From positions 1 to 37,725 of the forward strand of contig CACZCZ010000024.1 of the NCBI GenBank assembly GCA_902779845.1: 37,725 nt of DNA, read 5' to 3'. The position numbers and the translations under genes are program-made. Below, piece after piece: positions 1-37,725 of the stretch (position 1 is the first letter of the stretch; each line of letters opens with the position of its first letter). Origin of the DNA: an uncultured Bacteroidales bacterium. Lineage in GTDB: Bacteria > Bacteroidota > Bacteroidia > Bacteroidales > Bacteroidaceae. The notes below the pieces were generated by a model, which worked only from the letters and a program-made list of their open reading frames with translations, did no database searches and was not told where the DNA came from.

Positions 1-1
1 C

Positions 2-331
2 CACTGCATCAAGGAGGCCATCACCGAGGGCAACGCCATCGAGCTGGGCGACCTGGGCCGCTTCACGCCCTCCATCACCAGCGAGGGCGCACTGCCCGGT
101 ACCGACGCCGAGGGCAACCCCATCACGGCCATGGAGGCCTTCACGGAGGCTAACATCAAGGACGTCAACGTGAACTACGAACTCGGCTCCGGCCTCGACT
201 TCAAGCGCGACGACTTCGACTTCGAGTACACCACCAGTCGCAAGGCACAGGCTGCCGCCAAGAAGGCCCAGAAGAAGGGTCAGAGCAGCGCCGACTGGAG
301 CGAGGACGACGGCGGCAACGACGAGCCCTAA
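2..331 (+). CDS. HU-family (HU-HIG type) DNA-binding protein, 3' part
   Basis: The reading frame is open from the window edge and ends with TAA at 329-331, so only the C-terminal part (about 109 residues) is present. It contains an HU-like core (CIKEAITEGNAIELGDLGRF) followed by a segment with the pattern FTEANIKDVNVNYELGSGL and an acidic and lysine-rich tail (AAAKKAQKKGQ, then SADWSEDDGGNDEP). This layout matches the Bacteroidota HU-HIG group, which are longer than E. coli HU and carry a disordered charged tail. Such proteins are thought to bind DNA in the nucleoid, but what this one binds is not known. A hairpin terminator follows immediately, and a smalltalk micro-protein gene lies about 490 bp downstream. 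The internal ATG at 131 is not the real start because homologous sequence continues upstream of it. Confidence 0.82.
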   Translation, partial: HCIKEAITEGNAIELGDLGRFTPSITSEGALPGTDAEGNPITAMEAFTEANIKDVNVNYELGSGLDFKRDDFDFEYTTSRKAQAAAKKAQKKGQSSADWSEDDGGNDEP

Positions 332-339
332 ACCACGAA

Positions 340-372
340 GGTGAGTGGCGCGCAAGCGCCCTCACCACTTTT
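340..372 (+). terminator. Hairpin terminator after the HU-like gene
   Basis: GGTGAG-T-GGCGC pairs with GCGCC-CTCACC around a GCAA (GNRA) tetraloop with one bulged base, followed by ACTTTT. It begins 8 bases after the stop codon, as expected for an intrinsic terminator. Confidence 0.7.
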
Positions 373-409
373 CAAACACCACAGAAAACTTTTTAGACAC
401 CACAGATTT

Positions 410-442
410 CTTGAAGTGTCAAGCGTCGCAAGCGCCGAGCGC
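410..442 (+). repeat. Family B element, copy 1
   Basis: It starts TTGAAGTGTCAAGCGTC and ends CCGAGCGC with a GCAAG middle, about 32 bp. TTGA-AGTG-TCAA forms a small hairpin at the left end. Upstream it abuts TTTC, as do copies 2 and 6. Confidence 0.8.
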
Positions 443-469
443 ACAGATTACGCGGATTTTTTTTCTTAG

Positions 470-496
470 ACAACGAATTAAACGAATTAAACGAAT
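470..496 (-). repeat. Triple 9-bp repeat (ATTCGTTTA type), copy 1
   Basis: On the minus strand the units read ATTCGTTTA, ATTCGTTTA, ATTCGTTGT. The same 27-bp block occurs at 741-767 and, split by a family B insertion, at 1044-1108. Confidence 0.85.
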
Positions 497-616
497 TTCT
501 CTTACTCTTGATGCCAAATTTAATCCTATATTACACAAATTAGGGCGGCACGCTACGCAGGTGCCGAAGAATAAGGGTACACTCAATGCGTGGCATTCGA
601 AAGCCGCGAAGCCTTT

Positions 617-650
617 CTTGAAGTGTCAAGCGTCCTTCGGCCGAGCGCGC
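617..650 (+). repeat. Family B element, copy 2
   Basis: CTTGAAGTGTCAAGCGTC is followed by CTTCGG and CCGAGCGC. The left end is the same as copy 1 and the middle segment is different. Confidence 0.8.
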
Positions 651-667
651 TCGGAATCCGTGAAATT

Positions 668-707
668 CTTGAAGTGTCAAGCGTCACCCTTCGGGATGCC
701 GAGCGCG
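668..707 (+). repeat. Family B element, copy 3
   Basis: Same ends as copies 1 and 2, with the longer middle ACCCTTCGGGATG, which can form a CCC-TT-CGGG type mini-hairpin. The middle is identical to that of copy 4. Confidence 0.8.
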
Positions 708-740
708 ATTGAAATTGAATGATAACAAGTTGCTAAAAAA

Positions 741-767
741 ATTCGTTTAATTCGTATAATTCGTTGT
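741..767 (+). repeat. Triple 9-bp repeat, copy 2 (empty site)
   Basis: Units ATTCGTTTA, ATTCGTATA, ATTCGTTGT. This is the uninterrupted form of the block that at 1044-1108 carries a 38-bp family B insertion. Confidence 0.9.
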
Positions 768-819
768 TTTAAAAAAGATTTAAGTTCGGATTTAAGACAG
801 ATTTATGTTCGTAAGAAGA

Positions 820-930
820 ATGAAGGAAAGTACTAAGAAGACACTGAAGAAGGTGGCGGAGATTGTGATCACCATCATCACAGCCCTTCTCACCACACTG
901 GGCGCACATGCCGCCGGCATTGTGCAGTAA
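820..930 (+). CDS. Smalltalk-type micro-protein
   Basis: A 36-residue protein starts with MKESTKKTLKKVAEIV and ends with a short hydrophobic segment (ITIITALLTTLGA) and AHAAGIVQ. The polar N-terminus followed by the I-x-I-x-TA-x-x-TTLG helix matches what is known as the smalltalk family of Bacteroides and Prevotella, often found beside HU-like DNA-binding protein genes, as here. Its function is unknown. The hydrophobic stretch suggests a single membrane-associated helix. An in-frame ATG at 805 would add MFVRR, but the start at 820 matches the family pattern. A 12-bp hairpin follows 45 bp downstream. Confidence 0.72.
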   Translation: MKESTKKTLKKVAEIVITIITALLTTLGAHAAGIVQ

Positions 931-974
931 TGGAAAGCATGAGAATCCATACAATCCTATTCACCCTTCTCATT

Positions 975-1006
975 CAGCAGGCTGCATCGAACGGTGCAGC
1001 CTGCTG
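975..1006 (+). terminator. Perfect 12-bp hairpin downstream of smalltalk
   Basis: CAGCAGGCTGCA pairs perfectly with TGCAGCCTGCTG around the loop TCGAACGG. There is only a weak T-run (TAGTTTC) after it, so it is either an imperfect terminator or an mRNA 3'-end stabiliser. Confidence 0.65.
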
Positions 1007-1043
1007 TAGTTTCAGGGTGCCACGCACGGCCGTGACAAAGAAA

Positions 1044-1108
1044 ATTCGTTTAATTCTTGAAGTGTCAAGCGTCACCCTTCGGGATGCCGAGCGCGTATAA
1101 TTAGTTGT
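1044..1108 (+). repeat. Triple 9-bp repeat, copy 3, interrupted by a family B insertion
   Basis: Units ATTCGTTTA, ATTC-[38-bp insert 1057-1094]-GTATA, ATTAGTTGT. Removing the insert restores the 27-bp block at 741-767 except for one base. This is the filled site that defines the exact ends of family B. Confidence 0.9.
1057..1094 (+). mobile_element. Family B element, copy 4, ends defined by an empty site
   Basis: The 38-bp insert starts TTGAAGTGTCAAGCGTC and ends GGATGCCGAGCGC. No target duplication longer than one base is seen. It has no coding capacity, so any movement would need a factor supplied from elsewhere, or replication slippage or template switching. Confidence 0.8.
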
Positions 1109-1130
1109 TTAAAAGTTCGTGGGGAAGAGC

Positions 1131-2093
1131 TTATAGTTTCACAGAGGTGATGTCAACGAGGTTGTTGATGATGGCGTAGATGGTGAGGCCGGCGGGGCTG
1201 TGGATCTGCAGCTTGCTGGCGATGTTGCGGCGGTGTGTGATGACGGTGTTGACGGAGATGCAGAGGTGCTCGGCAATCTCCTTGTTGGACATGCCCTGCA
1301 CCAAGGCGATGATGACGTCCTTCTCGCGATCGGAGAGGGCATCGGACTGCTGGCCCGCACCTGCCTTGAAGACCATGTCGGAGATGTTGCGCGTGACGTC
1401 GCTCTGCTTGACTTGCTGCTCCAGACGACGGATGGCAGGTACGAAGATGTGGTCTTCGACCATGGCGTGCTGCTGCAGCCATACCTCGTTCTCGTAGATG
1501 TCATGGAGCGTGGCGGTGAGCTGGTTGTTGTGCAGGCCGTCCTGCGGCAGGTACTTGATGATGAGCAGCTTCAGCTCGCGCAGCTTCTTGTCGGCAGCAC
1601 CGTGGTGCTTGGAGAAGGTCTCCACGTTGTAGTCGTTGGCGGGACGCCCCTCGATGAGCGACTGGACGTAGGGGAAGAGGGTTTTCTGCTCGTAGCGCAT
1701 GTGGCGCCGTATCTCCTGCGCGTACTCATCGTAGAAATGGATGATGAGCTTGGCCAATGACTTGTCTTCGTCGAGAGATTCCTGCAGCTCACGCCGGATG
1801 TAAGGCAACTGGAAGTCAAGGAAGTAGGCGTGGCTGGCTTCCAGGTAGTGCAGCAATGTAGGCACGGAGATCTTCGCGTCGGTGTCAAAGTCGCCATAGC
1901 CGTTGACGATGAAGTTGACTACGACCAGGAAGGTGTAGGTGTCAACGCCATTGTCCTCGCAGGTTTCCTTCACGGTCTTGTCGCCAAAGCCGAGGCTGAT
2001 GCCGAAGCTCCCTAACGCCTGCAACAGGTCGTAGTTGTCGCGGATCATCGAGATCATCTTGTCGTCGGCCTCGTATAATTTCATACTTTTCAT
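1131..2093 (-). CDS. Hemerythrin-domain transcriptional regulator with LuxR-type HTH
   Basis: A predicted 320-residue cytoplasmic regulator. The first part has an all-helical hemerythrin/RIC-like region with candidate di-iron ligands in HYLEASH, RRHMRYEQ, SKHHG and HAMVEDHIF. The C-terminus has a LuxR/GerE helix-turn-helix (LSDREKDVIIALVQGMSNKE, then AEHLCISVNTVITHRRNI). Hemerythrin domains bind O2 or NO at a di-iron centre, or donate iron in the YtfE/ScdA repair proteins, so a one-component sensor for oxygen, NO or iron is inferred. I chose the ATG at 2093 because a TAnnTTTG promoter box lies at 2117-2124; the longer frame up to 2147 would have to be encoded by the promoter itself. The gene is divergent from the porin-imelysin operon, which makes that operon a likely target. 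Confidence 0.82.
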   Translation of the reverse strand: MKSMKLYEADDKMISMIRDNYDLLQALGSFGISLGFGDKTVKETCEDNGVDTYTFLVVVNFIVNGYGDFDTDAKISVPTLLHYLEASHAYFLDFQLPYIRRELQESLDEDKSLAKLIIHFYDEYAQEIRRHMRYEQKTLFPYVQSLIEGRPANDYNVETFSKHHGAADKKLRELKLLIIKYLPQDGLHNNQLTATLHDIYENEVWLQQHAMVEDHIFVPAIRRLEQQVKQSDVTRNISDMVFKAGAGQQSDALSDREKDVIIALVQGMSNKEIAEHLCISVNTVITHRRNIASKLQIHSPAGLTIYAIINNLVDITSVKL

Positions 2094-2116
2094 GAGACAT
2101 GTCTTTTTCTCGGGCG

Positions 2117-2147
2117 CAAAGATAGGGATATTTTCCGGAAAAGGCAA
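2117..2147 (-). promoter_or_regulatory. Promoter of the hemerythrin regulator
   Basis: On the minus strand TTG (2147-2145), a 20-base spacer and TATCTTTG (2124-2117) match the Bacteroidota -33/-7 consensus. The expected start near 2111 leaves a leader of about 18 bases. Confidence 0.75.
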
Positions 2148-2271
2148 TCCTCATTAATAGGTATTAACATTTAAGGAGTAGAAGAGCGAGTAATCATAAC
2201 AGGGTAGGCCATTCACCAAAACAGGGGAAGCGGGGGTGGCGGAGGAGGCGCAGAATACTGATTTTTGCGTA

Positions 2272-2302
2272 TTGTGGGAACTAGGAATTGTCAGTAATTT
2301 TG
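2272..2302 (+). promoter_or_regulatory. Promoter of the porin-imelysin operon
   Basis: TTG (2272-2274), 20 bases, then TAATTTTG (2295-2302). The transcript would carry a leader of about 200 bases holding a CCCC-AAAA-GGGG hairpin and the 7-bp tandem repeat. Confidence 0.72.
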
Positions 2303-2322
2303 CAGCGGATTTCGAAAGGTCC

Positions 2323-2334
2323 CCAAAAGGGGCG
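2323..2334 (+). repeat. CCCC-AAAA-GGGG hairpin in the operon leader
   Basis: A short perfect hairpin around an AAAA loop. The same core (GCCCCC-AAAA-GGAGGC) recurs twice just after the signal peptide of the following porin gene. Confidence 0.6.
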
Positions 2335-2338
2335 AAGA

Positions 2339-2471
2339 GATTCGGGATTCGGGATTCGGGATTCAAGATTCGGGATTCGGGATTCAAGATTCAAGATTCA
2401 AGATTCAGGATTCAGGATTCGGGATTCAAGATTCGGGATTCAAGATTCAGGATTCAAGATTCAGGATTCAA
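2339..2471 (+). repeat. Nineteen tandem 7-bp units (GATTCNN)
   Basis: Nineteen consecutive units of GATTCGG, GATTCAA or GATTCAG, with no unit broken, 133 bp in all. They lie between the promoter and the start codon of the first porin. Arrays of this kind change copy number by slippage, so the leader length may vary between strains. Confidence 0.95.
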
Positions 2472-2500
2472 GAAGTTTAAGAAGTTTAAGAGTTTAAGAT
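2472..2500 (+). repeat. Tandem 9-bp repeat GAAGTTTAA
   Basis: Two GAAGTTTAA units and one shortened GAGTTTAA directly follow the 7-bp array and end 8 bases before the porin start codon. No clear Shine-Dalgarno sequence is seen, which is common in Bacteroidota. Confidence 0.8.
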
Positions 2501-2508
2501 AGTTCAAT

Positions 2509-3951
2509 ATGATGAAAAGAATATTTTTCATAGGAGTGCTGGCACTGACAAGTGTCTGTGCGACGGCACAGGAGACAAAGGTCACGGGCGTGGATGGCGT
2601 GACGGGTGCAAGCCCCCAAAAGGAGGCGGGCGTGGATGGCGTGACGGGTGCCAGCCCCCAAAAGGAGGCGGACACGAAGGCGAAAGGCGACGATGAGAAG
2701 AACGAGGAGGCGGACGGCTATCGAAAGTACCGCGTGGGCGGCTATGGCGAGATCCTGGCACAGTTCAAGAACTACGGCATTAACCGCTTCAACGGCACCG
2801 CCCAGGGAAATAGTGACTTTAAGCGCAATACCATCTCCATTCCCCGTTTTGTGTTGGCCGGCGACTATAAGTTCAACAAGCACTGGATGCTTGGGATGGA
2901 AGTGGAGTTCGAGGCAGGCGGCACCGGCACAGCCTACGAAATCGAGAACACCGAGAATGGAGAGTATGAGACCGAGGTGGAGAAAGGCGGCGAGGTGGCG
3001 CTGGAGCAGTTCCACATCACCTACCGGCTGAACAACGCCTTCATGGTGCGCGTGGGACATCAGATTGTGCCTGTGGGGTTGACCAACGCCCACCACGAGC
3101 CTGTGAACTTCTTCGGCACCGTGCGTCCGGAAGGCGAGACCACACTCTTACCCAGCACGTGGCACGAGACGGGTCTCAGCATTCTTGGTGAAGTGGGTAA
3201 GAAATGGACCTTGTTCGACTATCAGGCGATGGTGCTGGCAGGTCTCAATGCCAACGGCTTCGACCGCAACACGTGGGTGGCCGGCGGCAAGCAGGGCTTC
3301 TTCGAGGTGGACAACTTCACCTCGCCCGCTTATGTCGCGCGTGTCAATTATAAAGGTGTTCCCGGTTTGCGCCTGGGTGCCTCTTTCTACTATGTGCATA
3401 ATGCGGCTGCCAACAGCGACAAGCCTCAGACCTACACCTTCGACGTGCCTGTAAGAATATGGTCTGTAGATGCACAGTATGTGCACCGTTACTTCACGGT
3501 CCGGGGTAATATCCTCGGCGGTAAGATTGGCAACAGCTCCCTGCTGACAGCCAAGAACAACCGCCTGAGCAGCAAATCCCCCTACAGTCGTCTGGCACCT
3601 ATTGCGGAGCGCGGCGTGAGCTATGGCGCAGAGGCTGGTATCCATGTGAAGGGCTTCGTGCGGAATCCCAAATGGTGGGACATCACGCCCTTCTTCCGCT
3701 ATGAATACTACAATCCGCAGGAGAAAGTGCTCGTTGATGCGAACAACCTGAAGGGTGCTGATGACAGGCTGAAGACCCACATGTGGGTGGCAGGCCTGAA
3801 CTATCGCCCCCTGCCCTATCTGGTGATTAAGGCAGACTACACGCATCGCAGCATCGGCGACGGAAAGTACAAGTCGGAGAACGAGTTCGCGCTCGGCGTG
3901 GCGTTCGTGGGATGGTTCCTGAAGGACAATAAATTCAGAATTGATCATTAA
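2509..3951 (+). CDS. Outer-membrane porin, OprO/OprP-like (first porin)
   Basis: 480 residues. A signal peptide (1-21, ending ATAQ) is followed by a repeated 14-residue linker (28-55) and then a long beta-rich region with alternating aromatic residues (YRKYRVGGYGEILAQF, then a strand ending LAGDYKFNKHWMLGMEVEFE) and a conserved GHQIVPVGLTNAHHEP segment. This is the pattern of phosphate-selective-porin-like (Porin_O_P) trimeric porins of Bacteroidota. What passes through it is not shown by the sequence. As the first gene of a run that continues with imelysin and di-heme proteins, transport of iron complexes or of small anions are both possible. The start could also be the second Met at 2512. 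Confidence 0.82.
   Translation: MMKRIFFIGVLALTSVCATAQETKVTGVDGVTGASPQKEAGVDGVTGASPQKEADTKAKGDDEKNEEADGYRKYRVGGYGEILAQFKNYGINRFNGTAQGNSDFKRNTISIPRFVLAGDYKFNKHWMLGMEVEFEAGGTGTAYEIENTENGEYETEVEKGGEVALEQFHITYRLNNAFMVRVGHQIVPVGLTNAHHEPVNFFGTVRPEGETTLLPSTWHETGLSILGEVGKKWTLFDYQAMVLAGLNANGFDRNTWVAGGKQGFFEVDNFTSPAYVARVNYKGVPGLRLGASFYYVHNAAANSDKPQTYTFDVPVRIWSVDAQYVHRYFTVRGNILGGKIGNSSLLTAKNNRLSSKSPYSRLAPIAERGVSYGAEAGIHVKGFVRNPKWWDITPFFRYEYYNPQEKVLVDANNLKGADDRLKTHMWVAGLNYRPLPYLVIKADYTHRSIGDGKYKSENEFALGVAFVGWFLKDNKFRIDH
2590..2673 (+). repeat. In-frame 42-bp tandem duplication after the porin signal peptide
   Basis: Two copies of a 42-bp unit (2590-2631, 2632-2673) encode VDGVTGASPQKEAG and VDGVTGASPQKEAD. 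Each contains the imperfect hairpin GCCCCC-AAAA-GGAGGC, like the one in the leader at 2323. The copies differ at only two positions, so the duplication is young. Confidence 0.9.
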
Positions 3952-3982
3952 ACCATAAAAAAAACTTAAAACATTAACGGAC

Positions 3983-5164
3983 ATGAAAAAGAATGTACTG
4001 ATGATTGGCCTGATGGCCTTGAGCCTTGGCTTCGCCGCCTGTAGCGATGACAACAAAGATGACAACGGTGGGGGCCTGAATACCATTCCCGAAGGGACTG
4101 AAGAGGTGGAGATTCAGGACAACAACATCGATGTCACCTCCCAGAACATCACCGCTTGGACGCAGTATGCCACAGCCGTGGCCAATCTGCTGACCAAGGA
4201 TGCTTCGGACTTGAATAAGGCGTGGAGCGTCAGCTACAACGACGGAGAACCTTACGCCCAGACCTTTAAGGACTTTGGCGGCGAATACCAGAGTGCAGCA
4301 GCCTGTGTGCAGCAGATTGTTGACGGATGCATCGATATCGCGAGTGAGGTGGGCACCGCCAAGATTGGTGAGCCGCGTGATCTGTGGGAGGCCGGGAAGT
4401 ACACGGAGGCGGTGTATGCTGTGGAGTCATGGTACAGCTGGCACTCTATCGACGACTATTCCAACAATATCCTCAGTATTCGCAATGCCTTCAACGGCAC
4501 CCGTAACAATCAGGAAGCAGCCCACTCTCTGGCAGCTTTCACGAAAGCGGTGGATGAAGGCCTGTATGCGTCAGTAAAGCTGCGCATCGAAGCTGCCTAC
4601 AATGCGATCAAAGGGATGAATGCTCCCTTCCGCAGCCATATCGGCAATCCCACTGTGCTCAAGGCGATGGTTGCCTGTTCAGAACTGGTGGATGTGCTGC
4701 AGAACAACCTCACCACCTTCGTCATCGCCCATGCTGATGACGATGAGCTGGAGGCTATCGTGCACAACTATGTGGATCAGGTGGTTCTTCCCACCTACGC
4801 CGACCTGGTCAGCAAGACCACATTGCTGCGCCAGTCTATTGTGGAGCTGAGCCAGCAACCTTCATCGGCCGCTTTCAAGGCTGCTGCTGACTTGTGGATT
4901 GAGGCTCGCGAGCCCTGGGAAACCAGCGAAGCTTTCCTCTTCGGTCCCGTTGCTGACCTGGGACTTGATCCCAACATGGATTCCTGGCCTTTGGACGTCG
5001 ATGCCATCAAAGGTGTGCTGGAAAGTGGCAAGATTGAGGAGCTGATCAAGTGGGAAGGCGAATACAGCGAAGACAATGAGGATATCGAGGCTGTCCAGAA
5101 TGTGCGCGGATTCCACACGTTGGAGTTCCTGTTGTTCAAAAACGGTAAGGCACGCAGTTACTGA
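3983..5164 (+). CDS. Imelysin-family lipoprotein (M75, IrpA/EfeO-like)
   Basis: 393 residues with a lipoprotein signal (GFAAC, Cys20) and an acidic linker. The body is helical and ends with the family's GxHxxE signature, seen as GFHTLEFLLF (His378, Glu381). Imelysins are periplasmic, usually linked to iron uptake or iron-regulated operons, and are not proven proteases despite the M75 name. The stop TGA overlaps the next ATG (ATGA at 5162-5166 region), so it is translationally coupled to the di-heme protein, a pairing also known in other Gram-negative iron-regulated operons. Start chosen at the only ATG directly before a signal peptide. Confidence 0.88.
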   Translation: MKKNVLMIGLMALSLGFAACSDDNKDDNGGGLNTIPEGTEEVEIQDNNIDVTSQNITAWTQYATAVANLLTKDASDLNKAWSVSYNDGEPYAQTFKDFGGEYQSAAACVQQIVDGCIDIASEVGTAKIGEPRDLWEAGKYTEAVYAVESWYSWHSIDDYSNNILSIRNAFNGTRNNQEAAHSLAAFTKAVDEGLYASVKLRIEAAYNAIKGMNAPFRSHIGNPTVLKAMVACSELVDVLQNNLTTFVIAHADDDELEAIVHNYVDQVVLPTYADLVSKTTLLRQSIVELSQQPSSAAFKAAADLWIEAREPWETSEAFLFGPVADLGLDPNMDSWPLDVDAIKGVLESGKIEELIKWEGEYSEDNEDIEAVQNVRGFHTLEFLLFKNGKARSY

Positions 5165-6684
5165 TGAAGAACCATACCATATTATGGTGCATTGTTCTCA
5201 CAGCCCTCTGGGGTTGTGAGAATGATGCTATAGAGGTGAAGGACATTCGCGACATCGAGGTGCCGGAGGGTTTTGTTCTTTCTGCCGGCACCTCTACGGT
5301 CTTCAAGAATTCCAGCTATGCCTATGACACGGATGCCGACTGGGTGGGCAATATCCCCGCCAATGAGAAGCGGTTCACGCATGGCGACCGTCTCTATGAC
5401 AATCCCATGAACTCCGGCAACGGCCTTGGGCCTGTCTATGCAGGCTACTCGTGCGGCTCGTGTCATCGTAATGCCGGTCGGACCAAGCCGAGCCTGTGGA
5501 CACAGACCGGCACCGACCCCGACGGCACGCCCTACTACGGCAGCGGCGCCTACGGTTTCTCGTCGATGCTGGTGTATGTTACCCGCAAGAACGGCGCTTT
5601 CTTTCAGGATTACGGGCGTGTGATTCACGATCAAAGCATTATGGGTGTGACAGCAGAAGGCAAGCTGGAATGCCGTTGGCACAGCCAGCAGTTCACCTTC
5701 CCCGACGGTACGCCCTATGAGCTTGTCTATCCTGAATACACCATCACCGACTGGTATAAGCCCACCTATCGCGACACCGATGAACCCATCCGTCCGGAGG
5801 ACCTCTTCTGCACGGTGCGCATCCCCCTGCGCCACGTGGGAATGGGGCAGATGATGGCGCTCGACCCAGCAGAAATCGAGGAACTGGCGCGCCGCTCCAA
5901 CTATCCCGAGTACGGCATCTCAGGGCGCGCCAACTACATCACAGAACGCGGTCGTCTGCAGCTGGGACTCTCGGGCAACAAGGCACAGCACGCCGACCTC
6001 ACCGTGGAGCTGGGCTTCTCCAGCGATATGGGCGTCACCAACAGCCGCTACCCCGAGGAGATCTGTGAGGGGCAGAGCCAGATGCAGCAGGGCTCCATGA
6101 TGGGACTGCTCTACGACAAGCTGGAGATCTCGACAGAGGATATGGAAGATGTCGATTTCTACCTGCACGGACTGGGCGTTCCTGCCCGAAGGCTGGGTAG
6201 CACGTCCACACAAGTCAGCTACAAACAACGCCAAATCACGGAACGCGAGATGGTGGCCATCGGCGAACAGAAGTTCTTCGAGGCCAAGTGCCACCTGTGT
6301 CATGTGACCACGCTGCACACCAAACCCCGTGGCGCTAAGTTACTCAATGGCACCGAGCTGCCGTGGCTGGGCAACCAGACCATTCATCCCTACAGCGATT
6401 ACCTGCTTCACGATATGGGCTCTGAGATCATGGGTGTAGGACTTGACGACCACTATGTCAGCGGACTGGCTCGCGGCAACGAGTGGCGCACGACCCCGCT
6501 GTGGGGCATCGGGCTGCAAGAGAAGGTGAATGCGCACACCTATTTCCTGCATGACGGCAGGGCCCGCAATCTGCAGGAGGCCATCCTATGGCACGGTGGA
6601 GAGGGCGAAGCCAGCAAGAACCTCTTTAAGAATATGCACAAGGACGACCGTTCGGCGCTGATAAAATTCCTAGAGTCACTATAA
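5164..6684 (+). CDS. Di-heme oxidoreductase-family lipoprotein (DHOR/DUF1111)
   Basis: 506 residues. A lipoprotein signal ends in LWGC (Cys18). Two c-type heme sites are visible: CGSCH at 97-101 and CHLCH at 377-381. The segment following the first heme (RNAGRTKPSLW), TDPDGTPYYG and the C-terminal WRTTPLWGIGLQEK / YFLHDGRARNLQEAILWHGG are typical of the di-heme 'thiol oxidoreductase' family found beside imelysins. It would act on the periplasmic side and needs the cytochrome c assembly system, a candidate for which lies at 10125-11282. Substrate unknown; iron reduction or oxidation is an inference from the neighbourhood. A family A element starts right after its stop codon. Confidence 0.9.
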   Translation: MKNHTILWCIVLTALWGCENDAIEVKDIRDIEVPEGFVLSAGTSTVFKNSSYAYDTDADWVGNIPANEKRFTHGDRLYDNPMNSGNGLGPVYAGYSCGSCHRNAGRTKPSLWTQTGTDPDGTPYYGSGAYGFSSMLVYVTRKNGAFFQDYGRVIHDQSIMGVTAEGKLECRWHSQQFTFPDGTPYELVYPEYTITDWYKPTYRDTDEPIRPEDLFCTVRIPLRHVGMGQMMALDPAEIEELARRSNYPEYGISGRANYITERGRLQLGLSGNKAQHADLTVELGFSSDMGVTNSRYPEEICEGQSQMQQGSMMGLLYDKLEISTEDMEDVDFYLHGLGVPARRLGSTSTQVSYKQRQITEREMVAIGEQKFFEAKCHLCHVTTLHTKPRGAKLLNGTELPWLGNQTIHPYSDYLLHDMGSEIMGVGLDDHYVSGLARGNEWRTTPLWGIGLQEKVNAHTYFLHDGRARNLQEAILWHGGEGEASKNLFKNMHKDDRSALIKFLESL

Positions 6685-6727
6685 GAGGACTCTCCCCCCG
6701 CCCTCCCTATAAGGGAGGGGCAATTAC
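6685..6727 (+). repeat. Family A element A1 (after the di-heme gene)
   Basis: It reads GGACTCTCCCCCCGCC, then CTCCC-TATAA-GGGAGG, then GGCAATTAC. It begins directly after the TAA of the di-heme gene and is the inverted partner of A2 (6817-6897), with the start codon of the second porin between them. Confidence 0.9.
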
Positions 6728-6744
6728 TTATAAAAAACATTCTC

Positions 6745-8067
6745 ATGAGAAAAAATATTAAGCTTTTATTCATCATTTGTTTTGCTATTCCATCAGCTAC
6801 CCTTTTAGCACAGGAAACCGCTCCCTCCCTTATAGGGTGCCAGAAAGACGGAACTATTAAGTGTTCCGGCTTGAATGGTTCGGGGGGTGAGTCTTCCCAT
6901 ATCGACATGGAAAACGGTGTGCTGGGCATTGCTGACGACCGCGGCTTCACGCTGCAGTCGAAGAACGGCAAGTTCGTGTTCAAGCCCTATCTGATGCTGC
7001 AGACACGCGGACAGTTCAACTACTACGATGATGAAGGGCTGGACAAAGCCTACAACCAGGACAATGTGGCTAACTCGGGTTTTGCCTTGCCCTATGCTAT
7101 TCTGGGTTTCACGGGAAAGACCTTCGGTTGTCTGGACTACAACCTGAGCATCAATGCGGCCGCCACGGGGGCCAACATCCTGCAGCAGGCGTGGCTGGAC
7201 TACGCCATCACCCCCGCAGCCCGCTTCCGTGTGGGTAAGTTCAAGACGCCCTTCACCCACGCCTATCTGACCACGCTGGGCGAGACGCTGTTCCCCATTG
7301 TTCCTACTTCACTCTCCACGTCCACCATCATGCCGCATACGTTGAATGCTGTGACGCCGCAGATTGCCACCGGCTTTGACGTCGGCGTACAGTTCCACGG
7401 CGTGGCCAAGCTGAATAAGAAAAAGGACAGCTGGATGATGGGCTACGAGGTGGGACTGTGGAACGGCAGCGGCTCTGTCGTGAACGGTGCCACGAAGACC
7501 ATCTCCGATGACTGGCACATCCCTTCGCTGCTCTATGCCGGCCGCCTGACCTTTATGCCATGGGGGAAGATGCCGCAGACGCAGGGTAACGCCCGAATGC
7601 TGAAGGGGCGCCACATGCAGTTCGGCATCTCCGGCGGACTGAATGTGGAGAGCGAGAGCGAAAGCACCAATGATGCCCGTCTGGGCGCTGAGTTCGCCAT
7701 GCTCTACAACCGCTGGTATGTCGGCGCTGAGGCCTATTGGATGCACGTGAGCTTCACCAAACGGCAGAAAATCAGCGATAAGTTCAACTACTGGGGTGCC
7801 TATGCGCAGGTGGGCTACTTTGTCAGCCGGACCGTGCAGTTGGGTGTGCGCTATGACTTCATGGACCGCAACGGCACATCGAAGGATGGTTTCCTGAATA
7901 TGCCGGCCGTGGTCTGCAACTACTACGTGCCGAAGGTACACCTGAAATTCTCGGCGATGTACCAGTTCACAGGCCGCTGGGGTCATGACACTCAACTCGA
8001 CCGCGATAACGATGACTTGGGCATCAGCACACACTATGCCTCGCTGCAGGCTCAGTTCAGTTTCTAA
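6745..8067 (+). CDS. Outer-membrane porin, OprO/OprP-like (second porin)
   Basis: 440 residues. The signal peptide ends ATLLAQ (about 23). Residues 25-51 (TAPSLIG...GGESS) are the in-frame translation of a family A element with an extra insert. The mature barrel has a classic Porin_O_P pattern: RGFTLQSKNGKFVFKPYLML, FRVGKFKTPFTHAYLTTLGE, and a final ...ASLQAQFSF strand ending in Phe as expected for BAM recognition. It is only distantly similar to the porin at 2509 by eye. The start ATG at 6745 lies between two inverted A elements. The substrate is unknown; it follows the di-heme gene in the same run. Confidence 0.85.
   Translation: MRKNIKLLFIICFAIPSATLLAQETAPSLIGCQKDGTIKCSGLNGSGGESSHIDMENGVLGIADDRGFTLQSKNGKFVFKPYLMLQTRGQFNYYDDEGLDKAYNQDNVANSGFALPYAILGFTGKTFGCLDYNLSINAAATGANILQQAWLDYAITPAARFRVGKFKTPFTHAYLTTLGETLFPIVPTSLSTSTIMPHTLNAVTPQIATGFDVGVQFHGVAKLNKKKDSWMMGYEVGLWNGSGSVVNGATKTISDDWHIPSLLYAGRLTFMPWGKMPQTQGNARMLKGRHMQFGISGGLNVESESESTNDARLGAEFAMLYNRWYVGAEAYWMHVSFTKRQKISDKFNYWGAYAQVGYFVSRTVQLGVRYDFMDRNGTSKDGFLNMPAVVCNYYVPKVHLKFSAMYQFTGRWGHDTQLDRDNDDLGISTHYASLQAQFSF
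6817..6897 (+). repeat. Family A element A2, in frame in the second porin
   Basis: The start ACCGCTCCCTCCCTTATAGG and the end GGGGGGTGAGTC match the family. Between them a 43-44 bp insert replaces the usual few bases. The insert has its own GGAAC...GTTCC hairpin and encodes CQKDGTIKCSGLN. The reading frame stays open throughout. Confidence 0.85.
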
Positions 8068-8080
8068 AATCGCACTTGAC

Positions 8081-8854
8081 ATGACACATCGTACATCGTA
8101 CATCCCACATCGTACATCATTATTTGCTTTCGTGTCACTTCTTATGCTGCTGCTTGCCGCCTGTGACTCGGGTGACATTGAGGAGCAGACACTGGCCACC
8201 ACCGATAACGGACGCACGGTGAAGCTGACCGCTGTCCTCTCAGGCATCGACTCCTGGGATAGGAAATATTCTGTGTCGCTGGCTGGCTTTACGGCGGGCG
8301 ACAACTACGCTCAGGTGGTGCGCGCCCTTCCCAATACCACGGCCGACGGCACAGCGGTGGAGCTGGTGCTCTCCAATATCGGTGACAACATCAATACGGT
8401 GGAGTTGGCCATTACCAATCGCTTGCGCGAGCGTATCATCACCCTCGCCAGTGTGAACATGGAGGATTTCGCAGAGCAGAAAGACACGATTCGCATGGAT
8501 CTCGGAGTGATGGACGTGAGCCGGATGGGCGCACTGCAGTTCGGCTTGTTTGACCGAGCTTGCATACAGTGTCATGGCGGGAATGGAGGTGCCGGAGCAG
8601 CCAAACTGAATCTGACAGCAGGACACTCGTTTGCCAATCTGGTGGATGTGCCCAGTACCCGCAAGGAGGGTGCTGTGCGCGTGGTCAGCGGAAATAGCCA
8701 AGCATCCCTTCTGCACCAACTCGTCTCCGAAGGTGGAGAAAACCTGTTGCATGTGAACCATACGGAAATTCTCAGCAACCAGTTCAGAGAAAACCTGAAT
8801 GAAGTCAGACAACTGATTGATGACTGGATCGCAGATTTGAAGGGGGATGATTGA
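8081..8854 (+). CDS. c-type heme lipoprotein with a single CxxCH
   Basis: 257 residues from the ATG at 8081 (an upstream in-frame ATG at 7985 lies inside the porin gene and is rejected). The lipoprotein signal ends LLAAC (Cys28). A beta-rich region up to about 155 is followed by one heme site, CIQCH (161-165), then HGGNGGAG and a C-terminal cytochrome-like part with several His residues (LLHVNHTEI). I do not recognise a named family. The position after the di-heme protein and the second porin suggests an electron-transfer partner in the same envelope module. The first residues (MTHRTSYIPHRTS) are the translation of a tandem ACATCGT repeat. Confidence 0.75.
   Translation: MTHRTSYIPHRTSLFAFVSLLMLLLAACDSGDIEEQTLATTDNGRTVKLTAVLSGIDSWDRKYSVSLAGFTAGDNYAQVVRALPNTTADGTAVELVLSNIGDNINTVELAITNRLRERIITLASVNMEDFAEQKDTIRMDLGVMDVSRMGALQFGLFDRACIQCHGGNGGAGAAKLNLTAGHSFANLVDVPSTRKEGAVRVVSGNSQASLLHQLVSEGGENLLHVNHTEILSNQFRENLNEVRQLIDDWIADLKGDD
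8084..8120 (+). repeat. Tandem ACATCGT-type repeat at a start codon
   Basis: ACACATCGTACATCGTACAT, then CCCACATCGTACATC, begins within the start of the CxxCH lipoprotein gene and encodes the n-region of its signal peptide. Confidence 0.8.
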
Positions 8855-8868
8855 GAGATTGAAAGATT

Positions 8869-8902
8869 CTTCAAGCTTGAAGCGTCGCAAGGCGCCGAGC
8901 GG
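8869..8902 (+). repeat. Family B element, copy 5
   Basis: CTTCAAGCTTGAAGCGTCGC then AAGGCGCCGAGCGG. The left part is a perfect 14-bp palindrome (CTTCAAGCTTGAAG). It lies between the CxxCH lipoprotein and the Rid-like gene. Confidence 0.7.
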
Positions 8903-8915
8903 AAAAATTGAAAAG

Positions 8916-10058
8916 ATGAATAATAGAAACATTTTATATCTTGAAGACATCGGCGTCCGTGCCGAGGTGGCCAGTTTCCGCCCGGAGACAGGCGTCGGAG
9001 AATGGCACGTGATGTTGCATGTGGAGTCTCGCGGTGAGCGCTTCGAAGACCAGTTGCGCCGAATGTATGAGGCTGAGGATCGTCTGCCCGGCATGCCCGG
9101 CTTTGAGGGAGCGCAGTATATCCTGAAGCGTTACTTCCTCTCCGACAGTACCAACCAGCAGCCCCTGATGCGACAGGAGCCCAACGTGGCCATCTTCCTC
9201 ATCCAGCAACAGCCTTTGGACGGTTCCAAGGTGGCGGCATGGCTCTACCTGACGAGCGGACAAGAGATTACAACAGAGCACGGGATGGTCGTGGCCAGCC
9301 ACAATGGCTACCGCCACCTGTGGCAGATGGGCCTCATCTGCAATCAAGGCGACTCGGCAGAGCAGACTGAAGCCATCCTGAATCACTACGAACAGCAACT
9401 GCAACATTTCGGGGCTACGCTGGCCGACAACTGCATCCGCACATGGTTCTTTGTGCGTGATGTGGATACTCAATATGCAGGAATGGTGAAGGCGCGACGC
9501 GAGAACTTCGAGCGGCAGGGACTGACACCTGCAACCCATTACATCGCCTCCACGGGCATTGGTGGCGGACCTGCTGACACGAAAGCACTCATACAGATGG
9601 GCACCTACGCCCTCACTGGCTTCCAACCCTCACAACAGCGCTATCTCTACGCTAAGACCCACCTGAACCCGACCTACGAATACGGTGTCACCTTCGAGCG
9701 AGGCACATGCGTGGAATATGGCGACCGCTCACATGTTTTCATCTCCGGCACCGCCAGCATCAACAACCGAGGCGAGGTCATGTATGTAGGAGATATCCGC
9801 CAACAGACACTACGTATGTGGGAGAATGTCGAAATGCTGCTCAACGAGGGCGGAATGGACTACTCCAATGTCATGCATCTCGTTGTCTATCTGCGCGACA
9901 CAGGCGACTACGAGCTGGTGAGCGAGATGTTCCGACAGCGCTTCCCCGAGATCCCGACAGTCATCACGCTGGCACCCGTCTGCCGTCCTACCTGGCTCAT
10001 TGAGATGGAGTGCATAGCCGTGAAACGTAACCATCATCCGCAGTACCGTCCATTTTAA
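8916..10058 (+). CDS. Rid-superfamily protein with chorismatase-like architecture
   Basis: 380 residues from ATG 8916; the longer frame from 8847 would include a family B repeat and is rejected. No signal peptide, so it is cytoplasmic. The C-terminal third is a Rid/YjgF domain (GTASINNRGEVMYVGDIRQQ, ...HLVVYLRDTGDYE, ...VCRPTWLIEMECIAV). The central block WFFVRDVDTQYAGM ... THYIASTGIGGG resembles the FkbO/Hyg5/XanB2 chorismatases, which have a Rid-like fold and turn chorismate into hydroxybenzoates or dihydroxy-dienoates. Rid enzymes otherwise hydrolyse imines. Which reaction occurs here cannot be read from sequence. Its place between cytochrome genes and a cytochrome c assembly gene makes a link to quinone or aromatic redox chemistry worth testing. 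Confidence 0.7.
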   Translation: MNNRNILYLEDIGVRAEVASFRPETGVGEWHVMLHVESRGERFEDQLRRMYEAEDRLPGMPGFEGAQYILKRYFLSDSTNQQPLMRQEPNVAIFLIQQQPLDGSKVAAWLYLTSGQEITTEHGMVVASHNGYRHLWQMGLICNQGDSAEQTEAILNHYEQQLQHFGATLADNCIRTWFFVRDVDTQYAGMVKARRENFERQGLTPATHYIASTGIGGGPADTKALIQMGTYALTGFQPSQQRYLYAKTHLNPTYEYGVTFERGTCVEYGDRSHVFISGTASINNRGEVMYVGDIRQQTLRMWENVEMLLNEGGMDYSNVMHLVVYLRDTGDYELVSEMFRQRFPEIPTVITLAPVCRPTWLIEMECIAVKRNHHPQYRPF

Positions 10059-10077
10059 CGTCCCGACAGATGAATTT

Positions 10078-10095
10078 GTGCGCAGATGTGCGCAC
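10078..10095. promoter_or_regulatory. Inverted repeat upstream of the cytochrome c assembly gene
   Basis: GTGCGCA-GATG-TGCGCAC, a perfect 7-bp inverted repeat 18 bases before the TAnnTTTG box. It could be an operator; no regulator is identified. Confidence 0.4.
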
Positions 10096-10112
10096 GTGTC
10101 AGCGAAAATGCT

Positions 10113-10120
10113 TACCTTTG
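10113..10120 (+). promoter_or_regulatory. -7 box directly before the cytochrome c assembly start codon
   Basis: TACCTTTG ends 4 bases before ATG 10125, so transcription would begin at or next to the start codon (leaderless). No good TTG is seen at the expected -33 position, which lowers confidence. Confidence 0.45.
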
Positions 10121-10124
10121 CACC

Positions 10125-11282
10125 ATGAAAATGAATACTTCTGATATTTGGCGCAGACTCCCCTTCATCCTGCTGCTGGCCGTGGCTGTGGCGATAGCCA
10201 TTGCCACCGTTGTTGAGAATCAGTACGGAACGCATTACGCCTTGCAGCATGTTTATGGTGCCTGGTGGTTCATTGCCCTGTGGGCTGCTGTGGCTGTTGC
10301 CGGCTGCTGCCTGCTGTGGAAGAGAAAGATGTGGAAGAACTGGCCGGTGCTGCTGTTGCATGTCAGTTTCCTCGTCATCTTAGCCGGTGCGCTGACCACC
10401 CACCTCACAAGCCGCAGGGGTATGACGCATCTGCGCGAGGGCGAGGCGACCAGCATCTACTGGACGAAGGACGACCACGGAGCCTACACCCGAACCGGCG
10501 AAATGCCTTTCTATCTGGCACTGGAGGACTTTGAAATCAAATACGACGATGATGGCACGACTCCTGCCGACTATGTCAGCCATGTCGTCATCGCCACAAC
10601 AGAAGGTAAGGAAGAGGCGACTATCTCCATGAATAATATCGGCCGTGTGGAGGGCTACCGCATCTATCAGACCTCCTTCGACGACGATGGCTGTGGCAGC
10701 ACCTTCACCATCAGCTACGACCCTTGGGGGACGGCTGTCACGTATGCTGGCTACTTGCTGCTGGCGCTGAGCATGATTGCTGTTTCCGTGAGCAAACGTC
10801 GCCATCGCCAGCCCGGTGCACGGCGTGCCTCCTGGCTCTCCACGGCGCTGTTTGCCTTCTGTGGCACAGCGATGGCATCGTATATGGTGATTGCCATCGC
10901 CATGCAGCCGCTGGTGCCCATCCTGCGTTCGCCATTCCTCTTTGTCCATGTGGGCACCATCATGCTGAGCTATATCCTGTTGGTGGTGAGTGTTGTGCGT
11001 CGCGATGTGCTGCGTCCGGCAGTCTTCCTTCTGGCCACGGGCATCTTCCTCGGCGCCGTGTGGGCCAATGTCTCATGGGGCAGCTACTGGTCATGGGATC
11101 CCAAAGAGGCATGGGCGCTGGTGACGCTCATCATCTACAGTATTCCCCTGCACCAGAAAAGCCTGCCATGGTTCCGCTCCGATCGCAACTATCGCATCTA
11201 CTCGCTCATCGCGCTGGCATCGCTGCTCATGACCTACTTCGGCGTCAACTTCCTGCTCGGAGGAATGCACAGCTACGCCTGA
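10125..11282 (+). CDS. Cytochrome c assembly protein, compact ResB-CcsA fusion (system II)
   Basis: 385 residues. Three N-terminal membrane segments (about 13-30, 44-65, 74-93) and a periplasmic domain with ResB-like character (about 96-200) are followed by further membrane segments and the CcsA heme-handling WWD motif, WGSYWSWDPKEAW at 318-330, with candidate axial His residues (His79, His275, and His near the C-terminal GGMHSYA). In system II these proteins move heme outward and attach it to CxxCH motifs, as found in the two lipoproteins upstream. The fusion is short: usual ResB plus CcsA sequences together are well over 600 residues. The start at 10125 is favoured over 10086 because a TACCTTTG box lies in between. 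Confidence 0.85.
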   Translation: MKMNTSDIWRRLPFILLLAVAVAIAIATVVENQYGTHYALQHVYGAWWFIALWAAVAVAGCCLLWKRKMWKNWPVLLLHVSFLVILAGALTTHLTSRRGMTHLREGEATSIYWTKDDHGAYTRTGEMPFYLALEDFEIKYDDDGTTPADYVSHVVIATTEGKEEATISMNNIGRVEGYRIYQTSFDDDGCGSTFTISYDPWGTAVTYAGYLLLALSMIAVSVSKRRHRQPGARRASWLSTALFAFCGTAMASYMVIAIAMQPLVPILRSPFLFVHVGTIMLSYILLVVSVVRRDVLRPAVFLLATGIFLGAVWANVSWGSYWSWDPKEAWALVTLIIYSIPLHQKSLPWFRSDRNYRIYSLIALASLLMTYFGVNFLLGGMHSYA

Positions 11283-11285
11283 AAA

Positions 11286-12836
11286 CTACTTGACGCTGAT
11301 GACTCTTCCCCGAGGGCCAAGATACACCTTGCGGGAAGTGCCGTCGGCGCGGCGCTCTATGCAGAGGCCACGGGGCTCCGGCATCGGGCGGCCCTGCAGG
11401 TCATAGAACTGGCTCTTAGCAGATTTTGCCGTAGCCATCTCAGGTGTAGTGATGGCCGTAGTCTCGTTATCTATAACAAGAACATAGGTGTTCAGGCTGC
11501 GTGCGGGCATGTCAACAAGGAAGGTCTTCGTGGGCTCCTCCAGGACAATCTCGGACTCCTGACAAAGTTCCGTAGTCTCATTGCCGGTAGAAAGAATATG
11601 TTTGCCACCTTTCACGAGATAGGGAAGTCTGAGTCGCAAGGTGGAATTCTCGGCAGTAGTGTCGATGGCCATGACAATGAGCAGCGAGTCGTCCTTGATG
11701 TAGGCAGAATACTCTCTTTCTGCTTCTGTCCCAGAGGTCATATCCAGCGAGGTTTCCAAGCGCGTGGAGCCTGTGACATTCTTGGCAAAGTGCGCCATCA
11801 CATAGGCACGCGGCAACAGACGATTCTTAGTTTTATTCGCTGCGCCATACTTAGCCTCGCCCGTACTCACAAAAGCCCAGTGGGCACGCATATACCAATA
11901 GATGTACCCCGTGCAGCCAGCCAACATACACTCGTTGAGTTCCTCGGCAAAGAGCAACTGCTCATGCCAGGTCGGCAGGCGTTCACCGATGTTGTCCGTC
12001 GAGGAATGCTCCGTCATCCACACTTCCTTGCCATACTTAGCTGCCAGCACGGCAGCATCCTTCAGGTTGCCGCTTTGCAAAGGTGCGTGGCCGTAGATGT
12101 GACCTGCGATGATGTCAATCTGTTCGCGCGCCGTCTTGTCATTCAGCAGCATATTGGAGTATCTGGGGTCGAAGCCCAATGGCTCTGCGCTGATCAGACG
12201 CACACCCGAATAGGTCTCGCGGTCAAGCATGTGAGCATAGTTCTTGACAAGGTTGAGCTGCTGCTGGGGTGTGTAGAGACAGCCGGAGTAGTTAACCCAC
12301 CAGTCGGGCTCGTTCTGCACGGACACAGCATCGACTTTTACACCACGGCTCTTCATATACTTCAGGTAGGAGTTCAGCCAAGGGAAGAACTTCTCATAGC
12401 AGTCCTCGCGCAGTTCACCGCGCTGCCAGCCCTGGTCTTCGCTGTTGCCACCTTGGGCCGTGCCATTCGTCTTAAAGTCTCCTGGAGGCGACCAGGGCGT
12501 GCCGAAGACAATACCGCCACGCTGCTTCACAACCTGAGCCGACGGAACACCGCCTTCCCAGTTGTAGGTACTACCCCACGACGCGCCATCATCACCATTA
12601 AAGCTGGGAGAAATCTCTACACGCAAGATGTTCAAGCCTACCTTGGACGTGGGACCATAGAGCAACTGCGCAGGCTTTTTATCGGTGCCATACGGGCGCA
12701 TGGCACCATCGCAGCAGGCAGCACCGAAGCCTGTCACCGTCTGGCGGTGTGTAGTCTTCACAGTAAGGGTGATGGTCTTTGCATGGACTGACCCAAACAC
12801 GACCAATGCAAAAAGAGAAAGCAATATCCGTTTCAT
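11286..12836 (-). CDS. Secreted GH30-family glycoside hydrolase
   Basis: 516 residues with a signal peptide (1-19, ending SVHA). The (beta/alpha)8 domain shows the family's conserved TGFGAACCDG start, the acid/base Glu176 in SVQNEPDWW and the nucleophile Glu276 in WMTEHS, then a beta-sandwich side domain. GH30 enzymes cut xylans, beta-1,6-glucans, glucosylceramides or related beta-linked glycans; the subfamily was not determined. The C-terminus carries FYDLQGRPMPEPRGLCIE..., a Prevotella-style secretion/sorting tail. It has its own promoter and converges with the cytochrome assembly gene with only 3 bp between the stop codons. No polysaccharide utilisation genes are next to it. Confidence 0.87.
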   Translation of the reverse strand: MKRILLSLFALVVFGSVHAKTITLTVKTTHRQTVTGFGAACCDGAMRPYGTDKKPAQLLYGPTSKVGLNILRVEISPSFNGDDGASWGSTYNWEGGVPSAQVVKQRGGIVFGTPWSPPGDFKTNGTAQGGNSEDQGWQRGELREDCYEKFFPWLNSYLKYMKSRGVKVDAVSVQNEPDWWVNYSGCLYTPQQQLNLVKNYAHMLDRETYSGVRLISAEPLGFDPRYSNMLLNDKTAREQIDIIAGHIYGHAPLQSGNLKDAAVLAAKYGKEVWMTEHSSTDNIGERLPTWHEQLLFAEELNECMLAGCTGYIYWYMRAHWAFVSTGEAKYGAANKTKNRLLPRAYVMAHFAKNVTGSTRLETSLDMTSGTEAEREYSAYIKDDSLLIVMAIDTTAENSTLRLRLPYLVKGGKHILSTGNETTELCQESEIVLEEPTKTFLVDMPARSLNTYVLVIDNETTAITTPEMATAKSAKSQFYDLQGRPMPEPRGLCIERRADGTSRKVYLGPRGRVISVK

Positions 12837-12868
12837 AAAAAACTTGGTTTTTGCAATGTTTCTGCCTG

Positions 12869-12900
12869 CAAAGTTATGCGTTTCAAACTATCGCTCCAAA
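12869..12900 (-). promoter_or_regulatory. Promoter of the GH30 gene
   Basis: On the minus strand TTTG (12900-12897), 20 bases, then TAACTTTG (12876-12869), a near-ideal Bacteroidota promoter 33 bases before the start codon. Confidence 0.8.
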
Positions 12901-12941
12901 TAATTACAGCTAAAATGTTCAGAAAAGACTAAAAAGGGATG

Positions 12942-14384
12942 CTATTCATTCACCCCAGTGGCTTGACGATAGGCAAAACGGGCGTTCTGGAGTGCGACAA
13001 AAGCATCAGTCTTTTGGTCCTGTGCTTGTTGCAGCAACAGCTGTGCTTGCAGCAGGTCGCTCATGGTGGAAGTGCCGGCGCGGTAGGTGTTACGCTGTAT
13101 GCGCAGATTCTCAGTGGCTTGTTCCACGCTCTTCTGAGCCAAGGCAAGCTGGCTCTGAGCCTCTGCGACATCATTGGATGTACTCTGCACACGAATTTGC
13201 AACTGCTGTGCATTGTCGATGAGCTGCTCACGCGCCGTCTGTTCTTCGAAGCGCTTGCGACGGATGGCATGGGCACCTCCCCACCAATCGGTGATAGGCA
13301 CATTAAGGGCTGCGAAGACCATACCGAAATGGCGGTCGTTTTCCAACAAGTTGTGGTAGTTGTAGCCTGCGCCCACGGCCAGCGTGGGCAGGTTCTTGGC
13401 CACCTCCATTTTGCGCTGCAATTTCGCCGCCTCTACGCTCTTCTCCAGGAGCTGGTATTCGGGTAAATATGAGAGGGGGGCCTCTATGGTCTCACCCCCA
13501 GCCCCTCTCCGAAGGGCGAGGGGAGCGAGTTCTTGCGATATGTCGTTTGACATGTCGGGAATCATAATCTCTGGGGTGACACTGAGGCCGCAGACCTGCG
13601 CAAGCAGCATCCTGATAAGAGCTTGACCATTGCTGAGCTTCAGACGCTGGCTGGAGATGTCATTCTGGCGCAGCTGCACCTGCAGGAGGTCGTTGCCGAG
13701 GGCTACGCCGGCCTTAACCGCCGTCTCCACATCATGCTGAATGCTGCCCAGCATCTTATCAACGCTGTCGAGTGTCCGCAGTTTCTGCTGCATAGAAACA
13801 AGCTGCCAATAGTAGTGCTCCACCTGTGCCTCAACATCTTTCTCAGAGAGTTGAAGCTGAAGATGGCTGACATCTTCGCCGAGACGTGCCAGTTTGTTAC
13901 CAAGGATGATTTGGCCACCGGCGAAGACAGGCTGTACAGCATTCACGCCGGCGATGGTACCTTTTTTCATCATGGCCATTGTCATGGGACTACCCAACCC
14001 TGCCAGCACTTCAGGAGGCAGGATTTGTGCCATCATAGGTGCCAACTCGCCCAGCGCCGCCTTCATTTCAGGCGTCAGCATCTCCTGCGGATCGATGGTC
14101 ATCTCGGCCATCTCCTTGTTGGCACGGAAGGTCATTCCCGTACCGCTGATGCTGGGGAAATATTTCGTAAAGGCTTCCTTGCGCTGCTCCTTGGCTGCCG
14201 CAACCTGCAGGCGTCCTTTACGCATGGCGATATTGTTCTGAAGGGCAGAATCCTTCAATTGCTCCAATGTAAAGGACTCTCCCCCCGTCCTCCCTATAAG
14301 GGAGGGAGCGGTTACCTGCGCCATTGAGAAGCAGGTAGAGATGATTACGATGGATATGCTGACTAACAAACGCTTAAGTTTCAT
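12942..14384 (-). CDS. TolC-family outer-membrane efflux channel
   Basis: 480 residues; signal peptide ends FSMAQ (23). The mature protein would normally continue into FTLEQLKDSALQNNI, but 13 residues (25-37, TAPSLIGRTGGES) encoded by a family A element are inserted. Two OEP repeats with long helices follow (NIAMRKGRLQVAAAKEQRKE; QSTSNDVAEAQSQLALAQKS; YRAGTSTMSDLLQAQLLLQQ). A second family A copy adds ELAPLALRRGAGGET at about 285-299, between the two repeats. The channel would form the outer-membrane end of the tripartite pump encoded upstream in the same operon. The inserted peptides lie at positions likely to tolerate them: the N-terminus and the inter-repeat linker. Confidence 0.9.
   Translation of the reverse strand: MKLKRLLVSISIVIISTCFSMAQVTAPSLIGRTGGESFTLEQLKDSALQNNIAMRKGRLQVAAAKEQRKEAFTKYFPSISGTGMTFRANKEMAEMTIDPQEMLTPEMKAALGELAPMMAQILPPEVLAGLGSPMTMAMMKKGTIAGVNAVQPVFAGGQIILGNKLARLGEDVSHLQLQLSEKDVEAQVEHYYWQLVSMQQKLRTLDSVDKMLGSIQHDVETAVKAGVALGNDLLQVQLRQNDISSQRLKLSNGQALIRMLLAQVCGLSVTPEIMIPDMSNDISQELAPLALRRGAGGETIEAPLSYLPEYQLLEKSVEAAKLQRKMEVAKNLPTLAVGAGYNYHNLLENDRHFGMVFAALNVPITDWWGGAHAIRRKRFEEQTAREQLIDNAQQLQIRVQSTSNDVAEAQSQLALAQKSVEQATENLRIQRNTYRAGTSTMSDLLQAQLLLQQAQDQKTDAFVALQNARFAYRQATGVNE
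13488..13532 (-). repeat. Family A element A5, in frame in the TolC gene
   Basis: On the minus strand GAACTCGCTCCCCTCGCCCT, then TCGGAGAGGGGCTGGGGGTG, then AGACC. It encodes ELAPLALRRGAGGET. It matches in inverted orientation the inner part of A4 (14431-14469). Confidence 0.85.
14274..14312 (-). repeat. Family A element A3, in frame after the TolC signal peptide
   Basis: Exactly 39 bp = 13 codons (TAPSLIGRTGGES). Its 3' part, GGGAGGACGGGGGGAGAGTC, can pair at 19 of 20 positions with the start of A4, enclosing the TolC start codon. Confidence 0.92.
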
Positions 14385-14417
14385 AGTATAATGTATTCAA
14401 ATTCTCAAAACTATTTG

Positions 14418-14492
14418 CTCCCTCCCATAAGTTCCCCTCGCCCTTTGGAGAGGAGTTAGGGGTGAGGCCCGGGAGGGCGGGGGGAGAGTCCT
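14418..14492 (-). repeat. Family A element A4, nested pair between pump and TolC genes
   Basis: An outer copy (GCTCCCTCCCATAA ... GGGAGGGCGGGGGGAGAGTC on the plus strand) contains an inner copy of the A5 type (14431-14469, TTCCCCTCGCCCTTTGGAGA then GGAGTTAGGGGTGAGGCC). It begins at the stop codon of the RND gene. Confidence 0.88.
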
Positions 14493-17400
14493 CTATTTCT
14501 TTACACTTAGTTTCCAATACAATACGGGCAGCACGGTGACCACGAGCACGAGGGTGCCGATACCGCCTGCGAAGATGGTGACGCCCACGGGCATCCAGAA
14601 TGAGGAGCCCGCGATGATCATGGGAATCACGCCCACGGCCGTGGTGGCTGTCGTGAGGAAGATGGGCACCATGCGTCGGCGACCGGCGTCGTAGGCAGCT
14701 TCCTCGATGGCGTAGTTATAGCGCTGGCGATAGGCGGTGTGCTCCTCGGGCGTGGGATGCTCCGGTGCCGGATGTTCGGCGTGGAAGCGCTTCATCAGGT
14801 TGTCGGCATGCTCGAAGATGAGAATCTCGTTGCGCATGATGATGCCCATGAGTGTGATGACGCCCATCACGGAGGTCAGGCCCAGCGTGCGGTTCATGAT
14901 GCCCAGTCCCACGAGAGCGCCAGGGATCATCAGCGCCAGGGCACCCATGCAGAGGAAGGTGATGCCGAAGCGCTTGAAGTTGAACAGCAGGAAGAAGAAG
15001 ATGATGACGAGGGCGATGAGCACGCCGTTGAAGATCTGCGGCATGGCCTCGGCATTGACTTCCAGCTCGCCGCCCACCTCTGTGCGCACGCCCTGGGGCA
15101 ACTCTATCTCGTTGTTCATGATGTCAGCGAGGCGACGTTCGATGGGTTCGGCATAGACGCCTTTGACCATTTCTGCCGTGACGGTGATGCAGCGCTCTCC
15201 GCCTCGGTGTACGATGCGGCTCTCGCTCCACAGGGGTTTCACGGCTGCCACCTGTCGCAGGGCGATGGTGCTGTTGGCGCCTCCGAGTCCTCCGGCGAGC
15301 ATGGTCAGCGGTGTGGCCACCGACCAGTTCTCGACATCGGCGAAGGTGCCGTTGGTCTCATCCATGACCACGATGGGCACCTCGTAGTCGCCTTCCCACA
15401 GCTGTCCCACGCGCAGCGAGCCGGAGGCGGCGCTGAGTGAGAGTGCTGCCGAGGCGCGCGTGATGCCCATCTGTGCGGCCTTCACGGGGTCGAGTTCTAC
15501 GTTCACGATGGGCGAGGGCTGCAGGTAGTCGGTGTGCACCCATTCCAGCTCGGGCATCTCGCGCATGCGTTCCATCATGCGTTCGGCCACGGCGTGCAGC
15601 GAGTCGATGTCCTCGCCGTAGAAGCGGTACTCCAGTTCGGGGGTGTAAAGCATATCGAGACGCTTGAAGCGCACGTAAGCGTTGGGGAAGGCCTCTGCCA
15701 GCAGGGGCTGGTAGTGGGCCAGCAGTTCGAGGGTGGCCTCGTTGGAGGTGGTGCCCACGATGAACTGTGCATAGTTCTTGCCCGCCATCTGCGGGGCGTA
15801 GGTGTCCATGAAGCGTGGCGATGAGCAGCCGAGGAAGGTGGTGATGGCTGTGATGTGCTCGTCCTTCTCAAGGATGTGTCTCACGGAATCTGCCACCATG
15901 TTCGTCTCAGCAAGTCCCTTGCCCTCGGGCAGGAAGATTTCCACGGCAAACTGGTCGCGGTCGGCGAAGGGGAACTGGCGCATCTTCAGCGTGGGCACGA
16001 TGAGCAGCGAGGCGCCTATCACGGCCGCGCCGAGGGCGATGGTGGCCCAGGGATGGCGGAAGTTCCAGTTGAGGACGTGGGTGTAGAGCTCCTGCACGCG
16101 GTCTGTAAAGCGTTTTCCCTGCTTCTCGGTATCGGGGACACCGATAATCTTCACACACAGGAAGGGTATCACGCCCACGGCCAGCAGCAGCGACACCAGC
16201 AGGTTGATGCCCACGGTCCAGGGGAAGTCCAGCAGGGCATCCAGGAAGGCGCCTTTGAGGGTGTAGAGCAGGGGGAAGAAGATGATGGTGATGCACACCG
16301 TGGCCAGCAGCATCGGCATGAAGTACTGCTTGGCCGAGGTGATGGCGGCATCCTTGGGCTTCATGCCCTTGCCCACGTATTCCAGATAACCGTCGATGAT
16401 GACGATGGAGTTATCCACGATCATGCCGAGCACGATGATGAGTGCCGCCAGCGTCACGATGTTCAGCTCGATGCCGGCGAAGTACATGAAGGCCACCGAC
16501 ACGAAGGTGCTCAGCGGGATGGTGATGGCCGCCACGATGGCGGAGCGCAGGGGGAAGAGCAGCATCATCACGACGATGATGATGACCATCGACAGCAGCA
16601 GGTCGCGCAGGAAGTCATGGATGCTCAGTTCCACCACCTTGGGTTTGTCGGCGATGCGAGTGAGGGTGACGTCGTCGGGCAGCACGTCGGTGCGGAAGTC
16701 GTCGAGGACGCGGTTCACGAGTCGCCCGTAGTTCACGACATTGTTGCCGGGCACCATCTCCATGGAGAGCAGCACGCAGGGGTGTCCGTTGTGCTCGATG
16801 CGGCTGGCATGCGGGTCATATTCGCGCACGACGCGGGCCACGTCGCCCACGCGTACCGTCTTGCCGCTGGCGGCATCGCTGTAGATGATGAGCGAGGCTA
16901 TCTCCTGCTCGTCGTGGCCTGTTGGCGCGATGTGCAGGGGTATCTGCTGGTCGGCATCGTCGAGGCTGCCGCTGAGAGTCGTGAGGCCCTCGCCCTGCAG
17001 GGTGCTGAGGAGCATCTGCTGTCCGATGCCGTAGGCCTGCAGGCGTTGGCGGTCGATGTAGAGGCTAATCTGCTGGCGCTGTTCGCCGAAGAGCTTCACG
17101 TTGGTCACCGAGGGTATGCGCCGCAGGCGGTCGCCGAGCTGGTCGCTGTACTGCCTCAGCTCGCGGTAGCTGCGATCGCCGCTCTCGATGGCGATGAGCA
17201 GGGCTGAGGTGTTGCCGAAGTCATCGTTGGTCACGAGTGCCACGACGCCCTGCGGCAGCGACTGTTTGAACTGCTGCAACCCCAGCTTCAGCTTGCTCCA
17301 CACCTCGTCTTTGTTGCGGACGGAGCCGTTGAGTTCCACCATCGTGATGCAGAGTCCGTTCTGCGAGGTGGTGGTGGTTTTCTTGCGGTTCACCTCGTTG

Positions 17401-17684
17401 TAGGTGAAGAGATAGCGCTCCAGGGGGCGTGCCACCTGCAGCTCCACCTCCTCTGTGGAGGCTCCGGGATAGACGGCTATGACGACGCCTTGCCGCACGG
17501 TGACGCGTGGGAACTCATCCTTCGGCATGACATACATGCCATAGATGCCTATGAAAAACAGTATCCCTATGATGAGCAGCGAGATGCGGTAGTGCTCTAG
17601 CGGCCAGGCGTACCAGGACCCGCCCCTGGCCCCTCCCGTGAGGGAGGGGTGAGGCTGGCGCATAGATTCATTATTATTCGACAT
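14493..17684 (-). CDS. RND-family efflux pump, inner-membrane subunit
   Basis: 1063 residues, the usual length for an AcrB-type pump. After a family A peptide (about 10-23, QPHPSLTGGARGGS) comes the first membrane helix (ISLLIIGILFFIGIYGMYVM), the porter motif PGASTEEVELQVARPLE, six-helix bundles around 330-530 and 860-1050, and the fourth-helix segment GMIVDNSIVIIDG, where the proton-relay pair is Asp-Asn rather than the Asp-Asp of AcrB. The pump exports unidentified substrates using the proton gradient. It sits between the adaptor and the TolC genes in one operon. The start codon lies within a 24-bp ATTGCGAT repeat and between two inverted family A elements. Confidence 0.92.
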   Translation of the reverse strand: MSNNNESMRQPHPSLTGGARGGSWYAWPLEHYRISLLIIGILFFIGIYGMYVMPKDEFPRVTVRQGVVIAVYPGASTEEVELQVARPLERYLFTYNEVNRKKTTTTSQNGLCITMVELNGSVRNKDEVWSKLKLGLQQFKQSLPQGVVALVTNDDFGNTSALLIAIESGDRSYRELRQYSDQLGDRLRRIPSVTNVKLFGEQRQQISLYIDRQRLQAYGIGQQMLLSTLQGEGLTTLSGSLDDADQQIPLHIAPTGHDEQEIASLIIYSDAASGKTVRVGDVARVVREYDPHASRIEHNGHPCVLLSMEMVPGNNVVNYGRLVNRVLDDFRTDVLPDDVTLTRIADKPKVVELSIHDFLRDLLLSMVIIIVVMMLLFPLRSAIVAAITIPLSTFVSVAFMYFAGIELNIVTLAALIIVLGMIVDNSIVIIDGYLEYVGKGMKPKDAAITSAKQYFMPMLLATVCITIIFFPLLYTLKGAFLDALLDFPWTVGINLLVSLLLAVGVIPFLCVKIIGVPDTEKQGKRFTDRVQELYTHVLNWNFRHPWATIALGAAVIGASLLIVPTLKMRQFPFADRDQFAVEIFLPEGKGLAETNMVADSVRHILEKDEHITAITTFLGCSSPRFMDTYAPQMAGKNYAQFIVGTTSNEATLELLAHYQPLLAEAFPNAYVRFKRLDMLYTPELEYRFYGEDIDSLHAVAERMMERMREMPELEWVHTDYLQPSPIVNVELDPVKAAQMGITRASAALSLSAASGSLRVGQLWEGDYEVPIVVMDETNGTFADVENWSVATPLTMLAGGLGGANSTIALRQVAAVKPLWSESRIVHRGGERCITVTAEMVKGVYAEPIERRLADIMNNEIELPQGVRTEVGGELEVNAEAMPQIFNGVLIALVIIFFFLLFNFKRFGITFLCMGALALMIPGALVGLGIMNRTLGLTSVMGVITLMGIIMRNEILIFEHADNLMKRFHAEHPAPEHPTPEEHTAYRQRYNYAIEEAAYDAGRRRMVPIFLTTATTAVGVIPMIIAGSSFWMPVGVTIFAGGIGTLVLVVTVLPVLYWKLSVKK
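17616..17658 (-). repeat. Family A element A6, in frame at the RND N-terminus
   Basis: On the minus strand CCAGCCTCACCCCTCCCTCA, then CGGGAGGGGCCAGGGGCGGG, then TCC. It encodes QPHPSLTGGARGGS and is the inverted partner of A7 across the RND start codon. Confidence 0.88.
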
Positions 17685-17706
17685 TGCGATATTGCGATAT
17701 TACGAT
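17683..17706. repeat. Triple 8-bp repeat overlapping the RND start codon
   Basis: Plus-strand units ATTGCGAT, ATTGCGAT, ATTACGAT. The start codon (CAT on the plus strand at 17682-17684) overlaps the first unit. Confidence 0.8.
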
Positions 17707-17746
17707 TTGACGTGATTACGAGAAAAAGAATTGCCTACTACCCGCA

Positions 17747-17807
17747 GGACTCCCCTCCATTACGGGAGGGGCTGGGGGTGGGTCTCCATTACGGGAGGGG
17801 TTGGGTC
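17747..17807. repeat. Family A element A7, one and a half copies, supplying the adaptor's stop codon
   Basis: Plus strand: GGACTCCCCTCCATTACGGG then AGGGGCTGGGGGTGGGTC, followed by a second TCCATTACGGGAGGGGTTGG. The TAA stop of the adaptor gene (17789-17791) and its last residues QPLP are encoded by the second partial copy. Confidence 0.85.
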
Positions 17808-18844
17808 TTTGTGCCTTCACTCAGTTTCTGGTAGCCTTCCGTGACCACGCGCTGTCCGTCGCTCAGTCCGGAGAGAATCTCGATGCGGTTGCCCACGATG
17901 GTACCTGTGGTCACCGTCGTGCGATGAGCTGTATTGTCCTTGCTCACCGTCCACGCGAAGAAGGTGCCGTCGGCTCTCTGTTGCACCGCCGTGATAGGAA
18001 GCGTAAAGAAGGTTGTTGGCGAGGGCGACTGCTCCTTCCCTGAGAGGGAGGACGGGGAGAGTGTCTTTACCTTGGCCACCATACCCGGCAACAGTTCCCT
18101 ACCTTTATTATCTACGCGCACGCGCACGTCATATGTGTGTGTGAGAGCATCTGCCTGCACGCCTTTCTCAATCAGGCCGCCATGAAACTCACGTCCAATG
18201 GCTTCAACAAAGATGGTAGTAGGCGTTGTCGATGTGATGTCCTTCATCTCGCGCTCAGGCACAGCAATCTTCACCTTCACGCTGCTGATATCCAGGATGC
18301 TCACAACAGGCTGCGAGGGCAGCGCGGTCTCGCCGGCAGCCAGATAGCGTTTTCCGATGATGCCGCTCACGGGAGCTTCCAGGCGGCTGTCGGCCACGTT
18401 GCGGCGTGCGATGGCGAGCTCGGAGCGAGCCTGATCCACCTTGCTCTGCACCTCCACCCATTGCGCCTCGGTCATCGAGCCTTCGTCGTGGAGCAGTTTA
18501 TAGCGCTGCAGGGCATCCTCGGCCTGCCGGTTCTGTGCCTCGGCGGCAGCGAGCATGTTGCGAGCCTGTGTGTCATCGAGTTCAGCGATGAGCTGTCCGC
18601 GGCCTACGGCCTGTCCTTCGCTCACAGCCACATGTTTGAGCGTTCCCATCGTAGTGTAGCTGACAACGGTCGCCTGGTTCTCCTCAACAACGCCGACATA
18701 GGTCTTGCCATCACTGGCCACGGCCTGCGCACTCACCTTTTCAACCACGACACGAATCGGAGCTTTCTCGCGTTCTGAATTCTTCGGGCTACAAGCCACC
18801 AACGTCAGAAGGAGCGCTCCATAAACAATTCTTTTTGCTTTCAT
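17789..18844 (-). CDS. RND efflux periplasmic adaptor lipoprotein (HlyD/AcrA family)
   Basis: 351 residues. A lipoprotein signal ends TLVAC (Cys18). The barrel-sandwich/lipoyl half (GTLKHVAVSEGQAVGRGQLI), a helical hairpin with AAEAQNRQAEDALQRYKLL, and the returning half (LEAPVSGIIGKRYLAAGETA) are in the usual order, with the membrane-proximal domain at the C-terminus. It bridges the inner-membrane pump and the outer-membrane channel. An in-frame family A copy (TLSPSSLSGKEQSPSP, about 260-275) lies in the third domain, and the stop codon comes from another copy, A7. It is the first gene of the operon, with a TAnnTTTG box 38 bases upstream. Confidence 0.9.
   Translation of the reverse strand: MKAKRIVYGALLLTLVACSPKNSEREKAPIRVVVEKVSAQAVASDGKTYVGVVEENQATVVSYTTMGTLKHVAVSEGQAVGRGQLIAELDDTQARNMLAAAEAQNRQAEDALQRYKLLHDEGSMTEAQWVEVQSKVDQARSELAIARRNVADSRLEAPVSGIIGKRYLAAGETALPSQPVVSILDISSVKVKIAVPEREMKDITSTTPTTIFVEAIGREFHGGLIEKGVQADALTHTYDVRVRVDNKGRELLPGMVAKVKTLSPSSLSGKEQSPSPTTFFTLPITAVQQRADGTFFAWTVSKDNTAHRTTVTTGTIVGNRIEILSGLSDGQRVVTEGYQKLSEGTKTQPLP
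18027..18065 (+). repeat. Family A element A8, in frame in the adaptor gene
   Basis: Plus strand GACTGCTCCTTCCCTGAGAG then GGAGGACGGGGAGAGTGTC. It matches A3 reversed. Relative to the gene it is in the opposite orientation to A2, A3, A6 and A10, and encodes TLSPSSLSGKEQS. Confidence 0.75.
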
Positions 18845-18881
18845 TATTCTTATCTTTTATTCGTTTTTTTCATTGCGGGCG

Positions 18882-18889
18882 CAAAGATA
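18882..18889 (-). promoter_or_regulatory. -7 box of the RND efflux operon
   Basis: Minus-strand TATCTTTG, followed by GCGCCC as at the hemerythrin regulator. No clear TTG at -33. A palindrome ATGCAT-CC-ATGCAT (18930-18943) lies about 40 bases further upstream and could be an operator. Confidence 0.55.
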
Positions 18890-19099
18890 AGCCTTTTTGG
18901 CTACTTGTAATGTCCTTTTGAACAGACAAATGCATCCATGCATACATAAACCGACCTTTTGGACAACCTGCTCGACTAATCGGTCAAGTTTCTTTACATT
19001 TACGGTTCCATTCAAAAAATATGCGTGCGTTGCAACTTTTATGGATTCACCTACGTCTATGTAATAAAGACAATGTAATTAACCCCTCATTCAACAACT

Positions 19100-19420
19100 A
19101 TGATACTCTCAACAACTCCACAGATTGAAGGCCACAGCATCCGCCAATATATGGGTGTGGTGACAGGCGAGACCATTATCGGCGCCAACATCTTCAAAGA
19201 CTTCTTTGCCGGTATTCGTGACATCGTAGGAGGTCGCTCGGCCAGCTATGAAGAAGTGTTGCGCGAAGCCAAAGACACCTCGCTGAAGGAAATGTCCAGT
19301 CGCGCTCAGATGCTGGGGGCCAACGCCGTCATCGGTATCGACATCGACTACGAAACCATCGGTGCCAATGGCTCCATGCTCATGGTAGCCACCAGCGGCA
19401 CAGCCGTCGTCATCGACTAA
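19100..19420 (+). CDS. YbjQ/UPF0145 family protein
   Basis: 106 residues, full length for the family. The core [20 protein letters not shown], ...[19 protein letters not shown] and [20 protein letters not shown] is highly characteristic. The proteins form a small soluble pentameric domain once labelled heavy-metal-binding; the role is not established. The gene stands alone, with about 250 bp of non-coding sequence upstream where I see no good promoter, and shares a bidirectional terminator with efp. Confidence 0.9.
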
Positions 19421-19443
19421 AAGCCAAGACAGAAGAAACAGAA

Positions 19444-19471
19444 GAAGCTCGTCAATTCGTTGACGAGCTTC
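19444..19471. terminator. Bidirectional terminator between ybjQ-like gene and efp
   Basis: A perfect 12-bp stem GAAGCTCGTCAA / TTGACGAGCTTC with a TTCG tetraloop, between convergent genes. Confidence 0.85.
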
Positions 19472-19490
19472 TCTTGTCTTGTCATCAGCC

Positions 19491-20057
19491 TTATGCCTTC
19501 ACGCGGCCGAGGTAGCTGCCATCGCGGGTATCGACCTCGACGATTTCGCCCTCATTGATAAAGAGAGGCACGCGAATCTCTGCACCTGTCTCCACGCGAG
19601 CGGGCTTCAGGGTGTTGGTGGCGGTGTCTCCCTTGAGGCCGGGCTCTGTCCATGTGATGGCGAGCTTCACCTTCACAGGCACGTCGGCATAGAGAACAGT
19701 CTCAGTGGAAGCGTCAGTGACAACTTCAACATTCTCACCTTCCTTCATGAAGGCGACGCCGTTGATCTGATCCTTGGGAATGGGAATCTGCTCAAAGGTC
19801 TCGTTATTCATGAAGATGTAATCCTCACCTTCCAGATAGAGGAACTGATAGCTGCGACGCTCAACGCGAACATCTTCCAGTTTCTCACCGATATTGAAGC
19901 GACGCTCCAGCACATTGCCAGAAACCACATCCTTCAGGGTAGTGCGCATAATGGTGTTACCTTTTCCGGGCTTCACATGAAGGAAGTCGATGCAGAAGTA
20001 GAGCTTGCCATCCATGCGGATGCAGGTGCCCTTCTTGATGTCTTGGGAGTTAATCAT
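19491..20057 (-). CDS. efp: Translation elongation factor P
   Basis: 188 residues, the standard length. The KOW-like N-domain contains FLHVKPGKGN with the tip lysine Lys32, and the OB domains follow (NIGEKLEDVRVERRSYQFLY; GLKGDTATNTLKPARVETGA; IRVPLFINEGEIVEVDTRDG). EF-P relieves ribosome stalling at consecutive prolines. The promoter TTG-N21-TACCTTTG lies about 85 bases upstream, divergent from that of rpmH. The leader contains a repeated ACGATTTACAATTT unit. Confidence 0.97.
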   Translation of the reverse strand: MINSQDIKKGTCIRMDGKLYFCIDFLHVKPGKGNTIMRTTLKDVVSGNVLERRFNIGEKLEDVRVERRSYQFLYLEGEDYIFMNNETFEQIPIPKDQINGVAFMKEGENVEVVTDASTETVLYADVPVKVKLAITWTEPGLKGDTATNTLKPARVETGAEIRVPLFINEGEIVEVDTRDGSYLGRVKA

Positions 20058-20087
20058 ACGATTTACAATTTGACGATTTACAATTTA
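20058..20087. repeat. Tandem 15-bp repeat before efp
   Basis: ACGATTTACAATTTG and ACGATTTACAATTTA, directly adjoining the efp start codon. Confidence 0.8.
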
Positions 20088-20140
20088 CTATTTATTTCTT
20101 TCCGATTTGATTTTTTCGCAGTTTCTCTCGAAATCGGGTG

Positions 20141-20172
20141 CAAAGGTAGTGAAAATTAAACAAAAAACGCAA
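20141..20172 (-). promoter_or_regulatory. Promoter of efp
   Basis: Minus strand: TTG (20172-20170), 21 bases, TACCTTTG (20148-20141). Confidence 0.7.
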
Positions 20173-20199
20173 GAGAATGAGCAAAAAATCATCGAAATC

Positions 20200-20230
20200 T
20201 TGCGTGATTAAAAAAAAGTGAGTACTTTTG
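20200..20230 (+). promoter_or_regulatory. Promoter of rpmH
   Basis: TTG (20200-20202), 20 bases, TACTTTTG (20223-20230), 47 bases before the rpmH start codon. Fits the Bacteroidota consensus well. Confidence 0.82.
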
Positions 20231-20277
20231 CAGCCCGTTAGACCACTTTCGCATACAATACAAAAGAATATAGCATT

Positions 20278-20433
20278 ATGAAAAGGACATTTCAACCCCA
20301 CAACCGTAGAAGGAAGAACAAGCACGGTTTCCGTGAACGTATGACAACCGCTAATGGCCGCCGCGTGCTCGCTGCACGTCGTGCCAAGGGCCGCAAGAAG
20401 CTCACCGTCTCCGACGAGCGTCACGGCAAATAA
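20278..20433 (+). CDS. rpmH: 50S ribosomal protein L34
   Basis: 51 residues, [20 protein letters not shown] followed by [20 protein letters not shown] and [11 protein letters not shown], an unmistakable L34. It has its own promoter and a strong terminator. In many bacteria rpmH is next to rnpA and dnaA; here it is next to efp. Confidence 0.99.
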
Positions 20434-20458
20434 TCCACGGGCCATAGACATGTTGTCG

Positions 20459-20500
20459 CGGCGCAGATGATACACTCCAAAGAATGTGTCATCTGCGCCG
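20459..20500 (+). terminator. Terminator after rpmH
   Basis: A 16-bp stem CGGCGCAGATGATACA / TGTGTCATCTGCGCCG with one G-T pair, loop of 10 bases, then TTCGCATTTC. Confidence 0.85.
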
Positions 20501-20524
20501 TTCGCATTTCAAGAAAAGACGAAC

Positions 20525-21151
20525 ATGAATATTAAGCAGAAACTCCTCAGCCCCATCGTATGGGGCAACCTCCTGGCAATGTTCTTGGTAGCGTTGCTAT
20601 TGTGCCTGCTGTTGTGGAAAGGCATGGATGCCTACACCCACCACGGCGAGGCCATCAAGGTGCCGAAGTTGGTGGGCTTGCAGGAGAGCGATGCCAACTA
20701 CCGCCTGACCCAGCTCGGCCTGCACGCCGTAGTGGTGGACTCGGCCTACAACAAGGCCATGGCACCCGGCGCCATCCTGGAGCAGATTCCCGCTGCAGGA
20801 CGCCAGGTGAAGAGCGGTCGCAACGTGTATCTCACCGTGAACACCAGCCACATGCCAACCATGGCATTGCCCGACCTGGCAGACAACAGTTCGCTGCGCG
20901 AGGCACAGGCCAAGCTCTCGGCCATGGGTTTCCGTCTGGCTCCCGTGGAACGCGTGACAGGCGACAAGGATTGGGTTTATGGCATCAAGAGCGGCGGGCA
21001 CAACGTGTATGCCGGACAGCGCGTCCCCGTGGATGTGCCGTTGGTGCTGCAAGTGGGCAGTGGCGAATACACGGTGGAGGTAGAAGACTACGACGACGAG
21101 GCAGCGGCCTCGGACGAAACAGAGAATATAGGCATTGATGAGCTCGAGTGA
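20525..21151 (+). CDS. PASTA-domain membrane protein
   Basis: 208 residues from ATG 20525; the longer frame from 20486 overlaps the rpmH terminator. A short cytoplasmic N-terminus, one membrane helix (about 12-31) and two PASTA domains (about 45-112, with VPKLVGLQESDANYRLTQLG; 113-185, with LPDLADNSSLREAQAKLSAM) are followed by an acidic tail. PASTA domains bind peptidoglycan fragments or cell-wall partners. There is no kinase domain. The stop overlaps the start of the rluD-like gene by 14 bp. In many Bacteroidota genomes this gene is followed by rluD and ddl as here, suggesting a cell-wall related role. Confidence 0.85.
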   Translation: MNIKQKLLSPIVWGNLLAMFLVALLLCLLLWKGMDAYTHHGEAIKVPKLVGLQESDANYRLTQLGLHAVVVDSAYNKAMAPGAILEQIPAAGRQVKSGRNVYLTVNTSHMPTMALPDLADNSSLREAQAKLSAMGFRLAPVERVTGDKDWVYGIKSGGHNVYAGQRVPVDVPLVLQVGSGEYTVEVEDYDDEAAASDETENIGIDELE

Positions 21152-22226
21152 TGCCCTTTTGCCCGAAGCACCGTTGCAGGACGGCGAAGACCTGGAAGTC
21201 GATGACGAAGGGCTGGAGCTGGCGGCCGACGGCACGCTCTACGAGCACCGCCGCGTAGTGGCGGACAAGGGTCAGTCTCCCCTGCGCGTGGATAAGTTCT
21301 TAATGGAGCACCTGCGCGACACGAGCCGCGCCCGCATACAACGTGCTGCCGAAGCAGGCTGCATTTACGTCAATGGGCGCGCCGTCAAGAGCAACTACAA
21401 GGTGAAGCCCCTGGAAGTGGTGACACTCATGCTGGACCACCCGCGTCTAGTGATGGAGGTCACACCAGAGAACATCCCGCTGGACATCACCTACGAAGAC
21501 GATGACCTGCTGGTGGTGAACAAGCCTGCGGGACTGGTGGTGCATCCGGGTGTGGGCAACTACACGGGAACGCTGGTGAATGCGCTGGCATGGCACCTGC
21601 GGGACAACGCAGGCTACAACCCCAACGACCCTGGCGTGGGACTGGTGCATCGCATCGACAAAGATACCAGCGGGCTACTGGTGGTGGCCAAGACACCAGA
21701 GGCCAAGACAGACCTCTGTCACCAGTTCTTCGTCAAGAGCACACGCCGGCAGTACAACGCCCTCGTATGGGGAAGCTTTGACACAGCGGAAGGCCGCATC
21801 GAAGGGAACATCGCCCGCGATCCACGCGACCGTCAGCGCATGACGGTATTGCCACCCGAGAGCGAGATGGGCAAACCCGCCGTCACTCATTGGCGTGTAC
21901 TGGAAGCCTTTGGACCTGTCACATGGGTGGAATGTGTGCTGGAGACAGGGCGGACGCATCAGATCCGCGCACACATGAAGAGCATAGGCCATCCGCTCTT
22001 CGCCGATGAGCGCTATGGCGGCATGGAAATCCTGCGCGGACAGCCCTCCGCCAGCTACAAAGCCTTTGTGCGTAATGCCTTCGACATCTGCCCTCGACAG
22101 GCTCTGCACGCCCGCACACTGGGCTTCGTTCACCCTCGCACCAAGCAGGAGATGTTCTTTGAGGCACCTCTGCCAGAGGATATGACACAACTCATAACTA
22201 AATTCCGCGCATACGCGCACATATAA
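21138..22226 (+). CDS. rluD: RluA/RluD-family 23S rRNA pseudouridine synthase
   Basis: 362 residues from ATG 21138 (a TTG three bases earlier is not needed). An acidic N-terminal extension of about 40 residues precedes an S4 domain (LRVDKFLMEHLRDTSRARIQ). The catalytic motif GLVHRIDKDTSGLLVV carries the nucleophile Asp174, and RTHQIRAHMKSIGHPLFADE is the second family signature. It would convert uridines in helix 69 of 23S rRNA to pseudouridine if truly RluD; the RluC/RluA assignment cannot be excluded. Start overlaps the PASTA gene. Confidence 0.92.
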   Translation: MSSSDALLPEAPLQDGEDLEVDDEGLELAADGTLYEHRRVVADKGQSPLRVDKFLMEHLRDTSRARIQRAAEAGCIYVNGRAVKSNYKVKPLEVVTLMLDHPRLVMEVTPENIPLDITYEDDDLLVVNKPAGLVVHPGVGNYTGTLVNALAWHLRDNAGYNPNDPGVGLVHRIDKDTSGLLVVAKTPEAKTDLCHQFFVKSTRRQYNALVWGSFDTAEGRIEGNIARDPRDRQRMTVLPPESEMGKPAVTHWRVLEAFGPVTWVECVLETGRTHQIRAHMKSIGHPLFADERYGGMEILRGQPSASYKAFVRNAFDICPRQALHARTLGFVHPRTKQEMFFEAPLPEDMTQLITKFRAYAHI

Positions 22227-22230
22227 TAAA

Positions 22231-23241
22231 ATGGAAAAGAAAAAAGTAATAGCCATCGTCTGCGGTGGCGACAGTTCCGAGCATGAGGTGAGCCTGCGCA
22301 GTGCACAGGGCATCTACAGCTTCATGGACAAGGAGAAATTCGAAGTATTCATCGTAGTGCTGAACGGCCTTAAATGGGAGGCAGAACTTGCCGACGGCAA
22401 ACGTGTGCCCGTGAGCCGCGAAGACTTCTCCTTCAAGGTTGGTCGTCGCACCGTGAAGCCCGACTTCGCCTACATCACCATTCACGGAACGCCCGGCGAG
22501 GACGGCATCCTGCAGGGCTATTTCGACCTCATCCGTCTCCCCTACTCCACCAGCGGCGTGCTCATAGAGTCCATGACCTTCAACAAGTTCACACTGAATC
22601 AATACCTGAAGGGTTTTGGCGTCAGCGTCAGCGAGAGTCTGGTGGTACGTCGCGGCAGTGAAGACCTGGTGACGGACGATGAGATCATCAACCACATCGG
22701 CCTGCCCTGCTTCGTGAAGCCCAATGCCGGCGGCAGCAGCTTCGGCGTCACCAAGGTGAAGACACTCGAAGAGTTGCGCCCTGCCATCTACCGGGCAATG
22801 CACGAGAGCGACGAGGTCATGGTGGAGGCTTTCATGCCCGGGACGGAGCTTACCTGCGGTTGTTACAAAGTGTCCGGCAAGGAAGTGGTATTCCCCATCA
22901 CGGAAGTCGTCACACACAACGAATTCTTCGACTTTGATGCCAAGTACAAGGGCGAAGTCGATGAGATCACTCCCGCGCGCATCAGCAAGGAGCTGAGCGA
23001 CCGCGTGCAAGCCCTCACCAGTGCCATCTACGACATCCTTGGATGCTCCGGCATCATCCGCATCGACTACATCGTCACGAAAGTGACCGACGAGGACGGC
23101 AAGGAGCACGAGCGCATCAACATGCTGGAAATCAACACCACGCCCGGTATGACCGCCACCAGCTTCATTCCTCAGCAAGTCCGCGCAGCCGGACTTGATA
23201 TCAAGGATGTGCTGACTGATATTATCGAAGATAAGCTGTAA
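22231..23241 (+). CDS. ddl: D-alanine--D-alanine ligase
   Basis: 336 residues. The ATP-grasp ligase has CGGDSSEHEVSLRSAQGIYS at the N-terminus, HGTPGEDGILQGYFDLIRLP, the glycine-rich loop PCFVKPNAGGSSFGVTKVKT, and ELTCGCYKVSGKEVVFPITE and MLEINTTPGMTATSFIPQQV around the metal-binding and D-Ala sites. It joins two D-alanines for peptidoglycan precursors in the cytoplasm. It starts 4 bases after the rluD-like gene in the same transcript. A family A element starts right after the stop codon. Confidence 0.97.
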   Translation: MEKKKVIAIVCGGDSSEHEVSLRSAQGIYSFMDKEKFEVFIVVLNGLKWEAELADGKRVPVSREDFSFKVGRRTVKPDFAYITIHGTPGEDGILQGYFDLIRLPYSTSGVLIESMTFNKFTLNQYLKGFGVSVSESLVVRRGSEDLVTDDEIINHIGLPCFVKPNAGGSSFGVTKVKTLEELRPAIYRAMHESDEVMVEAFMPGTELTCGCYKVSGKEVVFPITEVVTHNEFFDFDAKYKGEVDEITPARISKELSDRVQALTSAIYDILGCSGIIRIDYIVTKVTDEDGKEHERINMLEINTTPGMTATSFIPQQVRAAGLDIKDVLTDIIEDKL

Positions 23242-23292
23242 GACTCACCCCCGCCCCCTCTCTTTCAAAGAGGGGGAGGGAGAGGGCAATTA
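23242..23292 (+). repeat. Family A element A9, directly after the ddl stop codon
   Basis: GACTCACCCCCGCCCCCTCT, then CTTTCAAAGAGGGGGAGGGA, then GAGGGCAATTA. It is a near-perfect inverted partner of A10 (two 1-bp indels over about 40 bp). Confidence 0.92.
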
Positions 23293-23344
23293 GACGGGGA
23301 TGAGGAACGATAAAAAGCTTGCAACCGAAAAACTGATAACGATA

Positions 23345-24592
23345 ATGACAAACAACGAACCCTCTACGCGCCAGCTTTCCCCCTCTTTGAAAGAGAGGGG
23401 GGCAGGGGGTGAGTCTTTTGATACCATTCGCCCCTACAACGACGACGAAGTGCGGGATGCTATTGACAGCCTGCTACGCGACCGTCAGTTCTCGCATATC
23501 CTCAAGGGGATGGCGCCGTTCCTGCCGTTGGCCGTGAGCCGTGGCATCCTGCGCCTGGCCACAGTAGGCATTCACTCTACGTTGGGCTTCCAGGTGCGTT
23601 TCATGAAGCCGATAGTGAAGTACATCCTTTGGCGCTGTGCCAAGGGCTGTTCCTTTGACCACCCCGACATCACGGCAGGCCCCGAGCGCTATACCTTCAT
23701 CAGCAATCATCGCGACATCGTGCTCGACAGCGCCATCCTGGATGCAAAGCTCCACGACGACCATTTCCCAACGACCTGCGAGATAGCCATCGGTGACAAC
23801 CTGCTCATATACCCCTGGATTCGCACACTGGTGCGGCTGAACAAAGCCTTCATCGTGCAACGCTCGCTGCCGATGCGCGAGATGCTGAAAGCCTCGCAGA
23901 CCATGAGCCGCTACATGCACTATGCCATCACGGAGAAGCACGAGAACATCTGGATTGCACAGCGCGAAGGGCGCGCCAAGGACTCCAGCGACCAGACACA
24001 GGTGTCGCTGGTGAAGATGCTGGCCATCACAGGCGAAGGCAGCACCACAAGTGCCATCGAGAGTCTCAAAGCCCTGAATATCGTGCCGTTGTCCATCAGT
24101 TACGAGTATGACCCCTGTGACTACCTGAAGGCGCAGGAGTTCCAGCTGAAGCGCGACAACCCTGCATGGAAGAAGTCCAAGCAGGATGACCTCACCAACA
24201 TGAAGACTGGCATCTTCGGGCAGAAGGGACATATACACTATCAGACGGGACGCCCCGTGAACACGTGGATCGACCAGTTGTCCGAATTGCCAGAGAAGGA
24301 GTTCTACCAGGCACTGGCACAGCGCCTTGACCACGAGATACACCGCTCCTACCGCCTCTACCCCGGCAACTATGTGGCCGTTGACCTGCAGAGCGGCGAA
24401 GAACGCTATACCAACCGCTATACGCCCGCAGACAAAGCCGCCTTCGAGAGCTATCTCGAACAACGCATCGCCATGGCCGCTCAGGCCCTGCAGGTCGCCG
24501 GTACCACTCCTGATGCTGCCTTCTTGCGCGAATGCATCCTGACAATGTATGCAAATCCGGTGAAGAACCAGTTGGAAAGTGGACAGAAGTAG
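23345..24592 (+). CDS. Lysophospholipid acyltransferase-family protein (PlsC-like)
   Basis: 415 residues from ATG 23345. A family A peptide (residues 11-24, LSPSLKERGAGGES) lies between the first ten residues and the conserved body starting FDTIRPYNDDEV. The acyltransferase core shows SNHRDIVLD, IAIGDNLLIYPWI, KAFIVQRS and IAQREGRAKDSSD, in the order of PlsC blocks I to III. The usual HX4D appears here as His followed by five residues and Asp. It is predicted to acylate a lipid, possibly a lysophospholipid or an amino-lipid, at the inner membrane face. An alternative upstream start at 23300 would add 15 residues. Confidence 0.75.
   Translation: MTNNEPSTRQLSPSLKERGAGGESFDTIRPYNDDEVRDAIDSLLRDRQFSHILKGMAPFLPLAVSRGILRLATVGIHSTLGFQVRFMKPIVKYILWRCAKGCSFDHPDITAGPERYTFISNHRDIVLDSAILDAKLHDDHFPTTCEIAIGDNLLIYPWIRTLVRLNKAFIVQRSLPMREMLKASQTMSRYMHYAITEKHENIWIAQREGRAKDSSDQTQVSLVKMLAITGEGSTTSAIESLKALNIVPLSISYEYDPCDYLKAQEFQLKRDNPAWKKSKQDDLTNMKTGIFGQKGHIHYQTGRPVNTWIDQLSELPEKEFYQALAQRLDHEIHRSYRLYPGNYVAVDLQSGEERYTNRYTPADKAAFESYLEQRIAMAAQALQVAGTTPDAAFLRECILTMYANPVKNQLESGQK
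23375..23415 (+). repeat. Family A element A10, in frame in the acyltransferase
   Basis: CTTTCCCCCTCTTTGAAAGA, then GAGGGGGGCAGGGGGTGAGT, then C. It encodes LSPSLKERGAGGES and is the inverted partner of A9 with the start codon between them. Confidence 0.92.
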
Positions 24593-24628
24593 GATGAAGA
24601 ATGAAGAATGAAAAGTGAAAAATAAGAA
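24592..24628 (+). repeat. Tandem GAAGAAT/GAAAAGT repeat before the NigD-like gene
   Basis: GATGAAGAATGAAGAATGAA then AAGTGAAAAATAAGAA. The inverted counterpart (TTTTTCGCTTTTCACACTTT, ATTTTTCACTTTTCACTTTC) lies at 24751-24793 inside the gene. Confidence 0.8.
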
Positions 24629-25390
24629 ATGATAACAGACCTCATCAGATACATTGTGCGCCACTTCGCGAAGGTGACCACTCTTCCCCTGCCGCTCGGC
24701 GCTTTGCGACGCTTGACACTTCAAGAAAGGGGAGTGAGGAGGGGGTCCTATTTTTCGCTTTTCACACTTTATTTTTCACTTTTCACTTTCACAGCCTGCT
24801 CCGACAGCAAGAATGCAGAGGAAGATGCCTTCCCTGCGCTCGTCACGGAGATGGGACTGCTGCACATAGGTTCCACCCCCACCGACCTTACCCTCTACAC
24901 CGACAGCGGCAAGCGCTATCAAGCCATTGCCGAGATAGAAGGGTTGAAGCCCGACACCTGGTTGCGCTGTCTGGCAGGCTTTGTGATTCAGGACGCCGGC
25001 AAGGTGGAGCTGCTCACGCTTCGGGGCGTGGGCGTGCTATCCAACTACACGGACAAGGCCAACCTGAAGCGCGACCCAGTGGGTGTCGTCAGTGCCTGGA
25101 CGGGCGGCACCTTTGTGAACCTGCACCTGCTGAAGAAGAACAAGGGTGCAGACCACGACTGGGGCTTCATGCTGGACAACAGCTACGCCAACACCGCCGG
25201 CGGCACCACCTACGAGGTGTCGCTCTACCACGACCAGCGCAACGATCCTGCGGCTTACAGTTCCGACATCTATTTCAGCCTGTCACAGGACTCTCTGTCC
25301 AAGACACGGACGACAGCCGACAGCATCCTTCTCACCGTTCACACCTTCGACGCTACGCCCCACCAATGGCGTTTCGCCCTAACCCCATAA
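24629..25390 (+). CDS. NigD-like lipoprotein with a repeat-derived signal peptide
   Basis: 253 residues from ATG 24629. The mature part after Cys57 (TFTAC-SDS) has an OB-like segment (LTLYTDSGKRYQAIAEIEGL) and a C-terminal beta sandwich (GTFVNLHLLKKN..., TTYEVSLYHDQRNDPAAYSS, DIYFSLSQ), which resembles the NigD-like lipoproteins of Bacteroidota; the function of these is unknown. Residues 17-56 are encoded by repeats: a family A copy with a family B copy inside it, then a TTTTTCACTTTTCAC repeat that supplies the hydrophobic core. A GTG at 24734 would give a more ordinary signal peptide (MRRGSYFSLFTLYFSLFTFT) and may be the true start. Confidence 0.55.
   Translation: MITDLIRYIVRHFAKVTTLPLPLGALRRLTLQERGVRRGSYFSLFTLYFSLFTFTACSDSKNAEEDAFPALVTEMGLLHIGSTPTDLTLYTDSGKRYQAIAEIEGLKPDTWLRCLAGFVIQDAGKVELLTLRGVGVLSNYTDKANLKRDPVGVVSAWTGGTFVNLHLLKKNKGADHDWGFMLDNSYANTAGGTTYEVSLYHDQRNDPAAYSSDIYFSLSQDSLSKTRTTADSILLTVHTFDATPHQWRFALTP
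24679..24749 (-). repeat. Family A element A11, interrupted by a family B element
   Basis: ACCACTCTTCCCCT and AAAGGGGAGTGAGGAGGGGG TCC flank the family B copy at 24691-24725. The nested unit encodes LPLPLG and ERGVRRGS around GALRRLTLQ. Confidence 0.75.
24691..24725 (-). repeat. Family B element, copy 6 (inside A11)
   Basis: On the minus strand CTTGAAGTGTCAAGCGTCGC then AAAGCGCCGAGCGGC, again preceded by CTTTC. Confidence 0.82.
24751..24793 (+). repeat. TTTTTCACTTTTCAC repeat encoding the signal-peptide core
   Basis: Related units translate to YFSLFTLYFSLFTFT, the hydrophobic part of the NigD-like lipoprotein signal. It is the reverse complement of the repeat at 24592-24628. Confidence 0.8.
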
Positions 25391-25397
25391 ACCCACT

Positions 25398-26543
25398 ATG
25401 GCACACCATCACATCCATATCGGATTCGACGCCAAGCGCGCCGCCCAAAACAAGACCGGCTTGGGCAACTACAGCCGTTTCGTCATCAAGGGCCTCGCAC
25501 AGTATGCGCCCTCCATGCGCCTCCACCTCTTCGTCCCCGACGCAGGCAAGACACGCTCCTTGGGCGGTGTCGATCACTTTGGAGCTGTGACGATGCACTT
25601 CCCCAAGACCGCTTTCTGGCGGCACTTCAAGAGCCTGTGGCGCTCATGGGGTGTCGTGGCCCACGCCAAGCGCAAGCATGTGCAGCTGTACCACGGTCTG
25701 AGCGGCGAGCTGCCCTATGGCCTGAAGAGCAACGACATCAAGAGCGTTGTGACCATCCACGACCTCATTTTCATGCGCTTCCCCAAGTACTACCCGCTCA
25801 TCGACCGCCTCATCTACCGCTGGAAGATGAGTTCTGCCTGTCGGCGCGCCGACCACGTCATCGCCGTCAGCGAATGCACGAAGCGCGACATCATGCACTA
25901 TTTCGGCACACCGGAGGAGAAGATTTCCGTGCTGTACCAAGGCTGCGACGACCTCTATCGCCAGCCGACATCCGAGGGACAGCGGGCTGCCATCCGCCGC
26001 CACTTCCGCCTGCCCGAGCGCTTCATCATCTACGTAGGAAGCATCGAGGAGCGCAAGAACCTGATGCTGCTGGCCAAGGCGCTCACGCTGCTGCCCGACC
26101 AAGAGATTGGCGTAGTGGCACTGGGCCATAAGACCGCCTATGCCAAGCGCGTGAAGAAATATGTGCAGGAGCAGGGCCTCCGCAACCGTTTCCGCATCAT
26201 CAGCGGCGTCGCCTTCGAGGACATGCCCGCCTTCTACCAGATGGCCGAGGCCTTTGTCTATCCTTCGCGCTACGAGGGCTTTGGCATCCCCATGCTCGAA
26301 GCACTCTGCAGCGGCATTCCGGCCATCGGCTGCACGGGCTCCTGTCTGGAGGAAGCCGGCGGACCTTCGAGCCTCTATGTCGATCCCGACGATGCCCAGG
26401 GCCTGGCCGATGCCCTCACCCGCGTGCTCACCGACGAGGTGCTGCGTGAACGGATGATTGCCGACGGCCATGCCTATGCCGACCGCTTCAAGACCGAGAC
26501 GCTGACACTGCCGCTACAACAGCTTTACGCTTCACTCCTTTAA
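25398..26543 (+). CDS. Glycosyltransferase family 4 (GT-B)
   Basis: 381 residues. An N-terminal Rossmann half (HIHIGFDAKRAAQNKTGLGN) and a C-terminal donor-binding half (FIIYVGSIEERKNLMLLAKA; AFVYPSRYEGFGIPMLEALC with the EX7E pattern; GSCLEEAGG) are typical of GT4 retaining enzymes. The RKN segment and HDLIFMRFP resemble mannosyltransferase-like members, but donor and acceptor are not determinable. It is cytoplasmic or loosely membrane-bound. First of four glycosyltransferase genes with gaps of 3-14 bp, likely one transcript with the upstream acyltransferase and NigD-like genes. Confidence 0.88.
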   Translation: MAHHHIHIGFDAKRAAQNKTGLGNYSRFVIKGLAQYAPSMRLHLFVPDAGKTRSLGGVDHFGAVTMHFPKTAFWRHFKSLWRSWGVVAHAKRKHVQLYHGLSGELPYGLKSNDIKSVVTIHDLIFMRFPKYYPLIDRLIYRWKMSSACRRADHVIAVSECTKRDIMHYFGTPEEKISVLYQGCDDLYRQPTSEGQRAAIRRHFRLPERFIIYVGSIEERKNLMLLAKALTLLPDQEIGVVALGHKTAYAKRVKKYVQEQGLRNRFRIISGVAFEDMPAFYQMAEAFVYPSRYEGFGIPMLEALCSGIPAIGCTGSCLEEAGGPSSLYVDPDDAQGLADALTRVLTDEVLRERMIADGHAYADRFKTETLTLPLQQLYASLL

Positions 26544-26556
26544 AAACCATACCGCC

Positions 26557-27303
26557 ATGATTTCCGTCGTCATCAACACCTACAACGCCGAGCGCCACTT
26601 AGAAGCTGTACTGCAATCCGTAAGCGGCTTCGACGAGGTCGTGGTGTGCGACATGGAAAGCACCGACTCGACACTGGACATCGCCCGCCGCCACGGTTGC
26701 CGCATCGTCACGTTCCCGCGTGGCGAACACCGCATCGTGGAGCCCGCACGCCAGTTCGCCATCGAGCACGCTTCACACCCCTGGGTGCTGCTCGTGGATG
26801 CCGACGAGTTGGTGTCACCCGCTTTGTGCGAGGCCCTTTATGCCCACAGCAACCGTGAAGATGCCGCTGCTGGTCTCTTCATCCCTCGCAAGAACTATTT
26901 CATGGGACGCTTCATGCACTGCCATTACCCCGACTACCTCCTCCGCTTCTTCAAGCGCGATGCAGTGACCTGGCCGCCCTATGTACATGCCGTGCCTCAA
27001 ATCGCAGGCAACACCGAACGCCTGCCCGCAGCACGCAAGGAGCTGGCCTTCGAGCACCTGGCCAACGACAGCGTCAGTGACATCCTGCGCAAGACTGACT
27101 CCTACACCGACTATGAGCTGCTGAAGAAACAGGGCAAGCACTATGGCCCGCTGGCCTATGTCTGGCGTCCCTTCTTCCGGTGGTTCAAGGCATACATTCT
27201 CAAAGGCGGCTGCCGCGATGGCCTTCCCGGTTTCATCAAAGCCTGCCTCGAAGGTTACTACCAACTGATTATGCTCTCCAAGATGGCAGAGCAACGCACC
27301 TAA
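26557..27303 (+). CDS. Glycosyltransferase family 2, WaaE/KdtX-like
   Basis: 248 residues. A GT-A fold with SVVINTYNAERHLEAVLQSV, VVVCDMESTDSTLDIARRHG and the metal-binding LLVDADELVSPAL (DxD). The short length, ESTDST rather than DDGSTD and the C-terminal YHYLRFFKRD-type segment (PDYLLRFFKRDAVTWPPYVH) match the LPS-core beta-glucosyltransferases of the WaaE/KdtX group. It likely adds a hexose to LPS core or a similar lipid-linked glycan on the cytoplasmic face. Confidence 0.85.
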   Translation: MISVVINTYNAERHLEAVLQSVSGFDEVVVCDMESTDSTLDIARRHGCRIVTFPRGEHRIVEPARQFAIEHASHPWVLLVDADELVSPALCEALYAHSNREDAAAGLFIPRKNYFMGRFMHCHYPDYLLRFFKRDAVTWPPYVHAVPQIAGNTERLPAARKELAFEHLANDSVSDILRKTDSYTDYELLKKQGKHYGPLAYVWRPFFRWFKAYILKGGCRDGLPGFIKACLEGYYQLIMLSKMAEQRT

Positions 27304-27306
27304 AAA

Positions 27307-28524
27307 ATGAACGAATCGCAATCCTTACCACGTGAAAAGCTACGTATCCTCTTTGTCATCAGTCGTTTCCTGGACGGTGGCATAGACACCGTGTTGGTGG
27401 AATTGCTGAAGAATCTGGTTCGCAATTCCTCTACGCTACACGGCACACTGGTTATCACGCATAAGATGGCCGGGAAGGAAGTCTTCCTTGACCAGATTCC
27501 ACCCGACGTGGATATTCACTACATGGTGAGCGAACGTTGGCTGCTGTGGTACAAGCGCCGCAAGCTGGACGGGCACCGCAATCACCTGCTCTCGCTGCTG
27601 GACGAGGTGTTCCTGAACCCCATCCGCAATTATCGGCAGCGCCGTCGCTTCCGCCGTTTTCAGCAAGACGTGGACGTGGTCATCGACATCGACTCACGTG
27701 CCCATTCCATGATTGACTGGTCGCTGCTGACGCTGAACATCGCCTACTTCCACTTCAGTTTCCAGCACCTGCTCGACACGCATCCGCACTATATGCGCCG
27801 GACCGCCAAAGGCTTGGCGCACTACGACTATGTCGTTTCCATCTCCAAGGAAATGGCACTGGAGGGCGCACGCCTGTTCCCGTGGCTGCGGGATAAGCTG
27901 GTGACCATCTACAATGCCGTGCGCCGCGACCACCTGCTTCGCCGGGCATCCGAGGAGGTGACCCACCCCCTGTGGTACCGCCTCTCGCATGAGGGCTTCA
28001 TGCTGGCCGTAGAGCGTCTGGAAGAGAGTCAGAAAGACCTCACCACGCTGATTGAAGCCTATGCCGTGCTCACGCACAAGATGTCCTATGTCCCCCACCT
28101 CGTCGTCCTTGGAGAAGGCAAGGACCGCGAGACGCTGCAGAGCCTCATCGACCAGCGCGGCCTAACGGAACACATACATCTGCTGGGCTTCACGCAGAAT
28201 CCCTACCCATGGATGAAGCACGCACAGCTGATGGTACATAGCTCTAAGTTCGAGGGCCTTCCCACGGTGCTCATCGAAGCCCTGATGCTGGGCAAGCAGA
28301 TCATCGCCAGCGACTGCCCCACAGGGCCTCGCGAGATCCTCGCTGATGGCAAGGCCGGCATCCTCGTACCCGTCGGCGATGTCCAAGCGCTGGCAGATGC
28401 CATGCACGCCGTCCTCACCGACGTAGCCCTACAGGAACGTCTGCGCGAGGGCGTTAGCAACCAGACCATGCTGTTCCAGCCTCGCGAGAACATCCTGAAG
28501 CTGATGGAACTATTAGGCGAATAG
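27307..28524 (+). CDS. Glycosyltransferase family 4 (GT-B)
   Basis: 405 residues. ILFVISRFLDGGIDTVLVEL at the N-terminus, FMLAVERLEESQKDLTTLIE for the interdomain linker, VVLGEGKDRETLQSLIDQRG, and MVHSSKFEGLPTVLIEALML with EX7E followed by SDCPTGPREIL. This last signature is typical of bacterial GT4 enzymes such as N-acetylgalactosamine or mannose transferases. Follows the GT2 gene by 3 bp. Confidence 0.88.
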   Translation: MNESQSLPREKLRILFVISRFLDGGIDTVLVELLKNLVRNSSTLHGTLVITHKMAGKEVFLDQIPPDVDIHYMVSERWLLWYKRRKLDGHRNHLLSLLDEVFLNPIRNYRQRRRFRRFQQDVDVVIDIDSRAHSMIDWSLLTLNIAYFHFSFQHLLDTHPHYMRRTAKGLAHYDYVVSISKEMALEGARLFPWLRDKLVTIYNAVRRDHLLRRASEEVTHPLWYRLSHEGFMLAVERLEESQKDLTTLIEAYAVLTHKMSYVPHLVVLGEGKDRETLQSLIDQRGLTEHIHLLGFTQNPYPWMKHAQLMVHSSKFEGLPTVLIEALMLGKQIIASDCPTGPREILADGKAGILVPVGDVQALADAMHAVLTDVALQERLREGVSNQTMLFQPRENILKLMELLGE

Positions 28525-28537
28525 CACACCCGAAGAA

Positions 28538-29467
28538 ATGAAAGTCAGCGTCATCATCCCCAACTTCAACCACGCCCCCTACCTGCGGGAGCGCATCGAC
28601 AGCGTCCTGTCACAGACGCTGACAGACTTGGAAGTGTTCCTGCTCGACGACTGCTCCACCGATGACAGCCGCGCCGTCATGGATTCCTATCGCCACGACC
28701 CTCGCGTGCGGCAGATCATCTTCAACGAGCACAACTCCGGCAACACCTTCCTGCAATGGCAGCGCGGCTTCGCACTTGCACAGGGTGAATACCTCTGGGT
28801 GGCAGAGAGCGACGATGCTGCAGAGCGCAATTTTCTGGAGACACTCGTCGGTGAACTCGACCGCAACCCACAGGCCGTCCTCGCCTACTCCCACTCGCGG
28901 ATGGTTGGCAGCCAGGGCGAACCGTTGGACTTCACCTGGCACCCCAAAGGCAGTTCCGGCAAAATCCTCACCTACGACGGCCCCTGGTTCAACCGCCACC
29001 GCATGATTGTGCAGAACAATGTCTATAACGCCAGCATGGTCGTCTTCCGCAAGAGCTCCCTCGCCGCCATCCCCGCCGACTACCAGCAGTACCGCTACTG
29101 CGGTGACTGGCTCTTCTGGGTCGGCGTCTGCGAGCAGGGCCAGGTCATCGAAGTCTGCCGCGTCCTCAACCGCTACCGCCAGCACCCGCAGAAGGTCACT
29201 GCCAACTCACAGCTCGACGGCCGCAAGTGGCGCGACATCGGAGGTATTTTACGCCATTTTATCACGCTGTTCCACCTTACGCCGCTGCAGCAACGCTGCC
29301 TGCGCGGCCGCTGGACCAAGCGTTTCAACAAGGAGAGTCGCGGCATTCTGGCCACCAGCCCCGCCCTCCTCGACATCCGCTCCACCTTCCCCGACCTCTA
29401 CGCCGGCACCTCCCTCGACATCTTCCTCTACGAATTCTGCAAGCCCTTCGGCTTCCTCAAGCAGTAA
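28538..29467 (+). CDS. Glycosyltransferase family 2 (GT-A)
   Basis: 309 residues. VSVIIPNFNHAPYLRERIDS, VFLLDDCSTDDSRAVMDSYR and the acidic pair LWVAESDDAAERNFLE give a clear GT2 fold. ...FRKSSLAAIPADYQQYRYCG and DWLFWVGVCEQGQVIEVCRV mark the acceptor side. It is the last gene of the plus-strand glycan block and converges with the minus-strand block 84 bp away. No terminator is evident in that gap. Confidence 0.88.
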   Translation: MKVSVIIPNFNHAPYLRERIDSVLSQTLTDLEVFLLDDCSTDDSRAVMDSYRHDPRVRQIIFNEHNSGNTFLQWQRGFALAQGEYLWVAESDDAAERNFLETLVGELDRNPQAVLAYSHSRMVGSQGEPLDFTWHPKGSSGKILTYDGPWFNRHRMIVQNNVYNASMVVFRKSSLAAIPADYQQYRYCGDWLFWVGVCEQGQVIEVCRVLNRYRQHPQKVTANSQLDGRKWRDIGGILRHFITLFHLTPLQQRCLRGRWTKRFNKESRGILATSPALLDIRSTFPDLYAGTSLDIFLYEFCKPFGFLKQ

Positions 29468-29551
29468 GATGATGCGCTGACGAAGTCCGTGAATCGCCCG
29501 ACTCCCCATACGGCATCTGCCATCACCTCTTAGCGAAACCAGCGTTTCTCC

Positions 29552-30346
29552 TCAGTGCTCGAAAAGATGGATGAGGCGAATGGCTGTGTGAATGATTTTC
29601 TTGTAGAACTTCTTCTTATTGATGAGACGGTTTGCTTCTACAGAGAGCGGATGGATGGTGGATAAATACGTGAGCGTGGCACTGACAGCGGGAGAGAAAT
29701 GCTGGGAGAACAGCATCTCGCGTTCTTTGGCCTGCAGCTGGATCATGCTGTTACTTATCCCACCCATTTCGAAGTCGCATACGACGACGGGAACATACTG
29801 GAAGATGTAGCCCTGCAGGGTGAACTCTATCCACTTCGCCCAATCGGCATAGAGACGATAGCGCTCATCATAGGGCGACTGCTGCATCACCTGACGCTTG
29901 ATGAACATAGCCTGGTGGCAGATGTTGTCTCGGCAGAAGAAGTGGAGAGAGATGTCCTCGGGTGCCTGCTTACGCTTCTGACGTCCATCGGGAAATACCT
30001 GCATCCAATCACCATAGAGGATGTCAGCCTGACGGGGCTGGCTGAACACCCGTTCCAGTACGGTGGGAGCGTGGAAGGTGTCGCCGGAGTTCATAAAGAC
30101 AAGGTAATCTCCAGTAGCATGCTGCAGGGCCTTGTTCATTGCATTGTAAGGCCCCTTGTCCGGCTCGCTGCACCAGTAGGCAATCTCCGCCTGATGTGCC
30201 TCGATGAAATCCTTGTCGCCATCGGTGCTGCCGCCGTCTATGACAATCCACTCCCAGTCCTTATAGGTTTGGGCCACGATGCTCTGAAAGGTCTTCTGCA
30301 ACCCTTCGAGATGATTCCGATTGACGGTGATGACAGATATCTTCAT
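29552..30346 (-). CDS. Glycosyltransferase family 2 (WcaA-like)
   Basis: 264 residues. MKISVITVNRNHLEGLQKTF, WEWIVIDGGSTDGDKDFIEA and GDYLVFMNSGDTFHAPTVLE are typical of the small family of colanic-acid type GT2 enzymes with 'DGGSTD' and 'NSGD'. Last gene of the minus-strand block, 24 bases after its predecessor. The base composition is lower in GC than the plus-strand glycosyltransferases. Confidence 0.87.
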   Translation of the reverse strand: MKISVITVNRNHLEGLQKTFQSIVAQTYKDWEWIVIDGGSTDGDKDFIEAHQAEIAYWCSEPDKGPYNAMNKALQHATGDYLVFMNSGDTFHAPTVLERVFSQPRQADILYGDWMQVFPDGRQKRKQAPEDISLHFFCRDNICHQAMFIKRQVMQQSPYDERYRLYADWAKWIEFTLQGYIFQYVPVVVCDFEMGGISNSMIQLQAKEREMLFSQHFSPAVSATLTYLSTIHPLSVEANRLINKKKFYKKIIHTAIRLIHLFEH

Positions 30347-30370
30347 AGATGACAGAGGAATGATTATGGA

Positions 30371-31720
30371 TTAAATGCTTCTATCTTGCCTTTTCATTTT
30401 GCGATGAACGAGCGGACAATATCCCCCCTCCAATACTTCGGGGTGCTGTTTAATGTAAAGATTCGTGAAGAAAGACGAAGATGGATTCTTACCTTGCTTC
30501 CATCCTTCATTGAGATAATGCGCAGCTGGTGCCATTCCAGATGCCATAGAGCCAGAGTAATGGACCAGATACCATTTTCTGTTAAAGTGCGAGCTGAGAA
30601 GAACTATCATAAAGTTCTTCAGTACCTGCCATCTCAGCGAGCATAGTTGTCGGATAAAAAAAAGAATTTCAGGAAGATATATGGCGTATGCCAATGAAGA
30701 GGCTGCAGAAGGGGGAACTGGCGAGGGGGTATCATTCCAGCCGTAGGTTTTTGCACTCATGCGGAGACATTCAACATCGGGATTGGGCTCCTGCTGACAC
30801 CACTCAATAATCTTATACCGGTTGATCATCCATTCTTTATATCCCTGTTCTATTGTGTGATAAGCGTTCGCCTGTAGCGTTCTTACATCAAGAGAGATGG
30901 TCTTCCGAGGAACCTTATGGGTACTGCCCTCGCACGAATAGAGGATACCATTCACCCCGTCGGCGATGTACTCGTTCATGGTTGGAGTGTTGGGCGCAAT
31001 GACACAACGTCCCATGGACATGGCATCTAAGAAACTTAGTCCGATGCCTTCATACAATCGTGGTGCCATATAATAGGCATATTTGCCCATCTCATGGAAT
31101 ACATCCTCTTTCTTCTCAAACCATTGGGTAGAGGTAATCTGTATGTCATGGGACTCCATTTGGGTCTGTTCACAGCGGAAGCCCGGATCAGGGGCCTGGT
31201 GCAGATGGATGTGGTGAATATGTAGGGGGACGGATACTTCCATGAGTGTCTGCAGATTGGGCTGCTCCCTCCTTTGCCAGAAGAAGGCCCCATCCTCACG
31301 ACCCCATTCATCAACGGGCTTTGGTTGGGGGAAGTACTGGATGTATTTTGCATCAAAGCCGCTTGCAGCCAGCTCTTCATGGAGCTTCTTGGAGAAACAG
31401 ATAATGGTAAAGTTCACATAACCTTTCCAAACCATGGGGTACAACCCTTGTGTAGCAAGGAAGTGGTCATACATGGGGAAGAATACGCCTCGTTTCCATG
31501 TAAAATGTTTCTGCATTTCCTGAACATCTGGCATAATCTGCCAGATGACAAGGACGTCAAAATGGGTACCCTGGACATCAACCTTCTCGCCTATCGGCTG
31601 ATTCTGTGAATCCATATAAAGCTCTGTGACATCAAAAGATGCCTTCAGCTCTTCCAACAGGAAACTTGACGATTTGGTTTTCTGATGAAAAGAATGCCCT
31701 ATATATAAAACGGTGTCCAT
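30371..31720 (-). CDS. GT4-like glycosyltransferase with a C-terminal HYL-x-x-G module
   Basis: 449 residues. The first 300 residues carry a GT-B pattern: VLYIGHSFHQKTKSSSFLLE, MAPRLYEGIGLSFLDAMSMG (EX7-type signature) and PTMNEYIADGVNGILY. The C-terminal 90 residues (HYSGSMASGMAPAAHYLNEG, then WKQGKNPSSSFFTNLYIKQH and PEVLEGGYCPLVHRKM) match the short repeat P-x-x-HYL-x-x-G-x-x-x-G-x-NP found at the ends of many surface-glycan glycosyltransferases, whose role is unknown. Substrate unknown. Confidence 0.72.
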   Translation of the reverse strand: MDTVLYIGHSFHQKTKSSSFLLEELKASFDVTELYMDSQNQPIGEKVDVQGTHFDVLVIWQIMPDVQEMQKHFTWKRGVFFPMYDHFLATQGLYPMVWKGYVNFTIICFSKKLHEELAASGFDAKYIQYFPQPKPVDEWGREDGAFFWQRREQPNLQTLMEVSVPLHIHHIHLHQAPDPGFRCEQTQMESHDIQITSTQWFEKKEDVFHEMGKYAYYMAPRLYEGIGLSFLDAMSMGRCVIAPNTPTMNEYIADGVNGILYSCEGSTHKVPRKTISLDVRTLQANAYHTIEQGYKEWMINRYKIIEWCQQEPNPDVECLRMSAKTYGWNDTPSPVPPSAASSLAYAIYLPEILFFIRQLCSLRWQVLKNFMIVLLSSHFNRKWYLVHYSGSMASGMAPAAHYLNEGWKQGKNPSSSFFTNLYIKQHPEVLEGGYCPLVHRKMKRQDRSI

Positions 31721-31737
31721 CGAGGTGCGAAAGAGTT

Positions 31738-33507
31738 TTATTTAGCAGTTAGTTGTTGATTAAAATAATCTCCTCTGAGAATCCATTCTGACAGGCGATC
31801 TGCCTGAGGTGTGTAGGAATCGCGGTATTTAGGTCGCAATAGGGTATGTCCCAGACCACACCAGTCATCACGGACAAACAGATCCAGCAAGGTCGTATAA
31901 ACATCCAACTGATTACACGTACCAGTCCACGACTGGCGCATGTTAATGTCTCCATTGATGATAAATAGCGGCAAGTCTGTACTTATCCGACCTTCCATGT
32001 CCAGTTGTTTGGGCTCTATATGATGGTCGGATGCAATGACAATCACACTTCTGTCATATACACCGGTTTCCTTTAGGGAGTTAATATATTGTTCTATTTG
32101 CTCATCAAAATAATGACATTTAATGAGATAGTTCCTGTATTTTTCAGGAAGGCTACTGTCTGTCAATGTGAAGTCTGAATCCGGCTTCAGGTGATATGGG
32201 CCGTGCATTGACATCGTCAGTATCAAGGAGAAGAAGGGTGGTGCTGTCTGGCAATCTACAGAAGATGCCATAGAGAATATCTGTTCATCTGTTAAATCTG
32301 CAGAAACCGCAGCTCGGTCTTGGACATCATCTTTTGAATAGATTTTGTCAATGCCATACACCTTGCACATGTCATCCTGCGACCAAAAGGTTGCTACGGT
32401 TGGAATAACAATATGAGAAGACTTTATTCTGCCATACTCTTTCAACAGTTTGGGCAGACCCTTTAGCTGACAACTTTTGGCGACATCTACCGTAATTACA
32501 GACCGTAGCGGCAATAACCCTGTCATGTAAATCAGTTGGCCATCCGAGGATTGTCCACATGTGATATTAGGATGGATATGGGAATTAAAATAGACATTTC
32601 TTTCCGTTTTAAGCCTATTCATGAAAGGGGTTATCTCATGACCATCCACAACTAGGTCGGCAGTTTCTGAGAGATAAGACTCTACTAAGATAAATATCAG
32701 GTTCTTGTCTTTCAGCAGAGGCCTGTCGGAAATTCTTTCTGAATGGTCTGAGCAGAACGATGCAATTTCATCAATTTGGTTCTGAGTCAGTTCGTAGTTA
32801 TTAGATATGTAATCACTCATGCAATAGAGAAATCGTCTGGTGAAGCCCATCTTAAAGAGATAGATATTGGGCTTGACAGAGCTTTCCCATTTATAGTAGG
32901 GAACTAAATCATAGAAGCCATCCTTGAAACTCTGGTAATACTTCCCATCACCGATGTGAAAGAGCAACCACAGAATAAAATACATATACACAATGCCCAC
33001 GGAGGTCAGCAACGAAGCAAAAGATTTTTTTTGCAATCCCTTATCTTTCCATTTTACATACAGAAAGCCAAAAATGGCTGCAAAAACAAGGAATAGCGCA
33101 TCAACATATGAGACAGCTGAGAGAATGCTCAGCAACACGTCTTTATCATTCAGATTTCCGATCTGAAAGAGCACATTTTTAGGTAAGTAGATCCCAAAGA
33201 AACGAGCATATAGAATGTTGGCGTATGCTAAGACCATTGATAAGAAAAATGCTAATGGCAGTGAAACGCGCACCCGTCCAATGGTCAACAGATATGAGAA
33301 GAGATAGATGACTACGGCATCAACCACACACGCCCACAGATTACTTACTGCACGACAATTCGGATAGTCCTCTAACCCGATGTGCGTGGCAATGTAATAG
33401 TGCATAAACAAAAAGTTGAGGACTATCATACAAAATAGTATGATAAACCTCAGATTGAGCAATGAGCTCATTCGGGACAGAAGGCTTTTGAAACGTTTAC
33501 GAGGCAT
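31738..33507 (-). CDS. LtaS/OpgB-like phosphoglycerol (alkaline-phosphatase-fold) transferase
   Basis: 589 residues. Five membrane segments (about 20-39, 57-77, 82-104, 128-151, 166-184) precede a periplasmic sulfatase-like domain. Visible landmarks are FILVESYLSE (first metal site), CGQSSDGQLIYMTG where the nucleophile lies, LILTMSMHGPYH (substrate His) and VIASDHHIEP (metal ligands). In LtaS the nucleophile is Thr in GKTSD; here the aligned positions are Ser320-Ser321. Such enzymes move phosphoglycerol or phosphoethanolamine from lipids to glycans outside the inner membrane. The next genes include a CDP-glycerol-transferase-like enzyme, which fits glycerol-phosphate decoration. AT-rich compared with the flanks. 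Confidence 0.8.
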   Translation of the reverse strand: MPRKRFKSLLSRMSSLLNLRFIILFCMIVLNFLFMHYYIATHIGLEDYPNCRAVSNLWACVVDAVVIYLFSYLLTIGRVRVSLPLAFFLSMVLAYANILYARFFGIYLPKNVLFQIGNLNDKDVLLSILSAVSYVDALFLVFAAIFGFLYVKWKDKGLQKKSFASLLTSVGIVYMYFILWLLFHIGDGKYYQSFKDGFYDLVPYYKWESSVKPNIYLFKMGFTRRFLYCMSDYISNNYELTQNQIDEIASFCSDHSERISDRPLLKDKNLIFILVESYLSETADLVVDGHEITPFMNRLKTERNVYFNSHIHPNITCGQSSDGQLIYMTGLLPLRSVITVDVAKSCQLKGLPKLLKEYGRIKSSHIVIPTVATFWSQDDMCKVYGIDKIYSKDDVQDRAAVSADLTDEQIFSMASSVDCQTAPPFFSLILTMSMHGPYHLKPDSDFTLTDSSLPEKYRNYLIKCHYFDEQIEQYINSLKETGVYDRSVIVIASDHHIEPKQLDMEGRISTDLPLFIINGDINMRQSWTGTCNQLDVYTTLLDLFVRDDWCGLGHTLLRPKYRDSYTPQADRLSEWILRGDYFNQQLTAK

Positions 33508-33520
33508 AGAATTGCAACGT

Positions 33521-34477
33521 TTATATCTTCAGGGATTGTAGGAGATTACTTATGATTCGCTTCCTGACTGGTTTATTGTATAGGAAGAAGTCTATCGTGG
33601 GGCTGTAGTTTCTCCATTTGTTGAGCCCGTGATAGACCTTATGTGGGGGTATATGCACGAACCGTGTCTTCATCTTGCGGACGATGTACAGTTGGTAGCC
33701 CTGCTTCACCACCTCGTAGTTGAAAGGCACGTGCTCGCATAAAGATGCATTGACAGCCTTCAGCTCCGGCGTCTGATATGCTACGTACTCAAGGTCTTTA
33801 ACAACTTCCCATCGATAGATGCCAATGCCGTTGAATGCGGAATGACAGGGGTGATAAGAACGAATATTGATGAGTCGTTGCTCCATATATGTCAGCGCTA
33901 AGTTGTCATCTATGCGGATGGCATAATCTCCACCTTGATAGGGATTGATGCCTTTCTTGACATAGGCGAAATAATCATACATGATGGGACTGATGCACTG
34001 ATGGTCCTTGTAGTCTATAATTACTTGTCCATTGGCAAAAAGAGCCCCCCAGTCCTTGGGCGCTTCATCGATAGCTTGCACGACGGTATCGGGGTCGAAA
34101 TCTTCCATGTCAATGTCTATAAAGCAGAAGAGATCTGGTTGATAGCGCTCGCGAACCTCTTTCAGGACGCGATTGCGAAAACGAGCCATCTTTTCGATAC
34201 GCGGATAACTCTGACCTGGATATGGCGTAGCGGCAGTCTTCTGAGGAATGGTCGTCTGCCCAGTTTTTTCGTTAATGGAAAGGACATGAGGATTCCGTAG
34301 AGCCCATTCCCGTAGGAGTTCTGTGGTGCCGTCCGTGCTGTCATTTTCATAGACCACCACATGATAATCCTTAAAGAGCCCCCCCATGGCCTCTACCTTC
34401 TGGATATTCACTTGCAAGTGATTCGCACAATCTCGTGCAAGGATTCCAATAACAATGGTTGAATCTACAGATTTCAT
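33521..34477 (-). CDS. Glycosyltransferase-like protein, GT-A fold with DxD
   Basis: 318 residues from ATG 34477, 5 bases after the stop of the upstream gene; a longer frame to 34543 overlaps that gene. IVIGILARDCANHLQVNIQK, VVVYENDSTDGTTELLREWA and CFIDIDMEDFDP (DxD-type) indicate a GT-A enzyme. The pattern of N-terminal 'ARDC' and 'YENDSTDGT' resembles CAP59/alpha-1,3-mannosyltransferase-like proteins of capsule synthesis. The donor is unknown. Confidence 0.72.
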   Translation of the reverse strand: MKSVDSTIVIGILARDCANHLQVNIQKVEAMGGLFKDYHVVVYENDSTDGTTELLREWALRNPHVLSINEKTGQTTIPQKTAATPYPGQSYPRIEKMARFRNRVLKEVRERYQPDLFCFIDIDMEDFDPDTVVQAIDEAPKDWGALFANGQVIIDYKDHQCISPIMYDYFAYVKKGINPYQGGDYAIRIDDNLALTYMEQRLINIRSYHPCHSAFNGIGIYRWEVVKDLEYVAYQTPELKAVNASLCEHVPFNYEVVKQGYQLYIVRKMKTRFVHIPPHKVYHGLNKWRNYSPTIDFFLYNKPVRKRIISNLLQSLKI

Positions 34478-34482
34478 GACAT

Positions 34483-35643
34483 TTATATTTTGGTAATCAT
34501 TAAAAAGAGAAAGAGAAGCGTTACGACCCAGATCACCAACCACACGATTCTTTCTATTCTCCGCTTCTTCCTTAACTTGCGAATTCGTATTCTCAAAGAA
34601 TCAGCCTCCTGCTGTTGTGCATCGCACTCCCGTCTGAATGAATCTGCCTCATGCCTCAAAGCCTGTGTTGTATGTTCAAAGGCGGCCATCTGTTTTTTCC
34701 TTTCTTCCAACTTCCTTGCCAGAAGAAGGGCAATCTCTGGCGCAGGGGCTTGTTCGCAGAGCGGAGTCATCCACTCCTCCACATCTTTGTACCCGACAGT
34801 CCTTTCCGCAGCTAATTCCACACTGGCGCGTACCATGGAGTGCTGGATTTCTGCGAGAATCCTTTGATGCAACGGACTATCTGCATAGTGCGTAGCCACA
34901 AACTGCTTCAAGGCCTCTAACACTCGGAAAGCACCAAGGGTGCTGATGTATTCTGCAACCGTCAGATTATTCTTGGTGGAGATACCGACCCCAGCTCGAT
35001 AGTGATACATGCGGTCGGGTATGCTAAGTAAACGTTGTGTGTAAGAGAATAGGACAAAACCAAAGCTCTGATCCTCTGCATAAATGCAATGGACTTCGGG
35101 CAACACAGAGAAGGCCTTTTGGGCAATACTTGTGCGTATCGCCTTTCCGACTTGATTATAAGGCAACATTTCGTTGACATAGCCTGCAGTAAGAATGGCA
35201 TCGCTGCCTACAAGATATTCCACCTGACGGTTGAAGAACGAATCTATTGCCTGTATTTGTTCCGTAGGCATCTCCTTTCCGGGCTCAACAGTTAGGCCGA
35301 ATTGAAGAATGTCCACATCATTCTTTTCAAGGACCTGGGCCAGACGCTCTGCTGCGTTCAAATCAAACCAATCATCCGGGTCAAGAAACAGAAGATAGTC
35401 CCCCTTGGCGATGGTGATGCCTGCCTTACGGGCTAATAACGTGCCGCTGTTTTGCTGCGTCACAACCTGAATACGGCTGTCTTTCTGCTGGTATTCAGCA
35501 AGAATTGCAGGACACGCATCTGTTGAGCCATCATCCACACAAATAATCTCAATATCTTGAAACGTCTGGTTCACGACAGAGTCTAAACACTGACGAAGAT
35601 ATTTCTCAACATTATAAACAGGTATGATAAAGGAGAACTTCAT
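34483..35643 (-). CDS. GT2 glycosyltransferase with a C-terminal coiled coil and membrane anchor
   Basis: 386 residues. The first 230 are a standard GT2 domain (FIIPVYNVEKYLRQCLDSVV, CVDDGSTD, YLLFLDPDDWFD). From about 300 an extended polar helix with heptad character (LARKLEERKKQMAAFEHTTQ, RHEADSFRRECDAQQQEADS) leads into a basic cluster (RIRKLRKKRRIER) and one membrane helix (about 366-384) at the very end, so the protein is tail-anchored with its catalytic domain in the cytoplasm. The preceding gene has the same C-terminal plan. The 4-bp overlap with that gene indicates coupling. Confidence 0.85.
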   Translation of the reverse strand: MKFSFIIPVYNVEKYLRQCLDSVVNQTFQDIEIICVDDGSTDACPAILAEYQQKDSRIQVVTQQNSGTLLARKAGITIAKGDYLLFLDPDDWFDLNAAERLAQVLEKNDVDILQFGLTVEPGKEMPTEQIQAIDSFFNRQVEYLVGSDAILTAGYVNEMLPYNQVGKAIRTSIAQKAFSVLPEVHCIYAEDQSFGFVLFSYTQRLLSIPDRMYHYRAGVGISTKNNLTVAEYISTLGAFRVLEALKQFVATHYADSPLHQRILAEIQHSMVRASVELAAERTVGYKDVEEWMTPLCEQAPAPEIALLLARKLEERKKQMAAFEHTTQALRHEADSFRRECDAQQQEADSLRIRIRKLRKKRRIERIVWLVIWVVTLLFLFLMITKI

Positions 35644-36986
35644 ACAGCGAACAGCGAATATAAAAGAGCAATTAATAACAACGCCGACAGATAGGCGAGA
35701 AGGCGTATGACGCGCAGATGTACAGCCTTCTTCTTGTTCAGCCGCTGAATCTGACCTTCTTTTTGAAGAATCATTTCCGTAGCCTGTTTGAGCTGTGAGC
35801 TCAAATCACTTGACTTTTTGCGTTCAGCCAGCATGAGCCGCTGCTCTATTTGGTAATAGATATGAAACGAGAAATCGGAACGATACTTGAAGAAGCTGTC
35901 CGCAATGGCACATTTCTCCGCTTCCAGCTGAAAGTGATGTTTTGCATATTGACACGTCATCGCAATGAGCTCATCCGGAGTCTTGCAGATGTTGTAGAAA
36001 TGGTGCTGAAGACCTAATGCAGCTTGCACCTTTGCACCGTCATCGGCATCGTTCATGTCCAAATACGGATCATCCTTATCTGGAATCCAATAGAACGTAG
36101 GCTTATGTTGAAACATGAAATCAAAGGAAATGCTTGAGCAGTCCGTAATACAAGCCTTGGCGTGACACACCCAATATTTTATCTCCTCCTGTCTGATAAA
36201 CTTCACATTCTCGCCTAAGTTAAAGTCAGCAACCCTGTTCTGGATGTGATGGTGGAGGGCTACAATGAGTTTGATACCATTATCACGGAAGCGCTGAATA
36301 TTCTCTTTGGAAAAGAACTTGATCAGATTCTGCCAATAAAGCGACCGGTGGATCTTGTCTATTCCTTTTTCCAACGAACTCCTCCACGTAAACATGACAA
36401 AGACATAATTGTCGTCCAACTCAGAAGACAGATCCCTGCACTGGTCAAACCGAGGCAGACCAGCGACGAAACACAAATCCTTGCTCCACGGTTGTTTGGG
36501 CATCAGGCTTTCGATGAGCTCTTTTTCTCTCTTTGAGGACACGTTCATGTCGTTGAAGGGAGGAAAATAGCGCCAAGTCAGTTCTGAAATATTGATGGCT
36601 GCTATGCCATGCTGCAGGAAGACCAATCGGCAATCATCCAGTTGATAGAGCCAGTCGTGGATTCCCCGGTTCATTGCGGCATTCTCTTGGACAAAGGCAC
36701 GGCATCTGGCTAAGACTTCATCATGTTCCAACAACTCCTCATCTTCCCCATTGCCATTAAGGACAATCACATCCTTCATTGCGTCTTCTTTTACAAGCTG
36801 CTGATACAAGAAATGTTCTTTCCAAATAACATATCTGGACGGAATGTCGTTTCGTTGAAGCCACCGAAAGAACGTCCATGAATCGACAGGATCGTTGGTA
36901 CGCGAATTCAGTTGCCCTGTTACGACGTATAAATCATGAGGACATTTCTCGCGTAACCTTTCTATATATTCATATCGATTCATCAT
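35640..36986 (-). CDS. CDP-glycerol glycerophosphotransferase-like enzyme, tail-anchored
   Basis: 448 residues. The GT-B-like body has FLQHGIAAIN (about 124-132), FVMFTWRSSL, LIVALHHHIQ and the family signature ACITDCSSISFDFMFQHKPT (about 278-296), as in TagB/TagF-type poly(glycerophosphate) transferases. A helix with coiled-coil character (about 375-418) and a terminal membrane segment (about 424-446) follow. It could add glycerol-phosphate or ribitol-phosphate to a growing glycan. It is the promoter-proximal gene of the minus-strand glycan operon. Either Met of MMN may start translation. Confidence 0.78.
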   Translation of the reverse strand: MMNRYEYIERLREKCPHDLYVVTGQLNSRTNDPVDSWTFFRWLQRNDIPSRYVIWKEHFLYQQLVKEDAMKDVIVLNGNGEDEELLEHDEVLARCRAFVQENAAMNRGIHDWLYQLDDCRLVFLQHGIAAINISELTWRYFPPFNDMNVSSKREKELIESLMPKQPWSKDLCFVAGLPRFDQCRDLSSELDDNYVFVMFTWRSSLEKGIDKIHRSLYWQNLIKFFSKENIQRFRDNGIKLIVALHHHIQNRVADFNLGENVKFIRQEEIKYWVCHAKACITDCSSISFDFMFQHKPTFYWIPDKDDPYLDMNDADDGAKVQAALGLQHHFYNICKTPDELIAMTCQYAKHHFQLEAEKCAIADSFFKYRSDFSFHIYYQIEQRLMLAERKKSSDLSSQLKQATEMILQKEGQIQRLNKKKAVHLRVIRLLAYLSALLLIALLYSLFAV

Positions 36987-37216
36987 ACTGGAGACCTTGA
37001 AGAGGTGGAGTCCTTGTTATAGAAACTTGATTACCATGAACGGGGTCAGTCTTGAAACATTGCCAGCGTGTCCTTCGCAATCATCGATGCATCATTGATG
37101 GGGATGACGCAGGCTTGGACTCTGGGAATACCGTGCAAAGTAAATCATTTTTTTCTAAATGGGCGCAAAATAAATGTTATTTAATCTTAAAGTGTAATTC
37201 GTGCCGTGATAAATTA
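36987..37216. other. Leader region of the minus-strand glycan operon
   Basis: About 230 bp without a gene. Two partial matches to a minus-strand -7 box are present: TTACTTTG near 37136-37143 and TTATTTTGCGCCC near 37155-37168; the latter has the GCGCCC that follows two other promoters in this window. Neither has an obvious TTG at the right distance. No JUMPstart-like element is recognised. Confidence 0.4.
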
Positions 37217-37256
37217 ATTCGGGGACGAAGCATACGAAAGTGCTCCGTCCCCGAAT
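37217..37256 (-). terminator. Strong terminator downstream of the secreted-protein gene
   Basis: ATTCGGGGACGAAGCA pairs with TGCTCCGTCCCCGAAT (one mismatch) around TACGAAAG. It lies 20 bases after the orphan C-terminal fragment and may stop transcription of the minus-strand gene entering from the right. Confidence 0.78.
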
Positions 37257-37276
37257 GATATTGGGTTTAAGAATGT

Positions 37277-37414
37277 TTACTTAATCACGACCCTCTTGCC
37301 GTTCTTTACATAGACACCAGCCTTGGTTGGCTTGCCATTCAATGGGCGACCGCTCAGGTCGTACCAGTTGGCATTCTTTGCGAAGTCTGCCTCGTTGCAC
37401 CCCTGCAACGGAGC
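37277..37414 (-). pseudogene. Orphan C-terminal sorting-tail fragment
   Basis: The frame reads NEADFAKNANWYDLSGRPLN then GKPTKAGVYVKNGKRVVIK and a stop, preceded by an in-frame TGA at 37415-37417 and with no start codon. It is a second copy of the tail type that ends the gene at 37453 (INGVELAEKPTAPGIYIHGG then KKVVVK). It is in a different frame from that gene. I take it to be the remnant of another secreted-protein gene or of a tail duplication. Confidence 0.65.
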
Positions 37415-37450
37415 TCACCTCCCTCTCGGGGAGGACGGGAGGGGCTCGCT
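37394..37450. repeat. Family A element A12 with an adjoining GTTGCA hairpin
   Basis: GAGCTCACCTCCCTCTCGGG then GAGGACGGGAGGGGCTCGCT (37411-37450), next to the perfect hairpin GTTGCA-CCCC-TGCAAC (37394-37409). It begins two bases after the stop codon of the minus-strand gene and separates it from the orphan tail. Confidence 0.75.
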
Positions 37451-37452
37451 AT

Positions 37453-37725
37453 TTACTTCACAACGACCTTCTTTCCTCCGTGGATATAAATTCCCGGAGC
37501 AGTCGGTTTCTCCGCAAGCTCTACGCCGTTGATAGTGTACCAAGGAGCAGAATCATCAGCATCGGCAGCCTCGACATTGTTTACTTCGGTTGAAGGGTCA
37601 ACACCTGCGTATTCTACCCAAGTGTCTCCGTCATAATAACGCGGTATCCATCCTTTAGCCTTCGCAGCAGTCACCTGAGTAGTTGTCATCACGTTCTGTT
37701 CGTTCTCATAATAGACAACACGCAT
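37453..37725 (-). CDS. Secreted protein with a Prevotella-type C-terminal tail, 3' part
   Basis: Open to the window edge; 90 residues are visible. The segment VTAAKAKGWIPRYYDGDTWV then EYAGVDPSTEVNNVE resembles the end of a leucine-rich-repeat or similar surface protein region in Prevotella (recalled, not searched), and the last 35 residues (APWYTINGVELAEKPTAPGI then YIHGGKKVVVK) are a sorting-tail-like domain as in the GH30 protein. The Met at the very edge is not the real start. Function unknown. Confidence 0.6.
   Translation of the reverse strand: MRVVYYENEQNVMTTTQVTAAKAKGWIPRYYDGDTWVEYAGVDPSTEVNNVEAADADDSAPWYTINGVELAEKPTAPGIYIHGGKKVVVK

Follow-up and report, generated by a model that had tools for sequence, protein, structure and literature searches.

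What is the unit in which short palindromes come to lie, in frame, inside genes for unrelated proteins? The question arises from a 37,725-nucleotide stretch of DNA of an uncultured Bacteroidales bacterium (contig CACZCZ010000024.1), here called the window, for which the original prediction claimed at least twelve copies of a palindromic element, family A, and compared them with the palindromic elements of Rickettsia. We find that the arms of family A commonly occur as brackets, i.e., as two imperfect hairpins of ~40-50 bp each, inverted round 38-195 bp of resident gene. The reading that we favour, with a probability of about 0.55, is that the bracket is a REP-type unit, that bracket and interior behave as one recombining allele, and that a Y1 (HUH) transposase is the likely mobiliser.

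A dispersed repeat family of rumen Prevotella

A 19-bp core with at most 3 mismatches matches the genome that contains the window 83 times on the forward and 90 times on the reverse strand (one palindrome may score on both) and does not match the same genome read backwards. Iterated nhmmer on a 421-kb sample containing the window yielded an arm model that likewise gave 0 hits at E<=1 once the sample was reversed. Since both controls were empty, chance composition is excluded as the source of the family. Short, dispersed and in high copy, 135 arms lie within 821 kb sampled from this 2.92 Mb genome. A single strict pattern of the main subfamily is present in 57/139 genomes of the genus, own genome counted, and in 2/295 genomes across the order, own genome being one of the two; because only this one pattern was used in both searches, per-genome counts are lower bounds. 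Family A is therefore patchy in the genus and nearly absent from the order. A dispersed family placed in frame in many proteins is supported, and of the two outcomes named beforehand as speaking against it, conservation in distant genera and chance composition, neither occurred. With the low-complexity filter on, neither a 43-bp arm searched in plasmids nor a 215-bp bracket searched in phages had a match at E 1e-5, and carriage by plasmids or phages was rejected on these results. The arm peptide strings had no match in open-licence PMC papers, and searches of that literature, at the level of listings and abstract openings, turned up no account of such repeats for Prevotella.

Ten of the twelve positions first proposed match the arm model (6685, 6817, 13488, 14274, 14418, 17616, 17747, 18027, 23242 and 23375), 14418 by weak pieces only (nhmmer E 0.6-0.9); the model had no hit with E<=1 at 24679 or 37411. 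The in-frame location was confirmed: within genes predicted by a simple hexamer scorer, rather than a trained gene finder, arms are translated through without a stop, and alignments of GltB, CTP synthase, DapF, UvrA and citramalate synthase show the homologous protein to be continuous on both sides of the arms. The window contains four brackets (Table 1), one of them with a decayed partner arm and every one enclosing a gene start, formed by the pairs 6685/6817 (porin), 14274/14418 (TolC), 17616/17747 (RND) and 23242/23375 (acyltransferase); only 13488 and 18027 seem single. For bracket 2 the inner inverted match scores 20, against a random 95% level of 13.5 and a random maximum of 26, and on direct reading of the sequence its decayed arm appears to carry, nested in the hairpin loop, an arm of a second subfamily.

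Table 1. Arms and interiors of family A in the window. E-values are from nhmmer; signal peptides of the porin and the TolC-like protein were called by eye.
Feature	Coordinates	Strand	Match or ORF	Context
Bracket 1, left arm	6685..6727	+	6688-6726, E 4.8e-10	directly 3' of di-haem oxidoreductase stop codon (ORF 5164-6684); RNA fold -16.5 kcal/mol, z -0.98
Bracket 1, interior	6728..6813	+	ORF 6745-8067; Porin_O_P	5' leader, start codon 6745, porin signal peptide
Bracket 1, right arm	6814..6893	-	6814-6837, E 5.7e-4	~44 bp separate hairpin half (6814-6837) from outer GGGGGGTGAGTC end (~6882-6893, taken by direct reading)
Single arm	13491..13527	+	E 0.006	in frame in TolC-like protein; peptide LAPLALRRGAGGE
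Bracket 2, arm	14274..14316	+	14275-14315, E 1.9e-11	in frame behind signal peptide of TolC-like protein (minus-strand gene, OEP domain)
Bracket 2, interior	14317..14417	-	ORF 12942-14384	TolC-like start codon 14384 and signal peptide
Bracket 2, decayed partner arm	14418..14490	-	weak pieces 14434-14466 (E 0.89), 14471-14490 (E 0.61)	
Bracket 3, arm	17617..17648	+	E 0.0018	in frame near RND pump N-terminus (ACR_tran)
Bracket 3, interior	17649..17748	-	ORF 14493-17684	RND start codon 17684
Bracket 3, partner arm	17749..17784	-	E 7.2e-6	just after HlyD-type adaptor gene
Single arm	18028..18065	-	E 3e-6	in frame, C-terminal part of HlyD-type adaptor
Bracket 4, left arm	23242..23285	+	23242-23274, E 1.4e-4	directly 3' of D-Ala-D-Ala ligase stop codon (ORF 22231-23241)
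Bracket 4, interior	23286..23380	+	ORF 23300-24592	acyltransferase start codon 23300; RNA fold of 23240-23420: arms pair, interior mostly loop, -92.3 kcal/mol, z -9.7
Bracket 4, right arm	23381..23415	-	E 4.4e-4	in frame in acyltransferase; peptide PSLKERGAGGES

Arms occur in inverted pairs, often both or neither

The pair survey covered 232 arms in 1.19 Mb sampled from five genomes. Neighbouring arms less than 260 bp apart were oriented '+-', with their GACTC ends outward, in 71 of 84 cases; none was '-+' and 13 were tandem (6 '++', 7 '--'). In the named assemblies 3/3 were '+-', every one within a CTP synthase gene. On these counts the lone in-frame palindrome, which had been taken as the unit, is rejected as the main one: the inverted doublet round a gene segment is the common unit and holds 142 of the 232 arms, and for 90 a partner was not detected. 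Among 21 single arms of the first sample, an inner inverted partner exceeded the random 95% level in 7 and an outer one in none. The 5'/3' polarity of inner ends, scored with loose regular expressions, was 15 vs 3 of 53 brackets, with 35 mixed, same-class or unclassed.

The arms of a pair resemble each other. Within the 71 pairs the mean likeness score is 29.6, vs 25.1 (sd 0.65) when permuted within genome (0/5000), and loops are identical in 11/18 readable pairs vs 3.8 when permuted across genomes (0/5000); in the own genome only, the loop match is non-significant (5/9 vs 2.7 expected; 332/5000). Both arms thus usually belong to one subfamily, which suggests that they were acquired together or that one is a copy of the other. 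At three sites, most species have both arms or neither (counts of both/one/none; the species are related by descent and the statistics ignore phylogeny, as in the subfamily and RAYT comparisons below): 11/1/18 at GltB site 1 (30 loci; Fisher 2e-7), 11/2/17 by eye from peptides (Fisher 1.4e-6) or 7/5/18 by the automatic rule at GltB site 2, and 10/2/17 in citramalate synthase (29 loci; Fisher 6e-6), the arm-counting rule also scoring long loops, such as the right loop of citramalate synthase L282, which is long without an arm peptide. This pattern does not extend to UvrA site 1 (2/2/20) or to CTP synthase (5/18/87, where some of the loops scored as 'one' seem to contain two arms).

It is possible, if rather unlikely, that arms insert singly and at random, and that an inverted partner of the same subfamily is later favoured as neutralising the first by RNA or DNA pairing. 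Orientation, complementarity and AT-rich loops would all be accounted for in this way, the RNA of bracket 4 does fold arm to arm (-92 kcal/mol), and single arms are numerous. Their very abundance, however, means that pairing is not required, and the explanation is further weakened by the loop letters matching within pairs over all genomes, albeit not significantly in the own genome alone, and by the both-or-neither pattern at three sites with several subfamilies.

Arms and interiors vary together

Our preferred reading, by which bracket and interior form one allele, draws on sequence on either side of the arms. Between G125, with a bracket, and G132, without one, each full 50-bp flank window has 0-5 differences, whereas the interior window has 14/44 and the gapped edge windows 4/5 and 4/17. 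The presence or absence of arms alters the enclosed DNA too, and simple insertion, as first supposed, is not supported. No target duplication was visible by eye at the empty sites compared, where the interior also changes and the edges are uncertain.

The arm subfamily at one site differs between species, and the interior tends to follow the subfamily. With subfamily labels assigned by hand from peptides, and L325 (GltB site 1), L315 and L325 (GltB site 2) and L277, L282 and L284 (citramalate synthase) left out, interior minus flank identity at the three sites is -0.013, +0.010 and -0.001 for same-subfamily pairs and -0.122, -0.072 and -0.105 for different-subfamily pairs. At GltB site 2 and in citramalate synthase, the pairs that share a subfamily are also the more closely related ones; GltB site 1 is the sole matched contrast because flank identities there are 0.792 and 0.793. 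At GltB site 2, pairs without arms (-0.092) are as different as different-subfamily pairs. Same-subfamily interiors diverge no differently from flanks, which led us to reject ongoing hypermutation of interiors. Each pair of arms appears to be inherited together with its enclosed stretch.

Interiors are also biased towards AT. GC3 of 16 intragenic interiors is 0.531, vs 0.726 (sd 0.024) for windows placed at random in these genes, unmatched for amino-acid composition (0/1000 as low), and the shift recurs at fourfold-degenerate sites (GC 0.56 vs 0.76); in 3/16 interiors GC3 is not below that of the flanks, and the composition of the UvrA interior is mixed across species. Strand-specific deamination was rejected because third-position C and G both fall, from 0.415 to 0.296 and from 0.323 to 0.235, respectively; the G125/G132 interior differences, read by eye, include transversions and A-to-G changes.

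These observations bear on an alternative that we regard as unlikely, namely that the bracket is a scar left when a copy with hairpin arms at both ends, homologous or analogous but diverged, takes the place of a short stretch of a gene. In its favour, arms and interior vary jointly next to flanks that stay alike, AT-rich interiors have sharp edges, and at one locus (C20:33582) bracketed species seem to have a signal peptide and leader unrelated to those of bracket-free species. In its specific form, a piece capped by hairpin adapters of one subfamily would be placed by a hairpin-specific HUH enzyme and replace 40-190 bp of resident gene, which we likewise doubt; if it were true, enzyme loops, signal peptides and the starts of genes could all be exchanged in rumen Prevotella. 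However, no bracket-free donor of any interior was identified among the loci compared: the best match outside the own locus was 0.83 for the CTP synthase interior and 0.59 for that of UvrA (61/139 genus genomes searched), and the best matches of the citramalate synthase interior were species sharing the bracket, so that a recent donor was rejected for all three. Ordinary recombination of old alleles, moreover, gives the same linkage without a new process.

The enclosed segment belongs to the resident gene

Both arms lie in frame within GltB, CTP synthase, DapF, UvrA and citramalate synthase, and the segment between them occupies the same place in species without arms. Alignments with solved CTP synthase, DapF and GltB continue through the enclosed segment; that of citramalate synthase ends before it and restarts after it, and the GH2 alignment is loose. 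Twenty-five interiors share almost no sequence beyond a single pair of neighbouring, similar gene starts and matches of <=19 nt, several at inner ends, and a REPIN with a conserved interior was rejected on this basis.

It is accordingly quite unlikely that these are ordinary REPINs (REP doublets) inserting as a unit with their own spacer, the in-frame survivors just lengthening proteins. Size, high copy, inverted arms, arm-to-arm folding and co-occurrence with RAYT-like genes would fit, and REP dimers within genes are already described (PMC3733652), but the interiors in GltB, CTP synthase, DapF and citramalate synthase are the enzymes' own segment, homologous to that of arm-free species, and the spacer of intragenic brackets is in this respect no part of a mobile unit. 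Such an origin is largely refuted for intragenic brackets and could still hold for intergenic ones. An inverton, with arms as recombination sites flipping the interior as a switch, is highly improbable: inverted repeats do surround gene starts in a Bacteroidota genome, but the interior stands in coding orientation in aligned enzyme orthologues, where a flip would break the gene, and no inverted interior was noticed in seven alignments.

A possible mobiliser and route of spread

A RAYT-like gene is found in 24/25 genomes with at least 10 arms vs 63/114 with fewer (Fisher 5.6e-5); it is also present in 37/82 genomes without a strict-pattern match and absent from 7/57 with one. This link is one of co-occurrence only, uncorrected for phylogeny. 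Flanking of the RAYT-like gene by arms was rejected, an arm lying within 600 bp at 3/30 loci (a raw count), and against REP_Tyr_transpos the genome's own RAYT-like protein reaches 33.6 bits, below the NCBIfam cut-off of 80. At the inner foot, readable in 161 of 232 arms with a regular expression requiring G first, GTAG occurs in 20, GTAG or GTGG in 36 and G[TC][AG][AG] in 122, so that the GTAG tag of REPs and REPINs is not general there.

Under the reading of the bracket as a REP-type unit, two arms would be acquired together, or the second copied from the first, most likely through a multicopy Y1 (HUH) transposase of the REP-associated type, with single-stranded hairpins as its substrate. The survivors would be brackets that keep the frame with arms in permissive places, such as putative surface loops, just after a stop codon, or between signal peptide and mature protein. 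Homologous recombination between species may then import or remove the whole cassette, and arms may hinder mixing of bracketed and bracket-free alleles; we propose that the interior would consequently diverge from the bracket-free version and drift AT-rich, and that flanks would stay alike.

Family A is a repeat that accompanies a particular stretch of resident gene rather than its own spacer. Brackets occur even in such conserved enzymes as CTP synthase and glutamate synthase, and, from one species to another, arms of several subfamilies are found in the same pair of protein loops. Several old questions can now be tested: whether the members of a REP pair move as one, how the inverted arm order originates, whether repeats act as recombination barriers or boundaries, and how proteins gain linkers. 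Note also that arms account for peptides like PSLIGRAGGES and PSPKGEGS within these proteins, and caution is advised before calling such peptides domains.

Comparison with known repeat systems

MITEs are described as short non-coding repeats with inverted ends (PMC10969869); family A differs in that its interior is not conserved between copies, no target duplication was seen by eye at the sites compared and no parent transposon was noticed. The Bacteroidetes TnpA-REP subclasses 2.4 and 2.6 share the phylum; their HUH transposases are associated with hairpins of double-foot or atypical form, REP insertions are reported in frame within tnpA-REP genes, and the hairpins flank or enter their own transposase gene (PMC6006769), unlike those of family A. 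The likeness to Rickettsia palindromic elements stands insofar as these too are palindromic repeats in frame in many unrelated protein genes (PMC10969869). However, they are described as whole insertions of ~150 bp (PMC10969869), whereas two arms of family A bracket native sequence; the CGTC REPs are said to include RPE-4 and RPE-6 (PMC3733652). REP dimers (HH/TT) and REPINs are closer, with palindromes of 20-40 bp, high copy, inverted doublets and spacers of 20-100 bp, some copies inside genes and RAYT-like genes present (PMC3733652; PMC3116915). TT dimers have variable spacers as a rule of thumb (PMC3733652; PMC3116915), and REP dimers, some of them within genes such as uvrA, are known from other phyla (PMC3733652). 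Unlike REPINs, family A has no strict GTAG tag and its arms do not flank the RAYT-like gene; it also departs from them in having a segment of the resident gene as spacer, in the behaviour of interior and arms as cassette alleles, and in its AT-rich interior. We read family A as a genus-restricted REP-type repeat, to which REP dimers are nearer than Rickettsia palindromic elements.

Arrangement and Detection of Family A Repeats

Arms of family A, found with an iterated nhmmer model, are mostly arranged as brackets, in which two inverted arms point their outer ends outward around an interior. In 1.19 Mb (821 kb of the own genome and 373 kb of genus genomes G022, G030, G018 and G011 together), consisting mostly of stretches picked around known matches, in which arm densities are not genome averages, 232 arms were found at E ≤ 0.1. 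Among the 84 cases of neighbouring arms less than 260 bp apart, 71 had their outer ends outward and none inward, the others being ++ (6) or -- (7), and the gap between bracket arms ranged from 38 to 195 bp. All three close neighbours in 567 kb of named assemblies (80 loci chosen only for CTP synthase, and possibly overlapping with the main genome set) were likewise outward, each within a CTP synthase gene. For the 21 single arms of the first sample, an inverted partner exceeded the random 95% level on the inner side in seven and on the outer side in none. The original prediction of at least twelve palindrome copies in the window was partly borne out, ten positions being recovered (one as weak pieces only), and two had no match at E ≤ 1 (table of positions). 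It had also described seven copies lying in frame within proteins and likened them to Rickettsia palindromic elements (RPEs); the arms are now seen as inverted pairs.

The two arms of one bracket belong together. Arms within a bracket are more alike (mean score 29.6) than arms between brackets of the same genome (25.1, sd 0.65; 0/5000 permutations), and the same hairpin loop is shared by 11 of the 18 main-subfamily pairs, out of 30, in which both loops were readable, versus 3.8 expected by cross-genome permutation (0/5000); within the own genome alone, the loop match was not significant (5/9 versus 2.7, 332/5000). Several arm subfamilies share one layout, running from an outer end (GACTC, GCCTC or AGACCC) through a C-run and the hairpin to an inner end. 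The two sides tend to have different inner ends, the 5' arm, read with the gene, ending in a motif resembling AGTGRTTACCTTTCAAGAATAG and the 3' arm, followed from its outer side, in one resembling AGTAGAATGTTTTTGAGCAG (by-eye consensus). Where both inner ends could be read and the gene strand was clear (53 brackets), 15 followed this polarity, 3 reversed it and 35 were mixed, same-class or unclassed. In the own genome (2.92 Mb, 47 contigs, 85.9% complete), the core CCCTCCC-loop-GGGAGGG with up to three mismatches gave 83 forward and 90 reverse matches, versus none in a read-backwards control; the arm model also gave none on the reversed sample. Arms in tandem and in the same orientation were seen at loci L214, L215 and L220, where one run resembles local amplification.

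Positions of individual features (in the window unless a locus or contig is named)
Feature	Position	Remark
Second dispersed repeat, TTCTTGAAGTGTCAAGCGTC	408-432, 615-639, 666-690, 1054-1078, 8867-8891	
GATTCGG/GATTCAA heptamer array	2317-2491	~170 bp
Stop codon of preceding gene/bracket start	6684/6685, 23241/23242	Directly adjacent in two of the four window brackets
Second-subfamily arm (GCCTCACCCC type)	14418-14490	Seemingly nested in hairpin loop of first-subfamily arm
Predicted copy without arm match	24679	Hairpin-like; contains string similar to TTCTTGAAGTGTCAAGCGTC in reverse complement
Predicted copy without arm match	37411	
Bracket of own genome and G082	C20:33582	
RAYT-like protein	L059:1261-2565 (G000:C7:43824-45125)	In-frame tandem repeats GGERDAAEVH, GGARGDE between a putative HUH-type motif and the presumed tyrosine region

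Placement and Interior of Brackets

Sixteen of the 71 brackets are contained in a single predicted gene; in another 35 a predicted gene begins inside the bracket or no more than 20 bp from it, and the remaining 20 belong to neither class. In the window, each of the four brackets encloses a gene start (porin, TolC, RND and acyltransferase); owing to a decayed partner arm, that of TolC is not counted among the 71. In the predicted RNA fold of the acyltransferase bracket, arm pairs with arm around a loop that holds the start codon (-92.3 kcal/mol, z -9.7); four of five single-arm folds were barely more stable than shuffled sequence (z -0.1 to -1.2), and the fifth had z -2.4.

As judged from sequence comparison, the interior of a bracket is native to the gene around it. 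When CTP synthase, DapF and GltB are aligned to solved structures with phmmer, the alignment continues through the enclosed part; that of citramalate synthase covers both sides and skips the interior, and GH2 aligned only loosely. Arm-free species have the same segment at the same place in CTP synthase (110 loci), UvrA (24), citramalate synthase (29) and GltB (30). The interiors of 25 brackets had no sequence in common, apart from two neighbouring interiors with similar gene starts and matches no longer than 19 nt.

Variation of Brackets Across Species

Both arms or neither were usually present at the two GltB sites and in citramalate synthase, a pattern absent at CTP synthase and UvrA site 1. 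At one pair of GltB loops, read by eye, the arm subfamily varies between species but is the same in both loops of the pair. Note also that peptides of other repeat families (PTSPKGEEP/LLPSGGGREG and SPEGAT/EAPSGAVGG) are paired at the same loops in GltB loci L300-L329, and likewise at CTP synthase locus L143, so the bracket habit may extend beyond family A.

Arm counts, identity differences and GC3 shifts at five enzyme sites (identity: interior minus flank, for same-subfamily; different-subfamily; bracket versus none; none versus none)
Site	Both/one/none	Fisher, phylogeny ignored	Identity	GC3 shift, bracketed (n)	GC3 shift, bracket-free (n)
GltB site 1	11/1/18	2e-7	-0.013; -0.122; -0.087; +0.005	-0.230 (11)	-0.070 (18)
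GltB site 2	7/5/18 (automatic rule); 11/2/17 (peptides by eye)	1.4e-6	+0.010; -0.072; -0.170; -0.092	-0.152 (11)	-0.066 (17)
Citramalate synthase	10/2/17 (L282 among the ten on right-side loop length alone)	6e-6	-0.001; -0.105; -0.121; -0.083	-0.234 (9)	+0.015 (17)
CTP synthase	5/18/87			-0.153 (4)	+0.038 (77)
UvrA site 1	2/2/20				

Interior and arms appear to behave as one allele. GltB site 1 gives the clean contrast, flank identity being 0.792 for same-subfamily and 0.793 for different-subfamily pairs; the same-subfamily pairs at the other two sites are closer relatives, and the values for pairs without brackets indicate that these sites are variable even without them. Around the citramalate synthase bracket, full 50-position windows show 0-5 differences between genomes G125 and G132, but arms are missing from G132, and 14 of 44 aligned positions in its interior are changed (with 4/5 and 4/17 in gapped edge windows), the protein still being homologous. 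Since the flank tree places the two as sisters inside the bracketed clade, G132 probably lost its bracket. At the contig C20 site, G132 and G125 are without the bracket, and although the flanks are conserved, the leader and signal peptide between them are different. A bolder account, in which the enclosed segment would itself have been replaced and the bracket would be the mark of this, seems to us unlikely.

The 16 intragenic interiors are AT-rich, with a GC3 of 0.531 (311 codons) versus 0.726 (sd 0.024, minimum 0.650) in 1000 random windows of the same genes; GC3 lay under that of the flanks in 13, and the shift ends at the arms. UvrA interiors are mixed (0.36 in the own genome and 0.27 in L184; 0.69 in L181 and 0.67 in L183, with decayed arms; others 0.44-0.89). 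Given the lower GC3 of bracketed orthologues, the AT bias mostly accompanies the bracket and did not simply precede it.

Distribution and Candidate Enzyme

Matches to the strict outer-end pattern were present in 57 of the 139 genomes of the genus, with as many as 81 in a single genome. Of 295 genomes from across the order, two had any: the own genome and another that had just one. Named relatives of the CTP synthase of the own genome are mostly from ruminant-gut Prevotella, Prevotellaceae and Bacteroidales assemblies. A 434-aa protein of the own genome, resembling REP-associated tyrosine transposases (RAYT-like), scored 22.8 bits against Y1_Tnp as a protein (cut-off 23), 24.1 in a genome search, and 33.6 against REP_Tyr_transpos (cut-off 80). 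Its relatives are present in 24/25 arm-rich genomes, in 63/114 others and in 37/82 genomes without the strict pattern, and arms do not flank their genes (an arm within 600 bp at 3 of 30 loci). The protein is therefore only a candidate for the mobilising enzyme. In both the own genome and G082, roughly 20 kb separate the RAYT-like gene from that for citramalate synthase.

Possible Mechanism and Known Systems

We favour an account in which hairpin arms would enter as pairs, probably inserted by an HUH transposase acting on single-stranded DNA, and in which brackets would survive where the position is permissive and the frame is kept. The bracketed alleles may then spread between species as whole cassettes via homologous recombination, the arms restricting mixing with bracket-free alleles.

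REP dimers of inverted units with 20-100 bp spacers and with intragenic copies, some of them in uvrA genes (PMC3733652), REPINs (PMC3116915), Bacteroidetes TnpA-REP subclasses with atypical hairpins (PMC6006769) and RPEs (PMC10969869) have been described; the portions of these accounts available to us do not describe the spacer as a segment native to the host gene. Searches of listings and abstract openings in open-licence PMC yielded no description of such repeats in Prevotella or Bacteroidales. Family A differs from REPINs in having neither a strict GTAG tag nor repeats flanking the transposase gene and is therefore not filed among them, although it works alike in part.
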